NCBI GenBank assembly: GCA_000310025.1
Contig: FN649737.1
Coordinates: 756,682 to 820,681 of the forward strand
From: Ectocarpus siliculosus
Lineage: Eukaryota; Sar; Phaeophyceae; Ectocarpales; Ectocarpaceae
Length of the DNA: 64,000 nucleotides
Reading direction: 5' to 3'
The translations under genes were made by a program, and so were the position numbers. Under the pieces are notes generated by a model. The model saw only the letters and a list, made by a program, of their open reading frames with translations, did no database searches and had not been told where the DNA came from. Positions 1-64,000 of the stretch are shown here, piece after piece (positions within the stretch are counted from its first letter, which is position 1; each line of letters opens with the position of its first letter).

Positions 1-3000
1 GGCTCTGGCGATAAACAGCGGTCGCAGATGTAACCTACCACTGCCGCATATCGGTTCAGTCGCTGTTGTTCGGAGTATTACAAATTGTACCATGCCACTT
101 ACACAGCGTGCTGTAGGAACCACATAAGCAACAACGTCGGGAAACAGCACTAGGGGAAGCTCAGACCATTCGTTCACTAGCGGCGATAACTACTAGCCCC
201 GTGATATGCCGATAGAATATCGAAGCCTTGAGGAAAGCGAAAGGGTTTGGGCGGAAAGTTTTCACTCCGGATGGTGTAGTGAGTTGGGAATGTTTGGAGC
301 AAAGCCGGCGATCTGTCAACATTCGATGTCGTAGTTCCTGTTTGTGACAATACGTCATGCCTCAGTTGAACGGGACATGCGGCATCAAGTCTCTTACCTT
401 CTGAGCTCGAGCCGAATGCCGGCGTAGGTTGTGGGGTAGATCCCGGCGCAGGCGTAGCCGCACGTGTGGCCGCTGCCGCGAGATACCAGGAAGGCGGGTA
501 TTGAAGGACGTATTTGGGTTGGACACGCGAGAGCTCCAACATTTACTCATGCTTCACCCTACATATCTAGCCGGAGGAGCGGGAAGCCAAGCAAGGGCAA
601 GAATGACAAACGACCTTCCTTGGTGGCATGGATGTGCGCACTTACTCAGTTGGAAGAATAATCACACGTTCGAAAGACATAGTGCTTGGGAAAGTATTGA
701 ATGGGTCTGGCGACAAACAGCTGTCGCATATGAAACCTACAGGATTCCTGCCGGCACATCGGTTCAGTCGCTGTCGTTGGGAGATAATACAACATGTACC
801 ATGACACTTACACAGTGCGTAGGAAGCACACAAGCAACAGAGGCCGGGAAACAGCACAAGAGGTAGCTCAGACCATTCGTTCACCAGCGGTGATGACTAC
901 TAGCCCCGCGATATGCCGATAATATCGCAGCCTTGAGGTGGGCGACGGGCTTTGGGTGCGGAAAAATATCACTCCGGATGGTAGTTCACCGGGAATGGTA
1001 AGAGCAAAGCCGGCGATATGTCAACAGTTGACTTCGTAGTTCCTGTTTGTGACAACACGGCATGCCCCACTTGCACGGGAGATGCGGCATCAAGTCTCTC
1101 ACCTTGTGAGCTCGAGTCGAATGCCGGCGTAGGTTGTGGGGTAGATCCCGGCGCGGCCGTGCCCAGTGCAGGTGCAGGCGTAGCCGCAAGTGTGGCCGCT
1201 GTCTCGAGATACAGGGAAGGCGGGCATTGAAGGACGTATGTGGGTTGGACAAGAGCTTCAACATTTACTCATTCTTCACCCTACATCCCCCAGCCGGAGG
1301 AGTGGGAAGCCAAGCCAACAAGGGAAAAGTGACAAACGACCTTGGGCGGCATGGATGCGCGCACTCACTGAGTTGGAAAAATAACCGGTGGTCGACAATG
1401 CAACCATTAGGATTCCTGCCGACACACCGGTTCAGGCGCTTTGGTTAGGAGTGATGACAACATCGAATATTACGATGCATGCCTGCTTCATGCATGTCAC
1501 ACTGCCTTTGTAGCCCATCAGCTGAAACTTCAAAAAAATAAATATTCATAGCAGATGGCGTCTTGGCGCACCTAGGCATGCTAAGGTTGCATGTAGTTCC
1601 TAGACATCGAGAGGCACTTGTTGTCGGGTTCAATCTATGGGTTTTGGACAGTGTCAGTTCGTCGACTGCGCAAGCCCCTCCACGAAGAGGATGGACTTGA
1701 ACGAGAAGCAATTTTCGATGCTTTTCGGTCCTGTGTTCTCTCACCACAGGTGTACCCTTCATCTCCGGGAGTGCACGTTTCTTGGCCACACACGTTGTCG
1801 ATCACGCCCTCAATATAACACCCTGAAAACGATCGAAGTACATAATTGGAGGGGTATGGCAAATACTTGCACTTGAAGTTACAAACCTTAGCGCTGCTTG
1901 GGGAGAACGGTGACAATATATCTCGCCCAAAGCTAAGCATGACTTCACCCATCCCCCCCGATTGTGACCTTCGGGATCAGTCTCGCGCAGAAGTTTGGAG
2001 ATGCATTTTTTGTCCAGAGCATGAACGGTCAAGTAGTATGGAACAGACGCGTTTGGTCTCAATTCGCTCCGCAGCTCCATTCGATCATCGTTTCGATTTC
2101 AAGCAATGGCCGCGACTAATCAATTTGCAGACCCATCGTAGCCCCTTTTGCCATGCATTCACGGTGTAGTCTGGGCGTGGTACAGCGGACCACCGTTCAC
2201 AGCAATCCGGAATGCACGAGGGAGCAAGTGATCGGTGTACAATACCTGGGCCAAGGGGTAACGCCGAACATTGTTTCGCCGGACCTGCGCGCCGCTCACC
2301 ACGAAGAGCCGCGACGGCACGCCTCGATCGGGAAATGGAGCACCAAAAACAATCCCATGCGAACTGCTACTGGGCATCCGCATGGAAGAAGAGGCCACAT
2401 GATCGACCTGACACAGCAAACGCAACTTGGTACCGGCGAGTCCGTATCTCGGCACAACCTTCTCGGTGAACGACTCACCACATTCGTCACCGAATGCATC
2501 AACGTGGAGCCCGTCCGTGGCATCATCATCAACTTCCATCCTGCGAAGTGCGCACAGGAGGAAAGCAGGAGGCGCTACATAGTCTAAGCAAAGAGGGCGT
2601 TGTCGATCTTCGACGCAATGCATCAATGAACATGCTCCATAGGCAAAGCAAAGAAAGGAGCATACCGGGAAAAACTCTCCTTTCTGTAGGCTCAACCGAA
2701 GATGCACATCATTGTTTAGACGTGCCACGCGCCCACACGTGGCGCGATCAAAACTCGTTGTGGGCCCGAAGAATAAAGCCAACGCGATAGTTCAAGCGGC
2801 TCGACGATTTCATGTTCCGAATCACGTTTCGGTCAACATTCTGAGAAGTAATACTACAGCAAGACGCATTCGTCCGATATCGCGAGCGGCGACAGGTGTG
2901 CTTGGTATCTACGTGGTGCTGGTCGAATCCCCAAACGCGTGACACTGTCCAAGTTATTCAGTATTTCAATGCGATCGATCGATGCTTTTTGGGCGTTCCT

Positions 3001-6000
3001 CACAATGTTGTTGAGGGCAAGCACTCCAGAGAGTTTCCGTCCAGCTTCCTGAAATCCAGACCCCGAACGAGGTTCGCCGGCGCAAGACCGGACGAGAACG
3101 GCGGGTGCACCAACGGATCAAACGTTGTGGAAGGAACAGCAAGGTTAGCATGGTTGCCACCAACGACACAAAGGTTAGCATGGTTGCCACCAACGATACA
3201 AATAGTTGTTCGTGGGGAGCCGTCGTCAAGCACACCAACAAATCATGACCGCAGAACCACGCCGATGAGGGCCGAGGTAGAGCGAAAATGGTAGTACAAG
3301 AAGAGGACGATATTCCTCTATTCTTACGGTTTTCCTGGGGGGAAATCGATAGAATTCTACCGAGATACATACATGTTGTAGAGTCTCGCCAGGGAAAGGG
3401 AGAACTTCCAGCAAAATCGGGGCTTGAACAAGGAGCTTTCTAAGAGGGGCGGCACCGAAAAGGCGGGCCATACAACGATTTCCCGACGAGTGCTAAATGC
3501 GACCACATTTCCTTGACTTGCGGAAGCAGCAGAGGGTCTACCAGAGAACCAGTAGGTTGGTGACACATGCCAAATACACTGAGATGGCCGTAACAGTCAG
3601 GCCTCAGTGAGTTTGGCAGGATCGTCGTACCAAACTACAACGACGAGGGTACAACAGATGCTAAACGTATTGCCCGGGCTAGGTATAACGTGGAGCACAC
3701 AGTAGTGAACCTCTTGCCCAGTACGTTGACCTACTTGGGTCTCTGATTCTCCCACTTGCGCGCGGAATACGGTGAGACGAAAACGACAAACTGTGATGTG
3801 ATTATAGTGTAGACCGTTAAGTATCTGCACGAGGCTAGAGTGTGAAGTTGAGAAATATCATGAGCATCATTATCAATCAACGGAGCCAACGATCAATCAT
3901 TTCAGCAACGAAGGGCGGTCCGAACTGCATCAGCTACCCGTTCCAGGTGCGCTGCTTACCATCATCGTTGACGCCAGCTTAGAGCTAGGGGGCTGACTTC
4001 AAAGTAGCAAACTCTCGCCGACTCGACAGTTGCGCTTCTGGTGCAATGGTACTCTCCCCAGCACCTCCCGACCACTCCTTCGACATCCACATTGTCTCTC
4101 GCAAATAAAACAGTGAACAAAAGCACCGACTGCAGTTCTGCATACCGGGAAAACGTTTGGTGATTTATTTCCCATGCGGAAAGGCACCCAAGCTACTTAC
4201 AGTATTGTCAAGGCCGGGAGACCCTGGAATATTCCCTCCGGCAGCGTGGTGAGGTTGTTGTTCAGCAGCGACCTTTCAGTGTCGAGGGGGGGGCATGAGC
4301 GGAGCAAGGCAACGGCACGTTAGCCATGAGTCACCATTTGCTAATGCACTGACGACGTTCGAATGCTTTGGTAGAGTAACGGCATATTTCCGCCGCATTA
4401 TGACCTGCCAAATGGGTATTCGGACAAATGGAGCCGATGATGGGTCAAGCCCACCGCATACACAATGGCCTTATACTTGCCATACTATCGGCACCGCAGA
4501 ATCACTTGAGCAACCCCCGCAGCGAGAACGTACATGTCACGTGGCAAAAAAGCCTTGCGCATATTCGAATAAGAAGGGTCCACGGGGGCAAACGTTCCCA
4601 GGTAGAGACAAACTGGAGTGTTTAGGGGTGTTGGTGTTGTTTGTCCAATTCGCCTCACACACGTTTGAGCGCATTTCGGGACAAAATGGCATATTATTAT
4701 ATTTGATAAACCACCAAAATAATGTTGCCCCAAGCCCAGCAGGGGAGAGCAAAACTTACACGCAAAATAACTGTTTGGTGTACGCTATGGTAGATATGAT
4801 ACACGGGGCACCTTGGGGTTGGATACGTGTGATCTGATTGTTCGGGAGTTGCGAAGCCCCGTGTGCCTTGGGTTCTCCAGCTCACCTCTGCCTCGGGCTC
4901 CAGGCATGTCAACACGGCTGTGCCCTAGATAATGGAAGCACGCTTACATATCTCCACAAGGAACGGCTGTTAGGATGTTAACATCTCGTCACTCGTTCAA
5001 TACTCGAACAAGGAGCCCCCGGGCGCTCCCAAAAGGAGGTGCGTTCGAAAGGTATGCAATTTGTGGCGCACCAGCGATAATTCTTTAGAGGGCGGGATCT
5101 CATGGTTAAAGGGGTACCACACTGCCCGTTTACTTCACGGGCGCCCTGAATGCCACCTCTGACGGCTCACTAGACCATGGAGAAAAATAAAGAAGTACCA
5201 AGCCCCGCCGACTTCTACAGTACAGATCGCTGCTAGTGCCACGGCACTGCCCAGCATCCCTCAAAAGACTTGTTCGACATCCGCATACACCCCCTCTCTC
5301 GTTCACTTTCAAAGTGAGAACACATGCACGTAACCACAGATCAGTACGCAGGCTGACATATGAGGGCAGTGAGAGCACCACTCTACCGTCAGCGTTCGGA
5401 AACGACAACATATCCCGCAACGTGCTGCAATGCTTGGATACCCGCGTTTCTAGCCACGCCGAGATCACCTCCTTCTCTCGATCACCTCACTAAATGCTTA
5501 CATCCGATGGATGTACCCCCCAAATTGCCAAATGAAAGCACATTCAGATCGAAAATCGACCACTTCGAGTGTTGGACATACTCATCCAATCCCTACGGTG
5601 TGTAGGTTGGAGCTAGTCTTGGGCACCTCCCTGTTCTACACTGGAATTCCTACCAACTGCTTTCCGGCGTGGTCGGGGTTTACTGGTTTGTGGCATGGTT
5701 GGTCGGTGGTGTTTATGTTCTCCATCGCAGGTTCACCCCATGCTGCAAAACATCCTACCCGATAACCACGTGAAACAGCCACTTACAGAAACTCCAAGGC
5801 CATAAGACCCCCGAAGATTCCCCCAGGCAAGGTAGTGAGCTCGTCTTCATTCAGGTACCTGTGGATCGTGGGCCACGAGCGGAGCAGATAACACACATGA
5901 GCTAGGAGCCAGTGCTTGCTGCCCCCGATGGTGATGTGCAAGGCGCGGGCAGCCCACCAACATGCACAGACGACGTTCTGTGGCGCTATCACGGTCACGG

Positions 6001-9000
6001 ACTCTACGCCGCCGCGTGATTCCCTGGGTACAATCATACCAATCATGCCTTATTCCCGCTACAGCTGAGGCGACTGAGTTGGCCGTCGTAACCCGTTAGG
6101 TTGCATTCCGTACACCGCGGATCAGATAAGACGTTAGGAGATGAGGCCAGCCAGGGTACCACCACGTGAAAGGTCTATCGCCAATTCGAGGAAACGAATC
6201 TATCCCGTTACATGGTGCCATGCATGGGTACTCGCGTTACTAGTCGCGCCGAGATCGCCTCCTCTCTCGATCACCTCAACAAATCCTTACCCCCCCTGGA
6301 TGTACGCGCAAAATGACCGAATAACGCACTTTCAGATCGAAAGAGACCGACTCGTGTGTTTGACAGACAAACCCGTCGAAGCGCAAGCTTCGAGACTGTG
6401 CAGCGAGACTACGGTGCGTCAATTGGCGCTGGTCTTGGGTACACAAACCTATTTTACACTGAAACTCCTACCAACTGCTTTCCGGCGCGCTCGTTGGGGA
6501 TTAAATGGTTCAGGGGCGCGATTCGTCTGTGGTATTTGTGTCCTCCATCACAGGCTCACCCCATGCGCAAAAACATCCTACCCGATAACCATGTTGAACG
6601 GTTACTTACAGAATTTCCAAAGCCTCTAGACCCCCGAAGATTCCCTCGGGCAAGGTGCTGAGCTCGTTCTCATTCAGGAACCTGTGGATGTCGAGGCAAG
6701 GCCATGAGCGGAGCACGGAACACACATGAGCTAGGAGCCAGTGCTTGCTGCCGCCCATGGTGATCTACTACACGAGGCGCAGCCAGCCCGCCATCACGCA
6801 CAGATGGCGTTCTGTCTAGCTAGGGACGTCACGGACTCTACGCCGCCACGTGATTCCCTGGGTAATGTCGTACCAATCATGCCTTATTCCCGCTACAGCT
6901 GAAGCGACTGAGTTGGCCGTCGTAGCCCGTCCCAAGGTTGCATTGCGTACACGTGATGCGATGCATGGGTACTGGCGTTTCTGGGCATACCGGGATCACC
7001 TCCTTCTCTCGATCACCTCAACAACTGCTCACACCCCATGGATGTACCGGCAAAATGGCCGAATGAACACACATGCAGATCGAAAGCGACTGACTCATGT
7101 GTTTTACAGATAACCCCATCCACGGGCAAGCTTCGAGACTGTGTAGCGGCTGGGGGTAGACGCGAGACTACGGTGCGTAGGTTGGAGCTGGTCTTGGGCA
7201 CCCAAACCTATTCTACCCCAAAATTCCTACCAACTGCTTTCCGGCGCGCTCGTTGGGGCTTGATGGTGCGGGGGAGCGATGGTTCCGTGGTGTTTGTGTT
7301 CTCCATCGAAGGCTGACCCGATGCGGAAAAAACACCCTACCGATAACCACGTCGAACAGCTACTTACAGAATTTCCAAGGCCGTAAGACCCCCGAAGATT
7401 CCCTCGGGCAAGGTGGTAAGCTCGTTGCCCCACAGTTCCCTTTTGGGTGTCGAGGGAAGGCCACGAGCGGAGCAGATGTCAAACATGAGCTAGGAATCAG
7501 TCCGTGCTGCCGCCCATGGTGATCTACGAGGCGTGTCCAGTCCACCAACACGATTGCACAGAAGACGTTCTGTGGCGCTACCAAAGTCGCGGGCTCTACG
7601 TCGCCGCGTGGTGACCTGGGTACAATCATTCCAATCATGCCTAATTCCCGCTAGAGTAGAGGCGACGAGTGGGCCGTCGCAACAAGTTCCAGGGTTGTGC
7701 ATTGCGTATGCCGCGGATGGCATAATAGGTTAGAATATGAGGCCAGCGAGGGCACCACCATGTAAAAGGTCTACCGCCAATTCCAAGAAACGGCGATCTA
7801 TCCCGTTACGTGATACGATCCTTGGGCTGCTCGCGTTTCTAGCCACGCCGAGATCGTCTCCTTCTCTCGATCACCTCAACAACTGCGTACATGCGATGGG
7901 CGTGCATGCAAATGCACGAATGAGCGCATCTTCAAAACGAAATTGGTCGGCTCTTGTGTTTGACAATCATCCCAACGTAGGCTTCGCGACGGTGCGGCGG
8001 CCGGGGGTAGACGCCATAACCGCAGCGAGACTGCGATGCGTCGGGTGGAGCTGACCCCCACTGCTGCTACACCGAAATTCCTACCAACTGCTTTCCTGCG
8101 GGCTCGTTGGGGCTTAATTGTGTCATGGGCACGATAGGTCTGTGGTATTTGTGTTTTCCATCGCAGGCTGACTCCATCCGGAAGAGCACGACACCAACAA
8201 ACGTATTTCGAACTAAAACTTACAGTTCCTGAAGACCCGTCATGTTCTGAAAGATTCCCTCAGGCAGGGTGGTGAGGGCGTTGTGATACAAGTACCTTTG
8301 GGTGTCGAGGGAAGGCCACGAGAGGAGCAGAGAACACACATGAGCTACTGTAGGAGCCAGTGCTCGTTGCGGCACATGGTGATCTACAAGGCGCGGCCAG
8401 TTCACCAACGTGCACAGACGACGTTCTGTGGTGCTATCAAGGTCACGGACTCTGCGCCTCCACGCATTGACCTGAGTACCAATCATGCCTTATTCCCACT
8501 ACGCTGAGGCTGGAGTTGGCCGTCGGAACCCGGTCCAGGGTTGCAGGGCGTACACCGCGGATGGGATACGGGGTTAGAATATGCGGCACGTGAGGTCGCC
8601 ACCACTTTAAAGGTCCACCGTCGACGACCGGACATGACAATCTATCCCTTTAGGAAATACGATCCTTGCGTGAGCGCGTTTCTAGCATAGAACGCCTCCT
8701 TCTCTCGATCACCTCAACAAATGCTTACATCCGATGGATTTACCCGCAAAATGGCCGAATGAACGCACATTCAGATCGAAAATGATCAACTCATGTGCTT
8801 TGACAGACACAACCATCCCAGCGCAAGCTTCAAGACAGTGCAGCGGCTGAGGGTAGACGCGATAGCCGCAGCGAGAGTACGGTGCGTAGGCTAGAGCTGA
8901 TCCTGGGGGCAACCCCGACCTGTTCTACAACAAAATTCCTAGCCAGTGCCTCCCGGCGCGCTCGTTGGGGCTTGATGGTTCACTGGCACGATTGGTGTAG

Positions 9001-9266
9001 CAGTGGCTGTTGCTGAGGTGAGAATGTTGTACCTTGCAGTTCGACTCTATCGCTCGCTTCAAGCCGAGTTGGGGGGTATCAGGACACTACCTTGCAAACG
9101 TCACTACGAATGAATGTGCTAAGCTTCTGAACAAAACCCACCTAATCACATCACACGTCTGGAATATTGCACTCACAGATATCTAGTTGTTTCTGGTCCG
9201 GCAGCTTCCAAGCATGACGCCATATCGTCGAAATCGGCATCTGTTATGCCGCACGAACTAAGGCTC
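1..9266 (-). CDS. Secreted or surface LRR protein gene, 3' part, running off the left edge
   Basis: This is a modular leucine-rich-repeat gene read right to left. Exons I can place are 9177-9266 (N-cap), 8224-8295, 7368-7439, 6610-6681, 5787-5858 and 4201-4272 (one 24-residue LRR each), 3004-3048 (C-cap), 1745-1822 (Cys-rich), 1103-1198 and 398-472 (Pro/Thr/Ala linker). All have GT donors and AG acceptors. The cap and LRR exons all join in phase 2, while the Cys-rich and linker exons are phase 1 at both ends. A phase change between 3004 and 1822 means at least one exon there was not found. The repeats follow the pattern xLxxNxLTTLPEGIFxGLxAL. From memory, brown algal LRR proteins share this one-exon-per-repeat design and the LECLPST and CTPGDEGYTC motifs. 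LRRs usually bind protein or glycan ligands. The 5' end with the signal peptide, and any membrane segment, are not seen. Confidence 0.75.
398..472 (-). CDS. LRR gene exon: Pro/Thr/Ala linker, copy 2
   Basis: This 75-nt exon is phase 1 at both ends and encodes ATRAATPAPGSTPQPTPAFG and then SSSE. The acceptor is GGCAG and the donor GTAAGA. It is a tandem duplicate of the exon at 1103-1198, together with about 630 bp of intron. The reading continues beyond the left edge. Confidence 0.6.
1103..1198 (-). CDS. LRR gene exon: Pro/Thr/Ala linker, copy 1
   Basis: This 96-nt exon is phase 1 at both ends. It encodes ATLAATPAPALGTAAPGSTP and then QPTPAFDSSSQ, a flexible and probably O-glycosylated linker. 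The acceptor is GACAG and the donor GTGAGA. It is 21 nt longer than copy 2 because of an internal seven-residue insertion. Confidence 0.6.
1745..1822 (-). CDS. LRR gene exon: Cys-rich segment after the repeats
   Basis: This 78-nt exon is phase 1 at both ends and encodes CYIEGVIDNVCGQETCTPGD followed by EGYTC. Five cysteines in 25 residues suggest disulphides in an extracellular segment. The acceptor is TTTTCAG and the donor GTGAGA. Its exit phase matches the two linker exons that follow. The TTxCTPGxxGYxC form is one I associate with brown algal LRR proteins (recollection, not checked). Confidence 0.65.
1823..3003. other. Intron or missed-exon region with an unassigned 207-codon ORF
   Basis: The minus strand carries an open frame at 2159-2782 whose middle reads EVDDDATDGLHVDAFGDECG. 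The plus strand is also open at 2153-2587. I recognise neither product, and I cannot tell which strand, if any, is coding. At least one exon of the LRR gene should lie here, because the phase changes from 2 at 3004 to 1 at 1822. A degenerate insertion is the other option. Confidence 0.3.
3004..3048 (-). CDS. LRR gene exon: C-terminal cap
   Basis: This short 45-nt exon encodes KLDGNSLECLPSTTL. It begins in the phase used by the LRR exons and has a TTTCAG acceptor and a GTGAGG donor. The LxxNSLECLPS form is the usual end of an LRR run, where the Cys caps the solenoid. Confidence 0.75.
4201..4272 (-). CDS. LRR gene exon: repeat 5
   Basis: This 72-nt, phase-2 exon encodes SLLNNNLTTLPEGIFQGL and ends in PALTIL. 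GTAAGT donor and AAAG acceptor are present. The intron before it is longer (about 1.5 kb) than those between repeats 1-4 and only partly resembles them. Confidence 0.85.
5787..5858 (-). CDS. LRR gene exon: repeat 4
   Basis: This 72-nt, phase-2 exon encodes YLNEDELTTLPGGIFGGL and ends in MALEFL. The usual Glu of LPEGIF is Gly here. GTAAGT donor and CAG acceptor are present. Confidence 0.85.
6610..6681 (-). CDS. LRR gene exon: repeat 3
   Basis: This 72-nt, phase-2 exon encodes FLNENELSTLPEGIFGGL and ends in EALEIL. GTAAGT donor and CAG acceptor are clear. Confidence 0.85.
7368..7439 (-). CDS. LRR gene exon: repeat 2
   Basis: This 72-nt, phase-2 exon encodes ELWGNELTTLPEGIFGGL and ends in TALEIL. 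The donor is GTAAGT. The flanking intron is closely related to those beside repeats 1, 3 and 4. Confidence 0.85.
8224..8295 (-). CDS. LRR gene exon: repeat 1
   Basis: This 72-nt, phase-2 exon encodes one 24-residue repeat containing YLYHNALTTLPEGIFQ and ending in MTGLQEL. The donor is GTAAGT and the acceptor is AAAG. It is the most divergent of the five in its second half (QNM for GGL). Confidence 0.85.
9177..9266 (-). CDS. LRR gene exon: N-terminal cap
   Basis: This 90-nt exon encodes SLSSCGITDADFDDMASCLE followed by about ten more residues ending in RYL. Two cysteines flank a first, irregular repeat, as expected for an N-terminal LRR cap. The acceptor is CAG at 9267-9269 and the donor is GTGAGT at 9171-9176. 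It begins after one base and ends with two bases of a codon (phase 2 at both ends), which matches every LRR exon downstream. Earlier exons were not identified. Confidence 0.75.
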
Positions 9267-9547
9267 CTGGCATAAGATAGCACACACCAAACGGCGGGAC
9301 ACGTTCTGGTCTGTGGTGCGGTGGCATTGTTCCACAGGAAGCACGTGAACATGCGCGAATGAATACCTTGCCAAATGCCCTGAACTCATAAGACTGCCCG
9401 ACGTTTCCCGACCAAAGGGGTACCGGAGGTTAGAGTGATACACCGCCCATTGTGGAGCGAGGGTTAACAAAGAAATAGCAAAATTCCACCCTGCAAGGTA
9501 ACTCAATCGTTCTGCAACGAGTCACGCCGAGTGCCAACGGGGCCTTA

Positions 9548-10300
9548 TCAGCCACCATCAAACATATGTGGGGTCTTGGGGAGCAACAACATATAATTCC
9601 CTGGGGGCTCACAAAGTTCCAGCATTAGTTTGGCATCTGTCGGCGTCGGTGGAGTCCAGGCATTCATTAACTTCAACCAACGGCGCACGCAGGACAGACG
9701 GCAGATGGGAGGACATGAGAGGGCCAATGGTGAGATTGGCACAGAACGGTGTATGCTAGTGGAGCGGCCGTATCTGAAGTGGAGTATTGTCAAAATCGAC
9801 CACACCGCACTGGGATGCTCCACGACAGAGACGAGATACCCGAGTACGAGACAAACTAAAAACGATCTCGAAAAAGCTGGTATCAATGCGACAGGCTCCC
9901 CGTGTAAGAAATGAGGGGTAAACTGCCAACGTATCCAGTCGATGAACCATGGACCGCAACCTCCACAACCAATACCGGCGTGGCGGTTCGAGGCATTTAA
10001 AACAAGGCATAGAACAAGTCCCGATGACGTCAGAACGATGGAAAGTGTTTCCATTTCTTGGAAATCGGTGTTTCTGAAGTCATCAATGTATAGCAGCATG
10101 TCGAGCAAAGCTGTGTTGTCAAAATGACGAGGCAATAGCGTTCGCGCCCCATGCGCTACAACTTCCGTTACACACGTGGGACCCTTCGAATAACGTAAAC
10201 CCCAAATGAAGGGGTCGGCCGAGGTCGAAGACAGGTTCCGTTCAAATGGGGGCATATCGATGTGAGTCTGAACATCACCAAGAGACTGCTGCAAGTACAT
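9548..10300 (-). CDS. Unassigned 250-codon ORF
   Basis: This is one of the longest open frames in the window, and such a length is unlikely by chance. I do not recognise the product. It includes LLYIDDFRNTDFQEMETL, a hydrophobic stretch LSIVLTSSGLVLCLVLN and a second one, FLVCLVLGYLVSVV. A Pro/Thr stretch (WTPPTPTD) lies near the C end, just before a possible GTGAGC donor at about 9607. It lies upstream of, and on the same strand as, the LRR N-cap exon, so it could be an earlier exon of that gene, part of a decayed mobile element, or neither. Confidence 0.3.
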   Translation of the reverse strand: MYLQQSLGDVQTHIDMPPFERNLSSTSADPFIWGLRYSKGPTCVTEVVAHGARTLLPRHFDNTALLDMLLYIDDFRNTDFQEMETLSIVLTSSGLVLCLVLNASNRHAGIGCGGCGPWFIDWIRWQFTPHFLHGEPVALIPAFSRSFLVCLVLGYLVSVVEHPSAVWSILTILHFRYGRSTSIHRSVPISPLALSCPPICRLSCVRRWLKLMNAWTPPTPTDAKLMLELCEPPGNYMLLLPKTPHMFDGG

Positions 10301-11324
10301 ATCACGCTATTCCACAAAATCTGCTGCGTGAGATCGACTCCTCCGAAACAGGAACAATTATCGCAATTCGCAAAGTCTTTCACACCGATCCAGCACACCT
10401 GCGGCAACCAAAATTGGCCTACGACGCTACCTTTCCAAGAAAATCGGTCACTCATCTCAACAAATTCTTTTGGGGGGTACTGTGACAGGGTGCGGAGCCG
10501 CACACCATTGTGGTTTAGCAATCACCAACTCAACCACCGGGGCGATCGGCTACTCACTAGTTGAAGAGGCGAACAAACGCAATGTAATCACACGCCACGG
10601 TATTGCAAATGCTGTGTTTGCAACGGAATGGACCCTCCCTTTTCGGTGTCTACCTGCCTACGCGAAGAATCGAAACAGCATTTACGTACCAGCGTTTGGA
10701 TAAAAGTACTGCTCTTTTTCAACTTTGTGTCGTGAAACAAAGTTGGAGGGCTGTGGTATGGTTTGAACACCGAGAGGAGTTGACCGTGGTGCTAACACGT
10801 ATACTGCAGTACACCCATGGGTGGTGTTTCCCAATGTTGGTCGAACCTACCCACCTACCTGCGGAGGTATCCAACAACGCGGAGAGTCCCAGCAGAAGGA
10901 TCAAGAGCGTCTCCAACGTTCTCCAACGTCGTGGCCATGATGACAGAAAATATGAGCTGCACGTTTCGGGAAAGGACGGCGTGGACAGGTTGAGTAAGGA
11001 ACGTCTTCGGCATCGTACTTGTAGTCGCCGGCGACAGCGAATCCAAGAACAGCAATGGACACTCCAGCGGGGGAGCGGATGCACCAACAAGTCTCGAAGA
11101 TCCGCTTGAAAACATACATCAATGTTATGCTGACCATAGATTGCGGACGTCTCCGCGCGCGCGTGTGTGCGGTTGCTGCCTGGAAGCAGCGTGGCTCGCA
11201 CAGCATCGCAGATAGAATACTGCAACGAATTGAGTCGTAACCTGTGGCTCTTTTGCCCCGCCGTACTACAACAGTATTGGGTTTAGGTAAGAATATCTTC
11301 CTACCGTTGTCAGCGACTCCCTTC
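10301..11324. other. No recognised gene
   Basis: Short ORFs overlap on both strands. On the minus strand one frame (10855-11115) contains MATTLENVGDALDPSAGTLR and ends at a plausible GTAGGT donor, so an unrecognised exon is possible. I see no motif that identifies it. Confidence 0.3.
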
Positions 11325-12239
11325 TGACAACCGATTTTCTTGGCGACTGTTTGACTATTTTCGAAAACGGCATGACTAAACACCCCACCGGTGGGGCGGT
11401 TAACGCTTAAACACCCCACCACCTGTAGCTCGCTCTATACGAGTCCGATTAGCACAGGACTTCAACGAGTGTGTTGCGGCGTTGCAGGGCTCGATCGTGA
11501 GGCCGAAACGGCACAGCTTTGGTGGTGAAACGGTTAGTGTGGGGAACATGCGCCGCTACCCCACTGGCGGGGTAGATAACGTTATGGACCCCACCAGGTG
11601 GATGTCCCTCCACAAGGCTCCGATCGACACGCAAGCACGTGCAGGTTTTTGTGGTCGATGCACGCACAGCGCACAGCAGCGGGCAGCACCTGGGGCGGCG
11701 AACAGGTCAGGCAATCCCGCGGGATAACGCCAAACACCTGACACAAGAGATCTACCGCTGTACGCATATGTGGCCCTACAAGACTCCAATCGACACAGAA
11801 ACACCGGTTGGAGTTGTGTGGAACACGCACGCACAAGACATTGCAGCTGGAAGCCGGTGAGGCGCCAGCACATGAAGTATTCCCGCCACACAGCTTTACA
11901 CACACCAAGCGGGAACCATACACTGCCTCCCTCATTGGTGAGATACATAGCTTACCCCACCACCTGTATGTCGTCATGCAAGACTCCAGTCGACACAGGA
12001 CACGCTCGACTGTGTTGCTGCGCTGCAGAGCAATCGTATGACCCATCGTTAAGCCCAAACGGTCCCGTTCAGGTGCTACCACGGCCGGTGGGGTAAGCTA
12101 TAGATGTGCCCCACCGGTGGGGGACTTGTGGCAGAATAGGGCACCCGTAAATATTCTCCAACTGGCGCCTCCCCGGGCTAACGGTCACCACCCCAGACTA
12201 AAGCCCCCCGACTATGACGTGCACCCCTCTCGGGTGTTC

Positions 12240-12740
12240 GGGGCACCGCCAGTGTATCTGCTCAGGGAGTACAGCGAACGTGATCAACAAATATAGTGAC
12301 GTATCCGACAAAGGGAAAAACGTGAACCTGAAAATGGAATACAGCGTATCTGATGTGAATCTGGTGAGGGAATACAGTGAACTTGACGAGGGGACACAGT
12401 GACTCTGGTCAGTGAATACAGTGAATCTCATGAGCGAATACAGTATACATGATGGGCAAATACAGGCTATGTATCCGAAAAAGGGAAAACAGTGAACCTG
12501 ACCAGGGAATACAGCGAATCTAATGAGGGAATACAGTGAATCTGAGTACGGAATACAGTGAAAATTATCCGGGAATACAGCGAATTTGATGAGATGATAA
12601 AGTGAAAATATCGAGGGAATACGGTGTACCTGATGAGAGAATACAGTGCTTCGCGTATCTGATCAACGAATACGTGTATGTAACCAGGGAATACAGTATA
12701 TCTGTCCGGGAAGTACAGTGCATCCTACATCACTCCCTGG
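12240..12740. repeat. Degenerate minisatellite, unit about 22-25 bp
   Basis: About 20 imperfect copies of a unit close to GGGAATACAGTGAATCTGAT run head to tail in the centre of the long-TIR element. Spacing varies because of small insertions. No ORF depends on it. Confidence 0.75.
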
Positions 12741-12784
12741 AGCACTGCATCGTCCAAACACGGCGCCAAGAGGTGCGCGTGAGC

Positions 12785-12970
12785 ATGGGGGAGTGCCCAC
12801 AATGTTGACGGTGAGTGCCGTTGGTCGAAGGGGGATGCCCGAACCACCGGGGGGGCTGTTATGGGGGCCATGCGTTTAGGGAAGTGCCGATTTGTCGGGA
12901 GTGGTGCCCATTAGTGGGGGGGGGGGTGTCCGTTGTGGGGTGGTGCCCGTTAGCCCGGGGAGACCGGGTT
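12785..12970. repeat. G-rich short-unit repeat
   Basis: This G-rich tract repeats units like GTGCCCGTTAG followed by runs of 5-10 G, directly next to the central minisatellite. It could form G-quadruplexes on the plus strand. The longest G run is near 12918-12927. Confidence 0.5.
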
Positions 12971-13858
12971 GAAAGTATTTACCTTCTATCCTCTGCAACA
13001 TGGCTTGTAGACTGGGTAGTGGGGGAGGCAAGTTTTCCGCTTGACTTGTGTGGGGCTGTGCGGAGGGATAGGTTGACTTGTTCCCCACCCCGTCTGCTGC
13101 TGCTGCGGTGTGTGTGCTGTGTGCTGTGCACTGCGTAGTGTACGCTGTATGTTTTTATGAACAGAGGTCTCTGACCATGGCGCTTGTTGTTCGATTGGAG
13201 TCAGTCTTGTACGGCGAGATACAGATGGTGGGATGCTTAACTTATCCACCACACCCACCGGTGGGGCATATTTTGCGTTGTTCATCCCACCGGCCGTGGC
13301 ACCACGATAGCCCTGCAACGCAGCCATACATTCGTATATGTCTTGTGTCAATTGGAGGGTTGTGGGGGAAGATCCAGCATTGGGTTCCTGGTGGTGTTGA
13401 ACGAAGCCTTCTGCAAAAAAATAGTAGGCAGTGTTCGCTACCCACGTCAGGTGTTTAGCGCTATCCCGCGGGATTGCCTGACCTGTTCGCCGCCCCAGGT
13501 GCTGCCCGCTGCTGTGCGCTGTGCGTGCATCGACCACAAAATCCTGCAGGTACTTGTGTGTCGATCGGAGCCATGTGGAGGGACATCCACCTGGTGGGGC
13601 CCAAAACGTTATCTACCCCACCAGTGGGGTGGCGGCGCATGTTCCCCACACCAACCGTTTCACCACCAAAGCTGTGCCGTTTCGGCCTCACGATGGGTCC
13701 AATGATAGCCCTGCAACGCCGCAACACACTCGTTGAAGTCCTGTGCTGATCGGAGGTGTTTAAGCGTTAACCGTCCCACCGGTGGGGTTGTTAGGAAATT
13801 ACCCCACCGGTGGGGTGTTTAGCCGTGCCGTTTCGAAAAACGCTGAACGGGAATCCGG

Positions 13859-16800
13859 TTGCCACACGGGAGATATATGCTACACCAAGCGTTTTTTGTC
13901 ACACAGAGAAGTGTTTTCGGGCTTGTCTTCAGACACATATCACCTCCAGCCCCCGCTAGGAGCTCACTCAGCGCAGTCTCCTCCCGCTCCCTACGTTCGA
14001 GACTAGCCTACAGCTACCTCCCACTCCGCACACATTATTTTTTCCTTTTTTGATATCAAAAATTCCTCTGTGACATACTGCTGCTGTAGCAAGCTGCTCT
14101 TTTTTAAAATCAAAAGCCAAAATGATGGGCGCTCAAACGAAGGTCTCTTTTTCTCGAGTCCCTGGCCTGAGAGGCTGTTATTTTTGTAGTGGAGGACACC
14201 ATGGAGAGGTGGCACGTGTGGTGACCCGTTCAGATCGATCTGCCTCTGGGGCGGGGTTGTCAATGGTCGTATTTGTACGCATATGCATAGAAGCGGCGCA
14301 TTTTGTACACCGACACTCACTCGACGTTTGACAAACCTGTGTTCCCCACCTCGGATATCCATCTCCTGATGCCACTACTTACTGCTGACGACCCGCACGT
14401 CCGGCGATTGAGGGCCGTGGCGGAGCGAAAGGGGAACAAATTCAACGAGGAATTCGAATCATCGCGGAAAAAAGACAGAGAGCCTTGTACATATTGTAGT
14501 AAATATTGAATAGCCATCAGATTTTGATAGCATAGTGCAACAAAGTTCCGCAAACCGAAAAGAAAAATGAGGCAATGTTTGCACTCCTGGTTCCTGATCG
14601 GCGTATTGGGGTGCCTGGTGCGGAACCCCCATGATGCGGTTCCAAACATATGCATACATATCATTTTTATTTTTCTCCTCCGGAATAGTTCATTCAATCA
14701 TCATTTCCAGGAAGTTTTGTAGGAACACTTGTAAAACTGGCGCAGCACGGGGTTTTGCAGTGAAAAGAGTCCCGCGGATCTGATTCTTTACAAATATCAA
14801 GTAGCTGTGGGTGAAAATCAGGATGGGTAATACGTCATGGCACTACAGCTGAGAACCTCACGCCGTTGTTTCGAGTTAGACTCTGAAACTTTGCACATAT
14901 CGTGTACATTGGGTTAGTGCGAAACGCTGTGCGGACGGGTCTTGAATATTTTCTTCAATGGTCGCCGGTTATTCGGGGTCCCAGGAGCCGCACATAACCC
15001 CGAAACCTCTAGGACCCCCAATATCCGACGACAGGAAAAGAAGAAAAAGGTCCTTCCACGCAGTGTTTCGTACAAACTCAATGTACATGCACATGCGTCC
15101 AAGTTTCAACGTGTAACTCCAAAAAACGGCGTGAGGTTTTCATGTTGAATAGTCTTGTATCCATTTCCTTGATTTCCTTGAACCAACTCGTAGGAGGAGT
15201 GTTTGAGTATACAAGTAAGTCAGGACACACTACGTGTGGATGAATTCCCGCTAATATCAATTTATTTTTAAGTCAACCCGATGCGTTATTTACGCATGTT
15301 CCGACTTCAAAAGTTTCCTAACTGACTCTACACAAGTCAAGACACACTTGGTTGTAGGTGCACCGGGCTATATTTTGGAGAAGCTTACAAGAAACTTCAG
15401 GGAAACGCGCGTCCCCTACCGACTGAGAATGCACAAGCCTTTATGTCTATAAAATAACGACCCGGGCGCGCGCGCCACAGAGGGGGGGCAGAGGAGGCGA
15501 AGGGGCACAACAATCCGTCCATGGAAACTCGACAACGCCAAATCGTGGCAGTCGAACCACCATTTTGGGCTAACTCGTTTCCACATGACCGTTTTCTACT
15601 TTTTTTTCTTTTCAAGGTCCCCTTCGAGCATGGGAATTGCTTTGCTTGTTGCAACTGCGGTAGTTTTCTACTTTTTTTTCTTTTCAAGGTCCCCTTCGAG
15701 CATGGGAGTTGCTTTGCTTGTTGCAACTGCGGTAGAAAGAAGTGGGAAATGCGGGTTTGCATGCATTTCTTGTTTGGTATCATGTTAAAGGCCTCTGATT
15801 GGCTGGAACACATTTATGCCGATTGCATTGTGGCCAAGGCTCTGATCGAAATTCCGGCCACGGCGATTTGTTCCCATGCTCATGGGGATATACTAAATAT
15901 GGTACAACACGTGTCAATTTCGTGTACATATTTTGAGGGTTGCCATAGGGTGCGTGGTTATGTTGTGTCTTGAGATGATAGGGTTGATACCTGTGAGTTC
16001 GGTCCGGCTGAGTACGGTTTCGAGGCGTTTCAGTGCCACTGCAGCGACCCTACGGTCTAGCCGCGGTGCACTGTTGGTGTTGTAGGTGTTTCGCGCGATG
16101 GGTCTTTTCTGGGTGGCCAGGTTTTTCCCGCGCTGTCGATGAGGGCCGGGCTACAACTACAGTGAATTCACCAAGCGAGGGACGGCTATTGAGAGTATTC
16201 TACGTCCGAGCGTCATTTGGTGTTATTGGTTGTTAGTCTAAAATATGGGCCGTCGGGGTGGGGAACGAAGGGTTTGCCCGGACAACGGGTTTACCTTCGC
16301 GCAAGTCGATGTCAGGCTTGTCTTGTTATTTCCGGTTGAACTTCCGGCCTAACTCGCACGGTAGTTTCCAAGACGAGGTGCGTCACTTTGTGGTGCTCGC
16401 AGTTCCCGCTACCGTTTAGCATGTGACATCTGGCAAATAGCTGTTCACGCTAAGGGGGGAAGTTACGGTTACATGGATTTGCACCCTTTGGGAATTTTGG
16501 GTTATCCCCATAGGGTGGTTGAGAGTTGGGTATATTTGCAGGGCCCCTTGTCCTGAGCTCGCCGGGCGCGCGGCCCCGCGAGCTCACTCCGTATTAGGAC
16601 TCCTGTTTGAGCATGCCAATGCTTGGCAATAGTCAAAGCGAAAATCGTATCCACGACCAAAGATAGAGATGCTCCCACATCCACAAGCCACCTTCGAGGC
16701 TCACACTACCGCCGTCCATGCGCGTCCACCGAACTCGGTACCGATCGAGAGGCTGCTGTCGAACAGGTCTGAGTTATCATTGCATGCGGATCCTGTGGTC

Positions 16801-17560
16801 TCTCTCCCTTGGGTTAGCCCTCTTGACCATTTCAGGGTCCTAGAGATGTCCTGAGACCGCCGTTGCTACACCTCAACTACTAGTCACGGGATCCACCCGA
16901 ACCCGTAGCCTTTCTATCCGTTTAAGCAGCTTGTTGTATTGGAAAGTTTTAGATTTTTCTTCATGTGATACAAACAAGTCCATCTCTATCCATAGAAAAA
17001 AGTCCAAGACTAGGCATCGGAATTTGAGTAAATAACGCATCGGGTTAACCTGCAATAAATGCTAAGAGCGCTAAATTTAGCCAACGCAAACAACCCTACA
17101 AACAGTCTACATAATGTCACACGGACTTGCACGGATTATGTACAAATTTGGAGAATCATCGGGATGGATCTTCCATCCCGACGAAATCATGCGAGGGTGC
17201 TTCATTCAGCCCCTAAATGGTTATTTCATCAAGGAAGGACCTTCAGACCTTCACGACTGCTGTCCACGCTCTCCCCGCTCTCCACTGGATGAAGCACGAG
17301 CGGCCGACACACCTCCGCCCTGCTACAACATTTTTTAGCAGCACCAGACGATCGGCACCTCACCCTCCTAGATAGTACTGGAAGCCCAAATGGGGACACT
17401 TTGGGGACAGCACTCAAACGCCTATTTACCGCTGTAGTCACCCTAGGCTCCGCTGCGTGCAACGCATGTGAGAATCCTTGGTCTATCATGCTTGGCTGAG
17501 GTGGTACGCTGTATGATACGCTATGTGATGTCTCTCCTGGGCCTCTGTGCTAAGTCCCGA
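13859..17560. other. Gene-poor region, no recognised gene
   Basis: About 3.7 kb with short ORFs on both strands and no recognisable motif. The longest is a plus-strand frame of 150 codons at 15521-15973 that carries a 72-bp tandem duplication. The minus strand of that stretch is open too (15397-15813), so coding status is unclear. Confidence 0.4.
15591..15734. repeat. Two direct copies of a 72-bp unit
   Basis: Units 15591-15662 and 15663-15734 differ at very few positions. The length is a multiple of three, so both overlapping open frames survive. On the plus strand each unit would give 24 residues with a KVPFEHG segment and a CFACCNCG cluster. Confidence 0.85.
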
Positions 17561-17612
17561 CCAAACCCAACCCACCCAACCCAACCCTAACCCTAACCCT
17601 AAACCTAACCCT
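17561..17612. repeat. Interstitial telomere-like tract
   Basis: The plus strand changes from CCCAACCC-type units into three units of CCCTAA, one CCTAAA variant and a further CCTAAC. This is the C-rich strand of a TTAGGG-type telomere repeat, far too short to be a chromosome end. It may mark a healed break, a fusion or a telomere-primed insertion. Confidence 0.65.
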
Positions 17613-17649
17613 CACGGACGTCCAACCGGGGCCGTGGTGGCGAGACTGG

Positions 17650-17678
17650 CCACGAACGCGGCTGCGCCACGTTCGTGG
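17650..17678. other. Short hairpin: 9-bp stem, 11-nt loop
   Basis: Arms CCACGAACG (17650-17658) and CGTTCGTGG (17670-17678) are perfect inverted repeats, 38 bp past the telomere-like tract. Confidence 0.6.
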
Positions 17679-17752
17679 TCCGCACGTCAGAACGTGGTCC
17701 GCACGCTGCGCGCGCTGTTTTGATCAATCACAAGTCGAGTCGTGCACGGTCT

Positions 17753-17777
17753 TATTTGCACTCGCGTCGTGCAAATA
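17753..17777. other. Short hairpin: 9-bp stem, 7-nt loop
   Basis: Arms TATTTGCAC (17753-17761) and GTGCAAATA (17769-17777) are perfect inverted repeats about 75 bp after the first hairpin. No transcription unit is evident beside it. Confidence 0.6.
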
Positions 17778-19030
17778 GGGGTTGCCCTTGCTGTACACAC
17801 ATCCCAAGCCGCGTGCCCCCTAGATCGTAAAACCAAGTAAAACTGTACATCGCCTGGTACTGGAAAATTTGCTGAATTGGCGGCAGTATGAAAAGTTTTC
17901 CTACGCGTTTTGGGGACACTTACACTTTTGGTGCTGAAGCCAAGTCAGCCTTTGTCTGGCCAGGAGCTCAGATTGGAGGGACTGTAGCCCCTCGACCAAT
18001 GGTTGACAAACAATTTTGCGACATTTCATTTTTGCGGAGGGCCAGGTGACAGCGCTTTTGCGCTTTGCCGCCGGCGTAACAATGGTGGCGGTTGGTGGCG
18101 GACACACATTTTTCCTAGAGCCCATCAGGCAGCGCGGCGCAAACAGCGCCCAATGGTCCTTGCAACCGTCCTCGTGTGTCGCGTGGGCAATTTCTATCGT
18201 GACATCGCAGGTCTCAAGTCCAGTATGCGTACGTAGGTCCTCCTGCGGAAGCACCATTTTTCTTTTTTTGGTTCATGGGGAGAGTTCTTCTTGCCGATTG
18301 CGTATAACCAGCACCAACACCTCGACTCCGCTCTCTGTTGTTGCTGATGTTGCTTGTGTCATAGAAGAAAGACTCTTCATCTCACCCGTAGCTTTGTACC
18401 ATCATCGTGTGTGAGTACATAGCGGAGACCGGGTGTGCACCAGGGTCTACTGCTGTTTGTTTGCTTTCAAAATGTTGGGGCCGGTGCGGTCGTTGCTACG
18501 TTTCCAACAGCAAGACTCCCGTCTGCCATCGGCACTCCTTGAAGATCCCACAGGCAGTCCATGGCAGTGCGCACGGGCAGCGCATGGACTGCCCGCGGTT
18601 TAACAAAACTGCTGTAGTGTGGGAGTTGTGGTTGAGTTGGCTCGTTGAGAAACAAAAAAAGAGAGCCACCGAAACGGAGGGCTATGTATGCCACATGCCA
18701 CAAAATGTACCACATGTGCTGTACCTCATGGTGACGCGATCCCGCTGGTGCGGTGATGCAGAGATGGACCCGGCCTGGCCCCTCAAGCTTCCTCACGAGG
18801 AGCTGACTGTTTTTGTCCGACTGGCCTAGTGGGGAGCTCGAGCGAAGGATGAGAGGACGTCCTGCTGGCTGTTGTTGGTGTCAAGTTGTTGGCACGGGGG
18901 TACGCAGTTTGCTACATGCAGCAGGTAGTGGTCTCCATGTGTACGTCGGAATACGATTTCTCGGAATTTTCCTTGAGAAGGTGGAGCAACTTACCTACAC
19001 AGCGAGCACCGTCGGATATGGGTTCAACGT
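17778..19030. other. Unassigned ORFs, no recognised gene
   Basis: The minus strand is open at 17901-18257 (118 codons, including LETCDVTIEIAHATHEDGCK, rich in Cys, His and Lys). The plus strand is open at 18407-18829 (140 codons). I recognise neither. The Cys/His content of the first could suit a metal-binding transposon protein, but no standard zinc-finger spacing is visible. Confidence 0.25.
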
Positions 19031-19039
19031 GGGGAGATT

Positions 19040-19366
19040 TATGTACAGCGTTGAGTAGAGATCCGAAGAACCTCGCTCACCTTCTTTGTTGGAGAATCTC
19101 ACCCTTGTTCCTCAGCATGATGACACCATTCTCATCTTTGACGGGCTGCTGCCCCCCTCTCTGGTTCCCGTCTACATCCCTACCGAGTTGAGGTGTTTGT
19201 ACACTCCCCGCATATGTCGCGATCCTCGAGGATGGATTCCATTCTACAGCCACATACTTCTCCAGGTGGGCATAGATGCCGTCATCGGCCGTACCTAAAA
19301 CACTGCCTTTTGCCAGCAGCGCCCCGAGTGACTTTCCATGTTGCTGGATTTTCGGTCGGTTTTCAT
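19040..19366 (-). mobile_element. LINE fragment in inverted orientation, cut by the assembly gap
   Basis: The minus strand matches the 5' part of the LINE on the right of the gap (about 19710-20030). Both encode versions of VMLRNKG, ARFFGSLLNA and ADDxIYAHLEKY. The two are clearly diverged, so they are not a simple assembly duplicate. Homology starts near 19040 and runs into the gap. Confidence 0.7.
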
Positions 19367-19534
19367 NNNNNNNNNNNNNNNNNNNNNNNNNNNNNNNNNN
19401 NNNNNNNNNNNNNNNNNNNNNNNNNNNNNNNNNNNNNNNNNNNNNNNNNNNNNNNNNNNNNNNNNNNNNNNNNNNNNNNNNNNNNNNNNNNNNNNNNNNN
19501 NNNNNNNNNNNNNNNNNNNNNNNNNNNNNNNNNN
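19367..19534. other. Assembly gap (168 N)
   Basis: Unresolved bases between two LINE segments of opposite orientation. Open frames drawn through the gap are not real. Confidence 0.99.
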
Positions 19535-19699
19535 CGTTTCGTAAGTTGTATGCGTACGTATGCTAAGCGACCATATATATAGGCATACACGTCCTTACCT
19601 CGGGGATCTATTTTGGAATCCTGAGCCTCTTCTCTCGAGCACACGTTGGCTTGTCTCTCACCCAACGATAGATCGTCGTGCTCCTTATTTTCCCCCACG

Positions 19700-22110
19700 C
19701 CGGGAGACGAAAACCGACCGAAATCCAGCAACATGGAAAGCACCCCGGGCCGCTGGCAAAAGGTAGTACATACAGCCGATGACCGCATCTATGCCCACCT
19801 GGAGAAGTATGATGTGGCTAGAATGGAATTCATCCTCGAGGATCGCGACATGCGGGGAGTGCACAAATACCTCAAGAGCTCGGTAGGCCTCAACGGGAAC
19901 TTGCGGGAACCAGACAGGGGGACCGCAGCCCATCAAAGATGAGAATGGTGTCATCATGCTGAGGAACAAGGGTGTGATTCTCCACAAAAGAAGGTGGGCG
20001 AGGTTCTTCGGATCTCTACTCAACGCTAAATCTTATCCATCATCGAGGAGGTAAAGCAACAACCGAAGGTACCAACCGCTGAAGGCTCGCAACACCTGGG
20101 GTCCGCACCAACCCTGGAGGAGACCCGGAGAGCAGCACCGGGGATGAAAAACTGGAAAGCGCCTGGTCATGATTCCCAGCCGGTAGACAACTACTCATGG
20201 ACAACATCGACGACGTAGACGACCCCATCGTGATCAAAAGATTCCACACCATCCTCGTCGAAGTGTGGAACGGGGGGAGGTCCCGCAGGAACGGAAAGAC
20301 GCTACCATCAAGGTACTCAGCTGGAACAAGTCGGACGGATCCAACTGTAACAACTACAGGGGGACATCCCTGTTGCCGCATGCGGGCAAGGTACCTAAAA
20401 ATCGTTGCTATCTGTCTCAGTGACTACTGCGAGAACGCGACATCTTGTCGGAAGGGCAGTGCGGCTTCCGACCTGGCCGGTCCACCGTCGACATGCTGTT
20501 CGTCGTACGACGACTGCAGGAGCTGGCAAGGAGACGGAGTATCCCGCTGTACATGCATGTGTTTCGTCCACCTCCAGAAGGCCTATGACTCAGTCGACCG
20601 GGAGCTGCTGTGGCGGGTGCTGGCCCGAGCGGGGATCACGGAGAAAATGATCGCGACCATCCGCCAGTTCCACGACGGCATGCAACCTCGGATACGCACG
20701 GACGACGGAGAGCTCTCTGAATGGTTCGAGGTCACCCTGGGACTGCGGCAAGGATGTATGTGTACTGTCTCCACTTAACTTAACATCTTCTTCGCGGCAG
20801 CGCTCGAGGTATTTCTGGTGCGTTTCAACGAAGACGACGTTGTCCTCCGGGACCTGGTATATCTACCTTGAGGAGGAGGCTGGGACGAGGGCAACGACAC
20901 CACTGGAACGACTCCGGAACACAGTGATGAAGGTGCCGGAGAAGAAACCGAAGAATGGGGCGCCGCCACCGCCACCGTCACCACCTACGGCACCGCTGGT
21001 GATCGAAGCAGCGGGACAGAAGTACGCCGATATCTGGGTAACCGGGTCAAAGAAGATGCTGAACTCACGCAGGACATCAACCAACGGAGCAGAGCAGCGT
21101 GGACTTGTCTCCGGAAGTACACCCGGAAGCTCTTCGACAGGCCGCCATCACCGTGGGGACTAAAGATCCGGCTCGTAATAGCGGAAGCGAAGGAGGCCCT
21201 GCGGTACGGATGCATGGCGGGGGCCCCGCGCCGCAAGCACTTCGACCTGCTGACGACTACGCACCACTGTCTTCTCCTACGGGTTGTTCTCGGCTACCGC
21301 CGCACACGCGGCTAATATCGACAGCTCTCGTACACCCAAGCCCTGAAAAGGGTTGGATGCCGAAGCGTGGAGGCTACTGTTCGACAACGGGACTACTGTT
21401 TGCTGGAAAATTGGCCAGGCAACCGGACGGGCGACTCCTAGAGCGATTGATGTTCGGAGACATCGTGGGAGAGAAGGACCCGAACAGCGGGCGCCCGGAA
21501 AATAATTGGGTGTTTTGCCTGAAGGACGACTTCGTAGAGTTCGGTGCCAATGCCGAACCCACCGATGATGACCCATGAGGACGTTCGAGATACCGCGTGG
21601 CTGCTGGCCTATCACAGCGAAGGTTGAGAAAGGGGTGCCGTGGCACAAAGGTGTAACGGAGGGAGCGGAGAAGTTCATGGGCAAATGGCACAAGGAACAA
21701 GAGAAGCTAAGCACCCTACGCACGGAGGAACGGAACAAGAAAACACCAGACAGAAGACCTTGCCTATTTCTTTGTTGTTCCGGTAGACTGGGGCGTTGGA
21801 GGGGACTTGTCTACCTTCCTTTTTGTTTCCTTTGTCTTTCTTTCGTTCTTTCATCCCTTTTGACCGGGGTCGATCGTCTGTATCCAGGTTAGTTTTCCTT
21901 AGTTGTCTTTTTCGTTTGGGTAGAAAACAAAGCGCGCCTTGGAGGGCTCTGGGGTCCATATTATATAGGCCATTTTTTTTAGAAGGTGTACCCCGTTTGG
22001 GGGCAGTTGGCTTGTGACCACGGAAGGCGTCCGTGTCAGTTGGACCAGAACGAACATTAGAAGGTACTGAGTGGAGACCGGACGGTGGTTTATGTGAAGA
22101 CAACAACAAC
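19700..22110 (+). mobile_element. Degenerate non-LTR retrotransposon (LINE) with reverse transcriptase
   Basis: In order, the plus strand shows a pre-RT region (VIMLRNKG, ARFFGSLLNA), then LEETRRA and MKNWKAPG, then [14 protein letters not shown], then the catalytic motif-A region [12 protein letters not shown] (20578-20612), then [10 protein letters not shown] (motif B, near 20730-20760), then NIFFAAALEV. Thumb and tail parts follow: AAWTCLRKY, TTHHCLLLRVVLGYRR, LLFAGKLARQPDGRLLERLM (about 21395-21455) and GVPWHKGVTEGAEKFMGKWH. The YADD-type motif C expected between LERLRNTVMKV and EKKPKNG (20910-20960) is absent, as if about 60 residues were deleted. Several stops and frame changes interrupt the ORF, so it is dead. 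A purine-rich 3' region ends near an ACAACAACAACAA tract at about 22098-22110. It was recognised from family knowledge without a search. Confidence 0.8.
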
Positions 22111-24027
22111 AATCAAGAATCTGTTTTGCTCTTGCAGGCCGAAAACAACAACAAACTTGCAGACCTGAGCCCACAGGTAAAGCGCCTTCTTGCTCCTATC
22201 TCCCAACTCCCAACCTTTCATCTGCTTCCTGTGCCTATGTAGGTTGCCTTATTTTGCATTGTTTTCGGCCTCTGGCCTACTGTTCTAAAACAGATCTTTT
22301 ACTCCTTTAGGCATCTCCAATGAATGATGTATCACTCCCTCTGCAACCCATTCCAGCTGCCTTTGCTGTGTGTACTTGGGAGGACAAAATAGCGCTATCC
22401 ACATGCTACTTGCGATTTTATCGCTTCAAAGAGCTTCTAATCCGCAAGCCTGAGTCAGGTGTTAGACAAGGCTTACACACAATAGCCAACGAGACGACCG
22501 CGGTTGGGCGTTAGATGCTATGTTGAGCCAGGGGAGAACAAGCACGTCTGATGTGGCCGACAATCAACTCAAGACATACGCTATCGACGGAATATTCCGA
22601 GGTACTCAAGCGCACCACACGGGGCGACTCGTAGATAATCATGCACACACGGGCATCCAGAAAAGAAATATTGACCATCACTGTACCTACATAATGTCAC
22701 ATAACGACCACGAATAGTCCCAACACTCATGGACCCTCCCCAGCACAAGAATACCTTCACTTCCAAAACTGCACAAAACCGAAAGACGAACCTAACCCTT
22801 CCCCTAACTACCTAACTACCGATACCGCGTCGCGGAGGGTTGATGACCTCTGCAAAAAAAAAATCTCTCTGGGTCAGCGTGCAAAAGAATCGGCGGCGGC
22901 GATTAACCCGGTGCTAAACTATCGTTGGCAGCCACCTCTCGACAATCCCTCAAGAGTATTTAGTGCAAGTGTTCCTGAGCTGAGCCCGCTCGACATCTAC
23001 GTCCTCACGGACGGAACTTGTTCTTCAATTTGAAACAGGCACTACTACAGGGACGCTCGAGATGGTCATGCGGAAGGCAGACCGAGACACGAAACGAGAC
23101 GGAAACAACTAACACATGGCGTACCCAAAGACACAACATACAAACTACCTTTACCTATGTATACATCACTATTGAACGCTAATCGCTCTCAACAAGCACA
23201 CACCCACACATCCATGCGCGTTCGCGACGCCGAATCAAACAACACGGTCACCAATACATGCTATCACGTGCACTGCAGCTACGCACCACCGTCGAAACGA
23301 AAAAATCCAGCTCAAAGATCCCTCCGAAGCGTGACAATTGAAACTAAACACACACACAGAAGGCCAGCGTACGATAGATTCCGTCTCCAAGCCAAACCGG
23401 TTTTCTTGTTGGATGTATTCAACCACAGGCATACCTCGCCTCGAGAATGCATGCTCTTCACGAACGGTATCGCGTGCCGGAAAAGGACAAAACACTACTT
23501 TACAACCGCCCCTCCCAATCCTATTTGGTGTGCTTCGGAAAAAAACGTCCGACGATTGGCGTAACACACATCTAGCGGAGATTACGCCACCAAGACGGAG
23601 TTTCTTTCCCCCTCTGGAAACCGAGTAGTAGATAGAGCCTGGTGTTCCCTTTGCACAAAATTCCAACAACATACGCATATTCTTTCGCAGCCTTTAGTTG
23701 TCTTTGACAAAATCTAGTGGTTCCATCACGCTCAAAGGGAGACCCACACCAGAGGTGCACGTGTTCTCGTCTACGAGTGCATGCGGAGGAGGCAAACGCT
23801 CTTGCTTGCACAGCGGGAGACGTGCACGTACTTGTCCTCTTCAGTTGGCATAGCGCAGACTTCTACTCACGAAGACTTTACTCAAGATGATAAAATGCAA
23901 TTGGAAAACGCACACCGGACCAAAAACCAGAGCACCAAAACCTGGGAGAGCGCGGCATTCCTCCCGTACGCTCCAGAAACAGAACGCAAAGGTGGTGGCG
24001 GCACCTCATCGGCCTTCCGAAACACAA
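22111..24027. other. 3' flank of gene A, part of the duplicated unit
   Basis: I see no gene here. From about 22430 on, the sequence is a diverged copy of 40550-42130 downstream of gene B. Shared landmarks are GCAAGCCTGAGTCAG (22445 and 40562), CAACGAGACGACCG (22488 and 40610) and GCGGGAGACGTGCAC (23813 and 41929). This shows that the duplicated unit extends past the gene's 3' end. Short ORFs on both strands are not supported. Confidence 0.6.
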
Positions 24028-27000
24028 TTAGAGGAGACCTTCTTCCTCCGCTGCGTCGATCGCTACGCCTGCGGCGACGTCCGCGTCGACCAGGCCCTGG
24101 TCGGCCAAGAGACCGCCGTTCTCCGCGGCCACGAGGGCGTTCGTCTCCTGGTTCTCCGCCAATTCCTCGGCGTTCTCCACGATCTCCGCCGGGCTCAGCG
24201 TGGCGCTGGCGTCGGTCTCGACAACGATCAACGGGACTTCGGCAAGATCGCTGCAAACAAAGCGTGAAGGAAGAACAAGGTAGGAAAGTATTGGGCGGGG
24301 AAGAGGCGTGGCTGAGGCGTTCCCAACAATAAGGAGGAAGCATTCAAGGTAAGGGGGTTGTCGGTGCCGAGATGGTAGGTCAGCCAGGTACCCGGGCCAT
24401 CGGGCACGCCCTGTGACCCGTCCCTCTGCGTGTCGCGTTCTCTCTCAGGAGGACAAAAAGAACGAGAACGACGACACCAGTGGTAGAGACAGAGTTGGAC
24501 AACAGGCGGCTGGGTCGGAGGAACAGATCCATAAAATTCTGCAACAGTCAGAGGCGGTGGGCGGAATCCGAACGTGGTCCGTGCCGTAGAACCTCTCCTT
24601 CTCACAACCTTCCCGACGTTACCGTTGTTGCAAAGAAGCAACTCTTGGCAAGGAACAAATCTAACGGTTTCACAGGTAAAAATTCGATCTGCATGACGTA
24701 TTCCCCCACGACGAACTTCTACGTGCCCAGGCTTGATTAGATTGCGGTACCACAATCCATGGCGTGTTCTGCGGCCGCACTTCCTTTCTCACCTGGCATC
24801 AGGCTTGGTGCCCACCCTTGAGACAGTGGAGGCGTCATCGTCCTTGAGGTAGTAGGTGGTGTCGGTGCCGTAAGTCTCCGTGTCTTGGATGGAAAGGTCA
24901 GTCGTCGGGATCTGTTTTGCCGGTCGTGTGGGTCAACAAAAACGAATCAAACGTGATTGTTGCAGACAGATACATACCAAGCAACTTTCCGAGAGCGAAA
25001 AGGGTTTGGTAGTATGATGCCACCAAAGTGCGTGCTTTTCCATGCGCTTGGTGCAGCACGTGGCAGGAACACAGCCAGAAGAAAGATGCTACCTGCTGGC
25101 CCACTCGTGAAACACTCATATTGAGAAATGCTTCAATTCCTACAGACTCAATGGTTACGTCAAGGCCTTTGCCAAGCTACGATGCAATGGGCTACCATGC
25201 GATGGGTAGCATTTGGTATGGTGCCGGCGCGGAACCCACGTTTGTAATCCTTTCTTCCAAGTGTTCGTTGTGAACACACATATGAGTCTCGATATCCTTT
25301 GTGAACAAGTTTCCTGAGAGCAGGGTCACCACCGGATAAACCTAAACCTATCATCCACGGTAGCCCCGGTGGTCTAGTTGGTATCCTCGAAACCTTTTAG
25401 AGGTGGTTCGAATCCCGGCGTAAGCGAGCTTGCCTTGCAAAGTGAGTTTTTCTCTCGTTTCCGCTCCCGACCTAGTGGATAGCGCTAGTTCGTGTGTACA
25501 CAGAGGGAAGAGAGTGCTGAACTCTTCTCGCATTAAATATCGAAACTAACGTACCGCAGGAGGGGAGGGTAGAGAGGGGCCCTTCTGTGTGACCACGGGT
25601 TGGAGTAAACGGCACTGGTGCTGTGAGCGCTGATTTGACGTGAAGACGAAAAAAAAAAAAACATCCGCAAGCACAAAACCGCAAACCCCTTTGCGACCAT
25701 GAAGCCGATTAACAGTGAGTCTCGGAACTCACCGAGGCGGCGGAAGCGGTCGGGACGGTAAGGGGCACGAGGCCGGCCCCGCTGCCCGAGACGTAGGACA
25801 AGCCGGTAACAGCCCCGGTCGCGTCTAGGGCCATGGTGACGTACGGGCTCGAGTCGTCCAGAGCTTCGTGGAGAGTGAACTCGGTGCACAGGTCGTCGAA
25901 CTTGATGCTCTGTTCAGGTCAGTTTGGCAGTTGCAGGGAAGAGTAAACCACACGTGGGCAAGGTTCTGAATTCATCACTCATCATGACATGACCTCGGAC
26001 TTGACAACCAAAAACTGGTTTGTTGAACAGGAGAAGCTGGGCATGCCGCAATGTATCCCTCACCCTCACGGAACGTCGTACCGGTTCTGTATTTCGTGTA
26101 GAGGGGGGCGGGTAAGAGACTTAAGCCGTAAGCATATAGTACGGTTTGGAAAAACCTTCTAGAGCAAAGGGGGAAAGTAGTTGTCGCTGTTGGAGGGGCA
26201 GGATGGGACGGGAGGAGAGTCCGTGGCCGCTCTTGTTGATAAAAGTGATGCCAACACACAGAGCAACACCAAATACGTTTCGTGACGCATTCTTCTTCTG
26301 TTATGTTTGAGAAGTGCAGGTTGCGTTTCGAAAGTTTATAGTGATAGCAAGGGACCCCGCGATCCGACACATCTTCTTCGATGCTTTTCGAGAAAAACGG
26401 AACCGCCCTTTCCAAATAGCCTTTACGGGACTGCTGACATGCTATCGCCTGCGTTTGAGTACTGCAAGCCTTGACTCACCTTGACCGGGAAGGTGACGTA
26501 GCTGGAGAACACCTCCAAGACTCGCTCGTACCAGTAGTCGAGCAGGGACTGGGTTCCGTCGCCGACGTCCCCTGCCGGGATGATGTTGGCTTGGTGGAAC
26601 ATGTACTTGTCCCTGTTGCGATCCAAGTGCGACAAGGGGGCGTTCGTAGGGGGCGTTCGTTCCATGTGGAGGCGTTGAGGTCGACATACGGGGGCAGAGG
26701 AGTAGATGAGGTCCGATCGGAAAACGGAGCATCCAGTTGTAGAAGGCTTGAAGCGAGAGATCGTAGGCCTCCCGTCGACGAGGCGCAAGCTTAGTACAAG
26801 ACGCCAATCAACACCAGCAGTAAAATCTGGGCTACAACCGAATTCAAATTCGGCACGAAAATGAATGGAGACGTCTGTCCTGATAGTATGTTGAGAAATG
26901 CGTACAGCTGACCATTGCCTTTCTCCCTACCGTGAATACGAGAGAACACCGGGTAGGAGAGGAAGAAATTTGAGACCGCCCACCCTCCCTACTCTTAAAG

Positions 27001-30000
27001 CTTGATGCTTCTGAATCATTTACAGATTCATGTGGTCGGCGCGATAGTGCATCCATGTGGCTACCGGCCTCAGAGCTGGAGGTCTCATCCCAAAATCCAA
27101 TACTTACATTGAATGATCCTAGGCCAAGAGCAAAATACAACAGGAATTGCACAGACAAACAGGTATCGGTTAACCCACCGCCGAGAGGAAGAGCTACTGT
27201 AACACAACTGTCTCGCCTGCTTTCAGGCGCGGAGAATGCAAGCACACACGAAAACGGAACACACCTGCGAGACCTGAAGCAAGCAATAGTAGAGAACCGA
27301 AGAGCGGAAACAGACCAGCAATGAATTTCTGTGAAACGATAAAAAAGGGGTAACAGCCGCCGACCTGCGGCCAGTCAGCATGTAGCGCGTGGTGGTGGAG
27401 GCCTCGGCGTCGAAGAGGGCCTCGATGTCACCGAAGGACTGGATGTCCGGGGCGCCGTCGTCGTCGACGCATTCGTCTGCCGTGCTCGTGCAAGTCTTTG
27501 GCATTGAGGATGGAAGGATGTGGAGGGGAGAGCGAGATCACTCGTTAGGGGAAGACGAAATAGCGAACGTCTGTACAGCTCCGAATGATGATGACTGCCT
27601 GCACGGTTTACACCGTGAAGGTATGTCGAAGTGTCGACAGTGCATAAGATAAGATTGGGATATTGCTTCGTTTTTTTTGTACCGACACTGCCGTCCCTCT
27701 CCGGCAGCATTGACAAGACTCACGTAGTCGGCGATGCTTGGGTCGAGCGGGGTGCACCCGCAGACGAAGCGCCTGATGTACTCGTTCTCGTTCACGAGGC
27801 ACTGCAAGAGCCCCGGAAAAGTGAAGCAACAGGGGCACACCAATAGACGCGGTAAACGATCACAGAGCATAGTAATTGCAACCGAGAGACGGACGTAAGA
27901 AAAACAAGACCCTCGGTATGTTTCGTGGTCATCGAACAGATTTTGAGCCACCACAGGAAATTTTCAGCGTGGATTCGGGCCGACGCTCTCTGGTGTTGGC
28001 GGCGGCGTATCAACCAGGCGGCAAAGCGAAGAAACCTCAACGAGCAATAGTCATTAATCACACCACAGGTGGCCAGGGGGAGAAGTTGAGCCCGATCACA
28101 ACCTTTGAAGGTCGGGGTGAGGAGGTTGGAAGAACGGGATGGTCGTTTGATCAACATCACGTATCCGAGATGCTGGGTCAACTGCACACTTGGGCGTGCA
28201 ACCTCCCCACCCTAGGTTGTAACCGGTGCCCAGCCTACCCACAGCATGGTCTGCGGTCACCCGTGATGCCAAACACGGAAATGAAAAATTTCGTTTCCAC
28301 CGCACGGTGGTATCTACAGTTCACAAAACCAGGACGTCGGACAAGTGGGTCAGGGTGAAACGGCACCTCCGCCGAGAAGTGTACGATCGTGTTCAAGCTC
28401 GCGCAATCTGGGGCGACCGGCTGCTCACCACGGACGCACACGACACGAGAAAGCACAAAATCAACCTTCCCGGTACATTGGCGAGTAAAATATGCAAGCT
28501 GCAGCAGTACAGGACCTAATGTACTGCGCGAACGCAGTTAGGAGATCCTGGATATTGTTGGACATCATTGAGTGACTTACGGAGCCGGTGACGCAGTTGA
28601 AGTACACGTAGGTCGCGAATCTGGGCACGATTTGGATACCATCATAGCCTGTAGCAGACAGTATGGTTTGGACGAAAATGCAGGCGGCATTGGCGCAAAT
28701 AAGCAGGCGGCTGTGCGTTCAAGTACACCAAAGAGGTACATACGGGAGGGGGTGACTGCGGAGAGTTCGAGAGCATGAAGATAGAGGTGGTGGCCACTTC
28801 CAGGCACCATGACCTGCAAGACGTGACATACCAGTCTCATGTACACTACCGGGCCAATGACCTCGCATTCCTGCACTTGGGGTCTCTCGACCAAGAACGA
28901 ACCCCCTAGCGTGGTGTGAACGGTGGAAGTTGATGGAAACATCCCCCTTGGCGCCGGGTATCCAACAACTGCCTCGACAAAAACAAGCGAAAACTGGATC
29001 GGTATAGAAGCCCACACCGCACACGTGGCATGGACAAGGCCTCTCGACACCGAAAACAGCGGCTCAAGCTTCATGTGCATTCGTTGTTAACTCTACCAAT
29101 ATAAAGGCCCTGGCTAGAGGACAAAGAGGCGCTGACGGTGAAGGCGCCAACAGCAAGTTTGCTAGTACGGCATTCCGGCATGTGAACCACCACAAGACCA
29201 CGTCACTCCCCCGAAAGCCCACACATGTGCATTTGATCGTGTCACCTCACGTTCTCAGAAAAAAAAGGTACCAGGTGTAGACGTTACCCTCCCTCACCGT
29301 TGTCGGCAACCGTCGAGTAGATCGAGTGGAACTGGTTGTCTTCGTTGACTAGAATGGTAGCACCGGACACGGTTCCATCGAAGGTGTTGTCGCCAGGGTA
29401 GCACACCATCAGGTTCTGCGCCGCCGAGTCGAGGCAGTTCTCGTTGAAGAGACCCGTGATGCCGGGGGATACCATGGAGCGCCAGTTGTAGTTGTCGCTG
29501 TCCCACATGCCGGTCATGAGAGCGATCTGCACGTTACCTGAAAAATAGGTTTTCGACGGGAAGGAGGAAATGATACTTGATTTATTTATTGGATATTCTC
29601 GCTTTTCCCTATACCGGTGATGAGAGCGATTTGCCTGCCACCGGAGGTACGTAGGAAATAAGAAACTCTTCCCCAAACACCCGATTGCTTCCCTTCCAGC
29701 GCTAGCGCTTGCAACGCATTCGGCTGCTCTGCTGCAGGCAACGAGTGCAGTGACCAAGATCTACAATAGCGGCTCTTGCAGTATTTAATTCGCACCAGAG
29801 TCCTCGGTGACGCAGTCCGTCTCGCGCAGCTGGTCGCGGGACAGGTGGATGAGGGTGTGATGGCCGTGGTAGAACGTGGAAGACGTGTCCAGGTAGCTGA
29901 TCACCGCCACGAGAAGCTCGTCGTTGGCCTCCCAGGTGCCGTCGGCCATGTCTTGCTGCATGAGAGGGACGTTGGTGGCGAGCCAGTTGGTGTCGTGCAC

Positions 30001-33000
30001 GTTGATCTGACCTGAAACCACGGGAGAGAGTGAGTCGATGGGGCATTTCGGGGGGGGGAGGGGAGTTCTGCATTCTCAGGTATGCGGCTGTGTGTTGTCA
30101 ATGGCGGAGTCGGTATTCCCGCCGGAAAACTTTGGTTACGTACGAAGTGTCGACGTGCTATCATGCCATTAAGAAATCGGGAATCTTTCCGGTGTATCTT
30201 CATATGCTTTTTCGCCGATTCTGATAGTTCGGTAGATAGAGTGGGAGAGGGAGAAAGCAAGAGCAACATAGAGTGAGAGAGATAAAACCGTGCGCCGTTG
30301 GGCCTTGTTTTCCGGCCGGGCGAATCACACGCTGTCATAGCTAAGCAATGAGAATGGTTTACTCAGATATCGCCGCCGTTATCGTGAAAACACGGTTTCC
30401 TTCTTGATTCGTGGTACTTTGTTGTTGCGCCGGTGGTCCTGAGAAGAACAGGTCAATCAGTCCATATGGTGTACCTGTTGAGATCTTTGATGGGGCCAGA
30501 GAGCGACACTCAAGAAACACGACAACCACTATCAACTCACCGTCTTCGTACCACTGGGTGCCCTTCGTGGTCACCATGGTCTCCTCGTAGTCGGGCACGT
30601 ACGTGATGTTCTCGACCGCTTGTGACACCTGGTAGTTGGTGTCATACGCATAACGCCAAGAACATGTTAGATTGAGCAACAATACCCTCCACCCTGAAAA
30701 AGCAGCATGTGTTTATCTCTAGATCAGACACACTCCCGACTTCGACATGAATATCCACCATATTTCTTGGCTTGTGAAGCACTCTTCTCTCACAGCTATT
30801 GAATCACAAACGCATGAACGGTGTCAGCCATCGCGGGTCCAGCTCGACTACAGGGAAGCGCAGCGGCCACACCCCCCCATGGTGGGACTATAAACACGGT
30901 GCCAATAGACATGCTTGTGGCTGTGTCACGTTAAGCTTCGGTCGACACCCAAGGTTCATGACGGAGCAGTAGTTGTTGAAACGTGGGCGTTCCATGAAAA
31001 GAGGGCCGGTCGGAGGCAACCGAACGTAAAAAATAGAACCATCTGCGTGCACAGGCCTAGGTACAGTAGAACCGTCACCTACGTTCCTCCTTTGTGTGGT
31101 CACGCTTCACTCTTTGCGATACTCGTGCGAAGAAAAAAAGTGAAAAACAGCATCTACTCGTAAAATGTACCTTGACACCTATGTAACTGTCGTTCTGCAT
31201 TTGGCAAACACGCACAATTGACGACACAAGCGTCAAGCGACATGATACCCAAGACATCGAGACCTCCACCCTATCAAACGCACATGCTCCGCAATCCCGC
31301 CGCCGTTGAAGGCGAACTCGGTGATGATGTCCGATCCCGCGTACAGGGCGTTAAGTGATTGCTGCACGCTGAGCAGGTTCGTCAGGTCCTCCCCCGTGCA
31401 CCGCTGGGAGAGCGCGGCCTCGTTCAAGACCCCGTCGTACTCAAACTCCGGGGTGGAGAGGAAGAGGTCGTCGACAACCGCTGCCAGGTAGAAACGGCGC
31501 TCCCCCTAGTGAGCGGGGGGGGATTTCACAGAAGCAAAGTTAGGGGCCTTAGGGAAACATATCGTGGTTTGCCACAACCACTTGACTGCTGTGAACGAAC
31601 CACGCTTCTCTCATGAGGTGTACTATCGTGCTCCGCACAAGGCTGGATGATACCAACATTGAGTCGCAAAACATGAACTGGACGACAGCGTGCCCCAGGG
31701 CGAGAATTGGGTAGTGGCGGTCTTGCTGATCCGAGTGGGCAACATCATCTATGCATACCATCATCGACCAACGCTGGACATCCACCTGGAGCAGACATAT
31801 CGAGTTAAACCAATTTCGCTCATCTTTCACGAGCTTGTGCATAGTGTACAGTAGACATGTGCGTACTGCTCCAGACAGGCCACAACGGCGTCGTACACCG
31901 TGAACGGCAACGACGTCAGAAGCAGAGCACCACCAGCGACAAGTCACGTACCATGAAGATGCCCTTGGTGGCCCACTCGTTGTAGAAGTGCGCCCACGGC
32001 CACGCGCCGGCGTCAAACCAGCCGATGGTGTTGAAGACGTGCAGCTCCTCGTGGCCGTCAGCACCGGTGTAGCTGAGCATCGCAGCGTTTTCCTGGTCAC
32101 CCGCAGCACCGGATAGGTAAGGCTCGCTGTCACTATCGACGTACCTGTAAAAGCGGCAGGAGAGTGTGGTCGAGGAAAACCAAACACGGCGTGCCAATGA
32201 TGTTTCCTTGTGTACTCACAAAACGTAGCGAATATTGAGAAAACAACGCCACCGTCGCTGTCGCTGTCGCCATCACAGAAAAGAAGAGAACTCACTGCGC
32301 GAGGACCTCGATCCCCTCCTCGGGAACCGTATTGACGATCACCGGGTAGCTGAACAGGGCCGGGGTGACGACGTTCGGGTCGGTCTTAAAGCCGGGCTGT
32401 GTGATGGTCACCTTTTCCGCGCCCAGGTCTGGGTGGGGGGGTCGAGAGCAAGCATCGAACGAGGGGTAGCAAGAAAGACGACAGGTTAGGCTCCACTTTA
32501 TATCATTATTTCGACAAGCAGTATAGTCCAAGGGACAATGAGAGATCGAGGGGAGGGGTTTACCGGGGGGTGGGGGAGAGAGAGGACCATGATGCAAGGA
32601 GGACAAAGGTTGGATGACGGGAAACTGGCAATAACACGCCGACGAAACATATTAACCGAGCCGGTCGGCAGGAGGAGTTTGGGTGAAACTGACCCACAAG
32701 TGAGAGGTGTGGCGGGGAGAGACTGCCCCGCCCAGCGTTGAAGAAGGATGAAAATGGAAACAATGCCTCCATGATTGGCCACTGCTGTGCTGAGTCGCCC
32801 CGCATGTATGTACAATTTGTTCTCGTTGCTGTGCTTAGGAACCTGAGGAGTGGGCGAGAGGTGAACCTCACCGCTGAGCTGCACGAACGCAGGAGTCACG
32901 ATGTCCCCGGCAAAGTACGTCTGGATCCCGAGCTTGGTCGTAAAGCTCTCGGTGGTGTGGGTGAGAGCGGACGGGAAGTAGACGAGACGGACCTGCACAA

Positions 33001-36000
33001 GAAAACAAGAAGACGATTGACACAGCAACATTAGTAAAAAATCCCACGCAACGGTCACGACTGAAGATATATGGTCTCTGAGGTCAAGATAATCTTCGAA
33101 CTTCGATGCATGTATCAAAGCGAACTACTGTACACGCGGAACACGGAAAGACACCTCGTGTGCCCGCACAAACCAAGTGGCAGCCAAAATAGGTACACGT
33201 GATTTTCCCTTGATGTTGCTATTGGTGGCTTTCCCGTTTCGACTGGCGACCGGATACTTCACAGCGTGCACGACGCCAGTCCACGATATTCTTCAATTAC
33301 AACGTAGCTGCCGTAGCCGAAAGAGTTATTCAGTCAGAAAATACAACAGTGGTACATGCTTCGATCGATGGCATCTTCCGGAAATAACCAAATCGAGCTA
33401 CACATACATTCGTCGTCAGACCATGCTCAAGGCTAGGAGAAGTACCTTGTACTGTGCCGAGTAGGCCGTGAGAGCGGCAACCTGAGCCGTCGACGGCGCG
33501 TAGCCGATGTACACGGCGTTGCACTTTCCGTGGGGCACCCCCGAGGTGTCGGTCGAGTCCACCAGAAGGGCCGAAAGGTCGTCGGTTTCAGATACGACAT
33601 ACTCCTCCTGCAGTAACAGCAGCAGCAGCGGTTACACGGCAATCGGCGTGGGTAGTGTGTTAGCGGTAGGGTAGGGTTGGACTGAATTGGTGCGATATTC
33701 GGTCATTTGAAGGCGGCAGGAGGTGAGTTGAAATTTCGCTTGCGCGACTCAAAGACTATTGGCAAAGAACATGTAGGGGCGGAGGTCTCACGTGATGTTG
33801 CCGGACAACTGTTCGTGTGCGCATAGGCCGATTCGGGGACAGGATATGGACTTACATACACTGCACGCAAACCCAGCTGTATCACATGCGACTGTAGTAC
33901 CCAGGGCTGGGAGGTGCCGATGATGGAATGATGCGGTGTAGTGGTAGCTACGGACGGGCAGATTTGGTTTCACTCAGCCCCCTCTGAATAACGGCGGGGG
34001 CAGGGACGCTTGAAGCAGCACGGGTCACAGCGCGCACTCCATCTACATGCAATCTAATGTGGTGGGGATGGTCACCAATGCAGCAAAGGGGCAGGGTGGC
34101 GTCAAAAAGAAGGGCCGAAAGGTCGTGTGCCCCTAGCTGCAACGCACGGGGCGTGGGGGCGGGCATCAGCAAAATTCCCCTAGCCGCGATCGTATCGGGC
34201 GTGCGTGGGGTAGGGCACCAATATTGAAGCCTTAACCGCTTCGAAAGGGGCGGAAGGGAGGACAACGTTCAGCCCCTAGCCGCGTCCGACTGGTTATGAG
34301 GAAGGGCAACGTTAAGCCCCTTAGCCGGTTGAACATTGTGAGGGGTGGGGCACTACTGCGCCCCTGATCGCGTCGACAGGGGTATGGGGGAGAGCCACCC
34401 AGCTCCTAGCCGCGTCGCAACATGCCTGGGGGAGCGCTACACGGTCTTCTACCGCTAGCCGTGTCGTAAGGGGCGTGGAATACGGCACTACTCTGCCCTA
34501 GCGGCGTCGTAAGGGGCATGGGGAAAAGAAAAATTCAGCCCCAAGTCGGGTCAAACGGGGTGAAGGTGAGGGCACAACTCCGCCCCTAGCCTTGTCGTAA
34601 GGGGCGTGCGGGAAGGCAACATTATTTTGCCCCTAGCTGCTTCACAAAGGGCGTGGGGAAGGGTAACTTAAATCAGCCGCGTTGTAAGGAGGGCGATTGG
34701 GCCTCTGGCCGCGTGGAAAGGGGCGTGGGGAAGGGAATATTTCATGGAGGTCCGTAGGGTGCCCATGGAGTTCCATGGATGTGCACGGCCCAGTTCATGG
34801 CATTCCGTGGGGCTCAATGGTATGCCATAGGGGGTCCATGGAAATCCATGGACAGTGCATGGAGTTCCATGGCATTGCCAAAAGGACGTGAACGATTGCC
34901 ACGTTGCTATCATGAGCACTTGTCTACCCTGACGCAAGATATCAACACTTAACGGTTGGATCTACTGGCTACGTTCGGGGTCCGTCCATAGAGGGCAGAT
35001 TATGGTATTATGTGCGCCAGGCCGAATCACCCGCCGAGGACGGGCACACCCGCCGCCCGAACAAAAGCATTACAGACGCTGTGAAGTATAGAAGTATCAC
35101 ATTAGCATGAAGATCAAGAAGGTCAAGCTCTACACCTGCGGGCGCTATCTGACCATAAATGTGACCAGGGAGTACACCCGCCCGATTCCGGCCAGCCGCC
35201 CTACAGCCTAGAGGGGGCCCGGATATACTTCCTGTCGACGAGTCCTTTTACCCGCACAGCAGGTGCGCTTCCAGACGCCACTATGGAAGACCCGTCTTTG
35301 TATCGAGGGCGGTATCTCGCACTCCAAAGCGAAGGTGAAAATGAACTCACCGTCTTGGGAGACCAGTATCCCTTGAAGAACAGCGACATGATGTACAGTG
35401 CTGGGTTGTTCTCGTTCGACTCCCCAACCTGGGTTGTTACCATCAACCACGAGAAACGAACCGGTCATTGTCGATACGTCGTTCATACGTGTTCGCGTGT
35501 GGGTAGTGGAGCATGTGAAGCACCTGTGACTGCGTGGAATACGGAAATGCGGGTTTATGGAAAAAAGACACGCTGAAAATAATAGGACTGGTGCATAGTT
35601 TGTGTATTGTCGTATTGTCGTCATGTCATCTCCATTTACCGTTTTCACTATGTGCCAGGCTGCTCGCAGCCCTGAAAGTGTTTGTGACCGCCGTTGCCAC
35701 ACATGACAAAATATTGCCTAATATTTTCAAACGGCAACGTGCGCCATGCAGGAGAATCTGCAAACATGAAAGAAAAAGAGTTATGTAGTCTACCATGGTA
35801 TATGTTTACGTGCACGCTGATGTATTGCATACGCACCGCCAAAGAGGAGAACAGGCAGGGCACTAGGTCGACGAGAACATCTCCGCTGACAGCCTCAGTA
35901 GGGGCTGTGGTAGGAGGTGCCGTGGTAGGAGGGGCAGTGGTAGGAGAGGCCGTGGTAGGTGGCGCCGTCGTGGGCGGCAGCGTGGTAGGCGGGGCCGTGA

Positions 36001-38427
36001 CCGGCGGGGACGTGGCAGGAGGGGCCGTCGTAGGCGAAGCCGTCGTGGGCGGCAGCGTGGTAGGAGGGGGCGTAACCGGCGCGGCCGTGGCAGGAGGGGC
36101 CGTGGTAGGCAGAGCCGTCGTGGGCGGGTCCGTCACGCCATCTGTTGTCATCGTTCAACATGGAGAAGACCATAAACATGACAGAGCAGGGACAAGAGGA
36201 AGGGGCGAGGTCATCGGGAACAGAAATAGACAATCGTCAAACTCCTCCACCACCACCATCCGACACTAGCCATGAAAGTTTACGATCGTACACGAGAAAC
36301 GAGTTCGACGTCGACGAGGGTTTGCAGCCACTTTCGACCTTATCCTTACCGTCCATGGCGTACACATCCATGGCCCAAGCACCACCGCACGTGGACGAAG
36401 CGTCTCCGGTGCAGGAGGAAACGCAGTTGCTGGACTCGCCGTAGATGGTGTAATCCTCGTCCTCAGTGCCACAGAAGCACCTATCAACGTGCATGAACGC
36501 CGAGGGGGCCGAAACAGAGAACGAGGTTTAGAGGTAGGGGCGGAGGGAAATGGGCGTGTTGCCGCGGTGTCGAGGATTGAGTGCGGTCAGGTACCCGACT
36601 ACTGTACACAACATTATAGAACGAATTATCGGCCTGCTGTGCTTTACTCCTGCTACACACAACCCCATCAACTCACTCGATATCTCTTTCGTCGTCCACG
36701 AGCACTACCAGCCCAATAATTGATTCTACATGTTGCAGTTTTTTCAAAATAAAACCTTTGTACTCTCTAACAAAACCAAAACCAAGAAACACGAAATGTC
36801 TCCCACTCACTCTTCGCTGTACTGCAGCCCGTAGTAAACAAAACCGACGCAGGCGGCCTTGCAGGTCTGCGAGAGATGGACGGACGGAATGCCACAAAAT
36901 CGATTCTTGTCAGACAGATTAGATATAGATGGATCATTTTCTGAGAAGAGGGATAGTGTCTATATATGATTTAGCGTAGAGGCCAACGATGCTGCCAGAC
37001 AGGAATCCCCTGGTGCAGAACACAAGGACTCGCGACGAATAGTGGAACTGGAAAGGGGTCGAGACCGCACTTGTTCAACACCGAGACAACAACTAACAAC
37101 ACCGGGGCTTGTTGGAGCGACAGAACAAGATGAAAGTTCCATCTCGGAGATCACGGGTTGTCCGCGCTTACAGGGGCGCGATTCTGCCCAGCTCCCACAA
37201 AGGCAGGAACATACCTCCGCACTGTTGTTGTCGGCGCTAACAATCATTGGCGCCGAGAATATCCTGGAACTGGTATCCGTGTAGCAGCCGAGGTACCCCG
37301 TAACCTGATCAACGATGGCAGCCGGGAGCACGCGGTGGGCGGGCCCGTGGAAGGCTCATCTCGGGACCCAACCCTCGAAACGCATAAGCGACGATTCTTT
37401 CATTCTCTGCGTGCTACTTCATCGTGTACAGTAGAGGCTACAATATCCTTACGCTGTAAGTACGTGTGGCAAGCTGGGAGCTAAATCTCTTCTTATGTCG
37501 TATTTGAATTAATACACATATATTCTCCCAAGTTAATCCACGCCTTTCTGTCAAAGAACGCACGATGTCATATGCACATTGGAATTACCACAATCCTAAC
37601 GCCAATTATCTTTCATTTTGGGGGTGAGGGCGTCGCCTCTCCAGCACCTTTTACCCGCCGAGACCCTCCCTAATTATTCTGTGGTCGGGATATTATTTTT
37701 CAGTCCGGGAACAGAAGCTCTCCGCTAGCCAAATAGAGTACAGCAATACAGAGTCAACAATATCAAATGTCCAACCCGAAAATACTGACACCGGCGGCCA
37801 TTTTGGGATTAGATCGCATCGTGTTGCCGGGGTTTGTACTACAGAGGTTGGGCACAAGCACACACGTAGCAGGGAGTGAGGGAGTCGCGCGGTTCCAGCG
37901 CGCGCCGGTGTGGTATGCCGCCGAGTTTGTTCTTTGGTCGGAAATTAATTTCCGTCCGGGGCCTCCGCGAACACGAACCTGACAATCTGGCGGCCATAGT
38001 GTGGGTATAGATCGCATCGTGTTGCCAGGGTTGTACTACGCGAGGTTCTAGGCACAAGCACACACACGTAACAGGGTGGCGGCTACAAAAAGGCCTGTCG
38101 CTTGACTCGACACGACAAGATTCGACAAGAACATGCTGTAGAACAGACACACCGCACACCAAACTACAGACTGGTACAGTACAGTTGTAGTTGGTACATA
38201 CAGTAGTAGCAGGTAGGCAGCAGTGCTGCTTGAGCATCAGTTGAGCGCCAGCGACTACTACTGTAACTCTGACTTCGACGCTGAGGTTGCGGACCCCTCA
38301 CCGAGGTTTGAAGCCTTCGGGCAGCAGGTGCAGTAACTGGGACATCTCTATGAGCGCGAATCCCGATCGCGTTCGCAGCGGCGGCCCACAGGGAGATTGC
38401 CAACACCAGCTGTTGCGGTCTCGGCAT
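24028..38427 (-). CDS. Gene A: secreted WSC-domain, Agd3-like (CE18) polysaccharide deacetylase
   Basis: The model has 21 exons: 38302-38427, 37215-37304, 36811-36866, 36350-36480, 35837-36141, 35351-35428, 33446-33607, 32872-32992, 32296-32428, 31952-32144, about 31270-31505, 30541-about 30686, 29796-30011, 29298-29537, 28581-28648, 27724-27801, 27365-27495, 26480-26612, 25733-25909, 24793-24911 and 24028-24250. Phases agree at every junction (about 1053 residues); the 11/12 junction is least sure. Domains: signal peptide (1-21), one WSC domain (about 43-134, eight Cys; WSC domains bind glycans), Thr/Pro linker to about 225, CBM87-like region, then the deacetylase-like region with VVDDLFL (near 476), HHTLIH (near 641-646), QIVPRFAT and YMFHQANI. 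From memory these fit fungal Agd3, which deacetylates galactosaminogalactan. Asp plus HxxxH would bind the metal. The tail is acidic, with no GPI or membrane segment. Exon 2 uses an internal CAG, since the longer form used by gene B would be out of frame here. Confidence 0.75.
25359..25661 (+). mobile_element. tRNA-derived SINE, copy 1
   Basis: The head resembles a tRNA gene, with an A box TGGTCTAGTTGG (25370-25381) and a perfect B box GGTTCGAATCC (25405-25415). It is followed by a tRNA-unrelated body and a 13-base A tail (25649-25661). It sits antisense in intron 19 of gene A. Possible target repeats are CATCCAC before and CATCCGC after. The matching introns of genes B and C lack it (821 bp here against 513 and 454). 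Confidence 0.85.
29608..29647 (-). pseudogene. Relic of the next exon's 5' end inside intron 13 of gene A
   Basis: On the minus strand the intron contains GGRQIALITGIG, a decayed copy of the first residues (GNVQIALMTGM) of the exon that starts about 70 bp downstream at 29537. The gene B intron has the same relic at 47578-47621, so it predates the A/B duplication. Confidence 0.6.
33970..34735. repeat. GC-rich minisatellite in intron 6 of gene A, unit about 60-65 bp
   Basis: About 10-12 degenerate units share a core close to CCCCTAGCCGCGTCGTAAGG followed by GGCGTGGGGAAGGG. The equivalent intron of gene B (51761-52050) is only 290 bp and lacks it, while this intron is 1743 bp. Confidence 0.75.
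34736..34885. repeat. CCATGG-rich short repeat
   Basis: Directly after the 60-bp minisatellite, about ten CATGG or CCATGG boxes occur every 10-20 bp on a background of TTCCATGG and GTCCATGG. Each box is palindromic, so the tract can fold in many registers. Confidence 0.6.
34886..35350. other. Rest of gene A intron 6, with a possible inserted ORF fragment
   Basis: Bases about 34955-35110 are open on the plus strand (GRLWYYVRQAESPAEDGHTR and on to SITLA), ending in a stop that overlaps by ATGA the start of a 34-codon ORF at 35107-35211 (MKIKKVKLYTCGRYLTINVT...). I recognise neither. They may be a fragment of inserted foreign DNA or chance. The gene B intron has no equivalent. Confidence 0.3.
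35837..36141 (-). repeat. Gene A: coding Thr/Pro repeat linker
   Basis: This 305-nt exon encodes about 75 residues of TTAPPTT-type repeats, with variants such as ATSPP, TTLPP and TTASP, and then leads into AVSGDVLVDLVPCLF. It is shorter and more varied than the linker of gene B. Such Thr/Pro runs are usually O-glycosylated spacers. The antisense AVVGG-type frame is only a by-product of the repeat. Confidence 0.85.
36350..37304 (-). other. Gene A: WSC domain (exons 2-4)
   Basis: Three exons (37215-37304, 36811-36866, 36350-36480) encode GYLGCYTDTSSR, TCKAACVGFVYYGLQYSEE and CFCGTEDEDYTIYGESSNC through TCGGAWAMDVYA. Eight cysteines and the YYGLQY and CxCG motifs are standard for WSC domains, found in fungal wall sensors, brown algal and other secreted carbohydrate-binding proteins. 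Confidence 0.85.
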
Positions 38428-40549
38428 GGTTGCTATTCTCTTCCCAGTCCGTGTGGTTATTTCGCGGCTGGAGGAGAGGGATTGTAGCACGAATCACACC
38501 TCCAATGTCACAACAGGATGACAACGGTGGAGTGAGATTCAAGAGAATCCAGAGAACGAGAGGAATGAGCAGCGTTATAATATATTTCGGGCTCCGGTGG
38601 CCGCGCGATGTGGGAGGGTGAGACGACGGTTGGCTCCAGATGGATGAAGTTCGAACCCCAAAGAAAAGTGTTCGATCCTCGCACCGAAAAGGCACCGAAG
38701 GTTATTCTGCGTTGACAGCCGGTTTGCAGATTTTCCTGCACACCTCCATGTCTCCAAGATTCGGGGGTTACCGGTAGGTGTGTGATGAACGTTTACTGTA
38801 GGGTGGGTAGGGTTGCACTGAATTGGTGCGATTCGGTGATGCATTTGGAGGAGGAAGTACATAGGTGGATTGAAATTTGGCTGGTGCGACTCATTGATGT
38901 GACGAGCTTGCCGTGTGCAGCGTACCCGACCACGACCCGGCCACTGTGTTTTCAGGTTAGAGCCGCTCCGAATCAGTCCGATTCCTTTCTTATCATTCCT
39001 TCCTCTCTCACTTGCTCGCCATCGCTCACGCCCAGGCAGGCAAAACTGAGCAGGAGGGAACGCATCGACACCACTTGCTGCTATCAACCATCGTGCCAAA
39101 TATCGGAATACCGGGAATCTGGGCCGTTGGTCGGGGTATTTCTAAAAGACATATATATCTCGTCGCCCCGGTGATCCTCGAAAACTTCTGGTCAGGTCAG
39201 GGGTTCGAATCCCGGCGTAAGCGAGCGTTTCTTACTAAGTGAGTTTCTCTCTTCCGCTCCTGACCTAGTGGATAGCGCTACAGTTCGTGTGTACACAGAT
39301 GAGGGAAGAGAGTACTGAACTCTTCTCGCATTAAAAATCGAAGGCAAAGTACCGCAGGAGGGGAGCGGACAGAGGGGCTCTTCTGTGTGACCACGGGTTG
39401 GAGTAAACGGCACTGACTGGTGCTGTGAGCGCTGATTGAAGTGAAGACAAAAATAAATAAATAAATAAATAAATCAAAACCCGCCCAGATGATATTATCT
39501 TGGTCCAAGGGTCCAAATAGCATACATAACCCACACTGAGGGGACTTACGCAGAGGCTAGATCCTGAAGCGAGGGAAACAGCAATCCATCTGAGGGATAA
39601 CTCTAGATTCGAAAATACGGAGCTTCACAAACCGCTTGAAATTTGAGTTTACGTACAGCAGTAGAAATTCAAGCGAGCTATCATGCTGCGTCTTGGGTAC
39701 AGCAAAATATAAAGAGTTAAAGGGTAGATAGAATTGAAACAAGCGTAAGCCAAAGGCAAGCAAACGTTGGGCTGACAGCGGCTATGAAAGCGGAGCAAGA
39801 AGTGCGGAAAGCGTCCGATGATAACATCAGCAGGAGAGTCAAGAACATAGAGATAGAACTCTCCAAGTACGCCGTGAAAGTTCAAGTCTCGAAAGAGCGG
39901 CACATATTTAGCAACAATATCGACGGCCACTGCCTCAACAGACTTCGGTCTGATTATACACTTGATATCTGTCCGAAACTGAACATAGGCTCAAGTACTC
40001 ATTTCTACAATCAGCTGCTCACAGCAAATATGCAGGTTCAACTCAAACTCGCGTTTCGACAAGGTTCACGTACATAGCTGTGGTTGCGTTTTGTTCCTCG
40101 TATCGTCGAGTCCAAGAAGTACTTGGCTCCTTGATCAACACAAAGAAAACAGCATGTGACGTTAGCTGTTGTGCCGTAGTCTGCGGAGACGACGCTTATT
40201 ATAGACTATTTCCGCTTACATTGCGACATGAAAGGGGGCGGCAGACACTTAACCCACTCCGTATTTGTATGTGACCAGCTTCTAACTCCCAACTTGCCCG
40301 GGATACTTGTACACCGACCGTAGACGAAGTACGGTGGTTACCGCTGCCCGGCTCCTCTCTCGTCTGGATTATGCGGATAACGAACGAATCCAGCGCAAAG
40401 TTTCTTGGAGCGTATTTTCACCGGAGTGTGTTCCGTCTTTCTTTGGTTGCGTTTTCAGGAGGAAATTATTAAAGCGTTATCCGCTTGCTCCTTGGGAGTG
40501 AATAGCGCTACCAACGTGCTCCGAAATTATTTGCTTTAAACAACTGCAT
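38428..40549. promoter_or_regulatory. 5' flank of gene A
   Basis: Upstream DNA of gene A, where its promoter should lie. An in-frame upstream ATG (near 38490) exists, but the conserved start shared with gene B (MPR, then QL) is at 38427. I can name no promoter motif with confidence. A SINE lies at 39161-39474, and no gene is recognised in the rest. Confidence 0.4.
39161..39474 (+). mobile_element. tRNA-derived SINE, copy 2
   Basis: This is the same family as 25359-25661. The B box GGTTCGAATCC (39202-39212) is intact but the A-box half is deleted or scrambled. The body is closely similar (for example TGACCTAGTGGATAGCGCTA and ACCGCAGGAGGGGAG), and the tail is (AAAT)n at 39449-39474 instead of poly-A. 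It lies about 730 bp upstream of the gene A start codon. Confidence 0.85.
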
Positions 40550-42135
40550 ATCCACTATAATAGCAAGCCTGAGTCAGAAGTTGTCTGACAAGGCACAACA
40601 GACATCAACCAACGAGACGACCGGTTGGGAGCTAAAGGCAAAATGCTGTGTCGGGGAAAACTTGTAGACTAAGCCAACAAGCTCTCAAGACATACGAAGA
40701 CATCGGAATGTTGCGAGGTTACTACAGTGTGAGCGAAGGTAAGCGGGAGATCCAGAAAAGAATGGTTGATCGTCGTGTTCCTTTCAAAAGCATACCCACA
40801 AAATGTCCATCTAACGACGACCCGTGCGAAACAAGACAACAAAACCGCAGTGGGTGGTGGATTTCTTCGCAGAAATACATGTAGTGGACATCGAACACGA
40901 ACACTCACGACACTCGTAAATAAAGGACTCCGGAGCGGCAGAATGCCTTCGATTCGAGAAAGTCCACCAACCCGGAAGACCAACTGCCGACCCGCGGCAC
41001 GTACAGTTAGTGACTTAGGCCAAAAAAACAAGCATCCCGCTCAGCTACGAAAGAAAAGCTGGGTGCTGCAGCCCCGGTGCTACACTGGTGAGGGCCGCCA
41101 CCTCTTCTACCTATACGTGAGTGTTGAGTTGAGACCGCTCGGCATCCAGCCCCTGACGTAGGGCACTTGAAGCCTTGCTCTACTTCGATTTGATGTGGGC
41201 AATGCAGGAAACGCCCACAATGGCCATGCGGAACGCAGGCCGAGACTCATAACGACACCCGAAAACTACAAGTCAGATGCCCAAAGGTGCAAAATACAAA
41301 CTACACGTACATATCGCTCTCAACAGGCACACATATTGGTACGTGAAGCCGAACCAAAACAAGGTCAATATTACATGCTGCCATGTGCAGCTACGCATCA
41401 TCGAATCGAACAAAGCCAGCTCAAGATCCTCCGAAAATTGGATCTTCACACACACCTCCACGGACACCGAAAGATCGCTCCCTTCTCCATGTCAAACCGG
41501 GCGTTCTTGTTGGATACATGGAAAACCTCGCCTCTAGATATGTTGGCGTACACGGTCGTCATATGAATGCATGCACTTTATGCACGGTAACTCCCCGAAA
41601 ACGCAAAAACACTACGTAGACTATAGTACAACCATCGCTCACTAATACTACTATTCGGTGTTCTTTCGAATTAAAACACCCGGCGATTCGCGAAAAAAAT
41701 ATTCTAGGGGAGAGCGCGCCGCCAAGACGGGGCTTCCTCCGTCTGTTCCTCTTGATAGTAATTACCAAGAGATACACATATTTCGTCCTTAGTCTTGATA
41801 GTCTTCTTCATACCCTGTACGTTTTGATGGTGCCTCCGCCACGCTCGAAGGAAGGCCAACACCGGGGGTCCACATGTTACTGTAGTCCACGCGTGCATGC
41901 GGAGGAGAGTTCGAGGTACTTCACACAGCGGGAGACGTGCACATAGATGTCCTCCTCAGTTGCTCCTGCTGTTGTTGCTCACTGAGACCTTTCGCAGGAT
42001 GACAAATGCCATCGGACAATATGCACAATGGACCAAGAGTAGAGCACAAAACATGGGAGACGCCTTCTTCCCGTACGCTCCAAAACGAGGGCACAAAGGT
42101 GCTGGCGCGGACCTCTTCCGCCTTCTGACGCAAAC
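40550..42135. other. 3' flank of gene B, diverged copy of the 3' flank of gene A
   Basis: Homologous to about 22430-24027 over most of its length with many small indels. No gene is recognised. Conservation of several blocks of 14-25 bp on both sides may include 3'-UTR or polyadenylation signals, which I could not pinpoint. Confidence 0.55.
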
Positions 42136-45100
42136 CTAGATGAGGCCTTCTTCCTCGGCTTCTTCGATCGCGACGCCTGCGGCGACGTCCGCGTCGACCA
42201 GGCCCTGGTCGGCCAAGAGACCGCCGTTCTCCGCGGGCACGAGGGCATTCGCCTCCTGGTTCTCCGCCAACTCCTCCGCGTTCGCCACGATCTCCGAGGG
42301 GCTCTGCGTTGCGCTGGCGTCGCCGGGAACGCTCTCATCCACAGGCAGCGGGACTTCGGCAAGCTCACTGCAAACAAAACGTGGAGGACGGACGAAGTAG
42401 GAGAGGCTTTGGAGGGGTGGAAGCGGGGCCGAGGCGTTTCCAACAGCGACGAGGAGACGTTCATGTGCAACGAATGAAAACTGTTGTGCCAAGGCGGAAG
42501 GAGGTCAGGTCCGCCAGGTGCCCGAGCCATCGGGAACGCCGTGTGACCTGTCCCTCTGCTTGTCGCGATCTCTCTCGAGAGTACAACAAAAACGAGATCG
42601 GCAACACCCATGGTGGAGGCAGAGTTGGACAACAGGCGGCGGGTCGAACAAAGAAATGCTGAAGCTGGTACCGACATTCCCCGGCGCTGACTGGAATCCG
42701 AACAAGATTCCTCCGGCGGTGCTACAAAATAGTCATTGTGCAACCGCTCGTGATGGGTCCACTATTGTTTGGCCCTAACCCTCTTTTCTTCGACGCATGG
42801 CATTCGACACTGGCTGGCATCATACCAGCTACGTTTGCATTGTGCTCGAGAGGGTTGCCACGCACCCCACATACACAAAATACCGCAAATACACCAAAAC
42901 TTTGATACGTACGTCTTCTATCTTCCCCCCGTCGAACCGTCGTCATGCAGTCATTCTCCAGACGCCTCTTCTCACACCCTTAACGGCGCTACCGTGGTCA
43001 CAACAAACAACTCTCGTCAAGGAATCACAAACGATAACGGTTTCACAGACACAACTTGGATGTCCATCACACATGTCCCCAAGACGACCTTCTACGTGCC
43101 CTGGCGTGACTAGATTGCGGTACTCCAATCCATGATGTGTTCTGCGGCCGCCCCGTTGTCTCACCTGGCATCAGGCTTGGTGCCCACCCTGGAGACAGCG
43201 GAGGCGTCATCGTCCTTGAGGTAGTAGGTGGTGTCGGTGCCGTACGTTTCCGTGTCTTCGATGGAAAGGCCAGTCGTGGGGATCTGTTTTGCCGGTCCGG
43301 TTGTATGTTGTTATAAGAACACACGAAACGTGATTGATGCAAGGGAAGTTTACGAGTGCGAACAGGGTTTGGTAGTATGACGCCACCAAAGTGCGTGCTG
43401 TGCCATGCGCTTTGTGTAGTAGGCGGCTGGAACACCGAAGAAAGAAGAAAGCTACTAATGCCGGCCCGGCCCTCTCGTAAGAAACACTCATTTTGAGAAA
43501 GGTTTTAAGTTCGTGACTCAATGATTGCCATTTCTTCGTTCCTCCGTATCAAAAGCCCTTGCTATGCTAACACACACGAGGTAGCAATTGGTACGGTGCG
43601 TGCGCTGTGCCCAAGTTTATACTCCTTCAACACAGTCGTTGTGAACATGTGAGTCTCGATATCTGTTGTGAAGCAGACTTCCGAGAAAAGCGCCGGAGCA
43701 CTGTAAAAACCTACATATGCTCAACCACCCCCACGCATGAAACCGCAAGTCTCGTCAAGACAAAGATGGGAGTCCAACGTGAGTCTCAGAACTTACCGAG
43801 GCGGCGGAAGCGGTCGGGACGGTAAGTGGCACGAGGCCGGCCCCGCTGCCCGAGACGTAGGACAAGCCGGTAACAGCCCCGGTTTCGTCGAGGGCCATGG
43901 TGACGTACGGGCTCGAGTCGTCCAGAGCTTCGTGGAGCGTGAACTCGGTGCACAGGTCGTCGAACTTGATGCTCTGTTCGGGTCAACCAATTTGGAGATG
44001 CAGGGGACGGGGGGGGGGGGCGTAAACCCGCGGACAGGATGCGAATTCATTCATCGTCACTTGATCTCGGACCTGACAACGGCAAAATCGTGTTTTGCTG
44101 AACAGGAAGGCTGGGCATGCCGCAATGAATCCCTCGCCCTCTAGATGGGGTATTCTGTACCCCGGTTTGAAGGGAGGGGTGAAACATTCTCAAGGTTATG
44201 AACACTTACCACGATTTGGACAAATCTGCTGGAGAAGTGAGGTGAAAAAAACAATTTGTTTGAGGGAGACTCGAGCAGAGTCCCGTGGCCGCTCTTGTTG
44301 AAAAAAGTGATGCCAACGCACAGAGCAACGAATCCCTTTGTGCATGACCACTTTGGTCGTCTTGTGGGGCGTGTGGTATGCGCACGTCCCGTTTAGAACA
44401 ACTTTTTCGTTCGGTTAACAGCGACAACTTTTTCGTTCGGTTAATAGCGACAACTTTTTCGTTCGGTTAATAGCGACAACTTTTTCGTTCGGTTAACAGC
44501 GACGGTAGAGTAAGACGAAACAGGCATCTTCAAGTGGCCCGGCGGTCACTGCGTTGTTAAAACTATCGAAAGACGCCCCGCGACTTGACACAAATTGGAT
44601 GCCTTTCCCAACAGCAGCCTCTACGGGGCTGCTGAGACGCTATCCCCTGGGTTTCAGTACAGCGAGGGATGGCTCACCTTGACCGGGAAGGTGACGAAGC
44701 TGGAGAACACCTCCAAGACTCGCTCGTACCAGTAGTCGAGCAGGGACTGCGTTCCGTCGCCGACGTCCCCTGCCGGGATGATGTTGGCTTGGTGGAACAT
44801 GTATTTGTCCCTGGTGCCATCCAAATGCGATGAGAGGGAGAGTTCCACGTGGAGAAGTTCGTTTGACATGCCGGGACAGAGAGTTCAGATGAGTTGGAAA
44901 ACACCAAATGATTAGTGGACAGCACTTTCGGGATAACTCTCAGATGAAGAACAATATATACACCCAAAATCAACGAAACAACTCGACGAAACCGCACACC
45001 CTTTGCGGAAGCATCCCATCGGAGAAAGATCGAACTGAGTGCCCGTAAGCCTCCCTTCGACGCGACGCACCCTTAAAACAAGAGGCGAGATATCAACACT

Positions 45101-48100
45101 TCGATGGTACGCCCGGACGGACAACATCTGTTGAAAAACTACCGCCAAACCATAAAAAGCAAACACACCTGTCTTCCTTTTAGGCACGAAGAACGCAAGC
45201 GTACGTACACGGAAAATAAACGGGAGTACGAACGATCGAAGCATTTGAAAGAGTACAAAATGTAGTGAACGGAAAGAGAAATACACCGAAACAGCCAGAA
45301 ACGACAACGACGAAACGGCAGCCGACCTGCGGCCAGTCAGCATGTAGCGCGTGGTGGTGAAGGCCTCGGCGTCGAAGAGGGCCTCGATGTCACCGAAGGA
45401 CTGGATGTCCGGGGCGCCGTCGTCGTCGACGCATTCGTCCGCGGTGCTCGTGCAAGTCTTTCGGCATGGAGAGTGAGGAATGAGGAGGCCGGGGAGGGCG
45501 AGATGAGTCGGTGGAGGTACACTGCTAGATAGATTGCAGACGTCTGTAGCTGCGAACGAGGATGAATGACGGGCCTGCACGGTTTACACCGTCACAGCAG
45601 TGTGTCAAAAAATTGTTAGTGCGGAGAACGTAGCATTGAAACCGCGTGATTTCATCCCTGCTGCCAATACTGTTGCACCAACACTGCCGACGCTATACCG
45701 TACGGCTCCCGCAGCTTCGTCGAGAAAACTCACGTAGTCGGCGATGCTCGGGTCGAGCGGGGTGCACCCGCAGACGAAGCGCCTGATGTACTCGTTCTCG
45801 TTCACCAGGCACTGCAAAAAAGTGCCGGAAACGGGGAGCAACAGGGGCAACCATTAGACACGGTATACGGCCAGCAGAACAGGTAAATAGAGGAATTTCC
45901 TGAGAGGAGAGAGGCCGGGGGAAAAAACAAAAAGACAAAACAACCATGCCCTCGGTGTCGTATCGTAGAGCATCGCACAAGTTTCGAGTCACCAGGGTAA
46001 ATATTCCGCTTGAACTCGGGCCAAGGCTGATCAGCGTGGGCGACGGCGTACAAGCCAGACGGCAAGGCCAAGAAGAACCAACCAGCAACGGTCAAACCAT
46101 CACATCACAGGTGGCCAGAGGGAAAGGTTTAGCACCGATCACAACGTAAAAGGTTTGGGTGAGGAGTTCGGCAGGGCGGGATCGACCTTGAACATGCTGT
46201 TTGTCATTTGGTAGATCAGCGCCACTATCCGAGATGCGAGGTTAGCTGCACACATTGGCGTGCAACCTCCCCACGCCAGGTTGCAATCGGCGCCCCAAAT
46301 ACCGCCACACAATGGCCTGTCGCCACCCGTCGTGGCAAACGTGGTCGCCAACACACACAAGAAGGACGTCGGATGGGAAGAAACGGCACCTCGCCGCGAC
46401 TCTAGGATCGTGTACAAGCTCGCGAAATCGGGGACGTCAGGCTGCTCACCATGTAAGCACACGAAAAAACGCAAGACTATCCAACTCACCGGGTACATTT
46501 GGGAGGATAAGACTTTGGGAACACTACATGCTTCTGGACATATCATTGAGTAACTTACGGAGCCCGTAACGCAGTTGAAGTAAATGTAGGTCGCGAACCT
46601 TGGCACGATCTGGACACCATCGTAGCCTGCAATAAACACATGGTTAGGACGAACGCAAGCGGCATTGGCGCAACAAAGTAGCAGACTGTGAGCAACAAAT
46701 ACCGCCAAAACCACGCCGAAGAGGTGCGGGAGGAAACGTGTTGACGGGGGAGAGGTCCGAGGGCTGTCCTACAATAGCGCAGCATCTTGTGTGATGGTGA
46801 ACACTGGGTCCTGACCTTGCAGTCCCGCACCCGGGGTTTCTCGACCAAGAACCGCCGTGGTGTACACGGCGTGATTGCGATGCTAACTAGCCGCCTTCTC
46901 CCTTGGCGGCGCGACAACCAACAGCTGCCTCAACAAACAAGCGTTCACTCAACAGACGTGCAAGCCCACACCGAACACGTGGCACGGACCAGCTCAACTC
47001 GACAACGGAAACAACTGGTCAAGCTATGGAGTCAATGAACTGTACAAAGAGCGCCCGTCTCGTCGTACCCAGACCCATACAATGGCACTGGCTACAGAAG
47101 AAAGAGAGACCCTCGCTGGCGGTCGATGCGCGAACCGCGTGTGCGCTGGAATGGTTTTCCACGGCAAATTCATCACCACAACACCAAATTATCGTCTGGA
47201 ACGTCGACACAGGTAATACGTTGGGACGACTAAATAACGCAAGGGTACACGGCTAGAAGGTACACGCGACCCTCCCTCACCGTTGTTGGCCACCGTCGAG
47301 TAGATCGAGTGGAATTGGTTGTCTTCGTTGACCAGAATGGTAGCACCGGACACGGTTCCGTCGAAGGTGTTGTCGCCAGGGTAGCACACCATCAGGTTCT
47401 GCGCCGCCGAGTCGAGGCAGTTCTCATTGAAGAGACCCGTGATGCCGGGGGATACCATGGAGCGCCAGTTGTAGTTGTCGCTGTCCCACATGCCGGTCAT
47501 GAGAGCGATCTGCACGTTACCTGAAAATGTGAAAAGGGGGGAGGGAGAATGCGAATTGTTTTTGTGTTACTTTCACGCTATGCCGCATGCCGGTCGTGAG
47601 AACGATTTGCACGTCACCGGGGATTCGTAGAAAAGGGGGTAACTCTTCTGGCCGAACTCCCGATTTCTTCCCTACTTGCGGTAGAGAATCGATCGGCTGC
47701 TCTGCTGCAGGCAACGAGTGCAGTGACCAAGGTCTACAACAGTAGCTCTTGCAGTATTTGATACACGTACCGGTGTCCTCAGTGACGCAGTCCGACTCGC
47801 GAAGCTGGTCGCGGGACAGGTGGATGAGGGTGTGGTGGCCGTGGTAGAACGTGGAAGCTGTGTCGAGGTAGCTGATCACCGCCACGAGAAGGTCGTCGTT
47901 GGCCTCCCAGGTGCCGTCGGCCATGTCTTGCTGCATGAGGGGGACGTTGGTGGCGAGCCAGTTGGTGTCGTGCACGTTGATCTGACCTGAAACCACGGGA
48001 GGGAGGGGGCCGATGGAAGGCGGCAGCGTTGTCTGAATTTTCAGCCCAAGGAGTTTGTTCTCGGTGGGCAGTTTTACGTCTACAGACTATGAACGACGCT

Positions 48101-48189
48101 TCCATGTGTCATCGTGCCATTGAGGATTCTAGAGCATCTCTCCGACGCATTTTGAAACGCTATTTCGGCGATTCAGATATTTGTGGAGA

Positions 48190-48254
<65 letters not shown>

Positions 48255-51200
48255 CTCTTGAAATTGTCATTTGCGTCCGCCGATAGGCCTTGTGACCGGG
48301 CGGAAGATATCACCCTAGCTCAAACAATGAGGATGAGGATCGTCTACCCAGAATAAGGTTGTTCTTGTTTCGAACGTCATTGTTTTTCAATTCTGCGTCG
48401 CCTTGTGAGTGAGCAGGTCCTTTACCTGGGTGGGTACGAGGAAAACGCTTGCATTTTCACTACCACCCTAACCCTATCCCTAGCCTTGTCTACAGGCATT
48501 TTCACGGATGGGTACTTGCAGAATCTATCACGGGGGTCAGAGAGAAAGGTTCAAGAACCAAAACTAATAAAAACAAAAAAACTCACCGTCTTCGTACCAC
48601 TTGGTGCCCTTCGTAGTTACCATGGTCTCCTCGTACTCGGGGACGTACGTGATGCCGTCGACCGATTGTGACACCTGGTGGTTGGTGTCACAATGCCAAG
48701 AACACGTTAGTGGGAACCACAGTATCCTCCACCCTGAAAATCCAGCATGGGTATGTCCCAAGACCGGGCACACTTCCGACGAGCAGAACGTTTGACTCTT
48801 GGCCTGAATGGTGTCAGCTTTACCGAATCCATCTCGACTAGGCGGAAGTGCAGCGACCACACACCCCGCGGCGGGATTATCAAACGCGGTGCAATCACAC
48901 ATGCCTGACCGTGTCACACATATTTTCGGTCATTACCCGAGGTTGATTAGTGTGAAAATAAGGCAACCAACATCCAGCGGTGGGATAGTTTTTGATCAAT
49001 GACCGAGGTTTTGTGACGAAGCAGGAGGCGTTGAAATGTCGGCGTTTCATCACTAGGCGGGGCATGTCGGAAGCCAACAGACCAAAATAATACAACCTAC
49101 ATACGTGCGCTTTACTGCATGTGGCATTTTTAGAACGACAGTCTCCATGAGAGCGTATCCTTCGCGTGGTCATAGTTCACTTCTTGCGGTGGCTGTTGTC
49201 CGGAAGAAATCCAACAGACGCACACGTCTCGAGACGTATACCCCGGCAAACGCACATGCTCCGCGATCCCGCCGCCGTTGAAGGCGAACTCGGTGATGAT
49301 GTCCGACCCCGAGTACTGGGTGTTGAGGGCTTGCTGCAGGCTGAGAAGGTTGGTCAGGTCCTCCCCCGTGCACCGTTGAGAGAGCGCAGCCTCGTTCATT
49401 GCTCCGTCGTACTCGAACTCCGGGGTGGAGAGGAAGAGGTCGTCGACAACCGCTGCCAGGTAGAAACGGCGCTCTCCCTATTCGATTGGAAGAGGGGGGG
49501 TTGGACGGAGGACTAGTTGGGGGCAGCAGGGAACTCCGTACGTACGGTTGAACAACCACGCTTCTCTCATGAGACGGATTATCGTCCTTACTCCGGATAT
49601 GGTTGGATGGAGCTTCGGGTGTCACACTGGATATCGGGCAATGGCATGGCCCGTGAGCAGGGAGGGGTCGGGGATAGAGGTGATGGTGGCCCCTACCGCT
49701 ATGAGTGCGTAACATCATATATCATCATCGACCAACGCTGGAAATCCACCCTGGAGCACACAAACGAATCAACCAATTTCACCCTTCTTCGACGAGCTTT
49801 CCAGACCTATATTTTGGTGGGCACTGCTCCAGACAGGACACAACGACATCGTACACCGTGAACGGTGACAACGGCATCAGCAGAGCACCATCAATGACAA
49901 AACACGTACCATGAAGATGCCCTTGGTGGCCCACTCGTTGTAGAAGTGCGCCCACGGCCACGCGCCGGCGTCGAACCAGCCGATAGTGTTGAAGACGTGC
50001 AGCTCCTCGTGGCCGTCAGCACCGGTGTAGCTGAGCACGGCAGCGTTTTCCTGGTCACCCGCGGCACCGGAGAGGTAAGGCTCGCTGTCACTATCGACAT
50101 ACCTGCACATCGGGCGGGACAGGATGGATGGGGGGGGTTGAATCGGAAGGGTAACCTCCAGGGTACCAGAACAAAGCGTTCCAATGACGTGTGCATCTGC
50201 GGATAGCATGGGGCAGCACATACCCCAGATATTTTAGCGCCAGTCTTTTGGGGTCTCCCTTCTGTTTCTTTGGTACGCTCGCACTTGTTTTCGCCAGAAT
50301 GAACAAAACGAATGGAACGCCGTATCGCCATCGCCATATCAAAAACGGAAAACTCACTGCGCGAGAACCTCGACGACCCCGTCCTCAGGAACCGCGTTGA
50401 TGATCACCGGGTAGCTGAACAGGGCGGGGGTGAAGAGGTTCGGGTCGGTCTGGAAGCCGGGCTGCGTGATGGACACCTTAGTGCTTCCCAGGTCTAGATG
50501 GGGTCGAGATCGTTAATCGGACGAGGGGCAGCAGGCGCAACAGCGAAGGAAAAAAAGGACGACAGTTCGGACTTACACATTAATGTGCGGCCGTCAATAA
50601 GAGCATGAGAGAGCGGGGGAGGAGTTTTAAGAGGGGGGTGGGGGAGACAGAAGAGCACGAGGCAAGAAAAACAGTGGTTGGACGACCGGAAACGGCCAAC
50701 AATACGGAGCTGAAAACAGAGACCGCGCGCCGTTCGCGCGCCGTTCGGGAGCAGCGGCTCGGGTGAGAAAGAACTGCAAGCGCGAGGCGAGGGGGGAATT
50801 GACTGCCGCAGCAAGCGCTGACAACAAGATGACATGCCACGGCCACTGCTGCTTCGCCCAAAATATTTTATCACTTGTTCTTGTTGCTTTGCTCACAAAC
50901 CAGGGCTGGGTGAGAGGTGAAACTCACCGCTGAGCTGCACGAACGCAGGAGTCGTGATGTCGCCGGCGAAGTACGTCTGGATCCCGAGTTTCGTCGTAAA
51001 CTCGGCGGTGGTGTGGGTGAGAGCGGAAGGGAAGTAGACGAGACGGACCTGCACAAAGATGGAAGAGAGGGAGAACCACACAGAAAATATTTAGACAGAT
51101 CACACGCACCGGCAACGGCAAGGGCAAGGACCAGTTGCAGTCCGGGATGAACATGCACACATGCCAGTACACGAGTGCTCTTAGTACCTCAGAAGACAAG

Positions 51201-54200
51201 CTGGTGTTAGCACTTCTGTATCAACACTTTGTACAGAGTACTGTATGGACTAGGCACGAAGCAAGGCGACAAACACCGCACGCCCGAACAAACCAACAAG
51301 GTGAGAACCCGCGGGGTACAAGGGTTTTTCCTCTACACTGCTATTGGTGGCTTTACAGTATCGATTGGCCACTGGATACTTCAAAGCGAACGTTGAAGCC
51401 AGTCTACGACATAATTCTCAAGCAAAACTGTAGATGTAGATCCGTAGATACAAGGGTGTTTCAGGCAGAAATTGTGCGCGAGAGCACATAGTACATACAT
51501 CGATCGATCGAATTTTTTAGAAACAACGAAACCTATTGCAAATATTCTGATCAAGTAGACCTTGCCTATAGCGAGGTATATGATACTCGCGTGTCACGTT
51601 GTACCTTAAACTGTGCCGAGTAGGCCGTGAGGGCGGCAACCTGAGCGGTCGACGGCGCATAGCCGATGTACACGGCGTTGCACAATCCGTGGGGCGTGGC
51701 GTCGGTCGAGTCTACGAGAAGTGCCGTTAGGTCGTCGGTGTCAGACACGACATACTCCTCCTGTAGCCCCAGCAACATCAGCAGCAGCGTTTGCGAAGGC
51801 GGTTGTTGTGTCGGCGTCGATTAGTTGTGATCGGTTAGTAGGCCTCCATGGGTGCGGTTGATCGACTTGGAAGGCGCGGTGGGCGGGGTTCGACTTCGCC
51901 GGCGCCACTCCAATACCTCGCCTCAACTTTTACTAGGCCGTTTATCCGCACAGCAGTAGTAGATTCGTTTCGAGACATAAAAAAGAAAGACTCGTCGTGG
52001 TGTTGAGTGCGGCATCTCTCAACCTCAACAGAAGAAGAATAAGAACTCACCGTCCTGGGAGACCAGTATCCCTTGAAGAACAGCGACATGATGTACAATG
52101 CTGGGTTGTTCTCGTTCGACTGTCCAACCTGGGTTACCATCAACCACGAGAAACGAACCGGCAATAATTATTAAGTTGTAAAGTACGTCGTAGATACCTA
52201 TGTGACTGCGTAGGGAGGAAATCGACGTAATGGGACGGAGACACGATGAAAACAACGGAAAGGCACAGTTAATTGTTTCGTTGCTGTTCGTCAAGTCATC
52301 TCAGTCGACCGTTTTCACCTTTGCCAGGCTTCTCGCTGCCCTACAAATAGTCCTGAAAGTGTGTGTCGACCTTCGTTGCCAGGCATGACAGAGATTGCCG
52401 AAATTATTCAAAAGACAACGTGCGCCATGGAGGAGAATCTGCACACATGAGAAAAAAAGGAGTTGCTGTAGTCTACGGATTACTTCTATCTATTAATGTT
52501 GCATACGCACGGCCACGGAGGAGAACAGGCAGGGCACTAGGTCGACCAGAATGTCTCCGCTAACAGCCGCAGTAGGGGCCGTGGTAGGGGGGGCAGTGGT
52601 AGGCGGGGCCGTGGTAGGAGGTGCCGTAGTAGGAGGGGCCGTGGTAGGAGGGGCCGTGGTAGGAGGTGCCGTAGTGGGAGGGGCAGTGGTAGGAGGTGCC
52701 GTGGTAGGAGGTGCCGTGGTAGGCGGGGCCGTGGTAGGAGGTGCCGTGGTGGGTGGCGCCGTGGTAGGCGGGGCCGTGGTAGGAGGTGCCGTAGTAGGAG
52801 GGGCAGTGGTAGGAGGTGCCGTGGTAGGCGGGGCCGTGGTAGGAGGGGAAGTGGTGGGAGGGGCCGTGGTAGGCGGAGCCGTGGTAGGTGGTGCCGTCGT
52901 GGGCGGCAGCGTGGTAGGTGGAGCGGTGACAGGCGGGGCCGTGGTAGGCGGCGCCGTGGCAGGCGGGGCCGTCACGTCGCCTGTTGTCATCGTTGAACAT
53001 GCAGCAGACCATAACGGCGACAGAGCGGGGGCGAAATTAGGGGGGAGGTGAACGGGAACAGAAATAGACATGTAACGGCCAAACCCCTCCGTCGTCACCG
53101 CCACAACCACCACCACGCAACAACAGTCTACGATTACATGCATACTTCAAGGGAAGCGTTATCGACAATGAAGAAGGGATGCGCATATTTGGCGTCCAAA
53201 TGTATGCTTACCGTCCATGGCGTACACATCCATGGCCCAAGCGCCACCGCAGGTGGACGAAGCGTCTCCGGTGCAGGCGAGAACGCAGTTGTCGGCCTCG
53301 CCGTAGATCGTGTAATCCTCGTCCGCAGTACCGCAGAAGCACCTTTCAACGTGAGTCCAAACCGAGGGCGCCGACAAAGCGAACGAGACCAATCGAAGTT
53401 CGGAGGAAGGGCATCGGCATGTTGTCATCTCTTTTCGTCGGATTCGAACGCTTCGAATAGTTGACAAGAGAGGGAACAATTCAGCCACAGAAACATAAAA
53501 AATTTTGTACTCTCTAACATGGCCAAACCAACAAACACCAAATGTCTCCCACTCACTCTTCCCTGTACTGCAGCCCGAAGTAAGCGTAACCGACGCAGAC
53601 GGCCTTGCAGGTCTGCGAGATTGACGGACGTAAGAAAGAAGCACGGGGGGCGCGTCAATAATGCCGGTTGGTTAGCTCTGGTGGTTCTGTGTAGCGCCGG
53701 TGGAATTTCTGAGCACAGACTGCATCATCCAAGTAATTATGTGTATTGAAAAGCGCCGGCGATGCGCCGGGCACATACCGGCGTTGTTGAGGGGCCCCCA
53801 CTATACACGTTTCGTTAGACGGATCACAGAAGATATTTTCGTGAGAATAAGGGAAAGAGGCCAACGACGTGGCGCCGGTCAAGACAACCGTTTAGACAGA
53901 ACACAATGATACCAGAGACGGAAAAGTGGAATTGGAAAGTCATCAGTACCACACTTCTACAACCAGCGAGGCAACCAAAACCAACACCGATTTGTCGGGG
54001 CGATTCAGCGACAAGCTATCAACCCCTTCTCGAATAACACGCACGGGTGCGACTCCGCGCAGCTGCCGCAAAGGCAGAACCATACCTCCGCGCTGTTGTC
54101 GGAGCTAACAGTCATTGGCGCCGAGAATATCCTGGACCTGGTATCCGCGTAGCAGCCAAGGTACCCCGTGATTACCGCCGTGACAGGAGGGGGCGTGGGA

Positions 54201-57200
54201 GTCGGGGCCGTCGCAGGCGGGGCCGTCACGTCATCTGTTGTCATCGTTCAACATGCACAAGACCACAAAGGCGACAGAGAAGGGGGGCGGGGGTTGGGAA
54301 CATGATCAGACCATCGCAATAACCAACACCGTCGCCACCACCACGCAAGAACGGCCTATGGTTCGACAAGGGAAGGGAAGCGAGTTCGAAGAAAGGCTGC
54401 ACCCGCTTTCGTCCTTGCCCTTACCGTCCATGGCGTACACATCCATGGCCCAATTTCCGCCGCACGTGGACGAAGCGTCTCCGGTGCAGGAGGCAACGCA
54501 GTTGTTGGACTCGCCGTAGATGGTGTAATCCTCGTCCTCAGTGCCACAGAAGCACCTAACAACGTGCATAAACGCCGAGGGGGCCGAAACAGGGAACGAG
54601 TTTTAGAGGAAGGGGCGGAGGGAAATGGGCGTGTTTGCCGCGGTGACGAGGATTGAGTGCATTCAGGTATCCGAACCACAAGACAAGGAAAACCGTAAGG
54701 CCAGTCTGCTGTACCTATTTCCTGCTACATAAAACCCCAACCAACTCGCCGAACCTTTTCGTCGTCTCCGAGCACTCAGTCCAATAGAGAAGTAATCGAG
54801 AACAGAATAACAACTCAACACTGCAATTGCAGTTGAAAATAGCAACATGACCTTCGCTCTTTCAACGAAAACCAACCAAAACACGAAATGTCTCCCACTC
54901 ACTCTTCTCTGTACTGCAGCCCGTAGTAAGCATAACCGACGCAGGCGGCCTTGCAGGTCTGCGAGAGATCGACGGACGGAATACCACAGAAGCGAGTTTC
55001 TTCTCACGGGTCACAGATGGATGGGTCATTTTCCGAGGAAGAGGGTGTAGAGGCCAACGACGCTGCCAGATAAGCATATCCTGATATAGAACACAAACAC
55101 ATGCGGCGGGGCAGTGAAACTGCAATGGCGTAGATACCGTTCTTCGCCACCGAGACCACAAAAACAACAACAATAGTTGGGGCGACAACAACGAGACCAC
55201 AATCCACCTGACCGTTTGTCCGCGAATACGGGGGCGCGATTATGCCCCAGATCGCAACAACAAGGTAGAAACACGTACCTCCGCACTGTTGTCGGAGCTG
55301 ACAATCATTGGCGCCGAAAATATCCTAGACCTGGTATCCGTGTAGCAGCCGAGGTACCCCGTGACCTGATGAACGATGGAAGCCAGGGGCGCGGTGGGCG
55401 GGGCCGTCGTAGGCTCATTCTGGGACCCAACTCACAACAACAGGGAACCCATGATACATTTACTTGCCCGTGTACAGAGTAAACGTAGATTTAGGCGTTA
55501 GTTCTTACCTCGTATTTAAAATTCAAAGAGGACTTTTCGACCAAGTCGTCAGAGTGCATGACCATGGCGCTAGAGACACGGGAGTATTGAAGCGAGTCTA
55601 CATCTCGGCATCGAAATTTAGCAAGTTTTTTGATGAGTTGGCCGCTTTCTTATCCAAAGGGCAAGTCAAGCGACACGTTCTGTCAAAACGCGACATCGAG
55701 TGTGAAACAATAGCTGCTCGTGTTTTCCTACGCTGGCGCGAGGGGAGCCGCGTCTATTGCACGAGACGATACCTTTAGGGGGGCTGGCCGCAACGATACA
55801 AAATTGCCAGGTTTATCTGAACAAAACGACGGATGGCTGTGATTGCGGCAGGACCCTCGACACACTTTCTGCAGTTAGTTTAGTTAAACCGCCCATGGGC
55901 ACCACGTTGGGTCCATGGTGAGCAGCCCGTGGGTAGCCCATGGGCGGTCAATTGTGCCTTCAACCGGAACCAGTGTACTCCTAATCAAGATTATCTGCAT
56001 TGGAACGGACGTTATAGCGGCGAATAACCCTAACGCTTACCCTGACCCTAACCCCAAGCCCACAGATGCGTGCTACACATTGCCGCCGGTGGCTAAGTTC
56101 TAGGTTGATATGCCGGTGGCTAGTGCTACCCGGGTGTCCCATGGGCGGTTTAGCAGAACTGCCAGTAGTGTGGGAGATTGGACTCTACAAGGCTCACGGA
56201 GTGCAAAGATGCTGTGGAAGCCGGCGTGACGCTGCTGTCCACCAAGTGGACAGGCACAAGGTACAAATATATTGTAGCGTGAAAATAACAATCCGGGAAA
56301 GATGACCGTGTTGGCTTGCGTTGGGATCTATGTAATTACCCCGAGGTTACCCCCGTAACGACACTTTATTGACCACAAAGAAAGGCATACACCGTGGCCC
56401 AATCGACGAGTTCGCTGTGATACGTGGTGTGTGAAGATGCACCGAAACTGAGAGGCTGAGGCCGTGAGTATTAATTAATCTCGCTCAAATAAATAATGTG
56501 ATACATACACCCGTGTCGACACCTTTGTAGCGAGTACCAACTAAGGTTGGGTCGGTGGGACCTCCTCGGCGTGACACTTTAATTGGACCACGATGTACAA
56601 TTAGACAAAACCAAGCAAGCAACCACAATCTCGACGGAGCCTGAAACACATGGTTTTTCGTTGTGATGCTGGGGAACGGTGGCAGCAATGTTCGGGTGAA
56701 CGCACTGCACTTCATGTGCCTTATCCTGTCACTCAGCGTGAAGCCAACGCCAGGTTAGCAATTAGTACCACCTGAAACAGGCCAGTGTTCCGTTTTCTGG
56801 AGCCCTCTGGCAGGACACAGGGACACCATTTTCATTAAGGTTTACACGACAAACGAAAATCATTTAGTCTAGAGATCTCGGCCTTCGGATATATTTCCTC
56901 GTTCATGCTGCTTGGCGAGTTCCGATCTCTCTCTCTCTCTCTCCCTCTCTCGTGCCCTGCGCACACACTCTCGGCAGCCTGCCATGAACACTCTTACTCT
57001 CAGTCATGCTGGTGGGGTGTAGACTATACACATTGTGCTCCCCACCAGCCAGATAGGCATAAGACTACAGCAAGCACCTTTCACTTGCTCTCGACGATTC
57101 TGTTCTTATTTCTGTCTATTGTATGGTGCGCGGGTGCGGCGCTCATCATGAACTGCTTATCATATCGTCGGACAGCTTGCCGAGAGGGTCTGGTTGCATA

Positions 57201-57953
57201 CACCTCACACGTCCAATGATGCTTTGTTTCAGAAATAGCACACATGCCACGTCCTATCGAGAACAACAATCCCCCCATGCCGGTTCTCTTCCGTCTTGGG
57301 AACTGTCGCTTCTCTCAGCGTGTGGTGGTGTTGGCAGAACCGCCAAGCCGCAAGACTCTCCATTGTACTACACAGTGTGCACTTGCAATTACAAGTCGTC
57401 TTCTCGGGGAAACATGTGTGCGTCAAAAAGTTATTCCGCCATTCACTCACTTGCCAAACCTGACGGACGGACCCAGCGTTCTTTGGATCGCATCGTAATG
57501 CCGGGGTGTGTACCATAAAAGATGGTGAGCACAAGCATGAACACGGGACGGGGAACGTGACCGGGCATGTGCACGAAGTCTACTCTGCAGGCGGTGGCAA
57601 AGGAGGGCCCCTGGCTTGACGCGGTACGACAAGATACGGCAAAGAACACACCCACCATGCACACCGGACTATTTCGTGTGACCTGCTTGCCTACCTACAT
57701 ATGGTACTTGTTTGCGTACCACGAACAGCAGCAAGCAGCATACGGCACGCAAAACACCACAACCTGGCGGGCGAAACAACGCTGACAAACAAAGACGATG
57801 CTGAACTTGCAGACCCCTTACCGTCGTTTGCAGCCTGCGGGTAGTAGCAGGGGTAGTGACGGGGACGTCTCCATGAGCGCGAATCCCAATCGCGTTCGCA
57901 GCGACGGCACAAAGGGCGCCTGTTACCAGCGCAAGCTGCGGTGATCGCGGCAT
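42136..57953 (-). CDS. Gene B: secreted double-WSC, Agd3-like (CE18) polysaccharide deacetylase
   Basis: The model has 24 exons: 57822-57953, 55279-55419, 54903-54958, 54425-54555, 54086-54234, 53557-53612, 53212-53342, 52511-52980, 52051-52128, 51605-51760, 50928-51048, 50358-50493, 49910-50102, about 49242-49477, 48587-about 48726, 47771-47986, 47281-47520, 46559-46626, 45734-45811, 45327-45457, 44678-44810, 43797-43973, 43165-43283 and 42136-42367. They total 3720 nt in frame (1239 residues). Order: signal peptide (1-22), short EPTTAPPTAP spacer, WSC1 (63-153), spacer, WSC2 (175-265), mucin-like TTAPP linker to about 405, CBM87-like beta region to about 650, deacetylase-like region (VVDDLFL near 662, HHTLIH near 825-830, QIVPRFAT, YMFHQANI), beta-rich tail and an acidic end. 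It is presumably secreted to the wall, held by its WSC domains, and removes acetyl groups from an unknown glycan. Family assignment is by recalled similarity. Confidence 0.77.
44399..44502. repeat. Four copies of a 26-bp unit in intron 21 of gene B
   Basis: Perfect or one-mismatch copies begin at 44399, 44425, 44451 and 44477. The unit runs from CAACTTTTTCG to the AGCGA before the next CAACT. There are no spacers, so it is an ordinary minisatellite. Gene A lacks it. Confidence 0.92.
47578..47621 (-). pseudogene. Relic of the exon 17 start inside intron 16 of gene B
   Basis: The minus strand reads GDVQIVLTTGMR, resembling GNVQIALMTGMW at the start of exon 17 (47520). The AG acceptor of the real exon is not kept in front of the relic. 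See the equivalent in gene A at 29608-29647. Confidence 0.65.
48199..48250. repeat. (GA)26 microsatellite in intron 15 of gene B
   Basis: An uninterrupted GA run of 52 bases, preceded by a short CA run. It is likely to vary between individuals. Confidence 0.97.
52511..52980 (-). repeat. Gene B: coding minisatellite, mucin-like TTAPP linker
   Basis: This 470-nt exon holds about 26 copies of a 15-bp unit read as TTAPP, far more uniform than in gene A, ending in TAAVSGDILVDLVPCLFSSVA. Near-identical units point to recent slippage or unequal exchange. The product is a long, rigid and probably O-glycosylated spacer between the WSC domains and the catalytic part. Confidence 0.88.
53212..54234 (-). 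other. Gene B: WSC domain 2 (exons 5-7), extra module absent from gene A
   Basis: The three exons (149, 56 and 131 nt; 336 in total) start and end in phase 1, so the block can be inserted without a frame change. It starts with a DVTAPPATAPTPTPPPVTA spacer and keeps all eight WSC cysteines. Introns around it resemble those around WSC1, as expected for a tandem duplication of the module. Confidence 0.87.
54425..55419 (-). other. Gene B: WSC domain 1 (exons 2-4)
   Basis: Encodes GYLGCYTDTRSR, TCKAACVGYAYYGLQYREE and CFCGTEDEDYTIYGESNNC through TCGGNWAMDVYAMD, with all eight cysteines. It is preceded by a short NEPTTAPPTAP spacer that gene A probably skips. Confidence 0.87.
55885..56152. mobile_element. 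MITE-like element with 15-bp terminal inverted repeats
   Basis: TAAACCGCCCATGGG (55885-55899) is matched exactly by CCCATGGGCGGTTTA (56138-56152). The body of about 240 bp is non-coding and has another CCCATGGGCGGT box at about 55938. It lies in intron 1 of gene B (2.4 kb, against 1.0 kb in gene A). A clear target-site duplication was not found, so a chance or compound origin remains possible. Confidence 0.5.
57822..57953 (-). other. Gene B exon 1: signal peptide
   Basis: The 44 codons begin MPRSPQLALVTGALCAVAAN, a short basic start and a hydrophobic core ending in AANA. Gene A has MPRPQQLVLAISLWAAAANA at the same place, which supports this ATG over the in-frame one at 58010. After the signal both share GIRAH, DVPVT and RRLQT. 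The exon ends in phase 0 at a GTAAGG donor. Confidence 0.75.
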
Positions 57954-60410
57954 AGCTGCTATTCCCAGTCCGTAGTCGGAGGTCGGCCGAGAGGACAAAG
58001 CCCGAATCACACCACCACCAAGTCAGCAGGATGACTGCTGCAGTGGGGTGAGATAGGGTGTGATACCAAGAGAACGGGAGGATCTGCGATGGTCTTTATG
58101 TTGCGGGCTTCGGGGTCTGTTGGTGTGTGTGGTGTGAGGGATGAGAGGACGATTCGGCTCGTAAAAGCAGGAAGATTCAAATTTACGAATTTTCAGGGAA
58201 CCCCCGCAACCTCCGCAGAAGATATAGACTGCTGTTCGGACGTGGCACCGACACGTTACGAAGATTTTTCCTGCGCTTTTCTACACCAGCACGGCGGGAC
58301 GTGTATGTGGTTTTCAAACCTCGGCGGCGAAGAACTCGAATTTTCTATGAAGCAGGGATGCCATAGAGGGAAGAATACCCCCGGTGGTTGTAGCTTCAAT
58401 TACTGTGAGATCCAAAGGTATATGGAAACTACCTTTTCCCCCCATATATACCTTTGGTGAGATCTGTGCTTGTTGTGTGTGCCCCGGGGGCTGAACACCG
58501 TACAGGACACAAGGTAACACCTCCCCCCCTGGGCCGATTTTCAAAGCTCGATTACTCCACAAAGAGAATGCACCCGTAATAAACGATAATGTATTCGGGT
58601 AGTTCTCGACCAGACAGCTTCATTGCCGCCGCCGTTTTCGCCGCCGCGACTCTTTCCGCCGTGGATAAAATCCAGCTTTGAAAATCGGTCCAGGGCGCGT
58701 GTTATCCTTGTCTACCCTGCTGTAAGTATACTCGCCGCCCGTGGCTTTCTTAATTCGCACACATGATGAGACACGGTGAGGAGAACCAACGTTCGCGTGA
58801 GATCTTTGTGCACGTTACACACCATTCAGAGTGCATGCCTCGTCCTTGGTGGGCAGTGAATGAGTTTTGCGGCCAAGACTTCGGGGAGGAAGGCTTTGCG
58901 CACAGCAAAAAAGAGAGCGCATGCAAGACATGACCAAAAGACGGAACTACTGTACACCTAATGAAGCTTTCGAAGTCTCGGTATTATCCGTTCGTTACTC
59001 GTGAGTCTCAAGCAAACATGGAGCAAGTTTTTAGGGGGAGCGGAGGTGTGCAGAAAACTTCTTCGCGACGTATGGGAGAAAAGTAGTCTACTATAAGTCC
59101 TGCTGAGGGTGTTCGTGCCCTGCGTCACCAGCGGTGAGCGGTACATGCAAGTCGCAAGTATTCGTTTTTTTTTTTTTTCATGATCCTACTTCTCACTGGT
59201 GGTGTCTGATGAAAGTGGTGCAGTAGCGTTTACAGATGTATTCATCCTAACATTTGGCAATCAAACAATAAATTCGAGTGTTGAACAAAACTCGGCGAAC
59301 CCGCCGGCCGTTCGTGCTCCTACTCCACCAAAGGTGAATCGTTTGGGGTATTTCACGTCTGTCTCCATTGCCGTCGGGGATTGTGAGCAATGGCCCTCAA
59401 CATCTCGAGGACACGTCCCCGAGGTGGTGGTGGCAATTGTAGAGGAAACGCTCTTCTCGGGGCCGCGACGGGGCACGCACACCAAGACAGGACACACCGT
59501 CTGCTAAAAACAAGACACCAGCAGTTTGCATAAGCCACTCCTGCACAAACAATATAAAATAATCTTCTTCTCTAAAAGAAACTGTACATGTAGACTACTG
59601 TAGTGTCATAATCAACGTGTCGTCATGAAGGATGCAACTCAATATAAAGCTGCATCAACACGTGGCCACCATGTCATGCTACGGCAACATCGAACTCAGC
59701 TCCACAGATCCTCTATTGCCACCCCAAAACTTGACACTAACAATAAACAATTCGGACGATTGACCCTCGACTCTATACAGAAAAATGTTTGGCCTGTTGG
59801 ACGGATAGATGCAGAACGCGTCAGTCAGTCACCACAAGCTAAAGACAAATCAGCAGAAAAAAAATACTACAACAGAGTACAACCAGCCCTCGCTGCGACC
59901 ACAGTATATATATATATATATAGCAGCGTGCCTTGGGCCGAGAACACCTGGCAAGTGGCAGACAGACAGAAACATCTAGAGCGGAGAGCACGACGTACGG
60001 AAAAACATAAACAGTAGATGACGGGCTGTTCCCTTTGACTCAAGAAACACTTGCAACACTTGCTTCGTTCGCAGCCTTGGTAATCTTCGAAAGATCCAAC
60101 CAATATACAGATGGCGCCTACGAAAAAACTCGAATAGAGAGGCTCACGTGTTCTACACTAAGAGCGCACTCGGAGGAAACGCCCGTACCTACTACCGTAG
60201 CACCGAGAGAGGCCGAGTGGACAGCCAGACTAAACGCGTTTTTGTAAAGCACACCTTCACTCACGGAGATATCAGCAACTCTCAAGACAACAAGGAAGCT
60301 GGGCTACACAATAAGGAAACCCAACGGGAGAGCATGGGAGGCCCCCCATTTCCCTAAAAAAACAGGGTGCAAGAGCCGCAAGTGGCGCACCCCCCTTCCG
60401 CCTTCTGAAG
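57954..60410. promoter_or_regulatory. Region between gene B and gene C
   Basis: It holds the 5' flank of B and 3' flank of C. No gene is recognised. A plus-strand frame of 123 codons lies at 58089-58460, ending in an inverted repeat (CCAAAGGTAT and ATACCTTTGG, about 58412-58456). Other landmarks are a run of 14 T near 59165 and an (AT)n tract near 59905-59922. I could not fix a promoter element. Confidence 0.35.
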
Positions 60411-63400
60411 TTAGAGGAGGCCTTCTTCCTCCGCTGCGGTGATCGCCACGTCTGCGGCGACGTCCGCGTCGACCAGGCCCTGGTCGGCCAAGAGATCGCT
60501 GTGCTCCGCGGGCACGAGGGCATTCGCCTCCTGGTTCTCCGCCAACTCTTCCGCGTTCGCCACGATCTCCGCCGGGCTCTGCGTAGCGCTGGCGTCGCCG
60601 GCAACGCTCTCAGCGACAAGCGGCGGGACTTCCGCAAGCTCGTTGTAAACAAACGTGGCGGAAGGACAAAGTAGGAGAGGTTGCGAGAGGGAGAGGCGAT
60701 GTCTGCAATCGGGAGGAGGCATTCATGGATAAACGGGACGTAGGTACCGAGAACGCACGGCAGCTTAAACAACCCCCCTTGGTACTTTGCTTGACATGGA
60801 GTTCCTCGTGAGGAAAAACCAAATCTACACCCTTTCCTAGTGGAGACAACGTGGGAAGGAGAAGGCATCTGGCGGGGTAGGAGAACAGGACAAAAAGCCT
60901 CCCACCGATAGTCGATGGCGCTCACTGGAACCCGAATGCGGCAGTTCGGTGAAGCCCGATGATAATCGCTCCGCTCGTGGATGTTGAATGACCCATTACT
61001 TCTGTGGCCCGAACCCTCGTTTCTTCGTTCGCGTGGTTTCTGAAGCTAACGACGGGCATCATACCCGCTACGTTTGGATTGAACAACATACACCAAAAGA
61101 CCGCTTTTTTCGGATTTACACGAAGAATTAGTCGCATATTTTCCTCCCGTCGATCACCGGTTCGTTTCATCTCACACAGACTTAACGGCAGCCTTAACGA
61201 CGCTGCCGTGGTCACGAGAAGAAACTCTTGCCGAGGAACTACTGAAAGAACGACAACGACGGTGTCAATTTCGAGGTCCTTCCAGTATGTCACAAAACGA
61301 ACATCACAACTTCGGAGTCCATCACTGATGTCCCAACGCCGGACATCTACCCAGACTTGGTGAGAGAGCGGTGTATCCCAACCTATCTCGCCTGCCGCGG
61401 TTCACCGCGCTCGGCTCACCTTGCGTCAGGCTTTGTGCCCACCCTGGGGATAGTGGAGGCGTCGTCGTCCTTGAGGTAGTAGGTGGTGTCGGTGCCATAC
61501 GTCTCCGAGTCTTGGATCGAGAGGCCGGTCGTCGGGATCTGCTTTATCGGTTGTGATATTTGCAGACAGATATACGCATATGAGACCTAAGCTTTCGAAA
61601 ACGAAAATGGAAATCGAAGAAAGATGACACCAGCGTGTGTTATGTCCAGAGGATTGAAAGAAGGGCGCTACAGTGCACTCCCGGCACGCTCGTAAGAAGC
61701 AGCAACTTTGAGTAAGGGCGCAACATTGGTACTGACGAAATGATTGCGCCAAGGCCCTCGCTAACTGTTTGTGTGTGGTACTTGGCGCTGAGCTCACGTT
61801 CATTTCTCCATTTCTCTGATGTGTGTTGAGCCTATGAACCTCGATGTATTTGTCAGCAAATATCTTGAGAGCGAGGTCAGCTGGGCCAACACTACATAAA
61901 CCTAAACGCAATCATCCGCACAAACCATCCGCACAAACGCATGAACCCGCCAATCTCCTTTGGTACGATGAAACAAGGCTTAAGCGAGTTACCGAGGCGG
62001 CGGAAGCGGTCGGGACGGTAAGCGGCACGAGGCCGGCCCCGCTGCCCGAGACGTAGTTGAAGCCAGTGACAGCCCCGGTCGCGTCGAGAGCCATGGTGAC
62101 GTACGGGCTCGAGTCGTCCAGAGCCTCATGCAGCTTGAATTCGGTGCACAGGTCGTCGAATTTGATGTTCTGTTCGGGTCGATTGGGGAGTTACACGAGA
62201 GAAGGGCCAGGGCCAGGCGAAAACCCGTGGACAAGGTTGTGCACTCATTAGTCATCATCACGCGTGTTGTTCGGGTACCAATGAATACGGCTGGCACCTC
62301 AACAGCAGGCTGTCCAGGGATGTTGAGACGTTATCCCCTGGGTTTCATTCAGTACTGGGAGGCATGGCTCACCTTGACCGGGAAGGTGATGTAGCTGGAG
62401 TACACCTCCAAGACGCGCTCGTACCAGTAGTCGAGCAGGGACTGCGTTCCGTCGCCGACGTCCCCTGCCGGGATGATGTTGGCTTGGTGGAACATGTACT
62501 TGTCCCTGTCACGATACAAGTGCGACAGGAGGAAGTCCGTGTGGAGAGGTTCGTTTCGGCATTCGGGGACGGAACGATTAGATTAGTTCCGATGGGAAAT
62601 CAGAGGCGCTCAAGAGGCTGCAGAATCAACATTGCCAATACATGCCATAGACTGACAACTACCATTTGTTGGAAAGCGCTAAATGAAAAGTGGACAGCAC
62701 TCCCGGCATATTACCCGCAGACGAACAACAACATACCAATCAAATTCAACGAAACACAGCTCGACGAAACCGCACGCGAAATCGCACGCCTCTTGCAGTA
62801 ACACCACCACCACAAGTTTTTCCCGTCGCGTGCTTTCCGGTACGGATGAAACAAGCAACACTACAAGCACCACCCTTCAGCACAAGAATACGTAAAGACA
62901 CACAGAACGAAACGGGAAATGATCAAAAGCCGGCACCGAAAAAGATAGAGACGGAAACAAAAGGGACCAAAACCGACCTGCGGCCGGTCAGCATGTAGCG
63001 CGTGGTGGTGGAGGCCTCGGCGTCGAAGAGGGCCTCGATGTCACCGAAGGACTGGATGTCGGTGGCGCCATCGGTGCCGATGCATTCGTCCGCGGTGCTC
63101 GCGCAACTCTTCGGCGGCATTGAGGAAGGGGGGTGTAGGCGAGTGCGAGATCAGTCGGTGGAGGACAATTTTGATTGCAGATGTATATGCAAAATCAAGG
63201 TCACTGCCGGGCAGATTTACCGCGAACATTGTGAAGATATGACATTGCACAAGACAGTATCGAACGTGCGCCATTGTGTCATGCTGCTGCCCCTTTATTG
63301 TTCTTGTAACGGCACCACCTTCCCTCTACGGCAGCATTGAGAGACCTCACGTAATCGGCGATGCTTGGGTCGAGCGGGGTGCACTCGCATACGAAGCGCC

Positions 63401-64000
63401 TGATGTACTCGTTCTCGTTCACGAGGCACTGCAAAAGCCCGGGCACAGCGGAAAGGAAGGAGGACAATAATAGAGACAGGAAGAGTGGTCACCGCAGAGC
63501 ATAGCCATTGCTACTGAGGCAAAGAGGCGAGCAGACGAAACACGAGACAAACAACCACGTCCTCGCGTCATCCATCATCGAACGGAGTTCGAGCAGCCAA
63601 AGCACCCACTGAATGTATTCGCCCGACGCTCTTCAGAATGGCGACGGAATACCAACCAGACGGCTAGAGCCTCCAACCGGAAGCGACCCAGCATTCAAGC
63701 CAAACACGGTCGTCACTGCACGAGTGTAAACACAACAAAGATGAGGCAAATAGGGCCGACTTGAAACCCCACCTATTGTAGGCCGAGCCTCGGGAACGGC
63801 TGGGTGTACATCAACACGTAGGTGTACAAGAAACACAAGAAACACATTTCATTCACAACACTAGCTTAGGGAATGCCGCATGTTTCTGGACATCATTGAG
63901 CCACTTACGGAGCCGGTGACGCAGTTAAAGTACACGTAGGTCGCGAATCTGGGCACGATCTGGATGCCATCGTAGCCTGCAGGGTTAGTATAAGGACGGA
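60411..64000 (-). CDS. Gene C: third Agd3-like deacetylase paralogue, 3' part only
   Basis: Seven exons equivalent to the last seven of gene B are present: 63909-63976 (GYDGIQIVPRFATYVYFNC), 63351-63428, 62978-63108, 62373-62505 (YMFHQANIIPAGDVGDGTQ), 61993-62169, 61420-61538 and the terminal exon, coding to the stop at 60411. Lengths are the same as in B (68, 78, 131, 133, 177 and 119 nt), so the frame is kept and the gene appears under selection. The terminal exon has lost the usual acceptor: the AG seen in A and B is AA at 60643-60644. A TTGCAG acceptor 60 nt upstream would keep the frame (exon 60411-60702) and add about 20 residues. WSC, linker and metal-binding exons lie past the right edge. 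Confidence 0.75.

Follow-up and report, generated by a model that had tools for sequence, protein, structure and literature searches.

Positions 24028 to 64000 of the window (the whole stretch of 64,000 nucleotides that was analyzed) contain three paralogous genes, A, B, and C, arranged head to tail in one orientation on the minus strand (Table 1). The models of A and B are complete, with 20 and 23 introns, respectively; gene C runs off the end of the window and can be assessed in its last third only. To build the models, open reading frame (ORF) fragments from the two outer copies were matched to the middle one, and exon borders were taken from A-B nucleotide alignments. Because GT/AG junctions were imposed while building the A and B models, they are not independent evidence; such evidence comes from the common exon lengths and phases and from A-B identity, which drops at exon borders. 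Length is identical in 15 of the 21 exons common to A and B and differs by multiples of three in the other 6, phases agree at all common exons, and neither model contains an internal stop. Exons 15 to 20 of gene C equal those of A and B in length (6 of 6). The first-pass annotation had described three head-to-tail paralogues with conserved exon lengths and phases, and both descriptions were confirmed, with C as a partial copy. The window has a GC content of 52.9%, and the introns of gene A average 566 bp (n = 20); for three brown algae, 54 to 56% GC, introns of 530 to 740 bp, and 7 to 10 introns per gene have been reported (PMC6418280). These values fit a brown algal host without proving one, as do the WSC proteins and fusions reported from brown algae; such a host is likely, and introns so numerous and long speak against a fungus. 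Neither Rfam matches nor tRNAs were found in the window, and an NCBIfam search returned no matches.

TABLE 1 Features of the array (window positions; E, exon)
Feature	Positions	Strand	Description
Gene A	24028..38427	-	Complete model with 21 exons (1029 aa): signal-like N-terminus, one WSC domain, Pro/Thr linker, then CBM87-like and CE18 regions and a C-terminal part that has an acidic tail
Gene A E1-E5	38427-38302, 37304-37215, 36866-36811, 36480-36350, 36141-35837	-	
Gene A E6-E10	35428-35351, 33607-33446, 32992-32872, 32428-32296, 32144-31952	-	
Gene A E11-E15	31505-31284, 30628-30541, 30011-29796, 29537-29298, 28648-28581	-	
Gene A E16-E21	27801-27724, 27495-27365, 26612-26480, 25909-25733, 24911-24793, 24250-24028	-	
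Gene A WSC, E2-E4	36350..37304	-	PF01822, 51.6 bits
Gene A linker, E5	35837..36141	-	Pro/Thr-rich, mucin- or extensin-like, 305 bp
Gene A CBM87-like region, E6-E10	31952..35428	-	Clearly resembles Agd3 CBM87 in second half only
Gene A CM1, E11	31284..31505	-	VVDD: proposed base and metal Asp
Gene A CM2, E13	29796..30011	-	HTLIH: two metal His
Gene A CM3, E15	28581..28648	-	PRFAT: Arg
Gene A CM4, E18	26480..26612	-	YMFHQAN: Met and proposed acid His
Gene B	42136..57953	-	Complete model, 24 exons, 1199 aa; order as in A, but 2 WSC domains and longer Pro/Thr linker
Gene B first WSC, E2-E4	54425..55365	-	PF01822
Gene B second WSC, E2b-E4b	53212..54234	-	PF01822, with short Pro/Thr lead; extra exons 54234-54086, 53612-53557, 53342-53212
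Gene B linker, E5	52511..52980	-	Pro/Thr-rich, 470 bp, 15-bp tandem repeat
Gene B CM1, E11	49256..49477	-	
Gene B CM2, E13	47771..47986	-	
Gene B CM3, E15	46559..46626	-	
Gene B CM4, E18	44678..44810	-	
Gene C	60411..64000	-	Only the 3' part is present (exons 15-21, 63976-60411); reading frame kept
Gene C CM3, E15	63909..63976	-	
Gene C CM4, E18	62373..62505	-	

In both complete models the N-terminus is signal-like (by eye and by hydropathy). Against a PF01822 cutoff of 27.8 bits, the WSC domains of gene B scored 97.5 bits in two stretches, and 8 cysteines are invariant across the three copies. That the paralogues share WSC domains therefore holds for A and B in terms of presence but not of copy number. 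Similarity of the linker to extensin stayed below the Pfam cutoff. Directly past the linker, A and B each carry a second hydrophobic stretch, which equals the N-terminal one in strength and thus makes a membrane anchor possible. The A and B proteins are probably exported, and their WSC domains would serve for docking.

The catalytic part of A and B was recognized by the Pfam profile PF25115 (Agd3_CE; cutoff, 27.6 bits) at 157.2 bits (E value, 7.4e-46) and 155.0 bits (3.6e-45), respectively, in a nearly full-length match (positions 2 to 363 of 366, i.e., 362 positions), while 14 control genomes gave no match. A sequence search of the Protein Data Bank (PDB) with E values up to 1 returned Agd3 as its sole match (6nwz; E value, 1.3e-23). 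For Agd3, D377 has been proposed as the base and H668 as the acid, with D378, H510, and H514 as metal ligands and with R613 and M666 in CM3 and CM4, respectively; mutants in six of these seven residues no longer showed detectable adhesion, and R613 was termed integral (PMC7229062). Both A and B retain all seven of these essential residues. Y620, whose replacement by Ala caused only a slight loss in Agd3 (PMC7229062), is Phe in both. The motifs VVDDLFL, HHTLIH, QIVPRFAT, and YMFHQANI, noticed at the outset, fall within exons 11, 13, 15 (also in gene C), and 18 of the models. The earlier proposal of an Agd3-type CE18 domain with an Asp/His/His site is thus borne out by the profile match and the retained residues, and the proposed order of WSC, Pro/Thr mucin-like linker, and Agd3-type CE18 domain within a tandem array is likewise supported by sequence. 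On these grounds the array proteins are almost certainly deacetylases of the CE18 (Agd3) family, and A and B would be expected to deacetylate in a metal-dependent manner.

A CBM87 domain had also been proposed, and here the outcome was mixed. Whereas CE18 and WSC exceeded their cutoffs in the profile search of the predicted proteins, the Pfam CBM87 profile matched neither A nor B; it did match all six bacterial CE18 proteins scanned (P0001, L014, L015, L016, and two of L004). Aligned directly with the CBM87 domain of Agd3, the gene A region outscored 300 shuffles (z = 7.1; 0 of 300 as high), mainly through its second half (z = 6.0; 0 of 300) rather than its first (z = 2.2; 9 of 300). With five bacterial CBM87 domains, 11, 168, 2, 0, and 32 of 300 shuffles scored as high, and hhalign gave an E value of 0.012 and a probability of 3.6, the collinear alignment covering 141 of 229 columns. 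CBM87 extends the GalNAc groove of Agd3. Where the alignment is uncertain, Agd3 W292 corresponds to Ile in A and Val in B, and W344 corresponds to Phe in both; W334 is named in one passage of the paper describing Agd3 and W344 in another (PMC7229062), and we took W344 as intended because the 6nwz numbering puts Met at 334 and Trp at 344. We read the region as a strongly diverged CBM87, a reading that falls short of proof.

Divergence between A and B amounts to a dS of 0.200 and a dN of 0.044 (dN/dS, 0.22; 916 codons, mucin exon left out), and the dN/dS is 0.21 for A-C (306 codons) and 0.25 for B-C (309 codons). Several catalytic exons are almost unchanged between A and B; exon 14, for instance, has 1 nonsynonymous difference in 79 codons. 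Judged by these ratios, the three are genes under purifying selection and not chance frames. The much greater likeness of exons than of introns had suggested homogenization of exons alone; this was not upheld, since synonymous sites differ (dS, 0.20) and some introns are also alike near their ends. Near-end identity between A and B was 0.55 to 0.94 in 19 of the 20 shared introns compared, against 0.58 to 0.63 for shuffled 5' ends, so some introns lie at chance and some well above it. In gene C, the AG that A and B use before the last exon reads AA, as might be expected if the array consisted of pseudogenes or encoded pseudoenzymes. Gene C, however, keeps a candidate in-frame acceptor, TTGCAG, upstream of the altered AG, and its status as a pseudogene was not upheld; given also the lack of internal stops, the intact catalytic residues, and the dN/dS of 0.22 in A and B, decay of the array is very improbable.

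To place the array within CE18, a tree of 13 rows was computed, 10 of them bacterial and the others A, B, and Agd3; it omits gene C as an incomplete sequence, L003 because of its closeness to L002, and the matches in G432, G558, G523, G472, G490, and G536, which were weak or partial. The bacterial CE18 proteins came from a Deinococcus ficus plasmid, two Spongiactinospora loci, one Actinosynnema locus, and further genomes. A, B, and Agd3 were separated from the bacterial rows with a split support of 100/99 and in 100% of 200 bootstrap trees, in a tree that is unrooted, has one fungal row, and so cannot separate transfer from common descent. The CM1-CM2 distance is 142 residues for both array proteins, 132 for Agd3, and 75 to 92 for the 10 bacteria. 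By this grouping and this long spacing, the array genes are, at the sequence level, CE18 of the fungal type. PF25115 is sparse in the bacterial genomes surveyed, matching 6 of 396 from the phylum of G001, 1 of 24 from the class of G003, and 8 of 199 from the class of G358 (5 of those 8 over the cutoff). A search of viral contigs with the CE domain gave 2 stretches that fit the pattern and no relatives, and genome contigs searched with algal and Agd3 patterns gave 81 stretches and no relatives. Among plasmids, the algal CE domain found nothing and the Agd3 stretch found one, that of D. ficus.

The neighbors of bacterial CE18 genes offer a clue to the substrate. In D. ficus these are pelF and two GH114 genes, and in G358, CE18, a PelF-like glycosyltransferase (DUF3492 plus GT4), and GH114 share one 12-kb contig. 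Among 12 genomes or records with a CE18 match over the cutoff, GH114 was located 0.4 to 4.8 kb from CE18 in 5 (W01, G558, G418, G358, and G001), with 0.06 expected under random placement; adjacency in W01 and G358 was seen before counting, and without them the count is 3 of 10. GH114 was present in 7 of the 12 CE18 genomes versus 7 of 30 CE18-negative genomes (Fisher's exact test; one-sided P = 0.037, two-sided P = 0.067). It lies 23 kb from CE18 in G206 and on a different contig in G003, and it was absent from G002, G013, G043, G432, and G523. Co-occurrence is thus modest and adjacency strong. The same CE18-GH114 pairing is reported in PMC7229062. In brown algae, GH114 is among the most populated hydrolase families, with about 5 genes per genome, and the survey that counted them assigns it no role there in its available text (PMC11468063). 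Near the array, no GH114, synthase, or glycosyltransferase gene was seen among A, B, and 10 of the 72 ORFs listed for positions 1 to 24000. Nothing resembling a GAG cluster is thus visible in this set, which could miss spliced genes elsewhere in the window and genes beyond it.

Taken together, we propose that the tandem copies encode secreted enzymes of the CE18 (Agd3) family that deacetylate a polysaccharide in a metal-dependent manner. The signal-like N-terminus would direct export, the one or two WSC domains would dock the protein on a wall glycan, and the long Pro/Thr spacer would let the catalytic part reach its polymer. There, the Asp-His-His site would hold a divalent metal, the neighboring Asp would activate water, and the His of the MFH motif would act as the acid. 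N-acetyl-hexosamine units, most likely alpha-1,4-GalNAc, would lose acetate, leaving the polymer cationic and adhesive. Most likely the polymer acted on would be endogenous, at the surface or in the matrix, and GH114 would be the partner hydrolase, in the role that Ega3 plays beside Agd3. We consider this explanation as a whole to be evenly balanced between right and wrong. For the substrate itself, the GH114 genes near bacterial CE18 and the roughly five GH114 genes per brown algal genome make a galactosaminan-like polymer the best guess, one to which we give about an even chance. The GH114 link and the specificity of Agd3 favor a polymer of alpha-1,4-GalNAc, which may be of endogenous or of microbial origin; the diverged CBM87 may leave room for another acetylated glycan. 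In the available text of a review of the macroalgal matrix (PMC8307928), acetylglucosamine, amino sugar, and deacetyl are mentioned 0 times. A role in wall remodeling or defense is one that we can only infer.

O-acetyl groups occur on some fucoidans, and the enzymes might strip these from fucoidan or from a different sulfated polysaccharide that bears acetyl groups, the more so since the CBM87-like part has diverged from that of Agd3 and the substrate may differ with it. All four motifs nevertheless follow the Agd3 pattern, as does the Arg of CM3, a residue absent from 4 of the 10 bacterial proteins, and we regard O-deacetylation as quite unlikely. Much the same low probability, if a shade lower, attaches to the removal of N-acetyl groups from a different hexosamine polymer, for instance one resembling chitin or PNAG. 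A comparable metal site is present in CE4 enzymes, which do act on PNAG and peptidoglycan (PMC7229062), and 2 of 6 scanned bacterial CE18 proteins resemble the heparan sulfate N-deacetylase domain below threshold, but Agd3 is described as specific for alpha-1,4-GalNAc oligosaccharides (PMC7229062) and the genomic link is to GH114.

More probable than either, although still unlikely, is a function in defense or microbiome control, in which the enzymes would deacetylate foreign polymers (fungal GAG, a bacterial Pel-like polymer, or the chitin of attackers or epiphytes) for algal GH114 or other hydrolases to cut, and there would be no algal galactosaminan. WSC domains are present in the PR-1 proteins of brown algae (PMC12879055), and tandem duplication with a variable linker weakly fits a defense gene; the dN/dS of 0.22 and the near-identical catalytic exons, on the other hand, speak of constraint and not diversification. 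The preferred reading, deacetylation of an endogenous GalNAc-type polymer, can be extended to a more daring one: brown algae might have a so far unrecognized galactosaminan-type surface polymer that wall-docked CE18 makes adhesive and GH114 turns over, which would give a photosynthetic lineage its own equivalent of fungal GAG and bacterial Pel. We put this forward as speculation that is rather improbable.

The founding paper of CE18 describes the family from fungi and bacteria, and algae go unmentioned in its available text (PMC7229062). In a search of the open-licence literature, with supplementary tables outside its scope, no brown algal CE18 or Agd3 came to light; CE18 is unnamed in the main text of PMC11468063, and the supplementary tables of both papers may list such genes. 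The same search gave no earlier example of CE18 joined to WSC domains in tandem genes of a host that probably belongs to neither fungi nor bacteria. As an architecture, a WSC-docked CE18 array from beyond these two groups would be new, and, if the host is a brown alga, the GH114 family of brown algae would gain a candidate partner. The array hints at an unrecognized ingredient of the seaweed surface and, again for a brown algal host, raises the question of whether the brown algal matrix holds, or acts on, a deacetylated galactosamine polymer, which is relevant to adhesion, biofilms, and algae-microbe contact.

Several known systems invite comparison. The PelA deacetylase (CE21) and CE4 enzymes have a comparable metal site (PMC12022489) but belong to other families, and the PDB sequence search matched Agd3 alone. 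Brown algal WSC proteins resemble the array products in carrying WSC in secreted or wall-related contexts: PR-1 proteins have WSC fused to CAP domains (PMC12879055), a WSC protein is raised in the Saccharina sorus (PMC11333212), and WSC wall proteins also appear in PMC8307928. They differ in that the partner domain is CAP or not given, and these are not deacetylases. Bacterial CE18 proteins (Deinococcus and Actinomycetota) share the CE18 profile and, in 10 of 10 rows, the metal site and proposed base and acid; they differ by the short CM1-CM2 spacing, the absence of the CM3 Arg in 4 of 10, a CBM87 profile match in 6 of 6 scanned, WSC matches in 0 of 6, and, in several cases, an adjoining GH114. 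Closest is Agd3 from Aspergillus, which, like A and B, has a full-length CE18 domain with all seven essential residues, a long CM1-CM2 spacing, and a disordered, O-glycosylatable segment preceding the folded part. Compared with Agd3 (27% identity in the aligned part), A and B add WSC domains and a Cys-rich stretch between CM3 and CM4, have a strongly diverged CBM87-like region, and are intron-rich tandem copies with no GAG cluster in view.

The Pro/Thr linkers of genes A and B, two of the three minus-strand tandem paralogues, are encoded by 15-bp tandem repeats (see the table), and the two paralogues are unequal in linker length. The length of this linker could also vary between individuals. 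Immediately C-terminal to it lies a hydrophobic stretch (about residues 218-237 in gene A and 387-405 in gene B), whose 19-residue hydropathy in both proteins is close to the value of the N-terminal signal-like stretch; this segment may be either a membrane segment or the first strand of the CBM87-like domain. At the 3' end of gene C, the third paralogue, the last intron and exon (60411-60760) carry AA where A and B use AG before the last exon. An alternative acceptor, TTGCAG, is found upstream; it would place the exon start at 60702, with the frame kept and 20 residues added. Outside the array, a reverse transcriptase-like fragment is perhaps a retroelement remnant.

Repeats and other features of the window
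Feature	Position	Strand	Details
Run of N	19367-19534		Assembly gap or masked stretch
Reverse transcriptase-like fragment	20173-20775	+	PF00078, E 1.5e-4, 22 bits, under cut-off of 29.6
15-bp tandem repeat	35901-36133		Pro/Thr linker, gene A; 15.5 copies
26-bp tandem repeat	44398-44503		Intron of gene B
Pure AG microsatellite	48198-48250		Intron of gene B
15-bp tandem repeat	52574-52972		Pro/Thr linker, gene B; 26.6 copies

Of six bacterial CE18 proteins scanned, two showed sub-threshold similarity to PF12062, the heparan sulfate N-deacetylase domain (L014:7233-9545, E 8.7e-5; L016:7719-9671, E 0.0012), and a distant tie between the two families is possible. In Actinosynnema (L004), two CE18 paralogues lie side by side (6992-9073 and 9083-11128); in both, Asp replaces the Arg of CM3 and Thr the Met of CM4, two of the four catalytic motifs of Agd3. 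On the Deinococcus ficus plasmid pDFI1 (L001), a CE18 gene annotated as encoding a hypothetical protein belongs to a Pel-like cluster, together with pelF and two GH114 genes.
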